Source: Arcobacter caeni
GTDB taxonomy: Bacteria; Campylobacterota; Campylobacteria; Campylobacterales; Arcobacteraceae
Reading direction: 5' to 3'
DNA: 64,000 nucleotides
NCBI RefSeq assembly: GCF_003063245.1
Contig: NZ_MUXE01000001.1
Span: forward strand, 124,001-188,000
Below, one piece after another: positions 1 to 64,000 of this stretch. The notes beneath the pieces are model-generated. The model made no database searches. It had not been told where the DNA came from and saw only the letters and a list, made by a program, of their open reading frames with translations. Position numbers and translations under genes: made by a program. Position 1 is the stretch's first letter; each line of letters starts with the position of its first letter.

Positions 1-830
1 TAAGATGCGATTTTATCCATCTCATTTTCTTCCATATGTCTACTTGGTGGATTTTGAATTAAATATCTTCCATCTACTTCTTGACAAAGACCTTTTGAAT
101 AAATAGGGTCATTATTATCATAAAAAGTTTTGAATAAATCTATGTATTTTTCTTTTTCATCCAAACACTCTTTATGTGAAGGTATTTGAATATACTCATC
201 AACTGGTTCTTTTGAAATATAACAAAGCCCTCTTATAGTTCGAGGATCCTTACCATCTTTAAGATAATTTCCTAAATCAATAATAGCTTGTTCACCCATA
301 CCATAAACCATATAATCGGCTTTTGTATCAAATAATATTGGTTTTCGTAATTTATCACTCCAATAATCATAATGAGTAAGCCTTCTCAAACTAGCTTCAA
401 TTCCTCCAAGAACGATAGGAACAGTATTTTTAAAATATCTTCTGATTAGATTTGTATAAACTAAAGTTGCCCTATCAGGTCGTTTATCGTTTTTTCCACC
501 TGGTGTATAATCATCTGTACTTCTGTATCTTTTTGTGGCTGTGTAATTTGAAACCATAGAATCAATACTTCCACCACTAACCCCCCAAAAAAGTTTTGGT
601 TCACCCATTCTACTTACATCAACATCACTATTTACATCTGGCTGACCTATGATTCCCACACGAAGACCCATATCTTCAAGGATTCGTCCAACAACTGCAA
701 TTCCCATAAAAGGGGAATCTATATATGCATCACCTGTGATTAAAACAACATCTAGTTCGTCCCAACCTCTTTGATTCATCTCTTCTTTTGTTGTAGGTAA
801 AAATTTGTTTGGTTTATTAATATTACTCAT
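1..830 (-). CDS. YgiQ-family radical SAM protein (partial, C-terminus outside window)
   Basis: The reading frame is open from an ATG at 830 to the window edge, giving about 276 N-terminal residues. They include the family signature VLGGIEASLRRLTHYDYW and a GVSGGSIDSMVSNYT segment typical of the YgiQ/UPF0313 radical SAM family. The CxxxCxxC cluster that binds the iron-sulphur centre should lie further downstream, beyond the window, so it cannot be checked. A purine-rich AAAGAAGAA stretch sits just before the ATG and fits a ribosome binding site. The substrate of the family is unknown to me. The gene follows the metal-binding-protein-like gene in the same direction after a gap of about 217 bp. 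Confidence 0.88.
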   Translation of the reverse strand, partial: MSNINKPNKFLPTTKEEMNQRGWDELDVVLITGDAYIDSPFMGIAVVGRILEDMGLRVGIIGQPDVNSDVDVSRMGEPKLFWGVSGGSIDSMVSNYTATKRYRSTDDYTPGGKNDKRPDRATLVYTNLIRRYFKNTVPIVLGGIEASLRRLTHYDYWSDKLRKPILFDTKADYMVYGMGEQAIIDLGNYLKDGKDPRTIRGLCYISKEPVDEYIQIPSHKECLDEKEKYIDLFKTFYDNNDPIYSKGLCQEVDGRYLIQNPPSRHMEENEMDKIAS

Positions 831-1047
831 TTTTCTTCTTTAAAATATATTAGTTTTTTCGTATTGTGCCTAAATATATTTTAACCCCTACTATGGCAAC
901 TTTTGAGATTTCTAAGTCATTTAGTTAAATTTAAAAGTTTTCTTTTGTTTTTCCAATAATGCTAACATATCTAATGAAGAGCTTAATATTCTCAATTCAT
1001 CTTTATAATTTACAATATTTTTTAGGAAATATAATTTTTTTATGTAT

Positions 1048-1827
1048 TTATTCTGTGAGGTGCTGTGTGAAATCTAAGATATTTAATTGCCAAAAATCAT
1101 TGAAAATATTATCTTCTATGGCCTTAATATTTAAATTTTTTGTAAGAGAAGTAATAAAATCTTGTTTATCATCTTTTGAAAATAATAATTTTGTAATATT
1201 TTTATCTTTGGTATATTCATTTAATTGTGAAATTTCTGTAACATTTAAATTCTTTTTTTCTCTAAAAGTAGTTACTATTCCAAATCTTTTTGCAAAATAT
1301 TCCCAATAATCATCAAAAACATAGATATTTTGAACTTCACAACTATTTAGTTTTTGTTTAATTGTTAAAAAAGTTTGATCTATTTCATCAAGAAATTTTT
1401 CATAATTTTCTTTATAATAACTCTCTTTACTTTTATCATATTCTACAAAAGTATCATAAATATTTTTTGCAACAGCTCTCAAATTAAGGGGATCAGTCCA
1501 AACATAAGGATTGTTTTTTATTTTATTTATATTAGAAGAAATATCAACTACTATTAATTTAGGATTATATTTTAATAAAGCTTCGGCATATTGTTTTTCA
1601 ACATCTAGGCCAAAATGGAAAAATATTTTTGTATTTGCTAATTTAGAAAGTTCAGAAATAGGAAGTTCTTTATAAGTATCCAAATATCTACTTGTAATTT
1701 CCCTTGCTCTCACCTCTTTTTGTGCAATTTTATTCACAAGATGAGTTTCCAAAGGGAAATATGTAACAACTAGATTTTTTGAAAAAAGAAAAAGAGGAAA
1801 TAACAACAAAAGAATGACTCTAAACAA
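1048..1827 (-). CDS. ZnuA-like metal ABC transporter substrate-binding protein with altered metal site
   Basis: This 259-aa protein has an N-terminal hydrophobic signal sequence (residues 1-16) and the overall pattern of cluster A-I zinc/manganese-binding proteins, which feed metal to an ABC importer in the periplasm. The start is TTG at 1827; GAGGAAA lies 6 nt upstream and no in-frame ATG fits. Two usual metal-ligand histidines look replaced: the NPHxWxDP motif reads NPYVWTDP (Tyr108), and the H-D-A-F-x-Y-F-A motif reads FDDYWEYFA. His71 in FFHFGLD remains. No permease or ATPase gene is adjacent. It lies 34 bp behind aspS and may be co-transcribed. The metal function is therefore uncertain. 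Confidence 0.75.
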   Translation of the reverse strand: MFRVILLLLFPLFLFSKNLVVTYFPLETHLVNKIAQKEVRAREITSRYLDTYKELPISELSKLANTKIFFHFGLDVEKQYAEALLKYNPKLIVVDISSNINKIKNNPYVWTDPLNLRAVAKNIYDTFVEYDKSKESYYKENYEKFLDEIDQTFLTIKQKLNSCEVQNIYVFDDYWEYFAKRFGIVTTFREKKNLNVTEISQLNEYTKDKNITKLLFSKDDKQDFITSLTKNLNIKAIEDNIFNDFWQLNILDFTQHLTE

Positions 1828-1861
1828 TATATTATTTCCTCTAATTTAAACTAAACAATTA

Positions 1862-3619
1862 CTAAAGTTCAGAAACTGTTTTTCTTAATCTAATACCTAA
1901 CTCTTTTAATTGCTCTTCATCAACACTTGATGGTGCTTGAGTTAATAAACATTGAGCTTTTTGAGTTTTAGGGAATGCTATTACATCTCTGATTGAATCA
2001 GTTCCAGCTAATAACATAATCATTCTATCAAGTCCCATTGCAAATCCACCATGTGATGGAGCTCCATATTGAAGTGCATCAAGTAAGAAACCAAATTTCT
2101 CTTTTGCTTCCTCTTTTCCTATTCCCATAAGTTCAAATACTTTTGATTGAATCTCTTCTTTATGAATTCTAATACTTCCACCACCAAGCTCTGTACCATT
2201 TAAAACAATATCATATGCAATTGATTCAATAGCTTCTAAATCAGATGTGTCTTCAAGTGATTTAGGCATAGTAAATGGATGGTGAAGTGCTTTTGTTCTT
2301 CCATCTTCAACTTCAAACATTGGGAAATCAACAACCCATAAAAACTCTAAAGCATCAGCTGGAACAATATTCATTTCATTTGCTAGGAATAATCTAAATC
2401 TTCCCATATAATCCCAAACTACTTTCTTTGCACCTGCTCCAAAGAATACAACATCACCAACTTCTAGAGAAGTCAACTTTACGATTTCTTCTAAATCAGA
2501 TTCTGAGAAGAATTTAGTTAATGGACCTTTTAATCCATCTTCTTTCATTTGAAAGTATCCAAGACCTTTAGCTCCAAACTTTGTAACATACTCTTCAAAA
2601 CCTTTCATTTGTCTCTTAGAGAAAATGTTATCTCCGTTTTTACATTTTAAAGCTTTGATTCTATTGTTCTTTTTGTCTTTTGCAATATCAGCGAAAATTT
2701 CATTTGTAGAGTTAGCAAAAATATCAATAACATCAACAAGTGGCATATCAATTCTTAAATCAGGTTTATCAGAACCGTATGTTTCCATAGCATCTGAATA
2801 TTTCATTCTTTTAAATGTTTTAGGAACTGTTTTACCACATTTTGTAAATACATCATAGATTAGTCTTTCAGCAACTGCAATAACATCATCTTGAGTACAA
2901 AAAGACATTTCAACATCTATTTGAGTAAATTCAGGTTGTCTATCAGCTCTTAAATCTTCATCTCTAAAGCATTTTGCAATTTGAAAATATTTATCAAATC
3001 CTGCAACCATTAAAAGTTGTTTAAATAACTGTGGAGATTGAGGAAGCGCATAAAATTCACCTGGATGAACTCTTGATGGCACTAAATAATCTCTAGCTCC
3101 CTCAGGTGTAGATTTTGTTAAAATTGGAGTTTCAACATCTAAAAAACCTAATTCATCTAAAGTATTTCGCACTTGAATAGCTGCTTTACTTCTTAATTGA
3201 AAAATATTAAACGATTTTGTTGATCTTAATTCTAAAAATCTATTTCTTAATTTAATCTCATCATTAACTTTTTCATCATTAATATCAAAAGGCATTGGTT
3301 TAGATCTATTTTCAATAACTAAATTTTTTAATACAATTTCGATTTTACCAGTTTTAAGATTAGGATTTTCAAGTCCCTCACCTCTTTCTCTTATAATACC
3401 AGTTGCAATTAAAACAAATTCATCTCTTACAGTTTCTGCAATTGCTAAAGCATCTTTACTATCACTTGGATCAGCAACTAATTGAACTAATCCACTTTTA
3501 TCTCTTAAATCTATAAATATAATTCCACCGTGATCTCGTCTACTGTTTACCCAACCAGCAACAGTTACCGTATCACCTATTTTAGCTTCAGTTACATCTG
3601 CACAATAATGAGTTCTCAA
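1862..3619 (-). CDS. aspS: aspartate--tRNA ligase (probably aspartate/asparagine type)
   Basis: This is a full-length 585-aa bacterial-type class II aminoacyl-tRNA synthetase that charges tRNA with aspartate in the cytosol. An OB-fold anticodon-binding domain at the N-terminus ([28 protein letters not shown]) is followed by the catalytic core with class II motif 2 ([16 protein letters not shown]), the bacterial GAD insertion and motif 3 near the end ([13 protein letters not shown]). The start is TTG at 3619: GGAG lies 8 nt upstream and a stop precedes it in frame. In Campylobacterota this enzyme is usually non-discriminating and works with GatCAB to make Asn-tRNA; that is inferred from the lineage. 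Confidence 0.97.
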
Positions 3620-3664
3620 ATTCTAATCTCCATTCACATAAATATTCGCGATTTTATCTAATTT

Positions 3665-4915
3665 TTACTTAATTTCTGAAAAGCCAAATTCTGTACTTCT
3701 AAATAATCTAGGATTATATATTGCTTGATTATTTTCTATTTTTGTAGGAACTAAACTTGAGTTTTTTCCATAGTATAAATAATTTATTCCAACTAAGGTT
3801 GAATAATCAACCCATTCATAAACTATATTTCCACCAGAAGTTGCAATCTCATCTCTTAACTCTTTATCAACAACATCAATTGAATTAGCCACAATTAATT
3901 TATCTCTATCTTTATCTTGTGTTAATGTCATTAATAAAGGGTCATAACTAAGCTGCGTAGAAAGAATTGCTTTTGGATAAACATCATAAGATCTTAATTG
4001 TGATAAAATCAATGAACTTTTTACAATATCAGTATTTAAAAATAGTGTTGAGTTAGCTAATCCTGAACCTGTTACTATTCCTTTAAAATTATTTTCATGC
4101 TTACTAATCTCTTTTTTTAATCTTGTATCAGAAACTACTGATTCGTAAGATTTTTTTAATTTTAAGCTTAAATATGAATCCTGATAAAACATAACATTAT
4201 TCCCACTTGAATAATTTATCAATTTTTTTACTTGTTCATCATAAGAAATAGAGCCAAAAATTAAACTATTATTACTAGAAGAGACTTCTTTTTTCTCAAT
4301 AAGAGGTAAATAAACTTTTAAATCACCTGAAACTACATTATTTAAAGTTCCAATAGCATTTGGTGTAAATAAAGCAATTACATTTTTAATATTTGATTTT
4401 TTTACTTCTTGAAATGCTGAATCAATTCTACTAGAACTTTCATTTTCTGTATCAATTACAACTAATTCATAATCTGAATTTTGGTGCGATAAATACCCTG
4501 AAACGGTATTTATCGATGATTTAGCATATTTTGAAACTAAATTTGATGGATAAAGGAAAGCAACTTTCATTTTAACCTTAGTAGTATCAATTTCAATTTT
4601 ATTTTCTATTTCATTTTCAGAAGAACCTTTAGGTGTAGAAATTTTTTGATTTTCTATTTTATCACCCTCAATTATAGGAGCTACTTCATACTCAACGGGC
4701 TCTTCTTTTATAACCTTACCTTTACTATCTGATTCAATTATATCTATTGGTTCTAATTCTTGAACAACAGTAATCTTATCCTCTTTAATAGGTGCTGCTT
4801 TTGCAGGTTTTGCAATATTCTTTTGTTTATTTGGTAGTTTTAATTCTACTGTTTGTCTTTGAGTACAACCAAAAAATAGAAATACAAGTACCATAATGGC
4901 AATTATTTGCTTCAA
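3665..4915 (-). CDS. lipoprotein with periplasmic-binding-protein-like fold (LppC/LpoA-like)
   Basis: The 416-aa product begins with a lipoprotein signal peptide (MKQIIAIMVLVFLFFGC); Cys17 is the predicted lipidated residue. A low-complexity Lys/Glu/Ile-rich spacer of roughly 100 residues follows. From about residue 115 the sequence looks like a type I periplasmic binding fold (VKMKVAFLYPSNLVSKYAK, then alternating beta-strand and helix stretches). That pattern resembles LppC/LpoA penicillin-binding-protein activators, but also amino-acid-binding lipoproteins of Campylobacterota. Its ATG overlaps the end of the glycosylase gene by 4 nt, so the two are probably translated together. The exact role is unproven. 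Confidence 0.65.
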   Translation of the reverse strand: MKQIIAIMVLVFLFFGCTQRQTVELKLPNKQKNIAKPAKAAPIKEDKITVVQELEPIDIIESDSKGKVIKEEPVEYEVAPIIEGDKIENQKISTPKGSSENEIENKIEIDTTKVKMKVAFLYPSNLVSKYAKSSINTVSGYLSHQNSDYELVVIDTENESSSRIDSAFQEVKKSNIKNVIALFTPNAIGTLNNVVSGDLKVYLPLIEKKEVSSSNNSLIFGSISYDEQVKKLINYSSGNNVMFYQDSYLSLKLKKSYESVVSDTRLKKEISKHENNFKGIVTGSGLANSTLFLNTDIVKSSLILSQLRSYDVYPKAILSTQLSYDPLLMTLTQDKDRDKLIVANSIDVVDKELRDEIATSGGNIVYEWVDYSTLVGINYLYYGKNSSLVPTKIENNQAIYNPRLFRSTEFGFSEIK

Positions 4916-5580
4916 TTTAAACTCTCCATGTAATTTTTTATTTTTAACATATCATAATATGCATCTTTTTTAGAAGATGGATTCCTTAATAAAAAAGTTG
5001 GTGAAAATGTTGCTATTAATGAAATTCCATTAAAAACCAACTCTTTCCCTCTACTTTGAGAAAAATTATCTCCATTTTTTAATAAGTACGAATAAGTTTT
5101 TTCTCCAAGTGCAACAATCAATTTGGGTTTAATCAACTCAATTTGTTTTAGTAAATAATCATGACAAGTTTCAATATTAGAATTATTCAAACCATTTGTA
5201 CTTTTACATTTAACCAAAGTAGTGTAATAAACATCTTCTTTAGTTATATTAAGTACATTTTCAATCATTTTTATAAGCAACTCTCCACTTTTCCCAACAT
5301 AAAAAGAACCTAACTCATCTTCGCTATTACTTGGCTCATCACTAATAAACATAATATCTGAATTAGTATTACCATATCCAAACAATATATTTTTTCTACA
5401 TTTAGATAGCTCACATAAGTAACAATGACTAACACTAATACTTAAGTCATTGATATTATTAGGTAACTTTGCATTTTTAATATTATTTGAAAAGAAATCC
5501 AAAGATTCATGATATTCATAACCAAATGATTTTAAATAATTTAACTGATTCAATACACGATTTTTTACTAATTTTGTCAT
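4912..5580 (-). CDS. family-4-like uracil-DNA glycosylase with iron-sulphur cluster
   Basis: The 222-aa protein has the shape of the thermostable-type (family 4) uracil-DNA glycosylases, which remove uracil from DNA. Cys53, Cys56, Cys125 and Cys139 have the spacing of the family's 4Fe-4S ligands (CYLC ... VKCKS ... IETCHDY). The uracil-binding segment SGELL and the KLIVALGEKT strand are clear. Two active-site motifs are unusual: GEAPG reads SDEPS, and the usual H-P-[AS] before LLRNP reads FSPTFLLRNP, so the conserved histidine is missing. Activity could be weak or of altered specificity. The gene is divergent from the small HTH gene and shares its operator region. Confidence 0.75.
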   Translation of the reverse strand: MTKLVKNRVLNQLNYLKSFGYEYHESLDFFSNNIKNAKLPNNINDLSISVSHCYLCELSKCRKNILFGYGNTNSDIMFISDEPSNSEDELGSFYVGKSGELLIKMIENVLNITKEDVYYTTLVKCKSTNGLNNSNIETCHDYLLKQIELIKPKLIVALGEKTYSYLLKNGDNFSQSRGKELVFNGISLIATFSPTFLLRNPSSKKDAYYDMLKIKNYMESLN

Positions 5581-5605
5581 ATGAAATTGTACATAAATCT
5601 TTCTT

Positions 5606-5679
5606 GAACAAATATTTGTTCCAATATTTTATATAAAATATAAATTATACTTGACTTTTGTTCCAATATTTTATAAAAT
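5606..5679 (+). promoter_or_regulatory. promoter and repeated operator for the small HTH gene
   Basis: A sigma70-type promoter reads TTGACT (5651-5656), a 17-bp spacer, then TAAAAT (5674-5679). An 18-bp sequence TTGTTCCAATATTTTATA occurs twice, at 5616-5633 and 5658-5675, exactly 42 bp apart, or about four helical turns. The upstream copy overlaps a perfect 16-bp palindrome GAACAAATATTTGTTC (5606-5621). The downstream copy fills the promoter spacer. This looks like an operator for the regulator encoded just downstream, which would repress itself and perhaps the divergent glycosylase operon. Confidence 0.7.
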
Positions 5680-5707
5680 ACAAAAAAGTTTGGGATTGGA
5701 AAAAAAA

Positions 5708-5920
5708 ATGACTGTACCTAGTTTAAGAAAACTAGAATTCGATTTAGAAGTAAATAAAACAACATTACATAATTGGAAAAAAAATAGACCTAAGCTTTTT
5801 GAATTTATTATAGAATCGTATAAAAATAAAGAGGTATTAAAAAAACATTTAGAATTGTTACTAGAACAAAAGAATTTAATAGAAAAAGAGATTGTTCTAA
5901 CAAAAGATAGAATAAATTAG
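5708..5920 (+). CDS. small helix-turn-helix DNA-binding protein
   Basis: The product is about 70 aa. A longer frame opens with TTG at 5651, but that codon is the -35 box of a good promoter, so the ATG at 5708 is the likely start, with GGATTGG upstream. The middle (LEFDLEVNKTTLHNWKKNRP) looks like a compact helix-turn-helix: an N-K-T-T-L-H-N-W recognition helix followed by a basic turn. A charged helix with Lys/Glu repeats forms the C-terminus and may dimerise. The repeated operator over its own promoter suggests autoregulation. The family is not recognised. Confidence 0.6.
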   Translation: MTVPSLRKLEFDLEVNKTTLHNWKKNRPKLFEFIIESYKNKEVLKKHLELLLEQKNLIEKEIVLTKDRIN

Positions 5921-6034
5921 TATGCAAAGTTATGGAGCTTAATTTTATAATATAACTTTTTTAAAGTGTGCGAAGTATTATAGTTTTTGGCTTCATAGTT
6001 TTTTATATTTGGGATTTTAATTTTTTTGAAGAAA

Positions 6035-6059
6035 AAATAAGGAAAAAAATTCCTTATTT
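6035..6059. terminator. hairpin terminator between the HTH gene and infA
   Basis: A 10-bp perfect inverted repeat (AAATAAGGAA at 6035-6044, TTCCTTATTT at 6050-6059) lies in the convergent gap 19 bp beyond the infA stop. Read on the minus strand the stem is followed by a T-run, so it probably ends the long ribosomal transcript; it may also work for the plus-strand HTH gene. Confidence 0.75.
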
Positions 6060-6078
6060 AATTTTGATATAAATAGAA

Positions 6079-6297
6079 CTATTTATATCTGTGAGTAATT
6101 CTACCTTTATCTAATGAATAAGGTGTTATTTCTACTTTTACAGTGTCATTAGGTAAAATTTTAATATAGTGCATTCTCATTTTTCCTGAGATATGACATA
6201 AAACTACATGTCCATTATCTAATTCAACTCTAAACATAGCATTTGGTAAAGCTTCAATTACTTTTCCATCTACTACTATTACATCATCTTTTGCCAC
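6079..6297 (-). CDS. infA: translation initiation factor IF-1
   Basis: The 72-aa protein is a single S1-like OB fold with the family sequence throughout ([48 protein letters not shown]). IF-1 occupies the A site of the 30S subunit during initiation. It is the last gene of the S10-spc cluster, 9 bp behind map, and a hairpin terminator follows. In many bacteria rpmJ, rpsM, rpsK, rpsD, rpoA and rplQ come next; here they do not, so that group must lie elsewhere. Confidence 0.98.
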
Positions 6298-6306
6298 ATT
6301 TTCTCC

Positions 6307-7071
6307 TTAATCTTCCGAATTACTTAAAATAACTGCTTTTCCATCTATTACAGCAACTGTGTGTTCGTAATGACTACCTCTTAGCCCATCAGCAGACACA
6401 ACGTCCCAACCATTTTCTAAAATAACAGGGTTTCTGTTTTTAGCACAAATCATTGGCTCTATACAAAATACCATTCCATTTTTGATTTTTGGACCAGATT
6501 TTGCATTTCCATTTTCTAAGTAATTAGGAATTTCTGGCTCTTCATGTGGTTTTCTTCCGATACCATGTCCACAAAATCTAACTAGTGGTTGATAACCTCT
6601 TGATACAATAAAATCCTCAATAGCTTTAGATAATTCTTTAAATCTCATACCTTCTTGAATAATGTCAATAGCATAATATAAAGCATCTTTTGAACAAGCA
6701 ATTAATTCTTCATCAGCTTTTGAAACTTTTCCAATAGGCATAGTAATAGCTGAATCACCATACCAACCATCAATTTCAGTACCAATATCAAGACCTAAAA
6801 TATCACCTTCTTTTAAGATAATATCTGTAGGAATTCCATGGATAATTACTTCATTTAGTGAAGTACAAATAGCAGCAGGAAAACCATACAAGCCCTTAAA
6901 TGAAGGTCTAGCTCCTAAATTCCGTAGGAACTTTTCACCCATTGTATCAACTTCTTTTAAAGTCATACCAGCTTTCACTGTTTGACTTAAAAAGTTTAAA
7001 GTTTTTGCTACTACAATATTTGCAGTTCGAAGTTTTTCTATTTCATTTGGTTTTCTTAATGGGATTGCCAT
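6307..7071 (-). CDS. map: methionine aminopeptidase, type I
   Basis: This 254-aa type I enzyme removes the initiator methionine from new proteins. The metal-binding residues are in place: the two Asp of the GLDIGTEIDGWYGDSA segment, the His of FCGHGIGRKPHEEP, the Glu of FCIEPM, and the late Glu in YEHTVAV. It begins 3 bp after the secY stop and is followed 9 bp later by infA, the usual secY-map-infA order. It must be translated from the ribosomal transcript, because there is no room for a separate promoter. Confidence 0.97.
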   Translation of the reverse strand: MAIPLRKPNEIEKLRTANIVVAKTLNFLSQTVKAGMTLKEVDTMGEKFLRNLGARPSFKGLYGFPAAICTSLNEVIIHGIPTDIILKEGDILGLDIGTEIDGWYGDSAITMPIGKVSKADEELIACSKDALYYAIDIIQEGMRFKELSKAIEDFIVSRGYQPLVRFCGHGIGRKPHEEPEIPNYLENGNAKSGPKIKNGMVFCIEPMICAKNRNPVILENGWDVVSADGLRGSHYEHTVAVIDGKAVILSNSED

Positions 7072-7073
7072 TT

Positions 7074-8336
7074 TTATAATCCAACCGCACTTAAAGTTTG
7101 ATATTTATTCATATATTGTTGAGCTTCAATTTTTCTCATAGTATCAATAGCAACTTGTACAACAATTAGTACAGCAACCCCTCCAAAATAGAAAGGCACA
7201 CCCATAGCTTTTACAATAAGCCAAGGTAAAGTTGAAATTAATCCCATGTAAATCGCACCCCAAAAAGTTAATCTACTAGCTACTTCATTTAAAAATTCAG
7301 CCGTACTTGCTCCTGGTCTTACACCTGGAATAAATCCACCTTGTTTTTTTAAGTTTTCAGAAATATCTTTTGCATTAAATGTAATTGATGCATAAAAGAA
7401 TGCAAAGAAAACTACAAATAAGAACATAAATACATTAAAAGTATATGAATGTGGACTTAAATAATCAGCAACCATTACCAAATACTTGTTTTGAGAACCT
7501 TGTAACACAGTTGCTGGAAACATCAAAATAGCACTTGCAAAAATTGCTGGAATAACTCCACTTAAATTCACTTTAATAGGAATATAATTCATAACTCTTT
7601 TTTTCTGATTTTCCATCATTACTTTTCTAGAATATGAAACAGGAACTCTTCTTTCTCCTAATTCAACATAGATAATTGCTCCAACAGTAGCAACTATTAT
7701 AATTAAAATAGCAATTACAACTAAGAAATTCATTTGTCCATTATTAACTAGTTCAATAGTTCCACCAATTGCATGAGGAATTGCAGAGACAATACCAGCA
7801 AAAATAATTAATGAAATACCATTTCCAATACCTTTTTGTGTGATTTGTTCACCAATCCACATTAAAAGCATAGTACCAGTTAACATTGAAATTGCAGAAA
7901 CTGCAATAAAGGTATTCATATCGATTGAAATAGCACCTTGACCATTATGACCAGTTAATGAATTAAGACCAACTGAAACACCAATAGATTGAATTAATGT
8001 TATAACAATTGTAGTATATCTGATGATTTGCATATATTTTTGCATCCCATCTCTCTCTTTTTTCATTTTACCAAGTGCTGGGAAAGTTGCGGCTAGAAGC
8101 TCCATAATAATTGAAGCAGTAATGTAAGGCATAATTCCTAGTGATATAATACTTAGTCTTGAAACAGCATTACCACTAAACATATTAACAAGACCTAATG
8201 CATTGTTTGCATTTGAGTCGAAAAATTCTTTAACTACGTCTAAATTAACTCCAGGTACTGGCACGTATGCCAATAACCTGTAAAGGAAAATAAAGCCTAA
8301 TGTAATAAGAATCTTATTTATTAGATCTTTACTCAT
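7074..8336 (-). CDS. secY: protein translocase subunit SecY
   Basis: The 420-aa product is the channel subunit of the SecYEG translocon in the inner membrane. Ten hydrophobic segments are visible, along with family signatures such as RLLAYVPVPGV near the N-terminus, the LGIMPYITASIIMELL stretch and the cytosolic loop ELGERRVPVSYSRK. The C-terminal loop RPGASTAEFLNEVASRLTFWGA is also typical. It begins 3 bp after the rplO stop. Placement between ribosomal protein L15 and map is the normal spc-operon order. Confidence 0.98.
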   Translation of the reverse strand: MSKDLINKILITLGFIFLYRLLAYVPVPGVNLDVVKEFFDSNANNALGLVNMFSGNAVSRLSIISLGIMPYITASIIMELLAATFPALGKMKKERDGMQKYMQIIRYTTIVITLIQSIGVSVGLNSLTGHNGQGAISIDMNTFIAVSAISMLTGTMLLMWIGEQITQKGIGNGISLIIFAGIVSAIPHAIGGTIELVNNGQMNFLVVIAILIIIVATVGAIIYVELGERRVPVSYSRKVMMENQKKRVMNYIPIKVNLSGVIPAIFASAILMFPATVLQGSQNKYLVMVADYLSPHSYTFNVFMFLFVVFFAFFYASITFNAKDISENLKKQGGFIPGVRPGASTAEFLNEVASRLTFWGAIYMGLISTLPWLIVKAMGVPFYFGGVAVLIVVQVAIDTMRKIEAQQYMNKYQTLSAVGL

Positions 8337-8338
8337 GG

Positions 8339-8737
8339 CTATTTTCCAGTAGTTGTAATATTTTCGTCTTTAATCTTAGCTACTAAATCTTTAGCAGTTG
8401 ATCCAATTAATTTAACTTTTTCAACTGATCTTGATAATTTATACACAGATTTAATAGAATCAAGTGTAATTACATCAAGTGTTGCGATTTGAGATACTTT
8501 ATCTACATTAATAGAATAAGGTTTTGCTACTCTTGAAAAGAATCCAACTTTAGGAAGTCTTTTGTAAAGTGGTTGTTGACCACCTTCAAATCCTCTTTTC
8601 ATTTTGTAACCAGATCTAGCTTTTTGACCTTTATTACCTTTTCCTGCAGTTTTACCTGTACCACTTCCTTGACCTCTACCTAATCTTTTAGTATTTTTTG
8701 TACTACCAGCTGCAGGTTGTAAGTTATTTAATTCCAT
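8339..8737 (-). CDS. rplO: 50S ribosomal protein L15
   Basis: The 132-aa protein starts with the conserved Gly/Lys/Arg-rich extension ([21 protein letters not shown], then [18 protein letters not shown]) and continues with [18 protein letters not shown]. It is a late-assembly large-subunit protein. It directly follows rpsE; rpmD (L30), which sits between these two genes in most bacteria, is absent, as is usual in Campylobacterota. Confidence 0.97.
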
Positions 8738-8741
8738 TATT

Positions 8742-9185
8742 CTATCCTTTAATTCTAGCTAATGCTTCAACAGTAGCTTGTACAAGGTTGTTTGGATTAT
8801 TAGAACCTAAAGATTTTGCAATAATATCTTTAACCCCTGAAAGCTCAAGAACAGGTCTTGCAGCTCCACCAGCGATTAGTCCAGTACCCTCAGATGCTGG
8901 TTTTAATAATATTTTACTTGCATTATATTTATGTTCAATATCATGTGCGATTGTAGTTCCTTTAATAGAAACAGTAACTAAGCTTTTGAAAGCGTCATCT
9001 AATGCTTTTTTAATTGCATCAGGAACTTCTTTTGCTTTACCAGTTCCAAATCCTACTGTACCGTTTTTATCGCCAACAACAACTAAAGCTGTAAATCTGA
9101 ATCTTCTACCACCCTTTACAACTTTTGTTACTCTTCCGATTTTAACGATTGCTTCTTGAAAGTCTTCTCTATTTACTGCCATCAT
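8742..9185 (-). CDS. rpsE: 30S ribosomal protein S5
   Basis: The 147-aa protein has the double-stranded RNA-binding N-terminal domain ([35 protein letters not shown]) and the C-terminal domain with [17 protein letters not shown]5 contributes to translational accuracy. Two adjacent ATGs (9185 and 9182) can serve as start; AAGGG lies upstream. It is 6 bp behind rplR and 4 bp ahead of rplO in the same transcript. Confidence 0.97.
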
Positions 9186-9191
9186 TAACCC

Positions 9192-9551
9192 TTATAATTT
9201 GATACCGTTTTCTCTTAATGCGTCAGCAAATGCTGCTACAACACCATGATAAAGATAACCATTTCTGTCATAAACTACTGTTTCAATCCCAGCTGTTTTT
9301 AAGTTCTCAGCAAGTTGTGCTGCTACTTTTACTGCATTTTCTTTATTCACATTTAAACCCATAGCTTTTGAGCTAACTGCTGCTAAAGTAATACCTTCAA
9401 CATCATTGATAGCTTGTGCACTAACATATTTGTTAGATTTGAAAATTGATACTCTTGGCTTTTCAGCTGTACCAAAAATTGAACCTCTAACTCTTTTTTT
9501 TCTTTTGATTCTTAAAGCATTTTTTTTAGCTAAATCTTTTATTCTACTCAT
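9192..9551 (-). CDS. rplR: 50S ribosomal protein L18
   Basis: The 119-aa protein binds 5S rRNA. The basic N-terminus ([20 protein letters not shown]), [20 protein letters not shown] and the C-terminal [19 protein letters not shown] are all typical. It lies between rplF and rpsE, each with gaps of 10 bp or less, as part of the spc group. Confidence 0.97.
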
Positions 9552-9560
9552 AGTTACACC

Positions 9561-10097
9561 TTACTTCTTAGAAGTTTTTCCGGCTTTTCTGATGATTTTC
9601 TCATCAGTATATTTAACACCTTTACCTTTGTACGGTTCTGGTTTTCTATAGCCTCTAATAATTGCAGCAGCTTGACCAACTTGTTGTTTGTCAGCACCTT
9701 TTACGTTAATTATGTTTTTTTCAACAGTAACTTCTAATCCCGCAGGGATTTCATAGTTAATCGGGTGAGAATAACCTAATTGTAGTTCTAAAACTTCACC
9801 TTTTACAGCAGCTCTATAACCAACACCATTAATCTCTAAAGATTTTGTAAATCCAATATTAAGACCATTTATAGCATTAGCAGTTAAAGCTCTATAAGTT
9901 CCCCAAAATGCAGAAGACTCTTTTGTTTCACCATTTCTAGTTAAAACAATTTGTCCATCAGCAATTTCGATACCAACTCTTCCATGTGTTTCAACAGTAG
10001 AAACGTTGTTTCCTTTTTTAACACTAATTAAAGAACCATTAGCTGTTACTTCAATCCCAGCTGGGATTGCGATAGGTTTTTTTCCAATTCTAGACAT
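9561..10097 (-). CDS. rplF: 50S ribosomal protein L6
   Basis: The 178-aa protein starts [17 protein letters not shown] and contains the two repeated L6 folds, ending with the family signature [21 protein letters not shown]6 sits near the factor-binding site of the large subunit. It is 9 bp behind rpsH and 9 bp ahead of rplR. Confidence 0.97.
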
Positions 10098-10106
10098 TAA
10101 ACTCTC

Positions 10107-10505
10107 CTACCATACAGTACAAAGTAGTTCGCCACCAACATTAGCTGCATGTGCTTCATCGTTAGCAAGTACACCTTTGTTAGTAGAAACGATAATTGTA
10201 CCGTATCCATTTTTGAAGTTTTTAATTTCAGAAGCATTTTTATAAACTCTTCTTCCTGGTTTAGAAACTCTTTTAATTTCGTTGATTACTGATTTCTCAT
10301 TATCATCATATTTCAATTCAACTTGAATTGTTTTCTTATTGTTTTGTCCATCGATAACTTTGAATCCAGTAATATACTCTTTTTGTAATAAAACATTTAA
10401 AACACCTACTACAGTATTTGAGTGTAATAATGTTGCAACTTCTAATTTTCTCATTGCAGCATTTCTAATTCTAGTTAAAGCATCTGCGATTATATCATTC
10501 ATCAT
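10107..10505 (-). CDS. rpsH: 30S ribosomal protein S8
   Basis: The 132-aa protein carries the S8 opening ([14 protein letters not shown]) and the C-terminal signature ([26 protein letters not shown]). It binds the central domain of 16S rRNA and in E. coli represses the spc operon; whether it does so here is not visible. Two tandem ATGs (10505 and 10502) are possible starts behind an AGGAG site. It lies 13 bp after rpsN. Confidence 0.97.
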
Positions 10506-10518
10506 AGCTTAAATTCTC

Positions 10519-10704
10519 CTACCAACTAGCTTTTCTAACACCAGGTAATAAACCTTCGTTAGCCATTTTTCTTAAACAAATTCTACATAAACCAAAATCT
10601 TTATATACAGAATGAGGTCTTCCACAAACAGAACATCTTGTGTATGCACGTACTGCAAACTTAGGTGTTCTTTGTTGTTTAGCAATCATTGATTTCTTTG
10701 CCAT
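10519..10704 (-). CDS. rpsN: 30S ribosomal protein S14, zinc-binding type
   Basis: At 61 aa this is the short zinc-containing (type Z) S14. Four cysteines in [20 protein letters not shown] form the zinc ribbon. It ends [11 protein letters not shown], the usual C-terminus. Its start overlaps the rplE stop by one base (TAATG), so translation of the two is probably coupled. No second, cysteine-free S14 is seen in the window. Confidence 0.97.
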
Positions 10705-11252
10705 TACGCTCTTCCTTTTGTAAATGGAATTCCTACTAATTCTAGTAATCTAAATGCTTCAGCATCATTAGAAGAACTTGTAGTAATTGAAATATTCATA
10801 CCGTGTGTTTTAATAATGTTATCATATACAACTTCTGGGAACATTAATTGCTCATCTAAACCAAAGTTGAAGTTTCCTCTACCATCAAAACCATTTTTGT
10901 TAAGACCTCTAAAGTCTTTAACTCTTGGTAATGCAACGTTACATAATTTATCTAAGAAATGATACATTTGTTCACCTCTTAAAGTAACTTTTACACCAAC
11001 TGGCATACCTTCTCTAACTTTAAAACCAGCTACTGATTTCTTAGCAATAACTTTAACAGCTCTTTGACCAGCTATTAAAGAAATTGTATCTTCAATATTT
11101 TGGATTAATTTAGAATCTTTCATCGCTTCACCAGCACCAACAGAAATAACAACTTTTTCTAATTTTGCAGTTAAAGTTTTATTTTTTACAAATTCTGTTT
11201 CTAATACTGGTTTGATTTCTGATTTATATTTTTCAAATAATCTTGCTGCCAT
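10704..11252 (-). CDS. rplE: 50S ribosomal protein L5
   Basis: I place the start at the ATG at 11252 ([14 protein letters not shown]), which gives 182 aa and has AAGGTGAG 5 nt upstream. A GTG three codons earlier (11261) would add only MSK and overlap the rplX stop. Family signatures include [36 protein letters not shown] and the C-terminal [10 protein letters not shown]5 binds 5S rRNA and contacts the P-site tRNA. It is followed directly by rpsN. Confidence 0.96.
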
Positions 11253-11253
11253 C

Positions 11254-11493
11254 TTACTCACCTTCTACTTTTGCTACATTAGAAATGTCAATTGGCATTT
11301 CTTTGTTAATAAATCCACCATCAGGATTTTTTTCTTGATCAGGTTTAACAGTTTTTTTAGCAACTTTACAATCTTTTACGATTACTTTATTTTTTGAAGG
11401 TAATACTCTTAAAACTTCTCCAGTTTTACCCTTGTCATCTCCAGCGATAATTTTTACAGTATCACCTTTTTTGATTTTTAATTTAATTGCCAT
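11254..11493 (-). CDS. rplX: 50S ribosomal protein L24
   Basis: The start is the ATG at 11493 ([20 protein letters not shown]), because GGAGGT lies 9 nt upstream; an earlier ATG would lie inside rplN. This gives 79 aa, at the short end of the family. The KOW motif ([20 protein letters not shown]) is clear. L24 starts assembly of the large subunit. It lies between rplN and rplE as usual. Confidence 0.96.
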
Positions 11494-11494
11494 A

Positions 11495-11863
11495 TTATAA
11501 TACCTCCGGTGCAAGTGAAACGATTTTCATGAAACCTGAATATCTAACTTCTCTAGCAACTGGTCCAAAGATTCTTGTTCCAACTGGCTCTCTTTTTGCA
11601 TCAAGAATAACCGCAGCATTATCATCAAATCTAATTAATGAACCATTTTCTCTTTGAACTTCTTTATGAGTTCTAACAACAACAGCTTTAACAACTTGAC
11701 CTTTTTTAATCTTTCCAGTTGGAAGAGCTTTTTTAACAGAAGCCACAATTACATCACCAACAGTTGCATATCTTCTTTTAGAACCACCTAAAACTTTGAT
11801 ACACATAATCTCTTTAGCACCTGTATTGTCAGCTACATTTAATCTTGTAAAACTTTGAATCAT
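11495..11863 (-). CDS. rplN: 50S ribosomal protein L14
   Basis: The 122-aa protein begins [19 protein letters not shown] and has the L14 core ([44 protein letters not shown]). L14 is part of the subunit interface. Its ATG overlaps the rpsQ stop by one base. Confidence 0.98.
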
Positions 11864-12114
11864 TATTTAACTCCTGTAGCTACAATTGTCTTTAATCTAA
11901 AAGATTTAGTTTTTGACAATGGTCTACACTCAACAGCGATAACACTATCTCCAACATTTAATTCATTTCTTTCGTCATGAACTAAATATTTTTTAAATCT
12001 TTTTACAGTTTTGTGATATTTTGGATGCATAACTGATCTTGTAACTAGTACAGAAGCAGTTTTATCACCTGATCTTTTTACCACTACACCTTGAATCTCT
12101 CTTTTATGTGTCAT
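11863..12114 (-). CDS. rpsQ: 30S ribosomal protein S17
   Basis: The 83-aa OB-fold protein has the S17 pattern ([59 protein letters not shown]). It binds helices of the 5' domain of 16S rRNA. It lies 10 bp after rpmC and overlaps rplN by one base. Confidence 0.97.
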
Positions 12115-12124
12115 ACTTAGATCC

Positions 12125-12316
12125 TTAGTTAGCTTTTGCAGCAGTCATAGCCGTTTGAATTTTAGCGATGTCTTTTTTAGCAACTCTTAATTCAGCTGTG
12201 TTTGTTAACTGCATTGTTTTTAGCTTAGCTTTTAATTCAAAAAGAAGCACCTTTTTCTCTTTTAATAATACTTGAAGTTCATTCAAGTTTTTGTCTTTTA
12301 AATCAGTATAGTTCAT
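12125..12316 (-). CDS. rpmC: 50S ribosomal protein L29
   Basis: The 63-aa protein is two antiparallel helices: [20 protein letters not shown] at the start, then [20 protein letters not shown] with the typical basic C-terminus. L29 lies at the exit of the peptide tunnel and helps dock chaperones. Its ATG lies 14 bp inside the end of rplP, a normal overlap for this gene pair. Confidence 0.95.
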
Positions 12317-12728
12317 TTTCGCTATCTCTTGTTACAATTTTAGTTTTAAATGGTAGCTTGTGTTGAGCTAATGTTAAAGCTTCTCTAGCTAATTCATCAG
12401 ATACACCGGCCATCTCAAAACAAATTCTTCCTGGCTTAATGTTCATAACCCATTTATCAACAGACCCTTTACCTTTTCCCATTCTTGTTTCTAATGGTTT
12501 TGCAGTAAGTGGTTTATCAGGGAATACCATAATCCAAACTTTCGCTTGTCTTTTTACTTTTCTAGTCATCGCAATTCTTGACGCTTCGATTTGTCTTGAG
12601 TCAATTCTTCCGTGCTCTACAGCTTTGATACCGATATCTCCGTATGCTAAAGAGTTTCCTCTATGAGCCATACCTCTATTTCGGCCTTTCATCATTTTTC
12701 TAAATTTCGTTCTTTTAGGCATTAACAT
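12303..12728 (-). CDS. rplP: 50S ribosomal protein L16
   Basis: The 141-aa protein starts [20 protein letters not shown], the usual M-L-x-P-K-R-T-K-F-R-K form, which supports the ATG at 12728 over one two codons later; GAGGT lies 8 nt upstream. The core [17 protein letters not shown] and GKGSVDKWV is standard. L16 lies at the base of the central protuberance close to the A-site tRNA. It follows rpsC by 2 bp. Confidence 0.97.
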
Positions 12729-12730
12729 AA

Positions 12731-13435
12731 TTATTTACCTCTTTTCTTAGTTGGTCTTCTTTTAGGTTTAGAAGAAGTGTCTTCAGCTTTTTCAGTTGGA
12801 ATACCTTTAGCTAATACTTCACCTTTAAAAATCCAAACTTTGATACCAATACAACCATAAGTTGTATGACCTTCAGCAAAACCATAATCAATTCTAGCTC
12901 TTAAAGTATGTAAAGGAACTCTTCCTTCTAAATACCATTCAGTTCTAGCCATTTCAGCTCCACCAAGTCTACCAGAAACAGATACTTTAATACCTTTTGC
13001 TCCACCTTTTAAAGCGTTTTGCATAACTCTTTTCATAGCTCTTCTGAATGCAACTCTTCTTTCTAATTGTTGAGCAACATTTTCAGCAGATAATTGAGCA
13101 GAAGTTTGAGGTTTTCTCTCTTCTTTAATATTTACAGCAATTTCTTTACCAACTAATTTTGAAAGGGCATCTTTTAGTTTTTCAACATCTGCACCTTTTT
13201 TCCCAATAATAATACCAGGTCTAGCAGCAACTACTGTAACTCTAACTTTTTTTGCAGTTCTTTCAACGATAGTTTGAGCAATTCCAGCATAGTATAATTC
13301 TTTTTTAACATACTTTCTGATTTTGTCATCTTCTGCAACATTTGCTGGCATTGTTTCGAATTTAGGAAACCATCTTGATTCCCAATTTCTATTAATACCT
13401 AATCTTAAACCTATTGGATTAACTTTTTGACCCAT
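12731..13435 (-). CDS. rpsC: 30S ribosomal protein S3
   Basis: The 234-aa protein starts [20 protein letters not shown] and includes the KH domain with the GxxG loop ([17 protein letters not shown]) and the C-terminal domain ([20 protein letters not shown] region, [20 protein letters not shown]). S3 forms part of the mRNA entry tunnel. The last 20 residues are Lys/Arg-rich. Its ATG overlaps the rplV stop by one base. Confidence 0.98.
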
Positions 13436-13767
13436 TACTTGTCTCCTTTAGTTGCAGCAGCTACTTCAATCATAATATGTGCAGTAGGTTTGTGTTTTGG
13501 AGAAGCACTTCCTCTTGCTCTTGGAGTAAATCTCTTAAGAACTGGACCTTTATCAACTCTAGCTGATACAACTACTGCATCAACTGGATCTAAACCTGCA
13601 TTTGCTACAGCAGATGCAATAACTTTAGAAATAATTCCAGCAGCTTTATTTGGAGTAAATTGTAAAGATGCGATTGCATACTCTGCATTCATTCCTTGAA
13701 CTTCTCTTGCAATTAATCTAGCTTTAATTGGAGAAAGTCTAATAAATTTTAATATTGCTTTAGCCAT
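13435..13767 (-). CDS. rplV: 50S ribosomal protein L22
   Basis: The 110-aa protein has the L22 core ([38 protein letters not shown]) and the hairpin loop region [20 protein letters not shown] that lines the peptide exit tunnel near the macrolide site. It lies 2 bp after rpsS. Confidence 0.97.
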
Positions 13768-13769
13768 TC

Positions 13770-14045
13770 TTATGCCTTTCTTTGAACAGAACCTTTATGG
13801 CCCTTAAATGTTCTAGTTGGTGCAAATTCACCTAATTTATATCCAACGTGGTTCTCAGTAACATTAACTGGAACGAAGTTTCTTCCATTGTGCACATTGA
13901 AAGTTAATCCAATCATATCTGGTAATACAGTAGATCTTCTTGACCAAGTTTTGATTGGTTTTTTATCATTAGCTTCATTAGCTTTGATAACTTTTTTAAT
14001 CAGGTGTGCGTCTACGAATGGACCTTTTTTTATCGATCTTGCCAT
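13770..14045 (-). CDS. rpsS: 30S ribosomal protein S19
   Basis: The 91-aa protein starts [19 protein letters not shown] and contains [19 protein letters not shown] and the C-terminal [16 protein letters not shown]-type sequence. S19 forms a complex with S13 in the head of the small subunit. It lies 9 bp after rplB. Confidence 0.98.
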
Positions 14046-14054
14046 CTTAAACCC

Positions 14055-14882
14055 TTACTTCTTTCTTTTTGAAATGATTAGTTTGTCACTAGCTTTTTTC
14101 TTTCTAGTTTTATAACCTTTAGTTGGCATACCCCATGGAGTAACAGGATGTCTACCAGAATTAGTTTTACCTTCACCACCACCGTGTGGGTGATCAATTG
14201 GATTCATTGCAGATCCTCTTGTTTGTGGTCTAATACCAAGGTGTCTACTTCTACCCGCTTTTCCAATAACCATGTTAGAGAAATCTTCGTTTCCAACTAC
14301 ACCAATTGTAGCTATACAAACACCAAGAATTTTTCTCATTTCACCAGATGGTAATCTCATGATTACATACTTGTCTTCTCTACCCATAATTTGAGCATAT
14401 CCACCAGCAGATCTAGCGATTTGACCGCCTTTTCCTGGTTTCATTTCAATATTATGAACCATTGTTCCAACAGGAATACTTAATAATCTCATTGCATTAC
14501 CAGGTAAGATGTCAAGTCCAGCTTCAGCAGCTTGTACTTTATCTCCAACTTTTAATCCAGAAGGTTGAATAATATATCTTTTATCCCCATCTAAATAAGT
14601 AACTAAACAAATTCTACAGTTTCTGTATGGATCGTATTCAACAGTTGAAATTGTACCTTCAACACCGAATTTATCTCTTTTGAAATCTATAATTCTATAT
14701 AATTTCTTAGCACCTGCTTCTTTGTGTCTTGATGTAATTCTACCGTTATTATTTCTACCAGCTGCTGCTTTTACTCTTACAAGTAAAGATCTAACTGTTG
14801 GTTTAGAAGTAATGTCAGAAGTATCCATAACAGACATAAATCTTCTTGCAGGAGTTATTGGTCTAAATTTTTTAATTGCCAT
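14055..14882 (-). CDS. rplB: 50S ribosomal protein L2
   Basis: The 275-aa protein carries the L2 signature [20 protein letters not shown] with the histidine near the peptidyl transferase region. It opens [16 protein letters not shown] and has the usual basic C-terminus. L2 is needed for subunit association and peptidyl transfer. It follows rplW by 11 bp. Confidence 0.98.
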
Positions 14883-14893
14883 TTATAATCCCC

Positions 14894-15175
14894 TTAAGCT
14901 GAAAGGTTCGCAATTGCTGCGCCCTCTGGTAATGTTACATAGAATTTTTTGAAATCAGGTCTTTTACCTATTTTCCCTTTAAATCTTTTTACTTTACCAT
15001 TTTGTCTTAAAGAATTCACTTTTGAAGGTGTTACTCCAAAATACTCTTTAAATACTTCTTTTAAACCGTTTTTAGTCATTCTAGGACTAGTTTGAACAAC
15101 GATTACACCATTTTCTTGAAGCTCAATTGTTTTTTCTGTATATAATATTGCTTTAATATCTGTAATATCTGCCAT
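14894..15175 (-). CDS. rplW: 50S ribosomal protein L23
   Basis: The 93-aa protein has a truncated-looking but complete L23 fold ([20 protein letters not shown], then [20 protein letters not shown] and [20 protein letters not shown]). L23 is the main docking site for trigger factor and SRP at the tunnel exit. It starts one base after the rplD stop. Confidence 0.96.
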
Positions 15176-15176
15176 C

Positions 15177-15788
15177 TTAAGCCTCTTTTGTTAATGCATC
15201 AAGTACTGATTTTTCAATAAGTACTGAGTGGTATGCAGCAATTAAATAAGCGTTAACTTCTTGCTTTTCAACCATATAACAGTTTTTAATGTTTCTAAAC
15301 GCTAAATAAGTTTTTTCATCAATTGAATCACATACAATTAATGTATCTCTTTTGTTTATTTTACTTAAAACTGCAACTGCTTCTTTAGTTTTTCCTGATA
15401 CAAGTTTAATTGAATCAACAACAAATAAAGTACTATTATTTGCTTGAGCATTGATAGCATATTTTAATGCTAATGCTTTTTGTTTTTTGTTAACTTTTTG
15501 GTTATAGTTTCTTTTAGTAGGTCCAAATGCTTGCCCCCCACCAACGAATAATGGTGATCTTTTTGAACCCCATCTAGCCGCACCAGAACCTTTTTGAGCT
15601 TTAGGTTTTTTACCACCACCGCTTACTTCTGCTCTTGTTTTTGCTCTTGCTGTATTTGATCTTAATGCTGCTAAATATGATTTAACATACAAATATAAAT
15701 TATGTTTGTTTATTTCTTCATAACTAGCTGGTAAAACTACTTCACCATTACTTTCAAATTTTTCATTTAATACTATTGCTTTGCTCAT
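15177..15788 (-). CDS. rplD: 50S ribosomal protein L4
   Basis: The 203-aa protein has the L4 extended loop ([20 protein letters not shown], then [20 protein letters not shown]) that reaches the exit tunnel. In E. coli L4 also represses the S10 operon through its leader RNA; here only a short structured leader is seen and that role is unproven. Its ATG overlaps the rplC stop by 4 bp. Confidence 0.97.
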
Positions 15789-16360
15789 TTAGCAACCTTT
15801 ACTTTTCCTAATGCTCCGTTTGGACCAGATACTGAACCTTTAAGAACTAAAATTCCAGTTTCAGCGTCAAATGAAATAACATCATTTTTAACAGATACAT
15901 TTGTATTTCCGTATTGCCCTGGCATTTTTTTACCTGGCTGAACTCTACCTGGCCATTCGCAGTTACCGATTGAACCAACTCTTCTACCCATTCTGTGACC
16001 GTGTGATGCTCTACCACCAGCAAAATTCCATCTTTTAACAGCTCCAGTAAACCCTCTACCTTTTGTTTTAAAAGTTGTTTTTAACCGTTGTGCTTCAGCT
16101 AATCCAGAAACATCTAAATCACCAGCTTCAGCATTTGCTACAGTCATTGTTGCAAATCTGTTAAACTCTTTAGATAAGTTATATTTTTTTTGTATACCTT
16201 CGATAGCTTTGTTAAATTTTTTACCATTGCTATACGATACAATTGCTACACCGTCAGTCACTTCACACACTTTAGTATCAAGAACTTTTAAAAGTGTAAC
16301 AGGAGTACTTGGAACAGAAACTGTTCTACTCATACCGATTTTTTGAACTATAAATTCCAT
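15785..16360 (-). CDS. rplC: 50S ribosomal protein L3
   Basis: The 191-aa protein opens [20 protein letters not shown] and contains the L3 signature ([60 protein letters not shown]). It is somewhat short for L3, mainly in the N-terminal half, as often seen in Campylobacterota. It follows rpsJ by 18 bp. Confidence 0.97.
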
Positions 16361-16378
16361 CTATATTACCCTTTCTTC

Positions 16379-16693
16379 TTATTCTTGACCCATAGATCTA
16401 ACTTCAACATCAACTTCAGGAGCTAAGTCAAGTTTCATTAACGAATCTACAGTATCTGGAGTTGCAGCTATAATATCAATAATTCTTGAATGAATTCTGA
16501 TTTCAAATTGCTCTCTAGAATCCTTATTTACGTGAGGACCTTTAATAACTGTATATCTTCTGATTTTTGTAGGAAGAGGAATAGGACCTCTTAAATCAGC
16601 ACCAGTTCTTTTAACGGCTTCAACAATTGAAGCAACACTTCTATCTAAAACTCTATGATCATAAGCCTTAAGCTTTAATCTAATTTTTTCCAT
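16379..16693 (-). CDS. rpsJ: 30S ribosomal protein S10
   Basis: The 104-aa protein has the full S10 pattern ([60 protein letters not shown]). It is the first gene of the ribosomal cluster, behind an AAAGGAAA site and a strong promoter about 65 bp upstream. S10 also takes part in transcription antitermination as NusE. Confidence 0.98.
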
Positions 16694-16751
16694 TTTTTTC
16701 CTTTAAAGAACTCGTTAGATGCGCATAAATGCACCCTAACCACATTTAGTG

Positions 16752-16787
16752 GACGCGGATTATAACTTTTTTGTATTAGAATGTCAA
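16752..16787 (-). promoter_or_regulatory. rpsJp: sigma70 promoter of the S10-spc ribosomal cluster
   Basis: Read on the minus strand, a consensus -35 TTGACA (16782-16787) is separated by exactly 17 bp from a consensus -10 TATAAT (16759-16764). The predicted start is near 16752. It gives a leader of about 60 nt containing two short hairpin-forming stretches (CCAC/GTGG and GTTAG/CTAAC) before the rpsJ ribosome binding site. It is the best promoter in the window and fits a 22-gene ribosomal transcript. Confidence 0.9.
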
Positions 16788-17222
16788 GTATTATGGGCTT
16801 CTTGGATAAAAATATATAAATTTATTTCCTTTTTTAAAGGATAGATATCTTGATTTTGACCACTAGGTAAGTTTTGATTAAGATTAGTCTAGAACGACTT
16901 AAAAAATGTAATAATATATAGAAATAGCACTTATTTAGCTAATTTACCTGCATTTCAAAGCAAATTAAACTTATTAAATACTCCTGTAACCTAACTTATT
17001 ATAACTGGATTTTTTACTTTTATATCTTCATAATCTGGATTAATACTCTTTTGACAGTAGCAATCTTTTTTGATTATGATTTGTTTGATGAATATTTCAC
17101 CTATTAGATTTACTGCATATATTTTTTATCTTTTTTAAGTGGATTACTATTTAAAATTTAAAAATACTTATTATTAAAGTTGGAAGTTAAGAGAGTTTTT
17201 TTTTGCTGAATACTGTAAAATA
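16788..17222. other. 435-bp intergenic stretch upstream of the S10 promoter
   Basis: No complete gene, tRNA or clear RNA structure is recognised between the ribosomal promoter and the end of the HIT-family gene. The only coding-like signal is a minus-strand frame at 16991-17125, open for 44 codons without a start and containing two closely spaced cysteines (KKDCYCQKSINPDYEDIKV). It may be a gene remnant. A run of ten or so T near 17200 may end transcription of the HIT gene. Confidence 0.4.
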
Positions 17223-17711
17223 TTATATAAAATATTTTGAAGCATTATCTTTTAATTTGTTAAAAATTTCATCAAAAGAAGCAGGATAAACTCTTGTTCC
17301 ACCTAAAGTTGATATAAAATTTGTATCTCCAATCCATCGTGGCAGCATATGATAATGGACATGTTGTTCAATTCCTGCACCTGCTGCTTTTCCTAGATTC
17401 ATACCAATATTAACACCCTCACAAGGCATAACTTCTTTTAGTAATTTTACACCTTGTCTTACTCGAATACTCATTTGCATCCAAATATTATCTTCTAAAT
17501 CTTCAATACTTGAAGTATGAAAAAAAGGAACAACCATCATATGTCCAGGAGAATATGGAAATTTATTCATAACTACGAAACAATATTCATCTGAAAATAA
17601 AACTTGCATTTTTGCATCTTCAATATTTTTTGAAATATGACAAAAAACACAACCTTCAATTTTTTCCTCACTAATATAATCATATCGCCATGGTGCATAT
17701 AGATGTTCCAT
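17223..17711 (-). CDS. HIT-family nucleotide hydrolase/transferase
   Basis: The 162-aa protein has the histidine triad EQHVHYHMLPRW as its active site and the upstream segment PYSPGHMMVVPFFH of the family. HIT proteins hydrolyse or transfer nucleoside monophosphates, as in Ap4A phosphorylases or adenosine 5'-monophosphoramidases. A CVFC pair at residues 21-24 with later histidines may hold zinc. It ends the ruvA-ddl-hydrolase-murF-HIT run, 16 bp after murF. The natural substrate cannot be told from sequence. Confidence 0.9.
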   Translation of the reverse strand: MEHLYAPWRYDYISEEKIEGCVFCHISKNIEDAKMQVLFSDEYCFVVMNKFPYSPGHMMVVPFFHTSSIEDLEDNIWMQMSIRVRQGVKLLKEVMPCEGVNIGMNLGKAAGAGIEQHVHYHMLPRWIGDTNFISTLGGTRVYPASFDEIFNKLKDNASKYFI

Positions 17712-17727
17712 TTTATTTTCCTAAAAT

Positions 17728-19164
17728 TTATATAAAGTTTGGAGCGTCATTTGCAAATAAAATCAAATCACCAGCTCTTGTTGTTTTTGCTAATGTTGCT
17801 TCCATTAGTGTTTTATCTTTTAAAATATATACTTTTTCTTTATCTATATTTGTACTAAATAAATGCGTATTTAAACTTCCTGTTAATATTACAAAATCAA
17901 AAGTTTTATTTATCTCTTTTGCTAAAAGAATATTTGCTTCATCAGTTGATTCTACAAGCCCAGGAGTAATGATTACTTTTCTTCCTGTATGAGTTGAGCA
18001 AATATTTACAGCCTCAAGCATACCTGTTAGATTTCCATTAAATGAGTCATCAATTATAATTTTGCCACCTGCTTCAATTTTTTGAAGTCTATGTTCAACT
18101 TGAGGAAGAGTACATAACGCCATTTTTATTTCATTTATACTCATACCTAAATAATGAGATACTAAAATAACGGCTGTCAAATTTATAGCATTAAAACTTC
18201 CTAAAATTGGCGCATGAAAATGTTCAATATTTCCAGCAACTTCAACATCAAACCAAATTCCATCTAAATTACTTTTTGTAATATGCAAATTATTTGGATA
18301 TTTTGTAATAGTTGAATATGGTTTAATTGGAACTGATTCATGAACAAATCCCATTCTCATTTTCGGAGATTTTAAAATTTCCATTTTAGTATGAATAATA
18401 TTATCTAAAGTTTTAAAATACTCAATATGTTGTTCACCAACACTTCCAATAACACAAATCTGAGGTTCTAAAAACATTGCTATTTCTTCAATATCACCTT
18501 TTACTCTAGCACCTGCTTCTGCAATATAAATTTGTGTATCAAGTGGAATATCTTTATTTACATCAAGTACAATTCCAGCAATTGTATTTACACTTCTTGG
18601 TGTTTTGTAGGTTTTATATTTCTTTTTTAAAACATGATACAAATAGTTTTTAATTGATGTTTTTCCAAATGATGCTGTAATTGCGACTGTTCTAAGTCCT
18701 GAGATACTTTGGTATCTCTGTTTTGCTTTATGTTTAAAAGAGATAAAAAATATTTTTTCCATAATTGAAGAAATTACATAAACCAGAATCAATGGAATAA
18801 AAATAAACATATTTGTACAATTTGGGTTTGTTAAACAAAGTGCCGTCATTGCAAATGTTATAAAAAGTAATATTGATAAAAATCTTTTTACTCTTGCAGT
18901 TAAAACAAGAGGTTTATCAAGCTTTTTATTCCATAAAAGAAAACTTGTTATATATATGATATAAAAATAAACAGCATAATAAGGTTCTGGAATAATATAA
19001 AAAAGAATTATTGGTGATAAAAAATATGTAATATGCCATTGCCATTTATGATGTTTAAATACAACTCTTTCTAATTTATAGTTATACCATTGAAGATTAG
19101 TAATTAAATACCAACCTAAACTCATTATTAAAATAATGTGCGTAATAATATTAAAGTATTCCAT
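17728..19164 (-). CDS. murF: UDP-N-acetylmuramoyl-tripeptide--D-Ala-D-Ala ligase with N-terminal membrane domain
   Basis: The C-terminal two thirds is a Mur ligase that adds D-Ala-D-Ala to the cell-wall precursor. It has a P-loop ITASFGKTSIKNYL, the central SVNTIAGIVLDV and EAGARVKGDIEEI, and the C-terminal DDSFNGNLTGMLEAV. The first ~150 residues form several membrane segments, an arrangement known for murF in Campylobacterota. I choose the ATG at 19164 (MEYFNIITHII), with GAGAG 8 nt upstream; a GTG at 19179 is also possible. It overlaps the hydrolase gene by 14 bp. The neighbouring ddl makes its dipeptide substrate. Confidence 0.92.
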   Translation of the reverse strand: MEYFNIITHIILIMSLGWYLITNLQWYNYKLERVVFKHHKWQWHITYFLSPIILFYIIPEPYYAVYFYIIYITSFLLWNKKLDKPLVLTARVKRFLSILLFITFAMTALCLTNPNCTNMFIFIPLILVYVISSIMEKIFFISFKHKAKQRYQSISGLRTVAITASFGKTSIKNYLYHVLKKKYKTYKTPRSVNTIAGIVLDVNKDIPLDTQIYIAEAGARVKGDIEEIAMFLEPQICVIGSVGEQHIEYFKTLDNIIHTKMEILKSPKMRMGFVHESVPIKPYSTITKYPNNLHITKSNLDGIWFDVEVAGNIEHFHAPILGSFNAINLTAVILVSHYLGMSINEIKMALCTLPQVEHRLQKIEAGGKIIIDDSFNGNLTGMLEAVNICSTHTGRKVIITPGLVESTDEANILLAKEINKTFDFVILTGSLNTHLFSTNIDKEKVYILKDKTLMEATLAKTTRAGDLILFANDAPNFI

Positions 19165-19870
19165 TTTCAATTCTCTCACTTATATTTTTTGCATTTTTTG
19201 CAAAGAAGAAATGATCACCATCATAAGATGTAAAAGTTGATTTTTTTAATAATGATGCCATTTTTTTGCCAGATTTTAAAGAAGTTGCGGTATCTTTTTC
19301 TCCCCAAAAAATCAAAGCATTATTTGTAAAATTTGTAAAATAAGATGAAAAATCTTCATTTACAACATTTTTAAAAGTTGTGTACATATTTTCACTCATT
19401 GTATTTACATCTTTACTTCTAAATGCTTTTGTAACAGATTTTAATCCTAAAGCATTAAAGATTTTTGCAAAGAAAATCTTTGCTTTTACATCAAAAGATT
19501 TTTCTTCTAAAATTCCAGCACTACTTAATAAAACTAAATTTGCTGGATTTAATAATGTTGCCACTTTGCCACCATAAGAGTGTCCAGCTATTATATCTTT
19601 TGAAGATGATAATAGTTTTAATAATTCATCTATTATCTTGGCATATTCTTTTGTTGTTAAAACATAATTATTTAAACTTTTTCCAAATCCTGGTAAATCA
19701 ATATAAATATGTCTAAAATCTTTCAAATAAGGTGAAAATACATTTTTCATAATATCCTTATTTGAACCCCAACCATGCAAAAAAATTATATCTTTTTTAG
19801 CTGTTGGGTTTACTATTTCATAAGAAATATCAAAATTTTTATTATCAACAGTCAAATTTTTTGTTGCCAA
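19151..19870 (-). CDS. alpha/beta hydrolase
   Basis: The 239-aa protein has the alpha/beta hydrolase fold: the oxyanion region IIFLHGWGSNKDI, the nucleophile elbow AGHSYGGKVA with catalytic Ser, and a late His in YDGDHFFFAKN. The start is TTG at 19870, with AAAGGAAA upstream. An orthologue sits between ddl and murF in Campylobacter, so a cell-envelope role is plausible but unproven. It begins 3 bp after ddl ends. Confidence 0.88.
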   Translation of the reverse strand: MATKNLTVDNKNFDISYEIVNPTAKKDIIFLHGWGSNKDIMKNVFSPYLKDFRHIYIDLPGFGKSLNNYVLTTKEYAKIIDELLKLLSSSKDIIAGHSYGGKVATLLNPANLVLLSSAGILEEKSFDVKAKIFFAKIFNALGLKSVTKAFRSKDVNTMSENMYTTFKNVVNEDFSSYFTNFTNNALIFWGEKDTATSLKSGKKMASLLKKSTFTSYDGDHFFFAKNAKNISERIENGIL

Positions 19871-19873
19871 AAT

Positions 19874-20914
19874 TTATTTTCCTTTTGTAGCTTGTATTTT
19901 ATTTACATATTCATAAGTAATTGGAATATATTTTTTTAAAGGAAGTGTACTTGCTACTTCATTAAATAATCTTGAGAAATCTTGAAATAAATAGTTTGCC
20001 ATTGATCCAGGAATTGAATTTATTTCATTTAAATAAACTGTATCATTTACAACAAAAAAATCACATCTAATAATTGAGCCTTCAAATAAAGTATTATAAA
20101 GTCTTCTAAATGACTCTTTTATTTCTTCATTTAATTTTTCTCCCAAATCTACTTCTAGAGCTTTTGAAGTTCTTGAAAAATCTAAATATTTTTTATCAAA
20201 ATCTAAAAATTCAGCTTTTTGTGGTTCTTCAATAATAGAAAATCTAAACTCTCCATTTACTTTTGTTCCAGCTAAATTATACTCTTTTACTCCACTTATA
20301 AATGGTTCAATTATTACTGCATTATCAAATTCATAAGCAACATCAAGAGCATATTCTAACTCTTCTTGTGATTTAACAATTGAAACCCCAATAGAACTTC
20401 CTAATTTTACAGGTTTTAAAATTGCAGGAAAACTATCAACTACAACTTTATCACCTTTTGTAAAGTATTTATAATCTAAAGTATTAACGCCAACACTTGA
20501 AGCATAACCTTTTGTTAAAAATTTATTTGAACTCACAACACAAGCTTCAGTTCTTGGAGCCACAAAAGGAATATTATAAAATTCTAAAACAGAAGATAAA
20601 ACACCATCTTCACCATCTCCACCATGAGAAAGATTTAAAACTACATCATAATGTATTGTTTGGTCTTTTGAAAAAAGTCCACCTTTTTTATAAAAACCAC
20701 CTTTTTGTAAAAAAACCTTATCAAACTTCTTATATTCCCCTGTACTAAACAACTTTGATTTAATAATGTCAGTTGGAATATGATATAAATCTCTTGATGC
20801 ATCTAGAAATAGATAAATTAATTCATTGTTTAATACATCTTTCATAGCAATTGAACTTACTATTGAAATTTCATGTTCAAAACTTACTCCACCAAAAACT
20901 ATAGCTATCTTCAT
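19874..20914 (-). CDS. ddl: D-alanine--D-alanine ligase
   Basis: The 346-aa ATP-grasp enzyme joins two D-alanines for peptidoglycan. It starts MKIAIVFGGVSFEHEISIVS and shows the LSHGGDGEDGVLSSVLE loop, the ATP-grasp KPVKLGSSIGVSIV segment, and the metal-binding end RCDFFVVNDTVYLNEINSIP with GSMANYLF. It lies between ruvA and the hydrolase gene in the same direction, as in Campylobacter. Confidence 0.96.
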   Translation of the reverse strand: MKIAIVFGGVSFEHEISIVSSIAMKDVLNNELIYLFLDASRDLYHIPTDIIKSKLFSTGEYKKFDKVFLQKGGFYKKGGLFSKDQTIHYDVVLNLSHGGDGEDGVLSSVLEFYNIPFVAPRTEACVVSSNKFLTKGYASSVGVNTLDYKYFTKGDKVVVDSFPAILKPVKLGSSIGVSIVKSQEELEYALDVAYEFDNAVIIEPFISGVKEYNLAGTKVNGEFRFSIIEEPQKAEFLDFDKKYLDFSRTSKALEVDLGEKLNEEIKESFRRLYNTLFEGSIIRCDFFVVNDTVYLNEINSIPGSMANYLFQDFSRLFNEVASTLPLKKYIPITYEYVNKIQATKGK

Positions 20915-20940
20915 CCGATTCCTTTTTTATAAATATATTT

Positions 20941-21504
20941 TTATTTTTGTAATTTTTTTAATGCTTCTTTTACTAAATCACTTGTATTTCCACTCACACA
21001 AGTTTTTAATACTTTTGAAACTAAATCTTTTTTAAATCCTAAAGATTCTAAAGCAAGTGCTGCTTCAAATGATGAAGAAAGTGCTGAGTTATCACTTCCG
21101 TCATGAGAATCAACAATAAATCCTGAAAGTTCCACAAGTATTCTACTTGCACCCTTAGGTCCTAATCCTGGAACTCTTTTTAACATAGTTACATCATTTT
21201 CACTTACAATTTGTGCAAATGATGTTGGTGTAAAAGTAGAACAAATTGCAAGTGCTACTTTTGGACCTACTCCATTTATTTTAATAACTGTATCAAAAAG
21301 TTTTTTCTCATTTACATCTAAAAAACCATATAAAGATTGAGAATCTTCTCTAATTATATGAGTAATTTCTAGTTTTACATCATCAGAAATAATTTTTGAA
21401 CTGCAATTTAATGAAACAAAAATTTCATAAATAATTCCATTTACATTTACATTTAATAATGTTGGTTCTTTTTTTGTTATCTTTCCTACAAGTCCGACTA
21501 TCAT
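20941..21504 (-). CDS. ruvA: Holliday junction DNA helicase subunit RuvA
   Basis: The 187-aa protein has the OB fold ([20 protein letters not shown]), two helix-hairpin-helix motifs ([20 protein letters not shown] and [19 protein letters not shown]), and a C-terminal RuvB-binding helical domain ([19 protein letters not shown]). RuvA binds four-way junctions and loads RuvB for branch migration. It is the first gene of the run down to the HIT gene; a divergent chemoreceptor lies upstream. Confidence 0.96.
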
Positions 21505-21599
21505 TATTTAGCTCTTTATCTCACAAAAATGTTGAATTTAATATTTAATATATAAATTTCATTATATAATAAATACACTTAAACAAAAAGGCTGGTGTC

Positions 21600-23783
21600 A
21601 TGCTTGAATTAATAACAAAAAAAATAAGCAATAAGATAATTTTTGCTCTATTTATTTTAATGTCGCTAAGTAGTATAACAGTTGTATATTTTACAACATC
21701 AAAGGTGACAAAAGATTCTATTGAAAAAACAAAAGATAATCTTGAGATGTTAAATGCTGCAATATTTCAAAGTCTAAGAAATGCAATGAACACAGGAGAC
21801 CCTGTACAAATAGCAAAATCAGAAGAAGATGCAAGTCATATAAAAGGTGTTAAAAATTTAACTGTTGCAAAGGGAAAACCTTTAATGGAATTATATCCAT
21901 CAAACATTCCATATACAACAAATAAAGAAGTTCTTAATGCTTTTGATTCTAAGCAACCTTTCCTTTTACAAACAAACAATGAAAATGGTCATAACATAAG
22001 AATGATAAAACCTATGATTGCAACACAAGAGTGTTTAATGTGTCATGGTAATCAAAATGAAGGTGATGTAATTGGAGTAATGGATTTAACTTTTTCATTA
22101 GATGAAGCTGACATACAAATTAGAGGTTTGATTACAGAAATTTCAATTATCTCTATAATATTAGCCTTTATAACTATTGGTTTAATTCTTGTTATCGTAA
22201 GAAGAGCTACAAATCCAATTCAAAAATTAAAAGATGGATTTGAAAACTTATTACATTCAAATGACACAAATATATCTTTAGCAGTAGAATCTAAAGACGA
22301 AATAGGAGAAGTTGCAACTTTATTTAATGCTTATATGGATAAAGTTAGAGCTGGATTAAAACAAGATGAGAAAGTAATCGAAGAAGCAAGTGATGTTTTA
22401 GAAAAAACAGCAAACGGATTTTTTGTTTACAAAGTTGAATCAATTGCATCTAATCCTCATGTTGAAGACTTAAAAAACAGATTAAATTCTATGATTTTAA
22501 GTACAAAAAATACTGTAGACAAAATCAATGAAACATTAAGATATTACTCTGAATCAAAATTTGACTACAAAATAAATGATGATGGAATTTATGGAAACTT
22601 AGGTTCTTTAACAGCTGGAATTAAATTAGTAGGAAATAATACTTCTGAAATTTTAGCAATGGTTATGAACACAGGAAATGCATTAAATGAAAATACACAA
22701 ACTCTTTCAAGTGCATCAAATAATCTATCAGCTTCTTCGAATCAACAAGCTGCATCTTTAGAAGAAACTGCTGCTGCTTTAGAAGAGATAACATCAACTA
22801 TTCAAACAAATACATTAGCAACAAATAAAATGTCACAACTAGCACAAAATGTTACTACCTCTGCAAAAAATGGACAAGATTTAGCAAATCAAACAGCTAA
22901 TTCAATGGATGAAATTAACAAAGAAGTAAGCTCTATAAATGAAGCTATCGAAGTTATTGATCAAATTGCTTTCCAAACAAATATTCTTTCACTAAATGCA
23001 GCCGTAGAAGCAGCAACAGCTGGTGAAGCTGGAAAAGGATTTGCAGTAGTTGCAGCTGAAGTGCGAAACCTTGCAAATAGAAGTGCGGATGCGGCAAAAG
23101 AGATTAAACACATAGTTGAATTAGCTAGTAAAAAAGCTAAAGAAGGTAAAAATATATCTGATAATATGATTGATGGATATAAAGAATTAAATGAAAATAT
23201 TTCAAATACAATCTTAACTATAAATGAAGTAGCAAACGCATCAAAAGAGCAAGAAAAAGGAATAGTTCAAATTAATGATGCTATTAATTTATTAGATCAA
23301 GCAACTCAAAAAAATGCACAAGTTGCAGATCAGATTTCTAAAATGGCAGATACAATTGCTACTATGTCTAACTCTTTAGTAACTGCTGCTGCAAAAGCTT
23401 CTTTCCTAGAAGATTCTCTAGATAAAGTTTCTGATGTAGATTTAGTATATCAAACAGCATTATTAAAAGTAGAAATACTAAATACAAAAGATACAGCATA
23501 TGCAAAATTGGGTGATTATAAATCATTTAAAATACAAGAGAATCAAGGTTTAAAACAATGGTGCGAAAATTATGTAAATTCAGATAAAAAAGTAGATATG
23601 GAAATAATAAATAATATAGATATGTTAAATAAAAAATTCCATACTAACTTACAAGATTTAGTAGATTCAAACTCAAATAAAGAATCAAATGAAACTTTAA
23701 ATAAAAAAGCGAAAGAAGTAGAAATAGATACTTTTAAAATTTTTACAAATCTTAATAATCTTAAAATAAATAAGAAAAGATAA
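21600..23783 (+). CDS. methyl-accepting chemotaxis protein with periplasmic haem-c motif and CZB-like tail
   Basis: The 727-aa chemoreceptor has membrane segments at about 13-31 and 180-201. The periplasmic part contains TQECLMCHG (Cys145, Cys148, His149), a CxxCH haem-attachment motif in a DUF3365/Tll0287-like context. A HAMP region ([14 protein letters not shown]) and a complete signalling hairpin ([40 protein letters not shown]) follow. The last ~110 residues resemble a chemoreceptor zinc-binding (CZB) domain, keeping LKQWCENYV and FHTNL but lacking some usual histidines. It is likely a redox or gas sensor feeding CheA; the ligand is inferred. Confidence 0.88.
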
Positions 23784-23809
23784 AAGAAGAAAATCTTCTT
23801 TTATCTTTT
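23779..23809. terminator. bidirectional hairpin terminator
   Basis: A perfect 12-bp inverted repeat (GATAAAAGAAGA at 23779-23790 and TCTTCTTTTATC at 23794-23805, loop AAA) overlaps the chemoreceptor stop codon and is followed by TTTTAG. The convergent gene ends 20 bp further on. The structure can end transcription in both directions. Confidence 0.8.
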
Positions 23810-23828
23810 AGAGAAACTTTAGAGACTT

Positions 23829-24182
23829 TTATGCTTGCATTTGTTTAATCAAAGCTTCTAATTCATCATCTGAAAGAGTTTCCTCACATGAGTCAATGTT
23901 TTTAGCACTTGGAGCTAAATTATATTGGCTTTTATCTATGTCATTTTTTTCACAAACAAAATTTACAACTCTTTCGATTTTCTGTCTATGTAAATCATGA
24001 TGTTGTAGTAAACCAAAAATATCAGAAATTTTATTTATAGCTTTATCTTTTTTATATAATGGTAGTTCTGAATTACTTATCATTTCTTCAATAGATTCGA
24101 TATTATCATAAATTAATTGAGCATTCATCTCTGACTCTTTTATAACTTCACATAATTGCGCAATTAATTCTTCGTATGACAT
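23829..24182 (-). CDS. short CheZ-like CheY-P phosphatase
   Basis: The 117-aa protein is mostly helical. The segment FGLLQHHDLHRQKIERVVN (Asp63 and Gln67) matches the D-x3-Q catalytic spacing of CheZ, where these residues dephosphorylate CheY-P. The C-terminus LSDDELEALIKQM resembles the CheY-binding tail of CheZ after a flexible linker. It is about half the length of E. coli CheZ. Its place next to a chemoreceptor supports a chemotaxis role. The alternative is another helical chemotaxis accessory protein. Confidence 0.65.
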   Translation of the reverse strand: MSYEELIAQLCEVIKESEMNAQLIYDNIESIEEMISNSELPLYKKDKAINKISDIFGLLQHHDLHRQKIERVVNFVCEKNDIDKSQYNLAPSAKNIDSCEETLSDDELEALIKQMQA

Positions 24183-24257
24183 AAAACTTCCTTTATTTTA
24201 AATATTAAGATTAGTTTAACTTAGTTTTACTTAATACATTTTATATTTATTTAATTA

Positions 24258-25322
24258 TTAATGAATTATTTCAGCAATTACTTCTGTTGCATATGAACCT
24301 TTTGGTAAATAAAATTGTATTTCCATCCAGTTCTTATCTTCTTTATAGTTAGAAGAAAGCTCTTCAGGAAAAATCCAAGCAAATCTTCTTGCTCCATCTT
24401 CTCCTGTGTTTTGTTCAAATTCTTTTTCAATTTCATATGCTAAATCAACTGAATTTTTAACTCTTTTTCCACTTAAAAGTCCTGTTGGAACTCTATCTCT
24501 TTCATTGAATTTCAAAGATTCTTCTTCTAAATTTTCAATTGTAAATATTTTCCCAAAAGGATAATGAGAAAGTAAATCTCCAGTTATAAGTTTAAAAGGA
24601 TGTTTTTGTTTTTTCATTTGTTTTACAACATCAAGAGGTAAATTTAATCTTTGATAAATCTCTTTTGGTTCAAAAGCATCAACTAATTTTGATATTTCTA
24701 TTCTTTTTGAAAGCCATGAATTAAAAAGATAACTTTGATATGCATTGATGTACATTTGTTTTAAATTTCTTCTTTTTTCTTTTAATTTTCCATCAATAAT
24801 ATCTTTACCTTTTTTGTAATTATCTCCATCAATTCCAAATCTTTGAAAACCAAAATAGTTAGGGATTCCATTTGTAACAATTGACCCTAAAGCTTCTTCA
24901 ATTTTTCTTTTTTCAATTGCTCCAACTCTTTTTAGTCTTATAAAAAACTTATTCCCTTTTAAATGGCCTACTTTTATTTTGTTATTATGATAAGTAGTTT
25001 CAAGTATTTTTAGGTTTTCATGTTGAAAAGATTTTAATTGCTCTTCATATTTTCTATGAACTGAAATTGATTGAACTGTCATTGCATTTTTATCTTTAAG
25101 TCCTGCATATCCAAAATCTCTTGAACTACAATTTAGAAACTTTGATAATATTTCTATTGCATCCCAAGTTGCTAAATCTTTTTTTCTAATTTTTAAAATA
25201 AGATGTTCACCCTCACCTGAAAATTCATAAAGTGGGATTTCTGTAACCACGAAGTCATCTTTGTTTTGTTTAAAAAGCACATCAATTTTTGAGTGATTTA
25301 AATATCTTTGTAATTGTTCCAA
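24258..25322 (-). CDS. truD: tRNA pseudouridine synthase D
   Basis: The 354-aa enzyme makes pseudouridine 13 in tRNA. Motifs include the N-terminal LKIRKKDLATWDAIEIL, the catalytic Asp loop FGYAGLKDKNAMTVQSISV, NYFGFQRFGIDGDN and the C-terminal GSYATEVIAEI. The start is TTG at 25322, with AAAGGAAA a few bases upstream. That ribosome binding site lies inside a perfect 14-bp hairpin, so translation is probably restricted until the hairpin opens. The gene seems to be transcribed alone behind a thiL terminator-like repeat. Confidence 0.95.
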   Translation of the reverse strand: MEQLQRYLNHSKIDVLFKQNKDDFVVTEIPLYEFSGEGEHLILKIRKKDLATWDAIEILSKFLNCSSRDFGYAGLKDKNAMTVQSISVHRKYEEQLKSFQHENLKILETTYHNNKIKVGHLKGNKFFIRLKRVGAIEKRKIEEALGSIVTNGIPNYFGFQRFGIDGDNYKKGKDIIDGKLKEKRRNLKQMYINAYQSYLFNSWLSKRIEISKLVDAFEPKEIYQRLNLPLDVVKQMKKQKHPFKLITGDLLSHYPFGKIFTIENLEEESLKFNERDRVPTGLLSGKRVKNSVDLAYEIEKEFEQNTGEDGARRFAWIFPEELSSNYKEDKNWMEIQFYLPKGSYATEVIAEIIH

Positions 25323-25327
25323 TATTT

Positions 25328-25359
25328 TTCCTTTAAATTAGATTCCTAATTTAAAGGAA
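25328..25359 (-). promoter_or_regulatory. hairpin that buries the truD ribosome binding site
   Basis: A perfect 14-bp inverted repeat with a four-base loop lies directly before the truD TTG start. In the minus-strand RNA the 3' arm contains the Shine-Dalgarno AAAGGAA, paired with UUCCUUU of the 5' arm. All pairs are Watson-Crick and mostly A-U. Such a layout is expected for an RNA thermometer or other translational switch. It is not followed by a U-run, so it does not look like a terminator. Confidence 0.7.
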
Positions 25360-25422
25360 CCGATATTTTTTAACTACTTTTTAACATAATTTATAAAAAA
25401 TTATTAAAAGTAGCAAAACCCT

Positions 25423-25448
25423 AAAGAGAACAACGAGTTGTTCTTTTC
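25423..25448 (-). terminator. probable terminator behind thiL
   Basis: An inverted repeat (AGAACAAC at 25427-25434, GTTGTTCT at 25437-25444, extended by A-T and G-T pairs) starts 10 bp beyond the thiL stop. On the minus strand it is followed by TTTAGGGTTTTG rather than a clean T-run, so it is a moderate terminator at best. Confidence 0.45.
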
Positions 25449-25457
25449 ACTGATTGA

Positions 25458-26279
25458 CTAAAAATGATGATTTTTACAAGTAGTTCTATATTTGCCTTTT
25501 ATTGCTTTTGCAAATATATTTAAATCTACTTTATGTTTTAAAGCTATTTTATTTATTTTTTCTAAATTCTTTTCATCAAAAGAAAAAAGAATTTCATACT
25601 CTTCTCCTGAACTTCCAATATTTTCAGATATTTCATTAAAAAATTCAAAACCAACTTTACTAGATTTTGATAATTTTTCTAATTCAAAAAATAATCCATC
25701 AGAAATATCCATTGAAGCTGTTATAAAAGGTGCAATTTCATAAAAAAAGTATGGATTTAGTTTTGGTTTTATAAATTTTGATTTTTTTGAAATAACTTCA
25801 TTTTTTAAAAGTTTTTCCAAATCTTCTTTAGATGAACCCAAAGTTCCTGTGTGACAAATAAGATTATTTTTTTTAACTCCTGATCTCAAGACTGGATTTG
25901 AAGTTTTTGAAATAATTGTTATTGAAATATCTAATTTTTCATTAGATATTGTATCACCACCAATAATTTGAATGTCAAATTTACGAGCAGCTTTTTTAAA
26001 ACCTTTTGCCAACTCTTTTAAATCTTTATTTGAATATGATTTGGGAATAGCAACACTTAAAAGCGCATAAGCGGGAATTGCATTCATTACAATTGCATCT
26101 GAAATATTAACTATCATTGATTTATAAGCAATTTGTTTTAAACTCATCCACTCTTTTTTGAAATGTACATTCTCAAAAAAAGCATCCATTGAGTAAACAA
26201 ATCCATCAATAAAAGCACCATCATCACCAATAATTTTATTATTTGAAAATTGTTTTATAAAATATTCTTCTTTATTCAT
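25458..26279 (-). CDS. thiL: thiamine-monophosphate kinase
   Basis: The protein (273 aa from the ATG at 26279) phosphorylates thiamine monophosphate to thiamine diphosphate. It has the AIR-synthase fold signatures: IGDDGAFIDGFVYSMDAFFE, IAYKSMIVNISDAIVMNAIP, IQIIGGDTISNEKLDISITI and the C-terminal TASMDISDGLFFELEKL with SGEEYEILF. A TTG two codons earlier is an alternative start. A TATAAT box ends only about 7 bp before the ATG and no ribosome binding site is seen, so the mRNA may be leaderless. It is shorter than the usual ~320 aa but keeps the core. Confidence 0.92.
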   Translation of the reverse strand: MNKEEYFIKQFSNNKIIGDDGAFIDGFVYSMDAFFENVHFKKEWMSLKQIAYKSMIVNISDAIVMNAIPAYALLSVAIPKSYSNKDLKELAKGFKKAARKFDIQIIGGDTISNEKLDISITIISKTSNPVLRSGVKKNNLICHTGTLGSSKEDLEKLLKNEVISKKSKFIKPKLNPYFFYEIAPFITASMDISDGLFFELEKLSKSSKVGFEFFNEISENIGSSGEEYEILFSFDEKNLEKINKIALKHKVDLNIFAKAIKGKYRTTCKNHHF

Positions 26280-26342
26280 TCGCAATTATATCAAAGATGT
26301 GCAAAATTTACACGATATTTAAAAAATTACAAATAACTTTTC

Positions 26343-26391
26343 AAAGAGGATATATTTTATCCTCTTTATTTTAAAGAAATTATTGTATAAT
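26343..26391 (+). promoter_or_regulatory. promoter region of the superoxide reductase with palindrome
   Basis: A -10 TATAAT lies at 26386-26391. The poor -35 region is overlapped by a perfect inverted repeat (AAAGAGGATA at 26343-26352, TATCCTCTTT at 26358-26367). Because the two flanking genes diverge here, a terminator makes little sense; an operator for an activator or repressor is more likely. The ribosome binding site TAGGAG precedes the ATG at 26423. Confidence 0.55.
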
Positions 26392-26422
26392 GCGCCTTTA
26401 AATAATTTAATTAGGAGACAAA

Positions 26423-26809
26423 ATGCCAAAAATTAACAAATATGTTGATATTGATACTGTTGAAAGAGAAGCAAAAAAAGATTTAATAGATAGACATAGT
26501 CCATTTATTCACTGTGCAGCAACTGCAAAAAAAGGTGAGCCATTTGAAGTAACTGTTAAAATGGGTAACGAATATACTCATCCAGATGATTTTGATCATT
26601 ATATTGAATCTGTAACATTATATAACGGTGATGTTCAATTAGCTAAAGCTTCTTATGTTCCAGGAACATTAGGAAATGTAAAAGCTCATAATACTACAAC
26701 ATTTACAATTATTCCAACTGGTTCAAAATTAAACCTAGTGGCTCATGGTTACTGTACAAAACACGGTATCTGGGAAGGTACACCTGTAGAAGTATCAGTA
26801 GCTGAATAA
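26423..26809 (+). CDS. class II superoxide reductase (neelaredoxin-type)
   Basis: The 128-aa protein has the mononuclear iron site of superoxide reductases, which turn superoxide into hydrogen peroxide without making oxygen. The ligands are seen as His in DRHSPF, two His in THPDDFDHYIESV, and the Cys and His of GYCTKHGIWE. The usual Glu-Lys pair before the first His is Asp-Arg. The N-terminal desulforedoxin domain of class I enzymes is absent. It is a monocistronic gene with its own promoter and terminator, and it marks the last core gene before the island. Confidence 0.93.
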   Translation: MPKINKYVDIDTVEREAKKDLIDRHSPFIHCAATAKKGEPFEVTVKMGNEYTHPDDFDHYIESVTLYNGDVQLAKASYVPGTLGNVKAHNTTTFTIIPTGSKLNLVAHGYCTKHGIWEGTPVEVSVAE

Positions 26810-26831
26810 GCTATAAGCCCTATTCTATAGT

Positions 26832-26866
26832 AAAGGCAAGAGATTTTTATCTCTTGCCTTTTTTTA
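26832..26866 (+). terminator. strong rho-independent terminator
   Basis: The stem AAAGGCAAGAGA/TCTCTTGCCTTT with an A/T loop is followed by a T-run (26859-26865). It ends the superoxide reductase transcript and separates the core genome from the island. Confidence 0.92.
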
Positions 26867-26868
26867 TG

Positions 26869-26942
26869 TTTGTTGGTTATTTGTTGGTAGCACATTGACT
26901 TGTCAACAAAATATGCTATTTAGCAGTTTGGCAAGTTTGGCA
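26869..26942. repeat. cluster of short repeats at the left island junction
   Basis: Three structures lie within 74 bp: TTTGTTGGT twice with 11-bp period (26869-26877, 26880-26888), a perfect 12-bp palindrome TTGACTTGTCAA (26895-26906), and a perfect tandem of the 9-mer AGTTTGGCA (26925-26942). They lie immediately after the core-gene terminator and about 150 bp before the first island stop codon. This is where an attachment site would be expected, but the other end of the element is not in the window. Confidence 0.45.
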
Positions 26943-27094
26943 GCTTTTCAAATTTATTAGAGATCCACTTTATATTTTAGAAAATTATTTTATTAGTATC
27001 CTACTATAGGCAATTTATTCGGACAAGCTACATGTAAATATTTTTACACCTATTTTTAGTTTTCTAAAAATATTGTTCACATAATCTTTTATTT

Positions 27095-30000
27095 TTACTT
27101 AATAAAATCTTTAAAAAAAATTCCGAATTCTAGTTTATAATTTATACTCCGTATCGTATTGGTCAAAAATTCAAACCTTTTTACAGAATATTTTTTCAAG
27201 TTAATAATCTCAAAATTATAATTTCCTGCTAAAAATAATGGTATTTTTAATTTGAATGTATTTGTTTTAAAATTATAATAATATATAAAAATATCTGATT
27301 TATAAATTACATAATTATTTATTATTAGCAAATCTTCAATATGAGAATTTAAAGTATAATTTTTAGAAATTTTATTTCTTAATAGATCAATAATTACGAA
27401 ATTTCCTCTGTCTTTTAAGTAGCCAATAAGTTGATTTTCTTTTTCATTGTATTTGAATGAAACATGAAGATTATGCATATCCTCATCATTATAATCAAAT
27501 AAACTACTTTGTAATAATATGTATCCATTATCTTCAATAAAAATAAAATTTATTTCTTCACTAAAATAGACATTTTTTGTACCATGTTTAAAAAAATAGA
27601 AATCTAGTGTGGATACTATTTTATAGAATTCATTATCTTTATAAATCACAATTGTGTTTAAATCTAAAATATAGAATTTGAAAAAATCTAAATCTATATA
27701 CTCATCATCATTCTTTGATTCAGAAATCAATTTTCCTTTAAAATCATAAACATATAATTTCTTATAATTAGTGTAAACGTTTCTTTCATATATAGCAATA
27801 TATTTATTTAATAAAATATCAAATAGAATTTCATTAGCAAATTTCTTTATAAATACTTTATTTAATAAATTATCTTTAACTATCAATATATTTTTTTCAT
27901 TATTAAGTATAAATTCAAATTCTCCAATCAAATTTAATAAACTATTGTTTTTTTCGTAAAATTTAAAATTATTATTTACATTTTTATTATCAAAAACAAT
28001 GTCATTATTATCATTTAATTTTTTAGTAACAAAACTGATATTAACAATTACAATTTCTTTTTTTGAATAAGCTAATAAACATTTATCATTGATAATTAAA
28101 ACATCTTCTATTTCTAATTCTAGTCCTTCTATAATATGAATTTGTTCGTTATTTATTAATTTAAAATTTTTATCTAAATAATGAATCTCTATACTAGTAT
28201 AATCTGATATCCTTTTCTTTTTAATATATCCCTTTTCATTCTCTTCTGATTCATTCAAATCTAGAAGAATTTTTTTATTATTGATAAATAATTCATGAAA
28301 TTCAATTATATTTTTAAACTCGTTATTAACATATGTAAATTTAAACTCATAATTAAAATAGTTAAATAAAATAATAGTTTTAGTTGATGGATAATATGAT
28401 ACTAATTTAATAAGTTTATTATTGAAAATATCAAATATTATAAATTTATCAAGAGTTATAAAAATAAATAAACCATCATTAATAAAAAAAATATTCTGAA
28501 TATTAGATATATTAACTTCTTTTATTATTTTAAGATTATTATTAAAGACACATACTTTTACATCAAATATTACAACTATATATTTATCATTTAATATTTT
28601 TATTAATTTAATTTCATCATCAAAATAACTATACGCTGATAATCCCTGTCTTTCAAAAAGTTTTAAAATATTTTCATTTTTAATCCATATCCAATTAATT
28701 TTATCTTTAGATAGAATATCATTTGATATGATAGTTAAAGGAGAATTTTCGCCATCTTCATATGCTAATTGAAATAAAGATTGATGTGGTTTCCAGAACT
28801 CTTCATTAACTCTCAAAATCAAATGTTCTTTCTCTCTATAAAAACTCTCCCAAGGATATATTTCATCTTCTGTAATATTATCAAGTTGAGTAGCTTTTGA
28901 TATAATATCTCTAAAACTATCTTGTTTATTGTTATCATAAACAGAACCTGCAAATTCTAAATCAAACAATATTTCTTTTAACTCTTTAAATTGTTTTGAA
29001 TGAAATAGTTGATAAGGATATTCACTTAACATATGAAGATTATGATATCTTTGATTCCAATTTTTATTTTTATCTTGTTTCAAATAAAAATAATCAGAAA
29101 GTTCTTTATGTAATTGTTTTGCATTTTTTTTATAAAAATTCTCTTTTATAACCTCTTCAATAATCCTGTGATATGGTTTTATTAACATTTGTCCATCTAT
29201 TAACTTTTCAGTAAATATATTTTGAACATAATAATAAAATCTTGACCATATAGCATTTGGGAGTTTATTTAGACTTGGATATCTATGATTTTGAAATAAT
29301 TCTAAAAACTTTTTATCATTTGAAAATAAATCTAAAAGTTCTTCTTCACTTAAACCATCTTTTGAAGCAGCTATATATCCAAATGATAATTCTAAGAGTT
29401 CTTTTTCATGATGATATTGTTTAACTATAAATTCAAAAAACTGGATAATAAGTTTTTCTTCAGTATCTTTTAAATGTAAATTATTTTGTTTAGATTTCCA
29501 ATGTTTAACTATTTCAAATATTAATCGCAAATGTAAAGGTGTAATATTTTGCAAATTTGAATTTATTTCTTTCCATTGTTTTATAGTTAATTTTCTATTT
29601 TGAGATTCTAATAATTTTTTTAAAATTTTTTTATTTGTAGTAGTACCTAAAGGTAATAATTCATACTTGTTTTTTAAATAAGATAATCTATTAAAATATT
29701 CCGAATAATCACTATTATCTTTTTTATTTTCATCGTATAAAGTAGAGAATACTATTTTTATATTTGATTGAAGTTGATCAAGAAAGATAGTTAAATCATT
29801 ATAATCTTCAAATTGATCTAATGCATCTAAAAATATAACTACTTTTTTGTTGTTCAATTTTTCAAGTTGTAATTTAAATTGTTCTTTAAATTTTCTCTCT
29901 TCTATTTCTATATTTGGTTTAGGAAGATCATTTTTATTTTGTAAATTTGCTTCTATTTCCCAAAATATATTTTCAAATAAAATTCGTGAATAAGTTGAAT

Positions 30001-31144
30001 TTTCAGTCGTACCAATAAATCTATAATATACTTCATATTCTTTTGTATTTATTTTACTAATAGCTTTTGCCATAACAGAAGTTTTACCTGAACCAGATTT
30101 TCCATATTGTAAATAAAATTGTTCATTATCATTTTTTATAAAGTTTAATATTCTTTCTACTTCTCTATCTCTTCCTAATACTATTTCTGATTTTTCTTTT
30201 AGGAAATTCTCTTGTTGTTCTAGTTCTATTTGAAGTTGGGTTTGCTCTTGAAAATTATTTATCTCTTTTTGAATTGATATTGTAAACTTCTCTAATATTT
30301 GGTCATGGAACTCTTTAAGATAAGAAGTAGATCTTTCTAAATTTAATTCATTATAAGAAACATTCTTTGATTGTTTTATCTCATTCCATTGCACATTTTT
30401 TTGTCTGACTTGATTTTCTTTTGGAATATTTGAATTTCTCCGTAGTTTTTTCCATAGTTTTTTTAATTTAATTAAATCTTTATCTATATAGTCAGTTACA
30501 TCTTCATTATTGTAATTTATTATTTTTCTAAAATAAGCGAATGTATGAGAATTATCTACTTCTTTTTGAAATTTATCAAGTCCTAAATACATTTCTTGTT
30601 CTGTAGCTGAAGTATTATATTTTCTATAAATCTCTTCATCTTTTGGATTATCAAAAACTTTTTGAAAAGATATTCTTATTTGTTTTTCTATTTTATTCCA
30701 TTCTTCTCTCGTTAAATAGTGTTTATTTTTTAAATAATATATATTTTCTGTTGAGTTTTCATCTTCTTCATACCAGCAATTTATTAAATTCTTGTCTTCA
30801 TCCAATATTTTACTTGAATTAATAATTATTTTAAACTCATCTTCCTTTATTTCATATGGAAGAGGTATCCATCCATATCTTTGTCCTACAAGAATAAGTA
30901 AATTAGGTTTTGGTTCATGGCTACTTCTTTTTATTTCATTTAAACAAATATTCATTGTTTGCTGATCTAATCCTGCTTCTTCTTGTATCCCCCATCTTAA
31001 ATCAATAGGTTGAAATCCAAAGCCATTTTTATTGCACAATTCTTTTAACTTTGGAAAAATAAACTTTTGCAAAATATTTCTTTCAGCCTCAAAATCTTTA
31101 AATGTTGAGCTTATAAAAAACTTTATTGTTTTATTTTTAGACAT
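27095..31144 (-). CDS. DUF4062-NACHT STAND ATPase with beta-rich C-terminal region
   Basis: The 1349-aa protein opens with a DUF4062 domain (KFFISSTFKDFEAERNILQK, residues ~8-100), a TIR-related fold. A STAND/NACHT NTPase follows, with P-loop GKSGSGKTS at 348-356 and Walker B VVIFLDALDQFED near 430. From about residue 800 the sequence is rich in short strand-turn repeats (FIFITLDKFIIFDIFNNKL, then similar units), probably a beta-propeller ligand sensor. DUF4062-NACHT-propeller order recalls animal TEP1/NWD1 and bacterial NLR-like defence proteins. It is the last gene of the island, 39 bp after the RyR protein. Function is inferred: ligand sensing triggers the N-terminal effector. Confidence 0.75.
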   Translation of the reverse strand: MSKNKTIKFFISSTFKDFEAERNILQKFIFPKLKELCNKNGFGFQPIDLRWGIQEEAGLDQQTMNICLNEIKRSSHEPKPNLLILVGQRYGWIPLPYEIKEDEFKIIINSSKILDEDKNLINCWYEEDENSTENIYYLKNKHYLTREEWNKIEKQIRISFQKVFDNPKDEEIYRKYNTSATEQEMYLGLDKFQKEVDNSHTFAYFRKIINYNNEDVTDYIDKDLIKLKKLWKKLRRNSNIPKENQVRQKNVQWNEIKQSKNVSYNELNLERSTSYLKEFHDQILEKFTISIQKEINNFQEQTQLQIELEQQENFLKEKSEIVLGRDREVERILNFIKNDNEQFYLQYGKSGSGKTSVMAKAISKINTKEYEVYYRFIGTTENSTYSRILFENIFWEIEANLQNKNDLPKPNIEIEERKFKEQFKLQLEKLNNKKVVIFLDALDQFEDYNDLTIFLDQLQSNIKIVFSTLYDENKKDNSDYSEYFNRLSYLKNKYELLPLGTTTNKKILKKLLESQNRKLTIKQWKEINSNLQNITPLHLRLIFEIVKHWKSKQNNLHLKDTEEKLIIQFFEFIVKQYHHEKELLELSFGYIAASKDGLSEEELLDLFSNDKKFLELFQNHRYPSLNKLPNAIWSRFYYYVQNIFTEKLIDGQMLIKPYHRIIEEVIKENFYKKNAKQLHKELSDYFYLKQDKNKNWNQRYHNLHMLSEYPYQLFHSKQFKELKEILFDLEFAGSVYDNNKQDSFRDIISKATQLDNITEDEIYPWESFYREKEHLILRVNEEFWKPHQSLFQLAYEDGENSPLTIISNDILSKDKINWIWIKNENILKLFERQGLSAYSYFDDEIKLIKILNDKYIVVIFDVKVCVFNNNLKIIKEVNISNIQNIFFINDGLFIFITLDKFIIFDIFNNKLIKLVSYYPSTKTIILFNYFNYEFKFTYVNNEFKNIIEFHELFINNKKILLDLNESEENEKGYIKKKRISDYTSIEIHYLDKNFKLINNEQIHIIEGLELEIEDVLIINDKCLLAYSKKEIVIVNISFVTKKLNDNNDIVFDNKNVNNNFKFYEKNNSLLNLIGEFEFILNNEKNILIVKDNLLNKVFIKKFANEILFDILLNKYIAIYERNVYTNYKKLYVYDFKGKLISESKNDDEYIDLDFFKFYILDLNTIVIYKDNEFYKIVSTLDFYFFKHGTKNVYFSEEINFIFIEDNGYILLQSSLFDYNDEDMHNLHVSFKYNEKENQLIGYLKDRGNFVIIDLLRNKISKNYTLNSHIEDLLIINNYVIYKSDIFIYYYNFKTNTFKLKIPLFLAGNYNFEIINLKKYSVKRFEFLTNTIRSINYKLEFGIFFKDFIK

Positions 31145-31183
31145 TACATTTTCCTATTTTTTAAATTATCTTTATTCTCTTCT

Positions 31184-33721
31184 TTAATTTCCACTATTTC
31201 CCAAACAATATGCAACAAAAGGAATTTGATAAATATTTTTATAGTCATATTTAACAACACCTGGATCATCTTTTTTTAATGTTTCCCAATCACATAAATC
31301 ATAATGCTCTTTTTTTAACATATCTTTGTCTGTAATTTTTCTTCTAATCCAACCATTTAAAATATGATAAGCATTCCATCTTGTGTGTTCAATTTGAGCC
31401 AAATTATTGATAAATTCTACATAATTAGTATTATCTTTTACTTTTAAATAAAAATTAGCTAAAGATATAGCCATTATAACTTCCATATTATCACTATTAC
31501 TTTTTTCAAGATTAAATACTAATTTTTCGTTTACTTCATTATAAAAATTCTTATCTTTTAAACTATTTTTTGCATCTATTTCTAGTTCTTTTAATTTCTT
31601 TTCCAGCTCTTTAAGTTCAGATTTCTTAACTTCTCTTAACTTTTCATCTAACTTTTCAATTTCAGATTTAAGATCTTTTATTTCTTTTTCTAACTTTTTT
31701 AATTCTGAATATTTATTAAAATTTTTTTCTAAAAAACAGCTATATAATTTACTTAATATTTCAAGAGAATAAGGTAGTTTAATAGCTTCATTTAGATGTT
31801 TTTTTAAAATTTTAATATTATTTTTATAATAAGATTCTAGTAACTTAACATCTAAATCACTTTGACTTTGAGTTTTTAAAAAATTACAAATATGTAAATT
31901 AAATATATCTAGTTTAATATTCATATGTAGTTTTTCAGTTATATTAGACTCTCTTGTAAAGTTATCAATTTTTTTCCATTTTTTAGATTCATCCGTTTCT
32001 TTAAAATCATTTGTATATTCTGCAACTTTATATAAATTATTATTGTTAATATTATCTAAAGTAACTGTTGTTTCAATATCACCAAATGTAGAAAAGTTTT
32101 TAAAATTATTTTCATCTCTATTGATAGTATTATTTATATTTTTATGTTCATTAAATACTTGGATAATAGTATTTTTTTCTCTTATTTGAATATGATAGTT
32201 ATTGTTCATATAGTTTAAAATATCTAAACCATTATTTAGTTCTTTATCACATAAAATTATTCTATTGAACACTCTATTTTCATATAAACTTTTATAAGGT
32301 AAGAATTCTATATTCCAAAGAGATTCATCACTATTTTCATAAGGCTTTTTACCTCTTTCAATAATTGTCTTATATTTACAGTTTAACAGTTCATACTTAT
32401 CATCAATTACCGTAACTTCTGTAATTTTATTAAGATCAAAATGCCCTAATTTCAAAATATTGAATAAAATTTCTTCACTTAAATCATTAAATCCAACTAT
32501 TAATATTTTTAGATTTTCAACATATTTACCATTTTTATTTTTAATATTTGAAATTAGTTTTTTATCTTTAAACATCTCTTGAACTATTATTTCATTTATA
32601 CTAAATGGATAAATTTCATAATAATCTGATATTAAATTATATATACCTTTTTTATCAAAAAGAGCTTTATTTTCTCTATTTTTTATCTCTATATATATTT
32701 TTGTTTTATCTTTAGATTTACGATCTTCATGTTTAAATTTACTCAAAATTAAAGCTAATTTATTTAAAAATTTTACATATATCTTTTTTCTATTATTAAT
32801 TCTTATATTTTCGTATTTTTTAAATTTAGTTGAAATTGAAACTAATTTATTTAAAGATTTTACATATATTTTTATTCTATTTTTTATTTTTATTTCATAA
32901 TTGTCAAATTTACTTAAAAGCAAAGCTAAATTATTCAAAGATTCTACATCACTATCATTTATGATATATATCTCTTTAGCATTTATTATTTCACAATTAT
33001 TACTTTCAATTGTGTATTCTAATTTACCAGTAATAATAATCTCACCACTATTTTCTAATTCATTTATATATTTATTAGTGTTGTCATTATCATATATTTT
33101 AATATTCTCTTTTTTGGCAATTAGTTTACTTATTAGTTCTCTACTATTGTTATTTAATCCAATGACTACTGAATGATTTTTTTTCCTTATAATTAAATTT
33201 AATCGTTTATATAGCAAAGAAAAAATAGCAAAAGATAATCCAACTATAACTAAAATATAAGATATATCCATAAAAACTTTTGAAGTATTTTTGTAACAAG
33301 TATTATCAATACTTGAGAATTGTAAAATTCTTACACTATTTATTACAATATCAAACATTTCAAAGTTTACATCTTTAGAGACAAAATTTTTATAACAGTT
33401 CCATTTTTCATTTTCTTCAGGAGATGGTTTAAAATCTTTCAAGTATTTTTGTAAAACTTTTTCATCTTTACTTATAATCTCTTTATCTTCAATTATTTCT
33501 AATAAATAACCATTTTTATTAATCCAGTAATTATCAAGTCTATAAATATTTTCATAAAATTGGACAAATAAAGATATCAAAAAAGCAGCTAATAAAGAAA
33601 GAAAAATAAAGCTAATTTTTCTTTTTATCAAATATTTTAGAATATTAAACTTAAGATTCAAAAGATATATCATTCCTATTGTAAGCACTAAAACAGCTAT
33701 TAGTATAAAAAAATTTATCAA
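31184..33721 (-). CDS. membrane protein with TrkA-N/RCK-like and RyR domains
   Basis: The 845-aa protein has three predicted membrane segments (about 2-22, 38-56 and 150-172). Two Rossmann-like TrkA-N segments follow (HSVVIGLNNNSRELISKLIA and LKILIVGFNDLSEEILFNIL). A strong coiled coil lies near 670-730 (LEKEIKDLKSEIEKLDEKL). A C-terminal RyR domain starts at residue 778 (EHTRWNAYHILNGWIRRKIT). RyR and TrkA-N domains are known in prokaryotic nucleotide-signalling conflict systems as ligand sensors. It may be an ion channel or membrane effector opened by a nucleotide. It lies 11 bp after the SLOG-like gene. Confidence 0.72.
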   Translation of the reverse strand: MINFFILIAVLVLTIGMIYLLNLKFNILKYLIKRKISFIFLSLLAAFLISLFVQFYENIYRLDNYWINKNGYLLEIIEDKEIISKDEKVLQKYLKDFKPSPEENEKWNCYKNFVSKDVNFEMFDIVINSVRILQFSSIDNTCYKNTSKVFMDISYILVIVGLSFAIFSLLYKRLNLIIRKKNHSVVIGLNNNSRELISKLIAKKENIKIYDNDNTNKYINELENSGEIIITGKLEYTIESNNCEIINAKEIYIINDSDVESLNNLALLLSKFDNYEIKIKNRIKIYVKSLNKLVSISTKFKKYENIRINNRKKIYVKFLNKLALILSKFKHEDRKSKDKTKIYIEIKNRENKALFDKKGIYNLISDYYEIYPFSINEIIVQEMFKDKKLISNIKNKNGKYVENLKILIVGFNDLSEEILFNILKLGHFDLNKITEVTVIDDKYELLNCKYKTIIERGKKPYENSDESLWNIEFLPYKSLYENRVFNRIILCDKELNNGLDILNYMNNNYHIQIREKNTIIQVFNEHKNINNTINRDENNFKNFSTFGDIETTVTLDNINNNNLYKVAEYTNDFKETDESKKWKKIDNFTRESNITEKLHMNIKLDIFNLHICNFLKTQSQSDLDVKLLESYYKNNIKILKKHLNEAIKLPYSLEILSKLYSCFLEKNFNKYSELKKLEKEIKDLKSEIEKLDEKLREVKKSELKELEKKLKELEIDAKNSLKDKNFYNEVNEKLVFNLEKSNSDNMEVIMAISLANFYLKVKDNTNYVEFINNLAQIEHTRWNAYHILNGWIRRKITDKDMLKKEHYDLCDWETLKKDDPGVVKYDYKNIYQIPFVAYCLGNSGN

Positions 33722-33732
33722 TTTATTTCCTC

Positions 33733-34341
33733 TTATATTATAATTTTATGTAATTTCTGATTAGATAATTTTTTGTTATCAAATTTGTTAACTATCTCAA
33801 GGGTACTACCTTTTTTAATCTCTCTATTTTTATCATAAACAGCAATTAAAATATCTGATTTTTCAATCAAATATTCACCCAGCAAAGCATATTGTTCATT
33901 TCTAATTTTTCTTTGTTCTTCTATATTTTGATTTAAATAATTTTCTTTATCAAATTTTAGATTAATATAAACATCATCACATTTATTATGTTTTTTTATT
34001 TTTTCTAATAAATTTTCATACTCTTTTATTGAATCCACTTGAGATATATTATTTATTTTTAAACCTTTTCCAAAGGTATTTTTATATATCTCTTCACCAA
34101 ATGGTAAAGGAACCAATATCTTCATATCAGAAAAACTATCCAATACTACATCAGCAATAATCCTATCCACCCCATCTGCAAGTGGTGTTAAAATGATGAT
34201 TTCTTCAAGATTTTTATTTTCCAAAGATTTTTTCAAAAAATCTTCAATATTCTTTTTTATAAATGTAGATTGTTTATTTGAAATATCTCTATTACCTGTA
34301 ATACCAATATAAATCGTTTTTTTCATATATATTTTATCCAT
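33733..34341 (-). CDS. SLOG-like nucleotide-binding protein
   Basis: The 202-aa protein opens with a Rossmann strand and loop (IYIGITGNRDISN) and continues with EIIILTPLADGVDRIIADVV and MKILVPLPFGEEIY. This is the pattern of the SLOG/LOG-DprA superfamily, whose members bind or make nucleotide-derived ligands. The C-terminal half has EYLIEKSDILIAVYD before the final strands. Start is ATG at 34341 or, five codons later, ATG at 34326; no clear ribosome binding site decides. A 69-bp gap separates it from the helicase gene upstream, so it may begin a second transcript of three genes. Confidence 0.7.
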   Translation of the reverse strand: MDKIYMKKTIYIGITGNRDISNKQSTFIKKNIEDFLKKSLENKNLEEIIILTPLADGVDRIIADVVLDSFSDMKILVPLPFGEEIYKNTFGKGLKINNISQVDSIKEYENLLEKIKKHNKCDDVYINLKFDKENYLNQNIEEQRKIRNEQYALLGEYLIEKSDILIAVYDKNREIKKGSTLEIVNKFDNKKLSNQKLHKIII

Positions 34342-34410
34342 TAATTTTTATCGTAATTGAATAAGTACTCGTCCATTATCAAACTAATATCATATTTTTA
34401 AATTTCTTTT

Positions 34411-36492
34411 TTATAAAAACTCACTCTTTAATCCATAAGATGTTACAAGTAAACTTTTCTTAGCTCTAGTTGCTGCAACAAAAACTAAAGATTTTTCTTT
34501 TTGTAAATATTCTTTATTTATTAATTCTTCATCTGATATTTCACTAGTTTCAAGAGGTACAATTCCTTTATTAATACTTGCTATAATTACATGATCAAAA
34601 TCTAATCCCTTAACTCTATGCATAGTTGCAATTCTCACATTTGTATCTGATAGATCATCTTTACTGTTTCTTGAAATTTTTAAAGTTTGTAAATCTTTTG
34701 ATGAAAAATAATCATAATAAGTATCAACTAATTTTTGTGTTCTTAGAACTATACAAATTTTTGATTCAGTATCAACTTTTTTTATATTTTTTATATATTC
34801 ATGAATATATTTTAATTCATCATTAAAATCTTGAAAACTTTTTATTTCTGGTTTAGGACCATTATATAATGATTTATAATCATTAGATGAATCATTACCC
34901 TCATCTAAATCATCTATTTTTTCACCAGCTAATAAAGCTACAGCCCATTTTCTTATTTCATCTGTAGTTCTATAATTAAGTTTTAGTTTTTTACTTCTAC
35001 CTTTAACATTGATACTACATTGTCCTAACACTACTTTATGTCCATATATTCTTTGATGTGCATCACCTACAATAAATAAATCATTTTCATGTTCATCAAC
35101 TAATGCCCTCAAAAGTTTAAAAGCTCTCATCCCAAAATCTTGAGCTTCATCCACAATAATTGAGCTATATTTTATATTATTCGTAGATGTATTAAGAATA
35201 TTAATTACATCATTTATTGCATCAGAAATTTCTTTGTAATTTTTACTAATTAAAAGATACCTATATTCATCAAAAACTTCCCAAATAAGTTTTCTTTGAT
35301 TTCTATTTAGTTTAGTTCCTCTTCCTGCTCTTGATGTTTTTATATATTCTTCTAGTGTTACTATGCCTTGTGGTTGAATTATTCGAGACCATTCTTCTTT
35401 AAAAAATGAATCTGGTAAATCTAAATTACTATTTTTTAGTATTAAGGCTTTATCCCATAACTCTTTAGTTTTATCATCATAAACTATTTGATTTTTGTAA
35501 CCATGTTTTGATAAAAAAGTATGTACCCATGAATCTAAATTTACTACTTCTATATTTTGTAAAGTTTTTTCATCACAAATTTTTTTGAGATTTTCATGAA
35601 TATCTAAAGCTAGATTTTTTGTAAATGTTGTAAATAAAACTTTTTTATTCTCAAAAAAACTTGATTGTTTTGCTAAATATTTAGCTCTATGCATTGCAAC
35701 AACAGTTTTACCTGTTCCTGCTCCACCTAAAACTTTTACTGCTCCATTATAATTCTTTTCTACTAACTTTCTTTGACTTGCATGTAAAAATACTCTCCAT
35801 TTTTCAAGTGGAGCATTAAGCATTTGCATAAACTCATCATCATTTTCAACAATATAAAATCTTCGTTTAGAACTCTCATTTTCAAGTGCTTTATTAAAAT
35901 CATTAGTATCTACTTTTTCAGATAATTGAGGATAAATATAATTATATACTTCTTCTATATTATCACCAGCTAAAAGATAAAATAGTGCTTCATAAACTTC
36001 TTCAGGTAAATATTTTCTAAAATTATCTAATTCTTCTTCATTTCGGATTTGTTTTACATAATCTAATAATTTTTCATTTACTCCTAAACTTTTTAATTCT
36101 TTATTTGTAAATTTATTAAAAAAGAGTTCATCACTATTTTTTTGAACTAGAGCTTCTTCTATAACTGTTTGAGTTTCAATAATTTGCAAACTACCTGTTT
36201 CACTATTTATACTACAAGTATGTTTTTTAGCCCAATCATAAGCAGCATCACAATTATCAACCCAAAGTAAAATATATACATTACTATCATCAGGATTCAT
36301 TACAATACATCTATAATTTTGTTCTAAAAAAATAGAATACATATTAGATGTGAAATTTAATTTTTCATAGTTTAAGCCAGGAGATTTAGGATCATTTTTA
36401 AATTTCTCAACTAATTTTATTGTTTCATTTAGTTGTGTTTTAGGTAATTTTGATAAAGATGTAAAAAAATCCGAAGATATTGCAACTTTCAT
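34411..36492 (-). CDS. RelE-like domain fused to UvrD/Rep-type helicase
   Basis: The first ~95 residues look like a RelE/ParE-type toxin fold (SDFFTSLSKLPKTQLNETIK, NMYSIFLEQNYRCIVM, ILLWVDNCDAAYDWAKKH). A superfamily 1 helicase follows: Walker A VLGGAGTGKTVVAMHRA (256-263), Walker B SSIIVDEAQDFGMRAF, motif V MHRVKGLDFDHVIIASI and motif VI FVAATRAKKSLLV. At 693 aa it is complete. Its ATG overlaps the large helicase stop by one base, so it belongs to the same coupled cluster. The N-terminal domain may target mRNA or the ribosome, or may only be structural. Confidence 0.82.
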   Translation of the reverse strand: MKVAISSDFFTSLSKLPKTQLNETIKLVEKFKNDPKSPGLNYEKLNFTSNMYSIFLEQNYRCIVMNPDDSNVYILLWVDNCDAAYDWAKKHTCSINSETGSLQIIETQTVIEEALVQKNSDELFFNKFTNKELKSLGVNEKLLDYVKQIRNEEELDNFRKYLPEEVYEALFYLLAGDNIEEVYNYIYPQLSEKVDTNDFNKALENESSKRRFYIVENDDEFMQMLNAPLEKWRVFLHASQRKLVEKNYNGAVKVLGGAGTGKTVVAMHRAKYLAKQSSFFENKKVLFTTFTKNLALDIHENLKKICDEKTLQNIEVVNLDSWVHTFLSKHGYKNQIVYDDKTKELWDKALILKNSNLDLPDSFFKEEWSRIIQPQGIVTLEEYIKTSRAGRGTKLNRNQRKLIWEVFDEYRYLLISKNYKEISDAINDVINILNTSTNNIKYSSIIVDEAQDFGMRAFKLLRALVDEHENDLFIVGDAHQRIYGHKVVLGQCSINVKGRSKKLKLNYRTTDEIRKWAVALLAGEKIDDLDEGNDSSNDYKSLYNGPKPEIKSFQDFNDELKYIHEYIKNIKKVDTESKICIVLRTQKLVDTYYDYFSSKDLQTLKISRNSKDDLSDTNVRIATMHRVKGLDFDHVIIASINKGIVPLETSEISDEELINKEYLQKEKSLVFVAATRAKKSLLVTSYGLKSEFL

Positions 36493-39400
36493 TATGAAAT
36501 CCTTTCTAATAATTCATTTTTTAATTCATTTAGTTTAGTAAGTGTAAATATTTTTATGCCATCTATATTTAAATCAGTTTCTTCTAAAACTAATGCTATA
36601 GAATACTCTTCCCATAAAAGTTCTGCTTCTGCAACAGTAATGCCTTCATTATTAACTAGTTCTTCTCCAACATTTGGAATTGGCATTTGATTTATAATAC
36701 TTAAATCTTTTATAAATTTTTTAACTTCATTATCAATTACATCATCATATATAGTTTCCCATTCATGACTTAAATTTTTAGAGATATTTGGGAATAAATT
36801 TATCTCATCATATAGTTCATTTTCAAGACCTTTATTAGTTACAAATAAACTATTTTTACTAAATTGCATTAAATTATAAATTCTTAATACTCCGGCCCAT
36901 GATGTAAATTCAAATTCTTGATTGTCATTTATATTTATTATAAATATAGTTTGTTCTAAATTGTTTTGTTTTAAATCCTCAAAATTGGCTATTGATAATA
37001 AAGCAACTTGATTTTTTTGAATAATTTGTCCAAAATATTTTGTAACAGAGTCAAAATTATCTTTTAAACTACTTGGTATAAAATCAATAAAACTTTTTAA
37101 TTCTAAAGGAATTTTTAAATATCCAGCAATAATTCCCAATGAAAATTTCTCAAAATTTGAATAATCTTCTTCTTTAAAAAGCTCTACCAATAATTCAAAA
37201 CTAGTTTGATTTAAATATCGTTTATACTCTTTAAAATATTTTTCTGTGATAGTTAAATTTAATTCTTGATGATTCAAATAATTTTCAAAAAGATAATTTG
37301 GTTTTGATTTATCAAATTTATTTACATCTTCCCATGTTAAAGACCAAACAATAAATTTACCACTTTTTGCAATTGCTAATCTTTGAGCAGTATCTATATC
37401 TACTCTTCTTTCATGATAGGCAAAACCATCAGTAAATACAACAATAGGCTTTAATTTAGGATTCTTTGGATAAAAAACAAAATCAGCTTTTGAATATATT
37501 GATACATTATCTTTTAAATCTAAGCTTACTTGTTGAAGTAAATCATATTTATATTTATTATCAAATTCTACAATATATCCACTTCTGCCTCTTACCATAT
37601 CTTTTTTAAATGTGCTAGTAACATTTTTTATTTTACTTAAAAATAACTCTTCAAGCATACTTTCACTAAGTCCATCTTGACTTATATCACTTATACTTTC
37701 TATTCTTTCAATAGTATTTTTTTCTTTTAAAATATTTTCTATTATATATTTTGCTTTATTCTTAGAAATTAATGGTCTATCAAAATTATTTTTATACGCA
37801 TATAAACATTTATAACAACCATCTTCACAATCACAACTAGTTATTTTAGTATTTGCAAGTTCTAACACTTCAAACAATGGATTTTTATCAATTATTAGTT
37901 GTTTTAGATAACCAGTTCCTCCAGGAACTGTATCATAAAGAACTAAATATCTTTTTGAACTTTCATTTACATTATCTACTTCATCATATATTCCAACTTT
38001 TAAATGATCAACAGAACCTTTAAAATAAAGCTTTAATCCAATATGAATAGATGCTATAAGTGAATGTAATTTTTCATCATCAATATCAAGATTTGTAATT
38101 GGTAAAAGAAGTCTTATTGCTTCAGAATCAAATTCCCTAAATAAATACAATGATTCAAAATAGTTTTTAGCATCTTTTCTATCTTCAATTTCACATATAA
38201 AAGAGTGATTCTCTCCTTTAAAAATATCATCCGTTGGTTTACCAAATTGAACTTTTCCACAATGCTTACATATTACAAATCCAGATCTTGGAACTGATTT
38301 TCCAGCAATTGATATATCATTACCAACTAAAGTAGTTTCTCCAAAATTTATCTCTTTAAAATTTACTTTTTTTATAAATTCAAATCCAAATGCACTATCA
38401 TCACTTTTTATTGCATAAGCATCTTCAATATTTTTTTTATCAAAATTAATTAATAATTGTTTGTTATAAAATTTTATCTCTCTAGAATCACTATCATCCT
38501 TGATTCTACTACTTTTATCATCACTAGTAGCCATTACTTGAGTAAGTCTTAAAATCTCTTTTTTTTGCCCTTCATCTGCGAATTGTTCACTTCCACATTT
38601 TGGACAAATAGCTATTTCTTCTGAACCTACTTTTTGAGTATGTGAACATTTATCACAAAATCTCCAAGTTTCTACTTCTGATATAGTATTTGGATCTATT
38701 TGATCTATATTAACTTTTCTTCCACCTGCATAAAAACTATTATTTGGAGCAAATTCACTTATTGCACTACTTCCTGCTCTTTCATATTCATAAGTGAAAA
38801 TATCATATTTTTTACCATTATCATCAGAAACGCTGTCTTTCTTTCGATAGATTACAGATTTTAATACTACACCACTTTCAGGGAAAGCATAATTTGGAAG
38901 TAATCCCTCATCTGCAAAAAATTCAAAAGTTAATTTTCTTTTTAGATTTAATAATATTCTTCTAAGTCCTTCATATTCACTTTTTATCTTTGCAAGATTT
39001 TCATCGTGATCTTGATTTTTTGCTTCTGCATTTTCAAACTCTTTTATTTTCTTTTTTAATGCACTCAACTGATTTTTCATATTAATTTGTTCTTGATTGA
39101 TTTGTTCAAGTTTTTCTAAAATAATTATAACTAAACCACTTTCTTCACTATTTCTTTTAGCAAAAGCAATTAATTTTTCTTTAGATGAACCATGTAATTT
39201 TGTTCCATATAAACAAAAAAAATCTTCTAGTAATGCATCAATCTTTGTTTCAATATATTTAAATAATGTGTATGGAAACGCTGTAACATTTGCATTTTTT
39301 ATATTTGTTAATACAAGGTGTAACTTATGAGGAAAATCTTTTTGTTCTATATTTTCAGAGCTGACCCAATTATCAATACAAAATGCTAAAAATTGTCTTT

Positions 39401-42400
39401 GTAAAATAGCAGAAGCATCTATATAAACACCAGGTGCATCTATACTTCCTTGCATCATCTCATTTGGTTCACTATAAAAATATAAATCATGACTATTTGC
39501 TGTTGCAATTGTTGCATTAAACGCATTTCCATCAGTTCTACCTGCTCTACCTATTCTTTGTAAGTAATTAGCTCCATTTGGTGGAACAGAACAAAGTACA
39601 ACAGAACTTAAATCTCCAATATCAATACCCATTTCAAGAGTTGGAGTTGCACTTAAAAGATTTGTTTTCCATGGTTCATTTTTAGCTCTTTTTATAAAAT
39701 TTGTTTCAACTTTTTCCCTATCATTTCTTGCTAGTAGTCCTGTATGTTCTTTTGGTACTATTCTTTGTAAATCTCCAAATTTATAAAGTTGTTTATAATA
39801 ACTGTTCGTTGATATTTTTGAAGAATAATTACCTTGACACTCTTTTCTAAGACACGACATCCCTAATGAAATATCATATTGTTTATTACTTACTGTTAAT
39901 TTATGTTTGCAAATATTACACTCTAACTCTTCAGTATTACTTGTTATATATAAATTATCAGGATTTAATATCCATATATTTGAACCTTTTACTTCTGATT
40001 CTAAAAGAATTTTTGCTCGAACTAATTCACCTAAGACAATTCTAAAAATCTCTTTTGTATCAGGTACTAAGATAAGATTATTTAAAAAATTTGATACTAC
40101 CCATCTATCACACCAAGTATTTTTTGACTTATTAGAAACTTTATCAAACTCTTTTATATTACCATCAGTTAAAGGATTTGGATTTCTAGAACTTGGACTA
40201 AATTTTGCCATATATAATCTTCTAGGTTTTAGCTGATTAATTTGGTAAGTTTCTCCACCAGTAGTTATATATGGCTCTAAATGTATACTTTTAATCGCAC
40301 CATTATTTTTAAGATATATTAAAAAACCTAAAATAAATTTTTCTAAATCTTTTTTGTTTATTCCTCTTAGAAGTTCTATTTCATTTTCTAATTTCACTAA
40401 AAGAGAATCTAAAATAGCTTGATAATTATCCACATACATAACAGAAGCACCACTTCTTTCAAGCGTTCTTCCAATATGAGATTTATATCCATATTCACTA
40501 TGTATCATCCAGTCAATTCTTTTATCTATTAAATCAATTAGATCTTTGGGATTATTAAGTTCATCAGTTTTAGTTAAATTATCATATTCCCTTAACCACT
40601 CCATATCTGGAGCGATTAAGGTAGATATATATACTTTATCATCATTAAATTTATTTTTCCAATAATTACTAACTGTTTTTCCAAAGTCATTTAGAGATAT
40701 TGATTCTTTAGCATTTAGATCAAAAGCTTGTTGGATTGCACTTCTTATTGTAAATTGATAACTTCTTGCTCCAAAAAAACCTGCTCTTTGTGCTGCATCT
40801 TGAACACTATCAGAAAATGCGATAAGTTTTTTATCATCATTATAGAAACTTGAAAAATTTTGACCAATTAAAACACTTGTTAAGCTAGCAGCTCTTGAAC
40901 CTAAAATTGTTAAAGCATTTTTTGCATTACAAAATGGACAATGATGATGTGATTTACCTTTACTATCAATATTATTAGATTCAAAAACTTTGATTCCACT
41001 TTGTTCATCTTCATCAATCTCAAAACCATTCTGATTGATATAATATATACTGCCCGTAATATTTTGAGGAGTCTGACTAATAGGAAAAATAAATTTGACT
41101 CTTGGGTCATTACCAAAGAATGCTTGATAAAATAAATCTAAATCATTTATAAGTTCACCTGTACCACCACTTTTTTTAACTCCACCCCATCCAGTAGCAT
41201 GACAATCCCTACAATGTAATATTGGATAATGTTTTACATCTTCTTTTGATTTTAAATCATGATCATATGTAAGTTTAGGTTCACTTTCTAATGTAGCAAC
41301 CATTCTTGCTAATTCTCTAAGCCATAATTGTACTTTTACAAATAAAAATGGTGGATAGTCTTTCCCCGTCTTTTCATTTTTAGCCCATGAAGTTAAAGCC
41401 AATAATGAATTTATCATAAGAACAAAAAATCTATCTCCTGATTTAATAGGCATACTTCTTACAAATGAATCTATTATTTCACTACGAGATTTTATCTTTC
41501 CATCAAGAGCTTTTAATAAAAGTTTAAAACAATAAAGATTTTTTAATTTTTTTCCTAATTCAACTTTAAACTCTATATCTTCAACATTTAAAGCTTCTTC
41601 ATTAAACCAAAGTTTGAATTGAGTTGCAATATAATCATTCATATTTTTATAATTTGAATAATCTAATTCTTCTATTTGATTTGGCATAGGATAAAAAATA
41701 ATATTATCATGATTATTAGCAAAAAACTCTTCAGCATTTATTCTATACTCTTTTACAATTGAGTTTTCATCAAAATTTTCATCAAATATATCACTTGCAT
41801 ATACTCTTATTGGCTCAGTACTATCTCCACCTAAAGTAGCCGATGTACCAATACAAGCAATAGAATCTTTTTTTACTTTTAGTTTGGCTCTAACTCTTCT
41901 TAAAAGTGAAGCTAAATCTGTCCCTTGAGCTCCATCAAAAGTATGTATCTCATCAACTGCTATAAATTTTAACACATTAGTATCAATATTGTATTTCCAA
42001 ATCTTTTGATCCCTTGGACGCATAAGCATAAAATCAAGCATTTTATAGTTTGTAAGAAGTATATCTGGAGGGTTATCACACAGTGTTTGCTTATCTGTAA
42101 TAACATACTCTTCACTCATACTTTTTTGGGCATTATCATCACTACTACCAATATACAAACCAACTCTTACACCATTTAGATTTGGAGTTTTTGATATAGT
42201 TTTTGCAAATCTTTTTGCTTGGTCAGTTGCAAGAGCATTCATGGGATAGATAATAATTGCTTTGATACCTTTAGTATCTTTTGTTTTAAAACAATGATTC
42301 AAAATAGGAAACATAAAAGATTCAGTTTTACCCGAACCAGTACCAGTCGCTACTAATGTTGATTTTGGATTATCATTTCCTAATCTTTGAAAAGCTAACT

Positions 42401-42638
42401 CTTGATGATAGTATGGTTTAAATCCATCATCTAAAATATCTGGGAATAAATTTTCTTCAACAACACCTTTTTTAAAAGGAAGTGAAACAGATATATAAGG
42501 ACCTTTAAAAAGTTTACTATCTTCTTCAACAAAATTTTTCATCATATCAAAAAATGCTGGAGTTGAACTAGGAAATGTTGTAGTTAAAAAGTCTTTAACT
42601 CCAGTAATAAGTTGACTTGCTAATACTGATGGTATCAT
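36492..42638 (-). CDS. 2048-aa DEAD/DEAH helicase with DUF1998 (DruE/DrmA-like)
   Basis: This very large superfamily 2 helicase has Walker A LVATGTGSGKTESF (95-107), motif II VDEIHTFDGAQGTDLASLLR (~226) and a C-terminal helicase lobe (LLSATPTLEMGIDIGDLSSV, LQRIGRAGRTDG, ~985-1050). A coiled coil (~1190-1260), a zinc ribbon (CDKCSHTQK ... CPKCG, ~1322-1345) and a DUF1998 region with DTVPGGTGYL and cysteines CDCEDGCYKC (~1595) follow. Near 1720-1770, ADFVFYP and VVFTDGFAYH resemble a Vsr/DUF559 nuclease, but the usual Glu before xDG is Phe. Druantia DruE and DISARM DrmA are the nearest relatives I know. It overlaps its neighbours by 4 and 1 bp. Confidence 0.9.
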   Translation of the reverse strand: MIPSVLASQLITGVKDFLTTTFPSSTPAFFDMMKNFVEEDSKLFKGPYISVSLPFKKGVVEENLFPDILDDGFKPYYHQELAFQRLGNDNPKSTLVATGTGSGKTESFMFPILNHCFKTKDTKGIKAIIIYPMNALATDQAKRFAKTISKTPNLNGVRVGLYIGSSDDNAQKSMSEEYVITDKQTLCDNPPDILLTNYKMLDFMLMRPRDQKIWKYNIDTNVLKFIAVDEIHTFDGAQGTDLASLLRRVRAKLKVKKDSIACIGTSATLGGDSTEPIRVYASDIFDENFDENSIVKEYRINAEEFFANNHDNIIFYPMPNQIEELDYSNYKNMNDYIATQFKLWFNEEALNVEDIEFKVELGKKLKNLYCFKLLLKALDGKIKSRSEIIDSFVRSMPIKSGDRFFVLMINSLLALTSWAKNEKTGKDYPPFLFVKVQLWLRELARMVATLESEPKLTYDHDLKSKEDVKHYPILHCRDCHATGWGGVKKSGGTGELINDLDLFYQAFFGNDPRVKFIFPISQTPQNITGSIYYINQNGFEIDEDEQSGIKVFESNNIDSKGKSHHHCPFCNAKNALTILGSRAASLTSVLIGQNFSSFYNDDKKLIAFSDSVQDAAQRAGFFGARSYQFTIRSAIQQAFDLNAKESISLNDFGKTVSNYWKNKFNDDKVYISTLIAPDMEWLREYDNLTKTDELNNPKDLIDLIDKRIDWMIHSEYGYKSHIGRTLERSGASVMYVDNYQAILDSLLVKLENEIELLRGINKKDLEKFILGFLIYLKNNGAIKSIHLEPYITTGGETYQINQLKPRRLYMAKFSPSSRNPNPLTDGNIKEFDKVSNKSKNTWCDRWVVSNFLNNLILVPDTKEIFRIVLGELVRAKILLESEVKGSNIWILNPDNLYITSNTEELECNICKHKLTVSNKQYDISLGMSCLRKECQGNYSSKISTNSYYKQLYKFGDLQRIVPKEHTGLLARNDREKVETNFIKRAKNEPWKTNLLSATPTLEMGIDIGDLSSVVLCSVPPNGANYLQRIGRAGRTDGNAFNATIATANSHDLYFYSEPNEMMQGSIDAPGVYIDASAILQRQFLAFCIDNWVSSENIEQKDFPHKLHLVLTNIKNANVTAFPYTLFKYIETKIDALLEDFFCLYGTKLHGSSKEKLIAFAKRNSEESGLVIIILEKLEQINQEQINMKNQLSALKKKIKEFENAEAKNQDHDENLAKIKSEYEGLRRILLNLKRKLTFEFFADEGLLPNYAFPESGVVLKSVIYRKKDSVSDDNGKKYDIFTYEYERAGSSAISEFAPNNSFYAGGRKVNIDQIDPNTISEVETWRFCDKCSHTQKVGSEEIAICPKCGSEQFADEGQKKEILRLTQVMATSDDKSSRIKDDSDSREIKFYNKQLLINFDKKNIEDAYAIKSDDSAFGFEFIKKVNFKEINFGETTLVGNDISIAGKSVPRSGFVICKHCGKVQFGKPTDDIFKGENHSFICEIEDRKDAKNYFESLYLFREFDSEAIRLLLPITNLDIDDEKLHSLIASIHIGLKLYFKGSVDHLKVGIYDEVDNVNESSKRYLVLYDTVPGGTGYLKQLIIDKNPLFEVLELANTKITSCDCEDGCYKCLYAYKNNFDRPLISKNKAKYIIENILKEKNTIERIESISDISQDGLSESMLEELFLSKIKNVTSTFKKDMVRGRSGYIVEFDNKYKYDLLQQVSLDLKDNVSIYSKADFVFYPKNPKLKPIVVFTDGFAYHERRVDIDTAQRLAIAKSGKFIVWSLTWEDVNKFDKSKPNYLFENYLNHQELNLTITEKYFKEYKRYLNQTSFELLVELFKEEDYSNFEKFSLGIIAGYLKIPLELKSFIDFIPSSLKDNFDSVTKYFGQIIQKNQVALLSIANFEDLKQNNLEQTIFIININDNQEFEFTSWAGVLRIYNLMQFSKNSLFVTNKGLENELYDEINLFPNISKNLSHEWETIYDDVIDNEVKKFIKDLSIINQMPIPNVGEELVNNEGITVAEAELLWEEYSIALVLEETDLNIDGIKIFTLTKLNELKNELLERIS

Positions 42639-44350
42639 TTGTTTTCCTCATAATAGGTATTTTTGCCACTTCCTAATTTATTAATCAATCTTTTATCAAC
42701 CATTTTTCTAAGAATCTCTACAGATCTACTATCTTTGAGATTAAGAAGTCGCTTAACTTCTGAAGTTGTGATTTTATTATTCTCTTTCAAATAATCCAAA
42801 ATTACTATTTCTTGTTCCAACGGTTTTCCAACGGTTTCCAACGGTTTTCCAACGGTGGCATTAAAATCTTTGTTGATATAATACTTCATTCCTCTGCCAA
42901 TACCATCTGAAATAAGTAATTGTTTATCTACGAGTTTTCTAAGTATTTTTGATGTATCAGCTGGATGAATAGCCCCAATATCTGATAATCGTATATTTGA
43001 GATTTCATTTTCTACGAATGCTAATATTAAAGCTAATCTTTCATTTTTATCAAGATTTACATAATCTTTATCAAATAACTCTTCAAGAGAATCTTGTATC
43101 TCTTTTGGAAAAAGTGAGATGGTAGGCATAAAAAGCATTGTTGTTTCTAATTGCGTGTTTTCTTCAAGATATGGATATTGCCAATGTTGCTCCATCCAAG
43201 CTCTAAGCATCTTTGGAAAACCTGAACCTGCTTGTTCTCCCATACCAATATATTGAAACATTTTTTGTAAAGTTTTGTTTCTACAGTCACTATGTCCACC
43301 TTTAAAAGCATCCTCTTTTGATACTCTTAATAATCCTGGATTTCTAAAACTAAAACCTTTTGGATGTTTTACAACTTGAATTCCAATTCTTCCATTATAA
43401 TTTGCATGAATAAGTGTGTTTATTAGAGCTTCTCTTATTGCTTCATGGATATTTGACTCATCAATTCTTTGAAATGAATCTTTTAGTTTAAATGGCACTT
43501 TTAATTCAGATGTTAGTTTTCTATAAACCTTTTGACTAAACTCAAAAAGATTACCACTCCAAGTTCCATCTGTTGTAATTCTATCTACCCATCTATCTTC
43601 AGGATTTTCTGTTTGTTCTTGATAATCCACTAAATAATTAGGAACTCCATCAAGTATAGATCTAAATTTACCAAACATCAAAAGTCCTGCAAGTGTTAAA
43701 CCCTCTATATTATCTTTTCTATCTTTTTTATATCCACCAAGTTGGATTAAAAACTCTTTATCATCAAGTTCTATCCATGGATGATTTAGTTTTGTTGATT
43801 TATAAATATTTCTATATGCTTTTAAGCTATCCATATCTATATCTTCCATAGTAAATCCTTCTATTATAGAAGTATCATTTGATTCATTTACTGCATCTGC
43901 TAAAAAATGTTTTACTATATCTTCATCTGCTTTGATGTCAGAATCATGGTATCTTAGATATGTTCCAGTTAGAGGATTTTGACCAATATATATTGGTTTT
44001 ATAGTTCGTGATACTCGTGGAATATTTATAAGAATTAAATCTTTTTCTTGACAATTTATAACTTGTAAATCAGCATCATTTAGTATATTTTTATTTACTT
44101 TTTGAGGATTATTAATCGTAGTCCAAAAATCTTTTTGAACTCTATCAATATCATTGATACCTAAAAACTCTAAACTACCATCTTTTAGCTCTTTTGCACC
44201 AAGTAAAATTTTACCACCATCAGTATTCGCCATGGCACTATAACTTTCCCAAAGGTCTTTTGGAATTTCACCATTACCATTTTGACCTTGAGCTGATTTT
44301 GCTTCAAATTGGTAGTTTTCTCTGAGTTCTGTTAGCTCTTCACAAGTCAT
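42635..44350 (-). CDS. AlbA_2/Schlafen-type ATP-binding transcriptional regulator-like protein
   Basis: The 571-aa protein begins with an AlbA_2 (Schlafen-like) domain (YQFEAKSAQGQNGNGEIPKD, then SYSAMANTDGGKILLGAKE). A GHKL-like ATPase region follows (IHEAIREALINTLIHANY, GFSFRNPGLLRVSKEDAFKG, MGEQAGSGFPKMLRAW), as in COG2865 proteins. Winged-helix segments lie at the C-terminus. A heptad VGKPLET-like repeat separates two of these and is encoded by tandem 21-bp DNA repeats. Such proteins recur in defence islands, often as regulators or nucleases; which one here is unknown. It starts directly after the dprA-like stop and overlaps the large helicase by 4 bp. Confidence 0.8.
   Translation of the reverse strand: MTCEELTELRENYQFEAKSAQGQNGNGEIPKDLWESYSAMANTDGGKILLGAKELKDGSLEFLGINDIDRVQKDFWTTINNPQKVNKNILNDADLQVINCQEKDLILINIPRVSRTIKPIYIGQNPLTGTYLRYHDSDIKADEDIVKHFLADAVNESNDTSIIEGFTMEDIDMDSLKAYRNIYKSTKLNHPWIELDDKEFLIQLGGYKKDRKDNIEGLTLAGLLMFGKFRSILDGVPNYLVDYQEQTENPEDRWVDRITTDGTWSGNLFEFSQKVYRKLTSELKVPFKLKDSFQRIDESNIHEAIREALINTLIHANYNGRIGIQVVKHPKGFSFRNPGLLRVSKEDAFKGGHSDCRNKTLQKMFQYIGMGEQAGSGFPKMLRAWMEQHWQYPYLEENTQLETTMLFMPTISLFPKEIQDSLEELFDKDYVNLDKNERLALILAFVENEISNIRLSDIGAIHPADTSKILRKLVDKQLLISDGIGRGMKYYINKDFNATVGKPLETVGKPLEQEIVILDYLKENNKITTSEVKRLLNLKDSRSVEILRKMVDKRLINKLGSGKNTYYEENK
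42817..42855. repeat. tandem CCAACGG repeats inside the AlbA-type gene
   Basis: The heptamer CCAACGG starts at 42817, 42828, 42838 and 42849, with spacings of 11, 10 and 11 bp and T-runs between. Two full 21-bp units encode two VGKPLE(T/Q) heptapeptides in a linker. A change by 21 bp keeps the frame; a change by 10 or 11 bp breaks it. Confidence 0.9.
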
Positions 44351-45517
44351 TTATTCATCTCCAAAAAGTCCTGGTAATTTTGCAACTTTACTAAATTTCA
44401 AAGGTTTATTATTATGTTTTTCAATATCACCTAATTCTAATAATGAATCTAATATTTTTTTAACATCTTTTTGAGTTTCTTCAAGTAATTCGGAGATTTC
44501 TTTGATTGTAAGTTTCTGATCTTCTATTAAATCTAAGATTCTTTTATCGAGAGGTGTATCTTCTTTTTTAACAATTTCTAAATTTATTACTTGTTCTTCT
44601 TTCTTAAATAAAAAATCTAAAGATTTAATTGTTAATAAATTTTCAATAAGTTGATTACCACCCATATCAATTAATTTTTGATTTCCAGCATTTTTATCAT
44701 CACATTTTTTAACGAAAAGATTAACCCATGAGTTTTTTAAGTTCTCTTTTGCACCTTCCCAAGTTCCACCTTTTAATCCAGAATGAACAACAATAGATGA
44801 CTCAGATAATGTATATATATATTTATTTCTTCCCATTGCATTACCAGCATTAAATCTAGCTTCAGGATAATAAGGACTAATAAGAACTAAATTATCAGAC
44901 ATTATTGCATCTCTATATTTTTTTGATAAAACTTTTTGCATTAAACTATCAGCAACAACACCTATAGTTGTCCCTTGAGCATTAATTGAACCAAGCATTG
45001 AGGATTCATCAATTCCTCTAGCTCCACCAGATACAACACTGTATCCACTATAAGCCAATTTTTCTCCTAATTTAAAAGAGAACTCTAAATCATTTGAAGA
45101 AGCATCTCTTGAACCAATTATTGCTACACCTAGTGTATTTAATATCTTTTTATTTCCAGATCCATAAAGAATAGGTGGAGCTTTATGTCCTAATCTACTT
45201 TTTAATTTTTTAGGATATTCAGAATCTGCTCTAGTTATAACCCATATACCACTATTTTGCCATTTATGAAGATTAATCGCCATTGCATTACCTCTATTAA
45301 GTAATGAGATTAATCTTTCTTTAGTTATTTTTATGTCATTCCAATTATTTAAAATATCAAGAACATCAAATTCTAAAAGATATGAAGGTTTCATATTATT
45401 TTCTAATAACCAAGATGCAAATTTTGAATATTCAGTTATTGTAAGAGGTTTATCATCTTTATTAAAATAGGCAGTTAATAAAATAATTGCTTGTGAATTT
45501 AAACTTATTTCATTCAT
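44351..45517 (-). CDS. DprA/Smf-like protein
   Basis: The start is the ATG at 45517, which shares its A with the TAA stop of the RecQ-like gene and has AGGAAA 8 nt upstream. The 388-aa product has the DprA Rossmann domain: ITRADSEYPKKLKSRL, VAIIGSRDASSND (135-137), VVSGGARGIDESSMLGSINA (161-180), and GLKGGTWEGAKENL. A winged-helix tail follows (ILDLIEDQKLTIKEISELLE). True DprA loads RecA on incoming single strands. This copy sits in a defence-type cluster, so a SLOG-like nucleotide or DNA-end sensing role is also possible. Confidence 0.85.
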   Translation of the reverse strand: MNEISLNSQAIILLTAYFNKDDKPLTITEYSKFASWLLENNMKPSYLLEFDVLDILNNWNDIKITKERLISLLNRGNAMAINLHKWQNSGIWVITRADSEYPKKLKSRLGHKAPPILYGSGNKKILNTLGVAIIGSRDASSNDLEFSFKLGEKLAYSGYSVVSGGARGIDESSMLGSINAQGTTIGVVADSLMQKVLSKKYRDAIMSDNLVLISPYYPEARFNAGNAMGRNKYIYTLSESSIVVHSGLKGGTWEGAKENLKNSWVNLFVKKCDDKNAGNQKLIDMGGNQLIENLLTIKSLDFLFKKEEQVINLEIVKKEDTPLDKRILDLIEDQKLTIKEISELLEETQKDVKKILDSLLELGDIEKHNNKPLKFSKVAKLPGLFGDE

Positions 45518-47604
45518 TACATTTTTCCTGTAGTTGATAATGAGGCTGGAAAAATATTTCCAGAACCCTTTCGTTTTAATAATGCAGATATTACTGTAAC
45601 CGTCCATCCAGAATCAATTACATCATCAATCAATAATACTGCCCCACTAGGTATTTTATCTATTATATCAAATACTCCATCAAGATTCTTCGCTTGATGA
45701 TATGAATTATTCATCATTTTTTGAGGCTGATTATGTCTTATTTTTTTAACAGCTTCAATAAAAGGTAAATTAAGTTTTTTAGCTACTTTATTTGCAAAAT
45801 TAGGCACTAATGTTATATGATTTAATGAAGGAACACAAGTTACCCACGCAGGAGAAGGAATAGGATTCCAATTTTTAATCATTTCTACAAAAGCATCAAC
45901 CAGTTGATCGGAAAATTCACCATAATGTTTATTATTAGCTACAACTCTGCCCCAACCTGAATCTTCCCATCGTGAAAGTATTCGTCCTTCGTCTGCCCTT
46001 AATTCTTCTTTTATATTACCTCTAATTCCATATATTAACAAAGCATCTGGCTTTACTTGTTTTTTAGGGCTAAATACAATATCGCTTTTTTTAAGAAAAT
46101 CTGCTGCTTTTAAACCATTTTCATGAGAAAATTCCCCGCTTAAGGCCATAACACAATTTCCACATTTACCACAAGCTTGAGGATATGGGTCGTTTAAAGC
46201 TTTTTGTAAAAACATCATAAGACACTCATTTGTATCTAAATATTTTTGCATTTCTTCCCACTCAGATAATCTTATATTCAAGATAGCTTGAACTTTTTCT
46301 TTATTATAAACATACTTATTTGGTGTTCTATTCCATTTATTCCCAATTTTAACAACTGGGGCTGGCGATTCTACATTAAGATATTTTAATGTTTTTTCAA
46401 CTTCACCTTGAGTTATATTTAATTCTTTTTGTAATTCAATTATTGATAATCCATTACTTTTTTCCAGTTGGTTTAAAACTATATTAATATTTTCTTCTTT
46501 AGGGAAAGATGAGCCTCTAAAGAAATCATGTATATTATCATCTTCGTGACCACTGAGCAAAACCCCATAAGCTTCATCTATACCACGACCTGCTCGACCA
46601 ACTTGTTGATAATAACTAATAATAGAGCCAGGTGCTTGATAATGGACTACAAACCCTAAATCACTTTTATCAAATCCCATACCAAGGGCAGAAGTTGCAA
46701 CTAAAACTTTTATTTTATTTTCTAAAAGCTGATTTTCTAGAAATACCCTATATTCATCGCCATTTGCAAAAGAATCATCTTCAACTCCACTGTAATATGC
46801 ACTTGAATTTATACCATTTTGATTTAGCCATTGTGATACAACTCTTGCATCTCTTTGTGTTAAAACATACACTATTCCAGAACCGTTAAAAGTTGGGATA
46901 TGTTCAATTAACCATGCTAATCTATGAGAAGGTTCAGGTAATCTAATAGTATGAAGTGATAAACTTTCTCTTCTAAGATTCCCCCTAATCGTTATAAGAC
47001 CATTTATTTGATTCTCAATATCTGTGATTACTCTATCATTCGCTGTTGCTGTTGTTGCAAGGATAGGAGTATTTGAAGGTATTTGTCTTAATATACTTGT
47101 AATTCTTTTATAATCAGGTCTAAAGTCATGTCCCCAATCACTAATACAGTGCGCTTCATCTATTACAAAAAGTCCTATTTTGCTTGCAATAGGTTCTATT
47201 ACATCATGCATAAAGCTTTCGTTAGCTAATCTTTCAGGAGACACCAAAAGAGCATCAACCTTATTTTGTAAAATTTGATATTTAATGATATTCCAATCAT
47301 AAGTATTTGAAGAATTAATAGTTACTACATTAAGTCCAAGTTTTTTAGCAGAATCTATCTGATTTCGCATAAGCGCTAAAAGAGGAGATATTATAATTGT
47401 TAATCCATAACCCTCTTCTCTTAAGTATTTTGTAGCAATAAAATAAACAATACTTTTACCCCATCCTGTTTTCTGAACAACAAGAACTTTTTTTCTTTGA
47501 TTTACAACACTATCAATTGCTTTAAACTGATCTTCTTTAAAATCTACACTTTGATTTTGTAAAGAATCTTTTAAATATTGCTGAGCTTTTTCTTTAGTTA
47601 ACAT
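45517..47604 (-). CDS. RecQ-family helicase fused to phosphoribosyltransferase-like domain
   Basis: I place the start at ATG 47604 ([13 protein letters not shown]), because AAAGGAAA lies 7 nt upstream; this gives 695 aa. The RecQ part has Walker [13 protein letters not shown] (44-51), DEAH box [20 protein letters not shown], the [20 protein letters not shown] motif and a zinc region (CLMMF ... CGKCGNC). The final ~150 residues are a ComF-like phosphoribosyltransferase, with the PRPP loop [20 protein letters not shown] near 656-670. The fusion places a nucleotide-binding module on a DNA-unwinding enzyme. It overlaps the methyltransferase gene by 11 bp and the DprA-like gene by 1 bp. Confidence 0.9.
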
Positions 47605-50600
47605 TATTATTTCCTTTAAAATACTCCCAAGCGATTTCATAGTCTTTTTCTCTATTGCATTTTTCAAATGGGGCTTTATAGATTATAGTTCTTTCCATTG
47701 GTCCATCTGGTGTTGTGTCGTCTATGATAGTTCGGTGGATTTCTCCTTCTTCCATATCAATAATATCTTCCCAACCAAGTGGTTTTTCTTCTACTACTTC
47801 ACCATTTATGATTATTTTGTATGGAGTGTCAGATTTAACAGCTTTTCGTGGTAGTCCAACTCCTGTTAGACCTTTAGAAACTGTAAATACTATACGACCA
47901 TTTATATCATAAAATGTTTCATTTTCATTTTGTTTAAGTACTGGAAATTGAATACGATAGATAGTTTTTAACTCTTCAAGTGTTAATCCAAGTTCCTGAG
48001 CCACTAAAACATCTATCTCTACTAAAGCTTGTCTTCTTTCATAATCAGTTCGTAGGGCTACATCTCTTTGCCAATTTGGAGTTAAATTTTTAAAGAAATT
48101 TTGGTTTAATCGTGGCTCGTTTGGTTTGCTCCAACTATCGTTTTTAAACTCTTCGCAAAATTGTTCTTCCCAAAGTTCAGCATAATAAATCGTTAAACAA
48201 GATAATGATAATGCCCTACCAATCAATTTATTATTCAAATTTATTAAAGGAAAATTCTCAATTGCATCTGCCCATAAGTCACCTTTTCCTAAATTCTTTA
48301 CTACAAAATCCATAACTAATGAATTCATTGAACAGAAGAGAGATATTACATGCTTTATATTTTCAAAAGTAATACTAACTGATGTATTTACATGTGAAGA
48401 TTCAGGAGGAATAATTGAAGCTATAGTGGTTCTTTCTCCTGATTGAGACAATCTTCTTCTATGCATATATCTGTAAAAATCAGTAATTTTTTTTCTTTCA
48501 TTTCCAAAATTTACAATAGGAGCTTTTTCAATAAATGTATTATCTACTAAAGTATAATTTGTTCTTGGTAAATAAAAATCAGAAATACAAGTTAAATCTA
48601 TAATAGAATATGCTTTATGAGTATCACAAATTCTTTTGGGTGTTTGGTAAAATGGATTAGCTACATAAAAATGTGGTCCAGAAAAAATTAGATTTAAAGG
48701 TGTATTAACAAATACTGTATTTCTTACAATTAAGTTGTCATTTTGAGCATTAACTTCATTCCAAAATGTTGATGGTGTAGGATAAAATAATGTATCTTTT
48801 AACTTTATATTATAATCAGTAAATTTTTTTAGAACTTTAACCAATTCTATTGTGTGAATAGATGGTAAACTTGATTCTTCATAATTTCCATTTTCTTCAA
48901 AAAGTTTTGAAAATAAATGTAATTCATCTTTAGTTACTTCTAATATTCTATTTTTATGCCCCTTAATATTCCAATTATCATTTTCATCTTTAATACCACT
49001 TACCGTTCCAATTCCTAAATCTTGAAAGGATAAATCGATTGTAATTGGTAGAAATAAATTTGAGATAGTTTTAAAATTTATTTCTTTATTACTATTATTA
49101 AAAATATTTATACTGAATTTATTTCTATTTCCTATTTCAAACAAAGCTTTTTCATTTTGAAATTGAAAATGATATTTTAATCGTTTATAAATTTCTTTTC
49201 TTAAATTCCCACCATTTGCATCTTCATATACTCCTTCAGGATGTAAATAACCACATACACCTCTGTTTTGAAGTATTTTCCAGCCAAGTGGTAAAAAACA
49301 CTTATAAAGATTCGCTTTCATACCTGATAATAGTGGATAATTTACTATTGCATTAAGAAAATTTTGTGTAGAACTATTTCCTTCAAACTCTGATATATAC
49401 TCATTTAATAATTTTGGGTAGTTATCAAATGTTTCATTTCTTAAGTTATTCAATTTATTAGCACTAAATGTTCTAATGTCAAATAGTGGATTAGCTTCTC
49501 CCATTATCCCCGATTCATTCCAAGTCACTTTTAGCCAAGGTGGATTTCCAAGCACAATATCAAATCCACCATTTTTTGCAAAAATATCTGCAAACTCTAG
49601 CTCCCAGTGAAGAAATTTTTGAGCTTTACTTACTCTATTTACTACTTGAAGTCTAGGATTTTTGGCTATAAATTCCTCTACATCTAGTACTCCAAGCTCA
49701 CTTAATTGAGTTGCTCTTATATCATCATCTATCGTATCACTAAATAGTTCTTTATCTAAGCTCATCACCATACCATCTTGTTTTTTAACTAAGATTGCAA
49801 TATCAGTTAAAAACTCTACTCTTGAAGGCAAAGATTCAGCTTCATCTATTGGCCAAAACCATAAACTACACCAGTAGTTCATCACTGTTTTTAGTCTCAT
49901 ATATGGGCTTGAGCTTTTGATGTTTTGAGTTAGTTTTTCTTGCTCAAAAACTCTATCTTTGTAGCTTATGTCTGTTTGTTTAAATTGGTCAGCTTTTGGT
50001 TGCCCCCAAACTTTAAGTGGGTCGGTTGTTTTTTTCTTCATATCATTGATATGACGAGTGTGTTCTTGCCAAAGTTTATCAATAGATAGTGATAAATCAA
50101 GTAAAAGTTTTACTTCCTCTTTGTTGTATGGTTTGATAAACTCTTTTCGCCATTTATTAATAGTATCAATTTCATCTTTTTTTAGCTCTTTTATTACTTT
50201 GTCAGAGTAATTTGCCATGCCTTCATCACCTAGTAAGAAGTGATAAACCTCTCTATCTTTTGTTCTTCCTGCACTTTTTGTTTCTTCTTTTTCATCTACA
50301 GTTACAAGTGGAAGTTTTGTAGGGTCATCAAATAGTGAACCTGTACTTTGAGCCAGAGTTATTTCTCTGGTTTGGGTTTTCCATAGAGTTTTTGGACTAA
50401 GTCTTTTTGGTGCATCAGCATACCAAAGAAGATCTTTTTTTGTAGCATTTAGTGTTGATATATCATATACTTCTCTTCTTGCACCTATAAGAGAATTTCC
50501 ATTTTCTAGTTGGAAACCAAACCATGGAATAAATGTTTTTCGCACTTTATCTTCTTCCCATGTAAACATAGCATTTAACCAAAGAGAGATTTCTGCTAGT

Positions 50601-52468
50601 TCTACTGCTGTTGGGTTTAAATCTATCCCATAAACATTGTTATCTGCTATATACATCTTCACTCTTTGAAGTTCTTCTGTGTATTTGTCATGGGCAATTT
50701 TATTGCCTGTTTCGATTTGTTTTTGGTGTAGGTAAGCCTCACTTAGTTGATTTATAGCTTCATTTAAAAAGGCTGCACTTCCCATAGCTGGTTCACAAAC
50801 TGTTAAGTTTAGTATTTCATCTGCTTTTTTGCCAATTTTTCCTTGGTCATCGATTTCTAGTAATTCTTTTAGAGCATATTTTACAAGTGATTTTGTAAGA
50901 ACTTCAGGTGTGTAGTATGAAGCTGATTTTTCTCTATCACGACCAGCCAGTCTATAAATAAAAGATCCCTTTGAGTATCTTCGTATAGTTCCATCGCTGT
51001 TAAATACTCTCTCATCTTTTGTATATTCGCTAAGTTGTGCTTCATTTACAAAGTACGCATTTTCTAATTCTGTTGGATTTGAATCTGCTTTTTTTACTTC
51101 AAATAGATCCTCTTTAGCAATAAATCCTTTGTAGCTAAGTAGTGCTTCATACACTGCACCTAATTGATTAATTCCAAGATTAGCATAAGAGATTCTTCCT
51201 CTTTGCCCTTTTCCTTTTTGCTCACGACTTAATGATAGACTTTGAATAATCTCTTGCCAAATATGATTTCTAAGTTTCACTCCATTTAAAAGTGGTGTTT
51301 TAGCTGGGTCAAAAAGATGTGATTTTAAAGGAGCTATCGAGAATAACTCCTTTCCTGTTAGATTTACTCTATGGCTTTCTCTTCCATTAAAAATCATATC
51401 AAAATATAATTTTATACTTTCATCAAAAAAGTATCCATTTTTATCACTATCTGTTAGAAGTGGCATAAGCTCTAAATCTCTTAAAGTTTCTAATGAATAA
51501 CCTTTGATAAAAGCTTGAGATTTACTAGGAATAAACCCTAACTCTGGTCGTGATTCGATATAAAATAAAAATAGAAGTCTATACATGTATCTTAAAGATT
51601 CTCTAGTTAGGTCACTTTCTAAGTTTAACGTGTTTAATAAAAATTCTGAATTGTTTTTTTGATGATAATAAATAGCTTCATTTCCAAGAAGTTCAACTGC
51701 ACTTCGCAAGCTATATTTCAAATCTTGTGTTACTCCAAAAGCGTGTTTATGAGAGTTTTCATCAAGTGTATCAAGAAGACTCAATCCATCAGTTGGGGCG
51801 ATAGTATCTTTATGAAGTAATATACTAAATGCTTTTAGTGTATTATCTTCTTTTCTTTCTATTATATCTTTGATGTCAAATCTTAAATATCTTTTTTGAG
51901 CCCATTTTGCTCTCTCTATAAGAACTATTTGATAAGCATTTACAATCATTACCCATCTTGGTGGGAAATTTTGAGTAAAGATATGCGAAGTTATAATTGA
52001 ATCAAAATTTAACTCACTGTTATAAGTGTCTAGTTCTTTTAATTGCTCTTTTTTTAGAGTAGTTGTTAAAATATCACAACCATCTTCACAAAAGCTTTCA
52101 ACAATATATAAATATGGCAAACCATCAGATTTATTTACACATGAAAGTATAGGTATTGTAAAATCATCAATATTTATGCTTTGTTTGTTGTATTCATAAT
52201 CAAAAATATCCAAAAAGAGTTTCATAAACTCTCTTTGAGCTTTGATTTTATCTTCTATTTTTGAGCTTTTTTTATTTAGTTCTTTTAGAAGTTCTAAGTA
52301 AGATGGACCTATTCCTCTAACTCTTTTAAAAGGTGTTTTATAACTTTCATCTTCGTTTTCTTTATCTTGCCATGATGAAATTTGTTCTAATGTATCTTTT
52401 TCAAATATTTCACTAAGATAATGGTTTGTATAAAACTCATTTTCATTTGTAATTCCAACTAAATTCAT
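47594..52468 (-). CDS. large adenine-specific DNA methyltransferase (DrmMI/PglX/Eco57I class)
   Basis: The 1624-aa protein has a gamma-class N6-adenine methyltransferase core: motif [21 protein letters not shown] (~555-575), [20 protein letters not shown], and catalytic motif [14 protein letters not shown] (~970-980). A long N-terminal region and a C-terminal target-recognition-like region flank it, as in PglX and DISARM class 1 DrmMI. I see no clear nuclease motif at the N-terminus. It would mark host DNA so that the helicases can tell self from foreign DNA. It overlaps the SNF2 gene by 4 bp and the RecQ-like gene by 11 bp. Confidence 0.9.
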
Positions 52469-55287
52469 TTACTACCTCTTAGTGCTGATATTACTTGGAT
52501 AAATGGTTCTTTTTCAATCTCCATACTATCTTTTATCCAATTGTGATAATCAGTAAATATTTTTTCAATTTCATGCTGTTTTTCTAGTCGTTTTGATTCT
52601 TGTCCTAGGTCTAATTCTAGCTGTCCAAGATGTCTTGCTTTTAATTTATCTAATTCTTGAAGTTTTTCATATATTTTTGTCGTCATTTCATTATCATAAA
52701 AATCTCTTTTTAAAACAATATACTCTTTTGCTTTTTCAATAGCTATAGGAAGATTGAATTTAATATGAGTTGTATCAAATTCACTTACACTATTTGGAAA
52801 TTTTTTACTGTTTAAATTACTAATTTCTAAAAGTTCTTTGAAAGTTAAAATAGTATCAAACTTATTATCAACAAACTTGATTCCAAGCCACTCATCAATA
52901 ATTGGTTGAGCTTTTTTATTTGGAATAACACCACTTATTAGATATATTAATTCATTTTGATTTAGAGAATTAAGCGTTAAAATAGGAGCTTCAAGAGTAT
53001 TGAAATTTGATAGTAATTTATCTTTTAACCACTCTAATAATGGATGTTGTTCCCAAAGATAATGAATATTTGGCCATGCAGATTCATTTTTTCTTGAGTT
53101 TTTTATCTCTTGATTGATAGTTTTAAGGTCATTTGATAATATAAAATGCCATTTATCTGGTATTACTTCATTTGGAAGCATTTTAAATCTATATTTTAAA
53201 TCATCAAGATCACTTGCTAGTAATTCTATTCTATCTTCTTCAAATCGAACTTCAAGTTTTTGAGATGTTTGTAAGAATTTTAAAGCATCTGTTGTGTATG
53301 CTAAATCATCTTTAAATAGTGATTCTGAACTTGCAAACTCAACTTTTTTTGTATCTTCTTTTTGGGATTCTTGTTCATTTACTTCATTTAAAAATGATAA
53401 AAAATCAAACTCTGCGTGAGATGCATTGGTGTCTAATTCTTTACTAAACTCATCTGCATCTTTTTGGCTTTCTATTGCCTCAGCCACTATAGCCTCTTCT
53501 TCCTTTTCATCATACACATTCATAAATGCACTTGGATCACCAATATTTAAAGCTGCTTGTTCATCTTTTTGAATAAGAATTTCTAAAATTCTATTATCCC
53601 CTTTGAACTTTTCATCATTTGATAAAGTCTGCATATAATATATTTCTGGTTCTTTTTCTTGACCATATCTATCTACTCTTCCATTTCTTTGTTGAAATAC
53701 CATAAGTGACCATGGAATATCAAAGTGAATCAATCTATGAGATAAATAGTGTAAGTTTATACCTTCACTTGCAACATCTGTTGCAATTAAAATTCTGATT
53801 TTAGAGTTCTCTTGCCCAAAATCTTCTACTATTTTATTTATTTCTATATCACTCATTGTTGAACCAGTCATAGAAACAATTTCATCGTCTTTTAGATTTA
53901 AATCATTTTTTAAATGTTCTTTTAAAAATTCTAGTGTTTTAATTCTTTCTGTAAAGATTACTATCCTATCATCAGTAGCTTTTTTCCACTTCATTTTGTT
54001 TTTAATAAGATTTACTAACTCTTGGTATTTTGAAAAACTATTTTTATCAACATCCTCAAGCTTTTCTAGTAATAATTCTAAAGTATCAATATCATCATTA
54101 TACTCATCACCTAAATCTGATATTTTTTTAATTCTGTTTTTAATTGATTCGATACAAGCTATTGGTGAAGAAAGAAGTGATTTTATAAGTGTTGTTTTAA
54201 ATAGTTCACTTCCTTTTCTTTTGTTAGAATCTATTGTTTTAAAACTAATATTTGAAATAAATGCAAATACATCTTCTTCATAAATAGATGCGTTTGATTT
54301 AATAGTAAAGATTTGTCTTGTTTTAAATTCATCTTTTACTTGATCTGCAATATCTTTTTTAAATCTTCTTATTACTAAACCCTTATCTTTGAAATCATCT
54401 GATGAATATTCATTTGGATTTGCAATTGCTGTTGGGTCAAGCATGTTTAGTAATGAAGCAAAACTTTTTGCACTACCGTCATGTGGAGTTGCAGAAAGCA
54501 TTACTAATGTATCACATCTACTTGAGATTAATTTTGCTAATTTTGATTTTTGAGAACCGCTATTTCTATCTGCTACATTATGTGCTTCATCAATTATAAT
54601 AATATCCCAATAAGCTTCTTCTATATAAGATCTATAAAGTGCTTCTTGCTTTAAAGTATCTATTGAAATAATTGATTTATCATAGTAAAAAAATGGATTC
54701 ATATTTGCTGGAATTTTATTTCTAACTTTTTGAATACCTTGAGAATCAAGTCTTGTAAGAGGAATTGAGAATCTATTCCAAAACTCTTTTTGAAATTGAG
54801 TAAGCATACTTTTTACAGCAAGGACTAGTATTCTTTTACCTTTACCTCTTTTCATAAGTTCACTTACTAAAATACCAGCTTCTAAAGTTTTTCCAAGTCC
54901 AACTGCATCAGCCATAAGAATTCTTTGTCTTGGTTGATTAAGTGCTTGAAGAGCTGGTTCAAACTGATAATTTACACTATCCATTGCAGCTTTGTTTGCT
55001 CTATGAATTTTAGTGTCTGTTGGAACAACATCTTTTAAAAGTGATTCCATATAAAGCAGTGATTTTGAATAGTTTGGAGATTTATCAATTACAAACTCTG
55101 TATTTAAAGGATCTATAACTGTTATATTTTTTTCATAAGTGGTTAAAAATATAGCTTCTTTACCTTTGATAAAATTTGAAATTCCATCACATGTTAATTC
55201 ATACTCATCATCAGCAAGTATATCTACTCTTCTTATTTTCCACTGTGCATCTCTTATTATTACTCTTTGACCTGGTGCGTATTTCAT
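52465..55287 (-). CDS. SNF2-family helicase/translocase (DrmD-like)
   Basis: The 940-aa protein has a SNF2 ATPase: [20 protein letters not shown] (125-144), [22 protein letters not shown], and the C-terminal lobe [40 protein letters not shown]. The N-terminus ([15 protein letters not shown]) resembles the small domain found before many HepA/DrmD-type helicases. DISARM class 1 pairs a similar helicase (DrmD) with an adenine methylase, as here. It is the first gene of the seven-gene coupled cluster; a 96-bp gap separates it from the WYL regulator and may hold a promoter. Confidence 0.9.
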
Positions 55288-55383
55288 ATTTTTCCAATTA
55301 TTGTTTTAAATATTATATATTTTATCTAACTTATGATTATTTTTTTGATTAAAATCTTATCATCTATAAATCACCCAACTCAA

Positions 55384-56310
55384 TCACTCAAATCTTTTGC
55401 GGTATAAATCTATATTTTCTTTTACCCTATCTTTCAACTCATCAGGCTCAATCACACCAATATGTGGAATATATCTTTGAAGAGTTGGAATTATCTCCAT
55501 ATACTCTGTAATAGTAAGTTCTATATCACAAGATTCATCATCATAGATTTTTAATACTCTTTGGGATTTATTTAGTGGTTTTCTTTGGAAATATCTTGAT
55601 ACTTCTTTATCCATAAATAGTTGAACTAAAATAGGAGCATTATTTGGTTTATAGTAAGCACTTATAGCATTATCAAAAGAGTTTATTTTTTCTTCATCGA
55701 ATGAAAAATAAGTATTTAATACTTCTATATTTTTAATAGTATTTAGGTGGAAAGTTTTGATTTTATTATCAATTGGCTCGTAAACTATTAAGTACCAAAA
55801 TCCTTCAAGGTTTAGGATTTTTAGAGGATATATCTCTCTATTTTTATCATTATAAAAACATTTGATAATAGATTTTGTTTCAACTGCATTTTTTATTTGG
55901 ATTATTTCATTTTTGAAATTATCTATTTTTTCTATTGAAGAAGTTTGATAAAGTTTGTTTGTTAATTCATCTTCAAATTTTAGAAACAAACTATCAACTT
56001 TTTGGCTCAAATCATCATCACTATATTTATCTTTTGATTTATTTTTTAGTATTGCAAGGATAGATAGTTCATCTGCACTAAACAAAGTTTTTGTTAGAAA
56101 GTTGTTTTTTGCTTTATAGGTTTTAGAAGAGTAATCATAATAGATTTTATCATCTACAAATAAAGGCAAGATATACTCTTTAAAATCAGTTTGAATGATT
56201 TTCTTACTTACACCAAATCTTTCAACAAGACTTGGTGTAGATAACTCATAGCCTTTATTTAGTAGTTCTAATATTAGGGATAATCTATTTATTCTATTTT
56301 CAAAATTCAT
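55384..56310 (-). CDS. WYL-domain transcriptional regulator (BrxR/CapW-like)
   Basis: From the ATG at 56310 the product is 308 aa: an N-terminal winged helix (RLSLILELLNKGYELSTPSL, VERFGVSKKIIQTDFKEYIL), a WYL domain (IKCFYNDKNREIYPLKILNL, EGFWYLIVYEPIDNKIKTFH) and a C-terminal WCX-like domain. WYL repressors of this layout often control phage-defence operons such as BREX and CBASS. A longer frame from TTG at 56397 would add 29 residues. A TATAAT box lies 7 bp before the chosen ATG, with two direct ATTGACTC repeats upstream, so its own mRNA might be leaderless. Confidence 0.85.
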   Translation of the reverse strand: MNFENRINRLSLILELLNKGYELSTPSLVERFGVSKKIIQTDFKEYILPLFVDDKIYYDYSSKTYKAKNNFLTKTLFSADELSILAILKNKSKDKYSDDDLSQKVDSLFLKFEDELTNKLYQTSSIEKIDNFKNEIIQIKNAVETKSIIKCFYNDKNREIYPLKILNLEGFWYLIVYEPIDNKIKTFHLNTIKNIEVLNTYFSFDEEKINSFDNAISAYYKPNNAPILVQLFMDKEVSRYFQRKPLNKSQRVLKIYDDESCDIELTITEYMEIIPTLQRYIPHIGVIEPDELKDRVKENIDLYRKRFE

Positions 56311-56316
56311 AGATTG

Positions 56317-56349
56317 ATTATAGCAAAGCAATTGACTCTTTATTGACTC
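56317..56349 (-). promoter_or_regulatory. possible WYL-gene promoter and operator
   Basis: On the minus strand, TATAAT (56317-56322) lies 7 bp before the WYL ATG. The 8-mer ATTGACTC occurs twice as direct repeats, at 56331-56338 and 56342-56349, 11 bp apart, on one face of the helix. This suggests an operator over the -35 position; the -35 itself is poor. Confidence 0.4.
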
Positions 56350-56403
56350 ATTTTTGAGTTTAATCAATTTTTCTATAAATAAATTTATATTTTGCAAATG
56401 AAA

Positions 56404-56739
56404 CTACACCAATCCAGTAAACAGTATTTTACATTTAATACTATTTTGTGGTAAATCTTCATTTGTTTGTGTTGTAAAGATTACTTCACAATTTTCATCA
56501 ATATTATTGTTAATAAAACACATAACATCATTCACAGCAACAATAGAACTTGTTGGTAAGATTTCAAATTCTAAATAAATACCTTTAGCACTTTTAACTT
56601 CATTAGAAAACTCTTTTTGAATATCAGAAGTTATATTATCTTCAACATTAAAAACTTTAACATAACCAGCAACTCTACCAATTTTTGACAAGATAGTTTG
56701 TAAATCTTGTAAATCATTTTTTGCAGTATCTAAACTCAT
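56404..56739 (-). CDS. stand-alone FtsZ C-terminal-half-like protein
   Basis: The 111-aa protein aligns by eye with the second half of FtsZ. Residues 9-21 (DLQDLQTILSKIG) match the FtsZ T7 loop and following helix, keeping both Asp of D-x-x-D (Asp9, Asp12). Residues 51-109 (AKGIYLEFEI ... VIFTTQTNEDL ... KILFTG) match the FtsZ C-terminal domain pattern A-R-G-V ... V-I-G-T ... V-x-x-x-A-T-G. The GTP-binding half is entirely missing. It could cap FtsZ filaments by offering a T7 loop without a GTP site. It heads the island, behind TAGGAG and a TATAAT promoter, 7 bp before the longer WYL frame. Function is inferred. Confidence 0.6.
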   Translation of the reverse strand: MSLDTAKNDLQDLQTILSKIGRVAGYVKVFNVEDNITSDIQKEFSNEVKSAKGIYLEFEILPTSSIVAVNDVMCFINNNIDENCEVIFTTQTNEDLPQNSIKCKILFTGLV

Positions 56740-57080
56740 TTTATTCTCCTATTGTTTATATAGTGAAATTATAAACTAGGTGAATTACTTAACTTAGTAA
56801 CTTAGTTGTTAAAAATCCACAATCAAAGAAGTCAAAAACTTTTTATCAAATTTAATTATTTTTATATATTTAAGTATATACATTTGTATTTAGTTTTTCT
56901 TTTAATTTAAATAGATTTACTTAATTCTTAATTTTACTAATTTTTCTTCTTAAGTTTAGGAATAGTTAGTTTATTTTGTTTTTTCTCACTATTTGAGAAA
57001 TCCTCTATTCACAATTTTCAAAAAATAAAATTTTGTGAATACCTATATAGATTAAATAAAATAAACATAGGAGTTCTAAA
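56740..57080. promoter_or_regulatory. divergent control region between island and mobilisation genes
   Basis: This 341-bp gap separates the minus-strand FtsZ-like gene from the plus-strand ParA gene. Leftward, TAGGAG precedes the ATG, a -10 TATAAT lies at 56768-56773, and the 8-mer AACTTAGT is repeated in tandem at 56791-56806 near the -35 position. Rightward, TATTCACA (57006-57013) and TGTGAATA (57034-57041) form an inverted pair 30 bp before the ParA ribosome binding site. The middle is very A/T-rich with no gene. Confidence 0.6.
57006..57041. repeat. inverted pair TATTCACA/TGTGAATA, copy 1
   Basis: TATTCACAA (57006-57014) and TTGTGAATA (57033-57041) are perfect 9-bp inverted repeats with 18 bp between, lying just upstream of the ParA-like gene. 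A second copy of the same pair lies upstream of the relaxase gene, so it is probably a shared operator or binding site of the mobilisation module. Confidence 0.65.
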
Positions 57081-57833
57081 ATGAAAACACTAATCTCAAT
57101 ACTTTCTGGAAAAGGCGGGTGTGGAAAATCTAAGATTTCAGTATCTGTCTCTCAAGCACTAAAAGAAGAATATTCAATTAAATGTTTTGACAATGATAGT
57201 CAAGTTCCAACGCTATGTAAATATAAATCATTAAATGCTAAACATATAATGATTTATGATATTGATCAAGATGGTGAAATTCTTCCAGAAACATTAGATA
57301 TCACAAAACTAGATGAAATAGCTTTTGAAATTGAAAATGGTAATAATGAAATAGTTCTTGTTGATAATGGATCATCATCTTTTAATCCATTTTTGAGTGC
57401 ATTTTCAGTTGAAGCAATTGAGATGTTTTATCAAGAAATTTCAAATTTTAATTTTATTGTTGTTATTCCTGTAACTGCTGATATAACAACTCATAAAAGT
57501 GCATTTGAAATTCTAACTAGATATTCAATCCTTGCAAAATATATTATTGTTGAAAATTATCACTTTGGAACATTTGATTTTTTTAATACACCAATTGGAA
57601 AATTATTTGAGTCAAATAGAAGTGTAATAATAAATGTAAAACTGCAAAGATATACTGATTCATTTTTAAAAATGCATGAAAAGATGAGAGATTTAAATCT
57701 AACTAAAGAAGAAGCATTAGATTCAAAAAATTTTCAACTAATTGAAAAATCAAGAATCAGAAAAATGAAAAAAGATTTAGATGATGTATTTCTAACAATT
57801 ATTGATAATTTAATTTGTGATAGTGAGAAATAA
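57081..57833 (+). CDS. ParA/MinD-type ATPase, TraL-like
   Basis: The 250-aa protein has the deviant Walker A motif SGKGGCGKSKISVSVSQAL (9-27) of ParA/MinD ATPases and a VDNGSSSFNPF segment that resembles the 'D-x-G-x-S-S-F-x-P' stretch of conjugal TraL ATPases. Such proteins help position or supply the relaxosome or coupling machinery. A ParB partner is not seen. It starts behind TAGGAG and is followed with one intervening base by a membrane-anchored coiled-coil gene. Its place before a relaxase favours a TraL-type rather than a chromosome-partition role. Confidence 0.8.
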   Translation: MKTLISILSGKGGCGKSKISVSVSQALKEEYSIKCFDNDSQVPTLCKYKSLNAKHIMIYDIDQDGEILPETLDITKLDEIAFEIENGNNEIVLVDNGSSSFNPFLSAFSVEAIEMFYQEISNFNFIVVIPVTADITTHKSAFEILTRYSILAKYIIVENYHFGTFDFFNTPIGKLFESNRSVIINVKLQRYTDSFLKMHEKMRDLNLTKEEALDSKNFQLIEKSRIRKMKKDLDDVFLTIIDNLICDSEK

Positions 57834-57834
57834 A

Positions 57835-58470
57835 ATGAATAATGATATTTCAACTTCAAATGAAAACATGGCTAAAAATAAAGAAAAAAATAAAAACTCA
57901 AAAATTTTACAACTTCAATTAAAATATAAAATTGATGAAAATGATCCTCTATTAGGTTTTTTCTACCTTCTAGAAGATGAGATACAAGATATTGTTGATC
58001 AAAATAAAAAAGCTTCTATTTTAATAAAAGATCTAGAGTTTCATATTCCAAAAATGAAACAATTAATTTTAAGTGTTGAATCATATGAAATAAATGTAAG
58101 GAATAAAATACTAGAAGATTTAAACATAAAATTAGAAGCTGTAGAAACAGAACATGCAAAGAATCTTACATCTATTTTATCTAGTGCTTTAAAAATGGAA
58201 AACAATTTTGAAAGAATATTAAAAAAAGAAGAGGAGTTAAAAGAAGATTTAAAAAATTCAAGGGAATCCGTTGTTTCTGAACTTGATAAATTTGCCCTTG
58301 AAATCAAACTTCAAAGAAATTCATTTGAAAATAGTAAAAGTAATTTCTATAAAAATATGGAAGAAAATTTAAAGATTTTATTTGAAAAATCCTTTTCAAA
58401 TCTAAAAATATTAGTGATTTTCAATATAACACTAAGCCTAATAATATTCACATATTTATTACTTCAATAA
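57835..58470 (+). CDS. coiled-coil protein with C-terminal membrane anchor
   Basis: I choose the ATG at 57835 (MNNDISTSNENMAKNKEKN), one base after the ParA stop, rather than an upstream non-ATG start inside parA. The 211-aa product is charged and helical, with long Lys/Glu/Leu stretches (ILKKEEELKEDLKNSRESVV), and ends in a single hydrophobic segment (LVIFNITLSLIIFTYLLLQ). It could link the ParA-like ATPase or relaxosome to the membrane. The family is not recognised; size and place resemble small accessory proteins of mobilisation operons. Confidence 0.7.
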   Translation: MNNDISTSNENMAKNKEKNKNSKILQLQLKYKIDENDPLLGFFYLLEDEIQDIVDQNKKASILIKDLEFHIPKMKQLILSVESYEINVRNKILEDLNIKLEAVETEHAKNLTSILSSALKMENNFERILKKEEELKEDLKNSRESVVSELDKFALEIKLQRNSFENSKSNFYKNMEENLKILFEKSFSNLKILVIFNITLSLIIFTYLLLQ

Positions 58471-58481
58471 ATTTGTGAATA
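58445..58481. repeat. inverted pair TATTCACA/TGTGAATA, copy 2
   Basis: TATTCACA (58445-58452) and TGTGAATA (58474-58481) repeat the arms seen before the ParA gene with almost the same spacing (21 against 20 bp between arms). The site overlaps the end of the coiled-coil gene and lies about 90 bp before the relaxase ATG. Confidence 0.65.
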
Positions 58482-58571
58482 ACTAATAGAAAAAGAGATT
58501 TCCTCTTTTTCTTCAAATCCAAAAACAATTTTAAAAGTTAAAAAACAAATAAACCATTCCAAGGATAAAAC

Positions 58572-60326
58572 ATGCAATGGAATCTAAAGTCACATATAAC
58601 AGATCATAGTGCATTAACAATAGATAAACTAAATTTAGATTTCAATGAATCTGATTCAAAAAATATACATTTTACACTCTCAATTGATCTATGCCAACTT
58701 CTAATAAATCATAATTGTAAATCTCAAGATGATGTAGATAATCTAATGAAATCATTTTTAAAAGATCTATCAACTCATTCCCATACCTTTGAAGAGAGCA
58801 AAGGAAAATATATAAATAAAAATAATGAAACTATCCAAAGAAGAAGAGTTGTTCAATTTGATTTTACAAATGCACTTCTTGCATATCATAATAGCTCAAG
58901 TGATAATATTAATTCAAAAAACTATAGTGTAGAACCACATATTCATATTTTATTTGATAAGAAAAAAAGAACAGGAATAGGATACTATCAACTAAGAAGT
59001 GCAATTGAAAAAATATCAAATAAATATGGTTTAATATTTAATTTCCAAGAAGAGACAGCTTCTTTAAAAGATAATTCATTAGCTTTAAAAAACTCAAATT
59101 TTTCATGGTTTAATAAAAGAGCAAGTGATATGAATTTCCAAAAGAAAGTTTTAAATAATGCAACTAAACTAAATCTTGAAATAGATGATGCAATAAAAAA
59201 CTATAAAAATACAGGAAACTTACAATACTACATAAAAACAATGAGAGACTTTAGTTCAAGACTCTCAAGACAAAATCTAGATTTTTTCTATAATAGTGTA
59301 AATTTAAAAGATACTTTTCCTTTATTTTTAAGTGATTCTCAAAAGAACTCTTTAAAAATCCTCCATCAAGGTTCACATAAGGATATATATAATCTGATTT
59401 CAAATAGAGAAGATAAAATAGCAAGAGCCTATGTTGAATCAAGATATGGATTTAATAATATCATTATAGATGAGTTTAAAAAAAGAGGTGTTAATTTTTT
59501 AAATATCAATTTGGATTCTTCAAATATAAATCTTAATATAAATAAAAAAATCACTTCAAATGATAAGTATCGTAAAACTTTAGATTATTGTTATAAACAA
59601 GATTTTATCCAAGCACTAATCTTTGCAAAAAATGAAAAAGATTTACAAAATATTATGATAAATCTTGGATACACCGATTTTAAATATAAACAACAAACCA
59701 TAAATAATAAAAGAAGTAGAATGGGGTTTACATTTATAAATTCAAGAAAAAAGATAGTTACTATTAACTATTCAAGCTTTAATTTATCTAGTAAAGATAT
59801 ACGTTCAAAACTAGTTGAAAATTTCAATAAAAATATCTCTTATGATGTTAAAGAATTAAAATCAGCAATTAAAAACTATTCACCAAAATCTCTTTCAAAA
59901 ACAAATATTTTATTTGAAGAGATATATAACTTTGATACAAGTTATGATTTAACAAAATGGTATATAAAAGAAAATAGTACTACTCATAATATTGAACTAT
60001 ATAATGAAACAACTCATATAGTTGATAGTGGAAATATTTTAATAGTTAAAAAACATGAACCAAAAGATTTAATAGATAATGCAATTCTTCTTATTGATAT
60101 GGCAATTGCTAAAGGGTGGGAGTTGGATGAAATAGAGATTTCTGGAACAGATGAATTTATAAAATGTATTGAAAATGAGATACAAAAAAGAAGAGATGGT
60201 CATGATTCTACAGCTGTAGATACTATTTTAAGTGATGAAAATTTAGAGTCAAATACAAATGATCTAAGTATGAATACAGCCAATGGAAATAATGAAAAAA
60301 GTGTGCGAAGCTCACTTAATTTATAA
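58572..60326 (+). CDS. relaxase/mobilisation protein with HxH motif and LPD7-like tail
   Basis: The 584-aa protein has an HxH motif in EPHIHILFDKKKRTG (His123, His125) within an N-terminal domain, the pattern of HUH relaxases that nick oriT. The C-terminal ~100 residues (ELYNETTHIVDSGNILIVKK, LLIDMAIAKGWELDEIEISG, TDEFIKCIENEI) resemble the LPD7 domain often attached to relaxases. I cannot point to the catalytic tyrosine with confidence. The gene follows AAGGAT and a short non-coding gap. Its 3' end overlaps a small hairpin and candidate oriT elements follow. Confidence 0.75.
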   Translation: MQWNLKSHITDHSALTIDKLNLDFNESDSKNIHFTLSIDLCQLLINHNCKSQDDVDNLMKSFLKDLSTHSHTFEESKGKYINKNNETIQRRRVVQFDFTNALLAYHNSSSDNINSKNYSVEPHIHILFDKKKRTGIGYYQLRSAIEKISNKYGLIFNFQEETASLKDNSLALKNSNFSWFNKRASDMNFQKKVLNNATKLNLEIDDAIKNYKNTGNLQYYIKTMRDFSSRLSRQNLDFFYNSVNLKDTFPLFLSDSQKNSLKILHQGSHKDIYNLISNREDKIARAYVESRYGFNNIIIDEFKKRGVNFLNINLDSSNINLNINKKITSNDKYRKTLDYCYKQDFIQALIFAKNEKDLQNIMINLGYTDFKYKQQTINNKRSRMGFTFINSRKKIVTINYSSFNLSSKDIRSKLVENFNKNISYDVKELKSAIKNYSPKSLSKTNILFEEIYNFDTSYDLTKWYIKENSTTHNIELYNETTHIVDSGNILIVKKHEPKDLIDNAILLIDMAIAKGWELDEIEISGTDEFIKCIENEIQKRRDGHDSTAVDTILSDENLESNTNDLSMNTANGNNEKSVRSSLNL

Positions 60327-60376
60327 AAAAGATAAAAAAACCTACAAAGAGTTAAAATTTTTAATTTTAATTCTTT
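60298..60376. other. hairpin-rich end of the relaxase gene (candidate oriT part)
   Basis: At 60299-60315 the mini-hairpin heptamer GCGAAGC is flanked by AAGTG/CACTT arms. Immediately downstream, AAAGAGTTAAAATT (60346-60359) pairs with AATTTTAATTCTTT (60363-60376), a 14-bp inverted repeat with one G-T pair and a TTT loop, followed by TTGGGGG. The second repeat may be a terminator of the relaxase transcript or an oriT arm. The iteron array that follows makes an oriT plausible. Confidence 0.4.
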
Positions 60377-60414
60377 TGGGGGTAATGGCTCATAAAAAAT
60401 ATATTTATTAAAAC

Positions 60415-60464
60415 GATAATCAAGAGATAATTATGAAATAATATAACGATAATCTGCTGATAAT
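60415..60464. repeat. 11-bp iteron array (GATAAT x5)
   Basis: The hexamer GATAAT begins at 60415, 60426, 60448 and 60459, and AATAAT fills the one missing place at 60437, so five copies follow at exactly 11-bp steps. A sixth degenerate copy (AATAAC) may start at 60470. The array ends about 30 bp before the TraK-like gene and is likely the binding site of that protein or of another relaxosome component. Confidence 0.85.
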
Positions 60465-60494
60465 AAAGGAATAACTAAAAGGAAAACATTTAAA

Positions 60495-60983
60495 ATGAGT
60501 TCAATAAAAAAAGCAGAAATTTTTAATAAAAAACTAAAAAAAGAGAAAGCTTTAAAACTTGATAATTATAAAGAAGCAATTAAATATCTTCTTGAAAATG
60601 ATAATAGTATTTTATCTATTCAAAAATATCTTTTAGAAAAAGAGAAAATACATGTTTCTTATTCAAATCTATATATCTATACAAAAAAGATATCTATATC
60701 AAATAACAAGAAAGTAGATTCAAATATAATTCAAAAATCAGATTATGAAAAAATTGAAGATTATTGTGAACAATTAAAAAATGATTTTATTCCTATATCT
60801 GAGCATTTTAAATACCAAACAATTGAAAGTGTAATAAATTATTTTGTTCAAAAATCTCAAGAACCTAGAATTTCTACTATAGAAGCTAAAAGTAAGAATG
60901 ATGATTCTTTAGTTGTTAATAATATTAAGACTTATACATTAGGTGCTAAAGTTAGTAAAAAAATGAATATAGATAGTCATTGA
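60495..60983 (+). CDS. TraK-like DNA-binding protein
   Basis: The 162-aa protein has a basic N-terminus and a segment (IKYLLENDNSILSIQKYLLE, KEKIHVSYSNLYIYTKK) that resembles the helix-turn-helix of RP4 TraK-type oriT-binding proteins, in which 'VSYSxF' is typical. The C-terminal half is polar and unassigned. It starts behind AAAAGGAAAA. The iteron array directly upstream is the obvious candidate target, giving both relaxosome assembly and autoregulation. The call rests on pattern and position only. Confidence 0.6.
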   Translation: MSSIKKAEIFNKKLKKEKALKLDNYKEAIKYLLENDNSILSIQKYLLEKEKIHVSYSNLYIYTKKISISNNKKVDSNIIQKSDYEKIEDYCEQLKNDFIPISEHFKYQTIESVINYFVQKSQEPRISTIEAKSKNDDSLVVNNIKTYTLGAKVSKKMNIDSH

Positions 60984-60996
60984 AGAGATTGTTTTT

Positions 60997-61151
60997 TTGC
61001 TTTTAATTTAACTTTTTGCTAAAATTCTATCAAAGTTGCAACGAAGTTTTAACTATCTGGAGTGTCATTGTGATCCCTGCAACTTTTGAAAACTAGAAAT
61101 GGTAAAAGAATAACCTCAATATTTAGTTCTAAAAAATAAATATTGGTTATT
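60997..61151 (+). ncRNA. candidate structured small RNA in the convergent gap
   Basis: A promoter-like pair TTGCTT (60997-61002) and TAAAAT (61020-61025) with a 17-bp spacer would start RNA near 61032. From that base, AAAGTTGCA (61032-61040) pairs perfectly with TGCAACTTT (61078-61086). A second hairpin follows: AATAACC-AATATTTA (61109-61125, with a two-base bulge) and TAAATATTGGTTATT (61137-61151). No open frame explains the stretch. It could instead be a terminator structure for the converging genes. Confidence 0.35.
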
Positions 61152-61177
61152 ATCTGGGTAGTTTCAATATATGCTTA

Positions 61178-61237
61178 TTAAGACTTAGTAAAAGTAATTA
61201 AACTTTTTAATTTTGCTCTTAAATCTTCATCAAACAT
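61178..61237 (-). CDS. possible 19-codon small ORF or truncated gene
   Basis: Directly after the cyclotransferase-like stop (TAAATG) a frame MFDEDLRAKLKSLITFTKS runs to a stop. AAAGGTGA lies at a good distance before the ATG. It may be a short peptide or the first codons of a gene whose rest was lost at this position. Nothing similar is recognised. Confidence 0.25.
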   Translation of the reverse strand: MFDEDLRAKLKSLITFTKS

Positions 61238-61669
61238 TTATTTATCACCTTTAATTACATTAAAAATCTCACTAAGTTTTACTCCAAAATCCTCAAATTC
61301 TTTTTTCCAAGAATCAATTGGCAATTGATTTTCAAAGCTATTTGGATTAGAAAAAGCTCTAAAATAAATATATGCTTTTATTTCTACATCATTACAAATT
61401 ACAGAAATTAATTTTCTATAATAAAAATTTGGTACACCTTCAAATATATCTATATTTTTTATATCACAATTTTCAAGAAGGTACAATTCTCCTTTTAGGT
61501 GTTGAACTTTCTCATTTTCTATTGCATAAGGGAATAGATATAAACTATCAGGGTACATATTATATTTATTTTTAGTAATAGCATTACCAATAAATTTCTC
61601 ATTTATTAATCTACTATGATTAATAAAATCTTTTTTCATTGAGCCATAGGCAAACAAATAGCAATTCAT
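61238..61669 (-). CDS. gamma-glutamylcyclotransferase-like (AIG2-type) protein
   Basis: The 143-aa protein opens NCYLFAYGSMKKDFINHSRL, with the YGS substrate-binding motif of the AIG2/GGCT fold, and has an acidic residue in IDIFEGVPNFYYRK at the position of the usual catalytic Glu. Such enzymes cyclise gamma-glutamyl amines or peptides. The ATG directly follows the coupling-ATPase stop (TAAATG), so the pair is co-translated. Why it sits in a transfer region is unclear. Confidence 0.8.
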   Translation of the reverse strand: MNCYLFAYGSMKKDFINHSRLINEKFIGNAITKNKYNMYPDSLYLFPYAIENEKVQHLKGELYLLENCDIKNIDIFEGVPNFYYRKLISVICNDVEIKAYIYFRAFSNPNSFENQLPIDSWKKEFEDFGVKLSEIFNVIKGDK

Positions 61670-63259
61670 TTAAAATACTTCCTCAAACTTTGATTCAGGC
61701 TCAAGTAATTCAAATCTATTTTCAAGCATTGCGATTCTATCTTCTAATCTTTTTTCAGTTTTTATTATTGCAGCAACAGAACGCAAACAATCATTTACAT
61801 ATTTTTCCAATTCATCTAGTTTTGGGGAATATTTATTTGGATTAATTTTTATAGCAATTTCATTTTTATTTTCTAAAGTTGGTATTTCACAAGCTAAAGA
61901 TAAGTAATCAACTGTAATATATTTTTCATTGATTGTTTCAATCATAATTTTATACTCTTCAATTAATTTATTATCATAGATAAATATATATGGTTCATCG
62001 CTTTGATAATCTGCTAATTCTAAGAGATTATTTAATTTTAAGAATTCATATTCTACTTTTATCAACTCTTTTTTATTTATAAACATAGGATTTGCAAAAT
62101 ATTTTCTATTATTAGAAATATTAAGATATTCAAATTGTTCCATTGTTTCTAAGTTATTAGAGCTAAAACTATATTTATCTATTAGGTTTGAGTATAGTTC
62201 TTCAAATTTTGAGTTACCTAATTTATTTATTAAAAGTATTTTATCTTGAGTTGCAAAGATATATTCAAATTTACTCTCTCTACAAACATCTGTTTGTGGC
62301 AAATATTCTGCACTTAAAACTTTTTGAGCTTCATCAATAATAATGCTTACAGGTTTCATTATTTCATATTTTGCTTGTTGTAATCTTGTATATATTGCTG
62401 TATTAATAGAATCAAGGATATTTTCACTAAAAGTTGAAACATCAATTATTACAATTTTCCCAGCTCTTAACTCTTTTATTATATCAATATCATTTACATT
62501 CAAATACTCTTTAGCTGCAACTTGATTTAAAGTACTATTTAAATGATTAACCACAGCATTTTTTCCATGGTCATCATCTTTATTTACTGATTTATAGAGT
62601 TTTAGGCTATTTAAAGATTTAGAAATACTATTAATAGATTCATGAAAAATATTCAATCTATTCTTATAAGAATCTATTTCATGCAAATCCAATTTTTGTT
62701 TTACATATTCTAAATTTAAACTCATTGTTTCAAAAAAGTTTTTTGTCTCTTCAACTGAAGATATTTGATTATAAATAGATTCATAAGATGTTTGTTTTAC
62801 TTCATAAGGAAGTGCAAACTCTTTATTTATTCTTTTAAATTCATTTTCAAGGATATTAAACTTTTTATTTATAATAAATATCATTTCTAGTAAATTTCTT
62901 GAAGCAACATCCCAATAATTACCTTTATTTTCATCAGTTTTTACAATCATAGGAATCTGTTTTAAAGATAGATAATCACAAAGATTGATTTTTTTTCCCC
63001 AAGGTTTACCAATTTCAATAACATCTGATAATTTATTATATTTTTTTGCTAGATATTTTGTTTGTAGGTGTAAATTACCTTTAAAATCATATATCAATAA
63101 TCCATAATCAGATTTTATTCTATCTTCAATATTTGGCAATATAGCACATATTGTTTTTCCAGAACCTGTTCTTCCAAAAATAATACCATTAGTAAAATCT
63201 TTATTAAAAATCATCTCTTTTACAGATTTATTTTTTGAATTATTAAAACCAATTGCCAT
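61670..63259 (-). CDS. VirD4/TraG-type coupling ATPase without membrane segments
   Basis: The 529-aa protein has Walker A GRTGSGKTICAILPNIED (29-46), the coupling-protein motif LLIYDFKGNLHLQTKYL (~55-71) and Walker B SIIIDEAQKVLSAEYLPQTD (~305). These are the marks of type IV coupling proteins that feed the relaxase-DNA complex into a secretion channel. No N-terminal membrane helices are seen, so it resembles the soluble TraD/TraG-like subgroup and may rely on a partner for membrane attachment. It faces the relaxase operon and shares a transcript with the cyclotransferase-like gene. Confidence 0.85.
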   Translation of the reverse strand: MAIGFNNSKNKSVKEMIFNKDFTNGIIFGRTGSGKTICAILPNIEDRIKSDYGLLIYDFKGNLHLQTKYLAKKYNKLSDVIEIGKPWGKKINLCDYLSLKQIPMIVKTDENKGNYWDVASRNLLEMIFIINKKFNILENEFKRINKEFALPYEVKQTSYESIYNQISSVEETKNFFETMSLNLEYVKQKLDLHEIDSYKNRLNIFHESINSISKSLNSLKLYKSVNKDDDHGKNAVVNHLNSTLNQVAAKEYLNVNDIDIIKELRAGKIVIIDVSTFSENILDSINTAIYTRLQQAKYEIMKPVSIIIDEAQKVLSAEYLPQTDVCRESKFEYIFATQDKILLINKLGNSKFEELYSNLIDKYSFSSNNLETMEQFEYLNISNNRKYFANPMFINKKELIKVEYEFLKLNNLLELADYQSDEPYIFIYDNKLIEEYKIMIETINEKYITVDYLSLACEIPTLENKNEIAIKINPNKYSPKLDELEKYVNDCLRSVAAIIKTEKRLEDRIAMLENRFELLEPESKFEEVF

Positions 63260-63292
63260 ATTTAATCCTTGTGATTTATTCTAATATCTATA

Positions 63293-63326
63293 AATAGTAT
63301 CTAATAAATTGAAATGAGATACTATT
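63293..63326. repeat. perfect 10-bp inverted repeat between coupling ATPase and HTH-like gene
   Basis: AATAGTATCT (63293-63302) and AGATACTATT (63317-63326) are perfect inverted repeats separated by 14 bp, in the 110-bp gap upstream of the coupling-ATPase gene. The spacing fits an operator; a terminator for the upstream gene is also possible, as T-rich bases follow on the minus strand. Confidence 0.5.
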
Positions 63327-63369
63327 AAAAAAACTAATACAAATTTGATAATTACAAGTAAGAAGTTAT

Positions 63370-64000
63370 TTATCCTTCAGGAAAAAGCTTCATTAATTTT
63401 TTATTAAACTCAAACATTTTATTTAAGTTTGATACACCTAAACTTGAAAGTGAATTTAAAGCTTCTGGCAATCCTTTATTTTCATTCAGCATTTTTGAAA
63501 AAGATTTAATCTCTTGCCATTTTGGTAAATTTGATAATTCAGAAATCATTTTTTCAATTTTATTTATTATGAATTTTACTAAAAATAATTCTGCCTCTTG
63601 AGCAGTATAAGCAGGTTTTGAAAGATTCACAAAATATAAATTTGGAGTAGCTCCAGTGCCTTGTTTATAAATTGTACCAGGATGAAGTTGATTTTCTTGA
63701 GTTCTTCTAATCAAAGTACCTTTACCAATATTTAAAAGTTTTGCATACTCATCTGTTGGTAACCAATATCCCATAACTTTTATATTTGAGTTGTGAAACT
63801 GTGGTATTTTTTTCCCATTTTCATCCACATATTCAACAATATCTAAATTAATAGATGATTGAGAAGATAATAACTCCAATCTAAATAGTCTAGCTTCCTC
63901 AGGAGTATAGGGTAATGGTTCAATTGATATAAAATAGTAATTTGCACTTGAATTAGATGTTAATTCACAGATTATATTACCTGGTAAGATATTACTAATT
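63370..64000 (-). CDS. protein with two repeated HTH-associated units (partial, 5' end outside window)
   Basis: The frame is open from the window edge to the stop at 63370, giving at least 210 residues; a TTG at 63879 has no ribosome binding site and is not a likely start. The protein repeats itself: LPGNIICELTSNSSANYYFI and SIEPLPYTPEEARLFRLEL in the N-terminal part match HPGTIYKQGTGATPNLYFVN and LSKPAYTAQEAELFLVKF further on. A helix-turn-helix-like stretch (EYAKLLNIGKGTLIRRTQEN) precedes the second unit. It is probably a DNA-binding protein of the mobile element. The family is not recognised. Confidence 0.65.
   Translation of the reverse strand, partial: ISNILPGNIICELTSNSSANYYFISIEPLPYTPEEARLFRLELLSSQSSINLDIVEYVDENGKKIPQFHNSNIKVMGYWLPTDEYAKLLNIGKGTLIRRTQENQLHPGTIYKQGTGATPNLYFVNLSKPAYTAQEAELFLVKFIINKIEKMISELSNLPKWQEIKSFSKMLNENKGLPEALNSLSSLGVSNLNKMFEFNKKLMKLFPEG

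Follow-up and report, generated by a model that had tools for sequence, protein, structure and literature searches.

A run of seven adjacent genes in Arcobacter caeni, within the 64,000 nucleotide stretch of DNA analysed here (hereafter, the window), raises the question of whether it encodes a defence system of its own or a combination of known ones. All seven reading frames lie on the minus strand. From the upstream end they encode a BrxHII/RapA-like SNF2 helicase of 940 amino acids (52465..55287), a PglX/YeeA-like adenine methyltransferase (1624 amino acids; 47594..52468), a RecQ helicase with a C-terminal phosphoribosyltransferase domain (695 amino acids; 45517..47604), a DprA-like (SLOG) protein (388 amino acids; 44351..45517), a protein with AlbA_2 (Schlafen-type) and HATPase_c_4 domains (571 amino acids; 42635..44350), a YprA-family helicase with an MrfA Zn-binding (DUF1998) domain and a putative Vsr-like C-terminus (2048 amino acids; 36492..42638), and a RelE-fold domain fused to a GajB-like UvrD helicase (693 amino acids; 34411..36492). 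The strand, the gene count and the junctions of 4, 11, 1, 0, 4 and 1 bp given by the initial annotation were reproduced exactly when the RecQ gene was started at the ATG at 47604, the start position of its close homologues, and the DprA-like gene at 45517; the ORF tool extends them to 47667 and 45607, respectively. The domains that it named were confirmed using Pfam and PADLOC. Given this unbroken chain of overlaps and abutments, transcription of the seven genes as one unit is very probable.

Four of the seven genes can be assigned to ARMADA Type II, an anti-phage system described in a preprint (Bell et al. 2025, PMC12458937). By sequence comparison, the SNF2 helicase, the methylase, the DUF1998 helicase and the RelE-UvrD helicase are near-full-length orthologues of ArmA, ArmB, ArmC and ArmD of E. 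coli. ArmA is 48% identical to its E. coli counterpart over residues 3–940, with the Walker motif residues K136 and D236 conserved. ArmB is 45% identical over residues 1–1617, conserves N971 of the NPPW motif and G605 of the SAM motif, and matches the PADLOC type IIG model with an E value of 4e-299. ArmC aligns over almost its whole length (36% identity, 1310 bits), with K110 and D234 conserved and an MZB domain identified by Pfam; an E. coli DruE-like helicase gives a local match of only 121 bits, so that the placement compares the protein pairwise with a single representative of each of the two families. In the C-terminus of ArmC, residues D80, D98, H103, D110 and R114 are invariant in 17 aligned homologues and look like a Vsr motif; a fold search with the structure model of this region returned no convincing PDB match. 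ArmD is 46% identical, conserves K266 and D454 and matches GajB profiles in PADLOC. Although Pfam gives no match for the RelE domain annotated at its N-terminus, the structure prediction (pLDDT 88.7) agrees with the RelE fold, with the best hit to 3bpq_B (E 1.8e-4, target TM 0.74). Overall, all eight residues that were mutated in the E. coli study are conserved across the window proteins, and the order ArmA-ArmB-ArmC-ArmD on one strand is kept. The window differs from E. coli in having three further genes, the embedded cargo, between armB and armC. Immediately upstream of armA and on the same strand are a 111 amino acid ORF and a gene with Pfam WYL and WCX domains (55384..56397), which is a probable regulator of the operon. 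A WYL gene likewise precedes armA in Haematobacter.

Two of the intervening genes also correspond to a named pair. The RecQ-phosphoribosyltransferase and DprA-like proteins are, on profile evidence, PsyrT and PsyrA, listed as a toxin-antitoxin pair in PMC8790059, and their respective toxin and antitoxin roles are predicted. The PADLOC PsyrT profile is matched at positions 4–685 of 689 (E 4.5e-287) and the PsyrA profile at positions 1–393 of 398 (E 4.1e-131). The Pfam Pribosyltran match of PsyrT (4e-5, 23.4 bits) is below the cut-off of 26.3, and PsyrA carries the Pfam domain DNA_processg_A. As in PsyrTA generally, both proteins match nearly end to end, with the toxin gene first and a 1 bp overlap; the difference is that the window pair resides inside an ARMADA operon, whereas elsewhere the pair is free-standing or is placed in type I restriction-modification (R-M) or BREX operons.

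These contexts were surveyed in eight of the 11 phylum genomes with a PsyrT match (all except G380, G356 and G232) and for 7 of 13 plasmid matches. PsyrTA stands alone on a plasmid of Nostoc. It is embedded in the type I R-M operon of genome G252 (by similarity also in G195 and G287), in type I R-M on a plasmid of E. coli, and in BREX, between pglX and pglZ, on an Acinetobacter plasmid. No annotated R-M or BREX operon encloses the Sinorhizobium and Halanaeroarchaeum copies, the Arthrobacter and Tsukamurella matches are RecQ proteins without an annotated DprA neighbour, and the queries used recognised no host operon in G052, G396 and G131. In G131 the PsyrT gene is split over two frames. A second ARMADA locus, in genome G145, carries PsyrTA beside AbiEi/AbiEii and a 1242 amino acid protein, and no AlbA gene was detected there; its PsyrT gene and that of the window do not pair as nearest relatives (97/97). 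The cluster is thus ARMADA Type II interrupted by PsyrTA and an AlbA/Schlafen-type gene, and the initial annotation was wrong to conclude that it matches no defence system. A role of the cluster in anti-phage defence is very probable.

The position of the insert was examined in 88 ARMADA loci, comprising the best 80 of at least 525 confirmed genome loci and eight plasmid loci that we picked from the 27 records whose cover was 80% or higher. Both armB and armC were in view in 72; the 16 loci without armC downstream were left out, nine of them having more than 2 kb after armB. In this best-80-plus-plasmid sample the armB–armC spacing is below 120 bp in 24 of the 72 loci, 120–600 bp in 4, 600–2000 bp in 16 and at least 2 kb in 28. 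By comparison, armA and armB are separated by less than 120 bp in 72 of 77 loci from the same 88 (120–600 bp in 1, 600–2000 bp in 3, at least 2000 bp in 1), and armC and armD in 44 of 46 (120–600 bp in 2), the last figure carrying a bias, since armD falls outside the fetched stretch where an insert is large. ArmC is in pieces in some loci (L077, L071, L079 and L098), and the cargo of L043 and L083, whose armC was not in view, is seen in part. As one third of the sampled loci (24/72) are free of cargo, ARMADA does not need it; all five Enterobacterales loci in a tree of ArmB, drawn from the same best-80 and plasmid set, are cargo-free.

From the 88 loci, 153 cargo proteins of 150 amino acids or more were tabulated. 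A PADLOC scan took in 40 cargo proteins from 29 loci, two of them from the same-genus genome G106 and outside the 153, with E value limits of 1e-8 for one batch and 1e-10 for another. A defence model was matched by 29 of the 40, and the insert genes include Zorya, PARIS, Gabija, Mokosh, PifA and GmrSD-like members. Many of these matches are only local, often to a helicase; in at least 13 of the 29 loci, a match extends over roughly 80% or more of its model. The remaining 11 scanned proteins match no PADLOC defence model (for example L101:15983-19411 and L077:14856-18695).

The cargo appears to be subject to turnover. Among cargo-bearing pairs of loci with ArmB more than 80% identical, none of six shares a cargo protein at E 1e-10 (L084/L090, 88.7% ArmB identity; three Marinobacter pairs, 84–88%; L079/L097, 82%; L037/L039, 81%). 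Common cargo genes do occur in some pairs of lower similarity (e.g. L043/L058, L069/L071, L064/L096 and L069/L101). In BLASTN a 401 bp piece of DNA is common to both inserts of L079/L097. BLASTN homology stops 13–65 bp before the armB stop codon in nine of nine pairs, and in the six pairs with both ends testable it picks up again at positions -6 to +1 relative to the first base of armC, such local ends being soft by some bases. On the ArmB tree, built on the best 80 of at least 525 genome loci and the eight plasmid loci with the window, G106 and G145 added, the presence of cargo (at least 600 bp, or above 2 kb where armC is missing) requires 14 changes, 12 of which are forced by well-supported branches; L027, loci with partial ArmB and those with 120–600 bp gaps were dropped from it, and some rows are long-branched.

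We therefore favour, with a probability of roughly 0.77, an ARMADA Type II operon with an exchangeable slot between armB and armC, occupied here by PsyrTA and the AlbA/GHKL-ATPase gene, so that layered defences would be expressed from one transcript. The layered function is most likely, judging from what is known of the families. ArmB would mark host DNA, and the self-marking proposed at first is plausible. ArmA, ArmC and ArmD would recognise, unwind and either cut or otherwise process unmarked invading DNA, to which the putative Vsr-like nuclease region of ArmC and the RelE-like domain of ArmD may contribute. PsyrA would restrain the PsyrT helicase until infection disturbs the DNA or disables the first layer, and released PsyrT would then stop the cell as a separate second layer. 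On this reading the armB–armC junction, between the A-B and C-D pairs, is a recurrent slot for unrelated defence cassettes, probably exchanged when the arm genes on either side recombine, and the window represents one state of the slot.

In a rival account, armB–armC is the boundary between two separately assembled pairs where insertions are harmless, and PsyrTA and the AlbA gene are functionally unlinked to ARMADA. In Cylindrospermopsis (L027) the gene order is C-D-A-B, so the A-B and C-D pairs behave as modules, which favours this account, as do the diversity of the cargo and the 11 of 40 scanned proteins that lack a defence match. We nonetheless consider it unlikely. Larger cargo ORFs (150 amino acids or more) are co-directional in 93 of 106 cases over the 44 loci with at least 600 bp in the sample of eight plasmid and the best 80 of at least 525 genome loci, the window cargo overlaps or abuts the arm genes, and many inserts are known defence systems, as has been reported of type I R-M and BREX (PMC12255303, PMC11411939, PMC12839542).

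Much less probable still is a single integrated system in which seven genes, four of them helicases, act in stages on unmodified DNA, as was suggested initially. The tight overlaps throughout would suit it, as would the AlbA gene, whose product matches Pfam AlbA_2 and HATPase_c_4 and, weakly, a winged helix, and which has an 81% identical counterpart in the same place in G106. There, however, the place of PsyrTA is taken by a 1084 amino acid helicase-like protein and AriAB, and in G145 PsyrTA has the different companions described above. The same seven genes are absent from G106, G145 and the 88 loci (eight plasmid and the best 80 of at least 525 genome loci), and a conserved seven-gene unit was rejected on the differing cargo of G106 and G145. 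The E. coli experiments used ArmA-D and no further genes, and ARMADA functions in that form (PMC12458937), which leaves one machine of four staged helicases unsupported, and the occurrence of the RecQ-phosphoribosyltransferase and DprA pair inside type I R-M and BREX operons also argues against it.

The AlbA protein, a candidate regulator or effector, holds an intermediate position. Inserts with AlbA number two in 88 by tblastn (L054 and L107, among the eight plasmid and best 80 of at least 525 genome loci), in addition to the window and G106, and it is therefore not a general part of ARMADA; a third such insert in that sample, L068, was found by blastp clustering only. A 46% identical homologue lies between hsdM-like and hsdS-like genes of a type I R-M-like operon in G003, and AlbA as a fixed ARMADA component was rejected on its rarity in inserts and this second context. 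The window and G106 otherwise carry different cargo, yet their AlbA proteins are 81% identical, so AlbA may belong to ARMADA itself in this lineage instead of to the cargo.

To a variant of DISARM class 1, Druantia or Dpd we give virtually no weight: DrmD and DruE are the best PADLOC profiles of ArmA and ArmC, and DpdF profiles match PsyrT after the PsyrT profile itself, but the scores for DrmD (347.9 versus 610 bits), DpdE (173 versus 500), DpdF (144 versus 550) and DpdJ (86 versus 800) are all below their cut-offs, the giant helicase is ArmC-like as scored above, and a PADLOC scan of 17 proteins from the 27–63 kb interval gave DrmA, DrmB, DrmC, DruH, another DruE partner or a Dpd modification protein as the best match of none of them, nor is any of the 17 a 7-deazaguanine modification protein. 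The kinship that the initial annotation saw with DISARM, in the SNF2 helicase and methylase, and with Druantia, in the giant DUF1998 helicase, was nevertheless correct; the abstract of the ARMADA preprint calls the system a 'missing link' connecting the two (PMC12458937).

In E. coli, ArmA-D together block phage directly and without host death, each protein is essential, and defence requires the methylase motif; the Results of that study report no methylation measurement (PMC12458937). The authors emphasise a 'strict gene order' and describe defence arrays next to the operon; cargo within it is not mentioned in the abstract, Results, Discussion, Conclusions or figure legends (PMC12458937). Precedents come from other hosts. 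Defence cassettes sit, for example, between hsdS and hsdR in type I R-M, and 'guilt by embedding' is attributed to Payne et al. 2024, as cited in PMC12255303, PMC11411939 and PMC12988326. The embedded genes of type I R-M, BREX and Hma are likewise cassettes inside modification-based operons; here the host operon is ARMADA and the slot is armB–armC. The 'backup effectors' of BREX (PMC12839542) are a similar case, in which a methylase-based defence locus has taken up effector modules, PARIS-like ones among them; the host there is BREX, and the word ARMADA does not occur in that paper.

A bolder proposal, to which we assign somewhat less than even odds, is that ARMADA Type II is a defence platform whose marking gene and restriction helicase enclose a dedicated internal cargo bay, that the cassette in it is swapped with boundaries lying almost exactly at the armB end and the armC start and is selected against phage counter-moves, and that methylase-based defences share a pool of plug-ins. 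The same PsyrTA lineage in ARMADA and type I R-M, with a more distant one in BREX, would then indicate a common backup pool. If so, PARIS would counter anti-restriction proteins, GmrSD/BrxU-like enzymes would counter modified DNA, and PsyrTA and AbiE would serve as suicide switches.

Naming the cluster as ARMADA with PsyrTA removes a false 'new system'. The armB–armC interval provides a simple coordinate rule for locating defence genes; as it yields known defence systems it should also yield unknown ones, and cargo proteins without a PADLOC match are direct candidates for new defence genes. The slot also makes testable the question of whether nested defence genes are guards or riders.

The seven genes at 34411–55287 lie on the minus strand with junctions of 4, 11, 1, 0, 4 and 1 bp, in agreement with the initial annotation. 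PADLOC and Pfam searches identify the first two products as SNF2 (DrmD-like) and a type IIG/DrmMI-like methylase, and the last two as a DruE-like helicase with MZB (DUF1998) and a UvrD/GajB protein; scores for the NCBIfam models DrmD, DpdE, DpdF and DpdJ were all well below cut-offs. ARMADA Type II is described by Bell et al. 2025 (PMC12458937) as ArmA (BrxHII/RapA-like), ArmB (PglX/YeeA-like), ArmC (YprA) and ArmD (RelE-GajB) in strict order. In that study the E. coli system is reported to give protection from 13 of the 80 phages, with no sign that the host dies, and none of the four genes is dispensable. Identity between the window proteins and those of an E. coli plasmid, over nearly their full length, is 48% for ArmA, 45% for ArmB, 36% for ArmC and 46% for ArmD. 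In the plasmid proteins the eight residues that Bell et al. mutated carry the published numbering, and the window proteins retain all eight. ArmC scores 1310 bits against E. coli ArmC versus 121 bits against the E. coli DruE-like helicase, and the ArmD N-terminus is confidently modelled as a RelE fold (pLDDT 88.7). On these grounds of sequence and model, four of the seven genes are assigned to ARMADA Type II. Two more correspond to PsyrT and PsyrA by profile searches, so the proposal that the cluster matches no defence system does not hold.

The E. coli plasmid copy adjoins Zorya II genes and a DruE-like helicase, a neighbourhood that resembles the published Zorya-Druantia-ARMADA array, with the Druantia labels assigned in the present analysis. 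The order is C-D-A-B on a Cylindrospermopsis plasmid (L027), which argues that A-B and C-D act as two modules.

The three remaining genes of the window lie between armB and armC. Two of their products cover almost the whole of the PADLOC PsyrT and PsyrA profiles. In PMC8790059 PsyrTA is given as a toxin-antitoxin pair whose toxin is a RecQ protein, and according to PMC9122126 DprA homologues serve as the antitoxin in shosTA, 'syrTA' (as printed) and rqlHI. The third protein, of 571 aa, has AlbA_2, HATPase_c_4 and weak winged-helix matches in Pfam. Full-length ArmB is present in 4 of 397 genomes of the phylum sample (the window's own, G106, G330 and G145), with partial matches only, at 29–34% identity, in five further genomes. 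The G330 contig ends after armB. In G106, of the same genus, armB and armC enclose a 1084-aa helicase-like protein, AriAB (PARIS) and AlbA; in G145, of another family, they enclose a 1242-aa protein, PsyrT, PsyrA, AbiEi and AbiEii, and the ArmB coding sequence is broken into overlapping frames of 1197 and 459 aa (L111:3586–8420). Both operons begin with armA-armB and end with armC-armD. As these inserts differ in content from that of the window, the seven-gene set is not conserved as a recurring unit; what recurs is an insert between armB and armC. Between the window and G106 (loci L015 and L016), ArmB residues 1–720 are 84% identical and residues 733–1624 only 61%, a pattern that would fit an exchange of the target-recognition half.

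An ArmB alignment against 84,980 species genomes gave 525 confirmed loci, of which the best 80 were combined with eight plasmid loci. In the 72 of these 88 loci with armC in view, the armB-armC spacing is below 120 bp in 24, 120–600 bp in 4, 600–2000 bp in 16 and at least 2000 bp in 28. As controls in the same set, armA-armB spacing is below 120 bp in 72 of 77 loci (120–600 bp in 1, 600–2000 bp in 3, at least 2000 bp in 1) and armC-armD spacing in 44 of 46 (120–600 bp in 2), the latter count being biased because large inserts push armD outside the fetched stretch. In the 44 loci whose armB-armC spacing reaches 600 bp, 93 of the 106 ORFs that are 150 aa or longer have the orientation of the operon.

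A PADLOC scan of 40 cargo proteins from 29 loci (28 from the best 80 of 525, plus G106) matched 29 proteins and left 11 without a match. In at least 13 loci the match spans roughly 80% or more of a model: AriAB (G106), ZorA1 (L038), ZorA2 and ZorB2 (L053), PifA (L054), HEC-05 (L051), GajA and GajB (L088), MkoA (L084), LeoBC (L083), PDC-M49A (L091), PDC-M68B (L092), AbiLi (L029), PD-Lambda-2_B (L045) and PDC-S04 (L059). Partial matches comprise TmtA (L046, L028), HEC-06/GmrSD-like (L043, L069, L071), and DrmD-like and UvrD-like proteins. Large slot proteins without a PADLOC match (L101:15983–19411, L077:14856–18695, L028:17795–21160) or a Pfam match (L111:8417–12145) are candidates for unknown defence genes.

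Among the loci listed, none of the six cargo-bearing pairs with ArmB more than 80% identical has a cargo protein in common at E 1e-10: L084/L090 (ArmB 88.7%, cargo 6.5 and 6.8 kb), three Marinobacter pairs among L043, L051 and L083 (84–88%, the cargo of L043 and L083 being partly in view), L079/L097 (82%) and L037/L039 (81%). L079 and L097 have a 401-bp DNA stretch in common (BLASTN), and several less similar pairs do have common cargo genes, such as the Zorya II genes of L043/L058. BLASTN homology is lost 13–65 bp ahead of the armB stop in nine pairs; in the six pairs with both ends testable, it resumes at −6 to +1 relative to the armC start. An ArmB tree was built for 77 loci, 53 carrying cargo and 24 lacking it (genome loci from the best 80 of 525); on it the cargo state requires 14 changes, and well-supported branches force 12 of these. 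Presence is more clustered than with shuffled labels (1 of 500 shuffles as low), and lineages therefore differ in how frequently they carry cargo; none of the five Enterobacterales loci does.

The inserted genes also occur within other operons. Within the phylum sample, the PsyrT copies most similar to that of the window (81–82%) come from different families in the same order, with PsyrTA placed among type I R-M genes: hsdR-[PsyrTA]-hsdM-hsdS in G252, confirmed by Pfam, and the same arrangement in G195 and G287 by similarity and ORF size. PsyrTA lies between hsdS and hsdR on an E. coli plasmid and, with a DUF262 gene, between pglX and pglZ of BREX on an Acinetobacter plasmid; Acinetobacter BREX loci are drawn with recQ, dprA and duf262 genes in PMC10117892. 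Some of the remaining copies are free-standing. A PsyrT tree places the window copy with type I-embedded copies and one at a contig end, and separates it from the second ARMADA-embedded copy (support 97/97). In G003 an AlbA homologue is flanked by hsdM-like and hsdS-like genes. After PsyrTA inside one type I operon is a 538-aa ORF (L127:11554–13170, HNH nuclease by Pfam), matched in length and place at L125:5783–7399 and absent from the corresponding place in L126, an insertion upon an insertion.

The window has 27% G+C, in a 2.4-Mb genome of 59 contigs, and its closest named relative by ArmB, among the genome-scan matches listed, is a Sulfurimonas MAG (Campylobacterota). Directly downstream of armD and co-directional with it (27095–34341, minus strand) are genes for a YpsA/SLOG-like protein of 202 aa, an 845-aa protein and a 1349-aa DUF4062-STAND-type ATPase. 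None has a PADLOC match, and the 845-aa protein has no convincing family (one weak Pfam match below cut-off); the three are possibly another defence set. Further left, the sequence has AIR-synthase-like and TruD genes together with a ribosomal-protein/SecY region, and the island is thus very probably chromosomal. On the other side, at 57081–60326 on the plus strand, are a ParA-like ATPase and a protein whose LPD7 match is below threshold, which suggest a mobile element, and a 529-aa DEAD-like protein (61670–63259, minus strand) weakly matches the MADS protein mad8 (E 6.2e-7).

The present observations are of gene identity, order, overlaps, conserved catalytic residues and different inserts at one junction. 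ArmA-D are reported to act directly against phage in E. coli (PMC12458937). The cluster would be read as one transcript, ArmB would self-mark host DNA and ArmA, C and D would destroy unmarked DNA, with PsyrTA as a putative second, cell-sacrificing layer and cargo presumably exchanged by recombination. For type I R-M and BREX, the literature already proposes that embedded systems make up for gaps in the host system (BREX: PMC12839542), and PARIS is described as sensing the anti-restriction protein Ocr (PMC9122126); by analogy, gap-covering may extend to ARMADA.

ARMADA, PsyrTA and the embedding of defence genes have each been published before. No report of cargo inside ARMADA was found in the literature searched on ARMADA, Druantia, embedded defences, PsyrTA, BREX and PARIS; the slot may be known to the authors of Bell et al. 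and of the Payne et al. preprint. The window cluster is a known system in a variant state, and behind that state lies a useful general rule.
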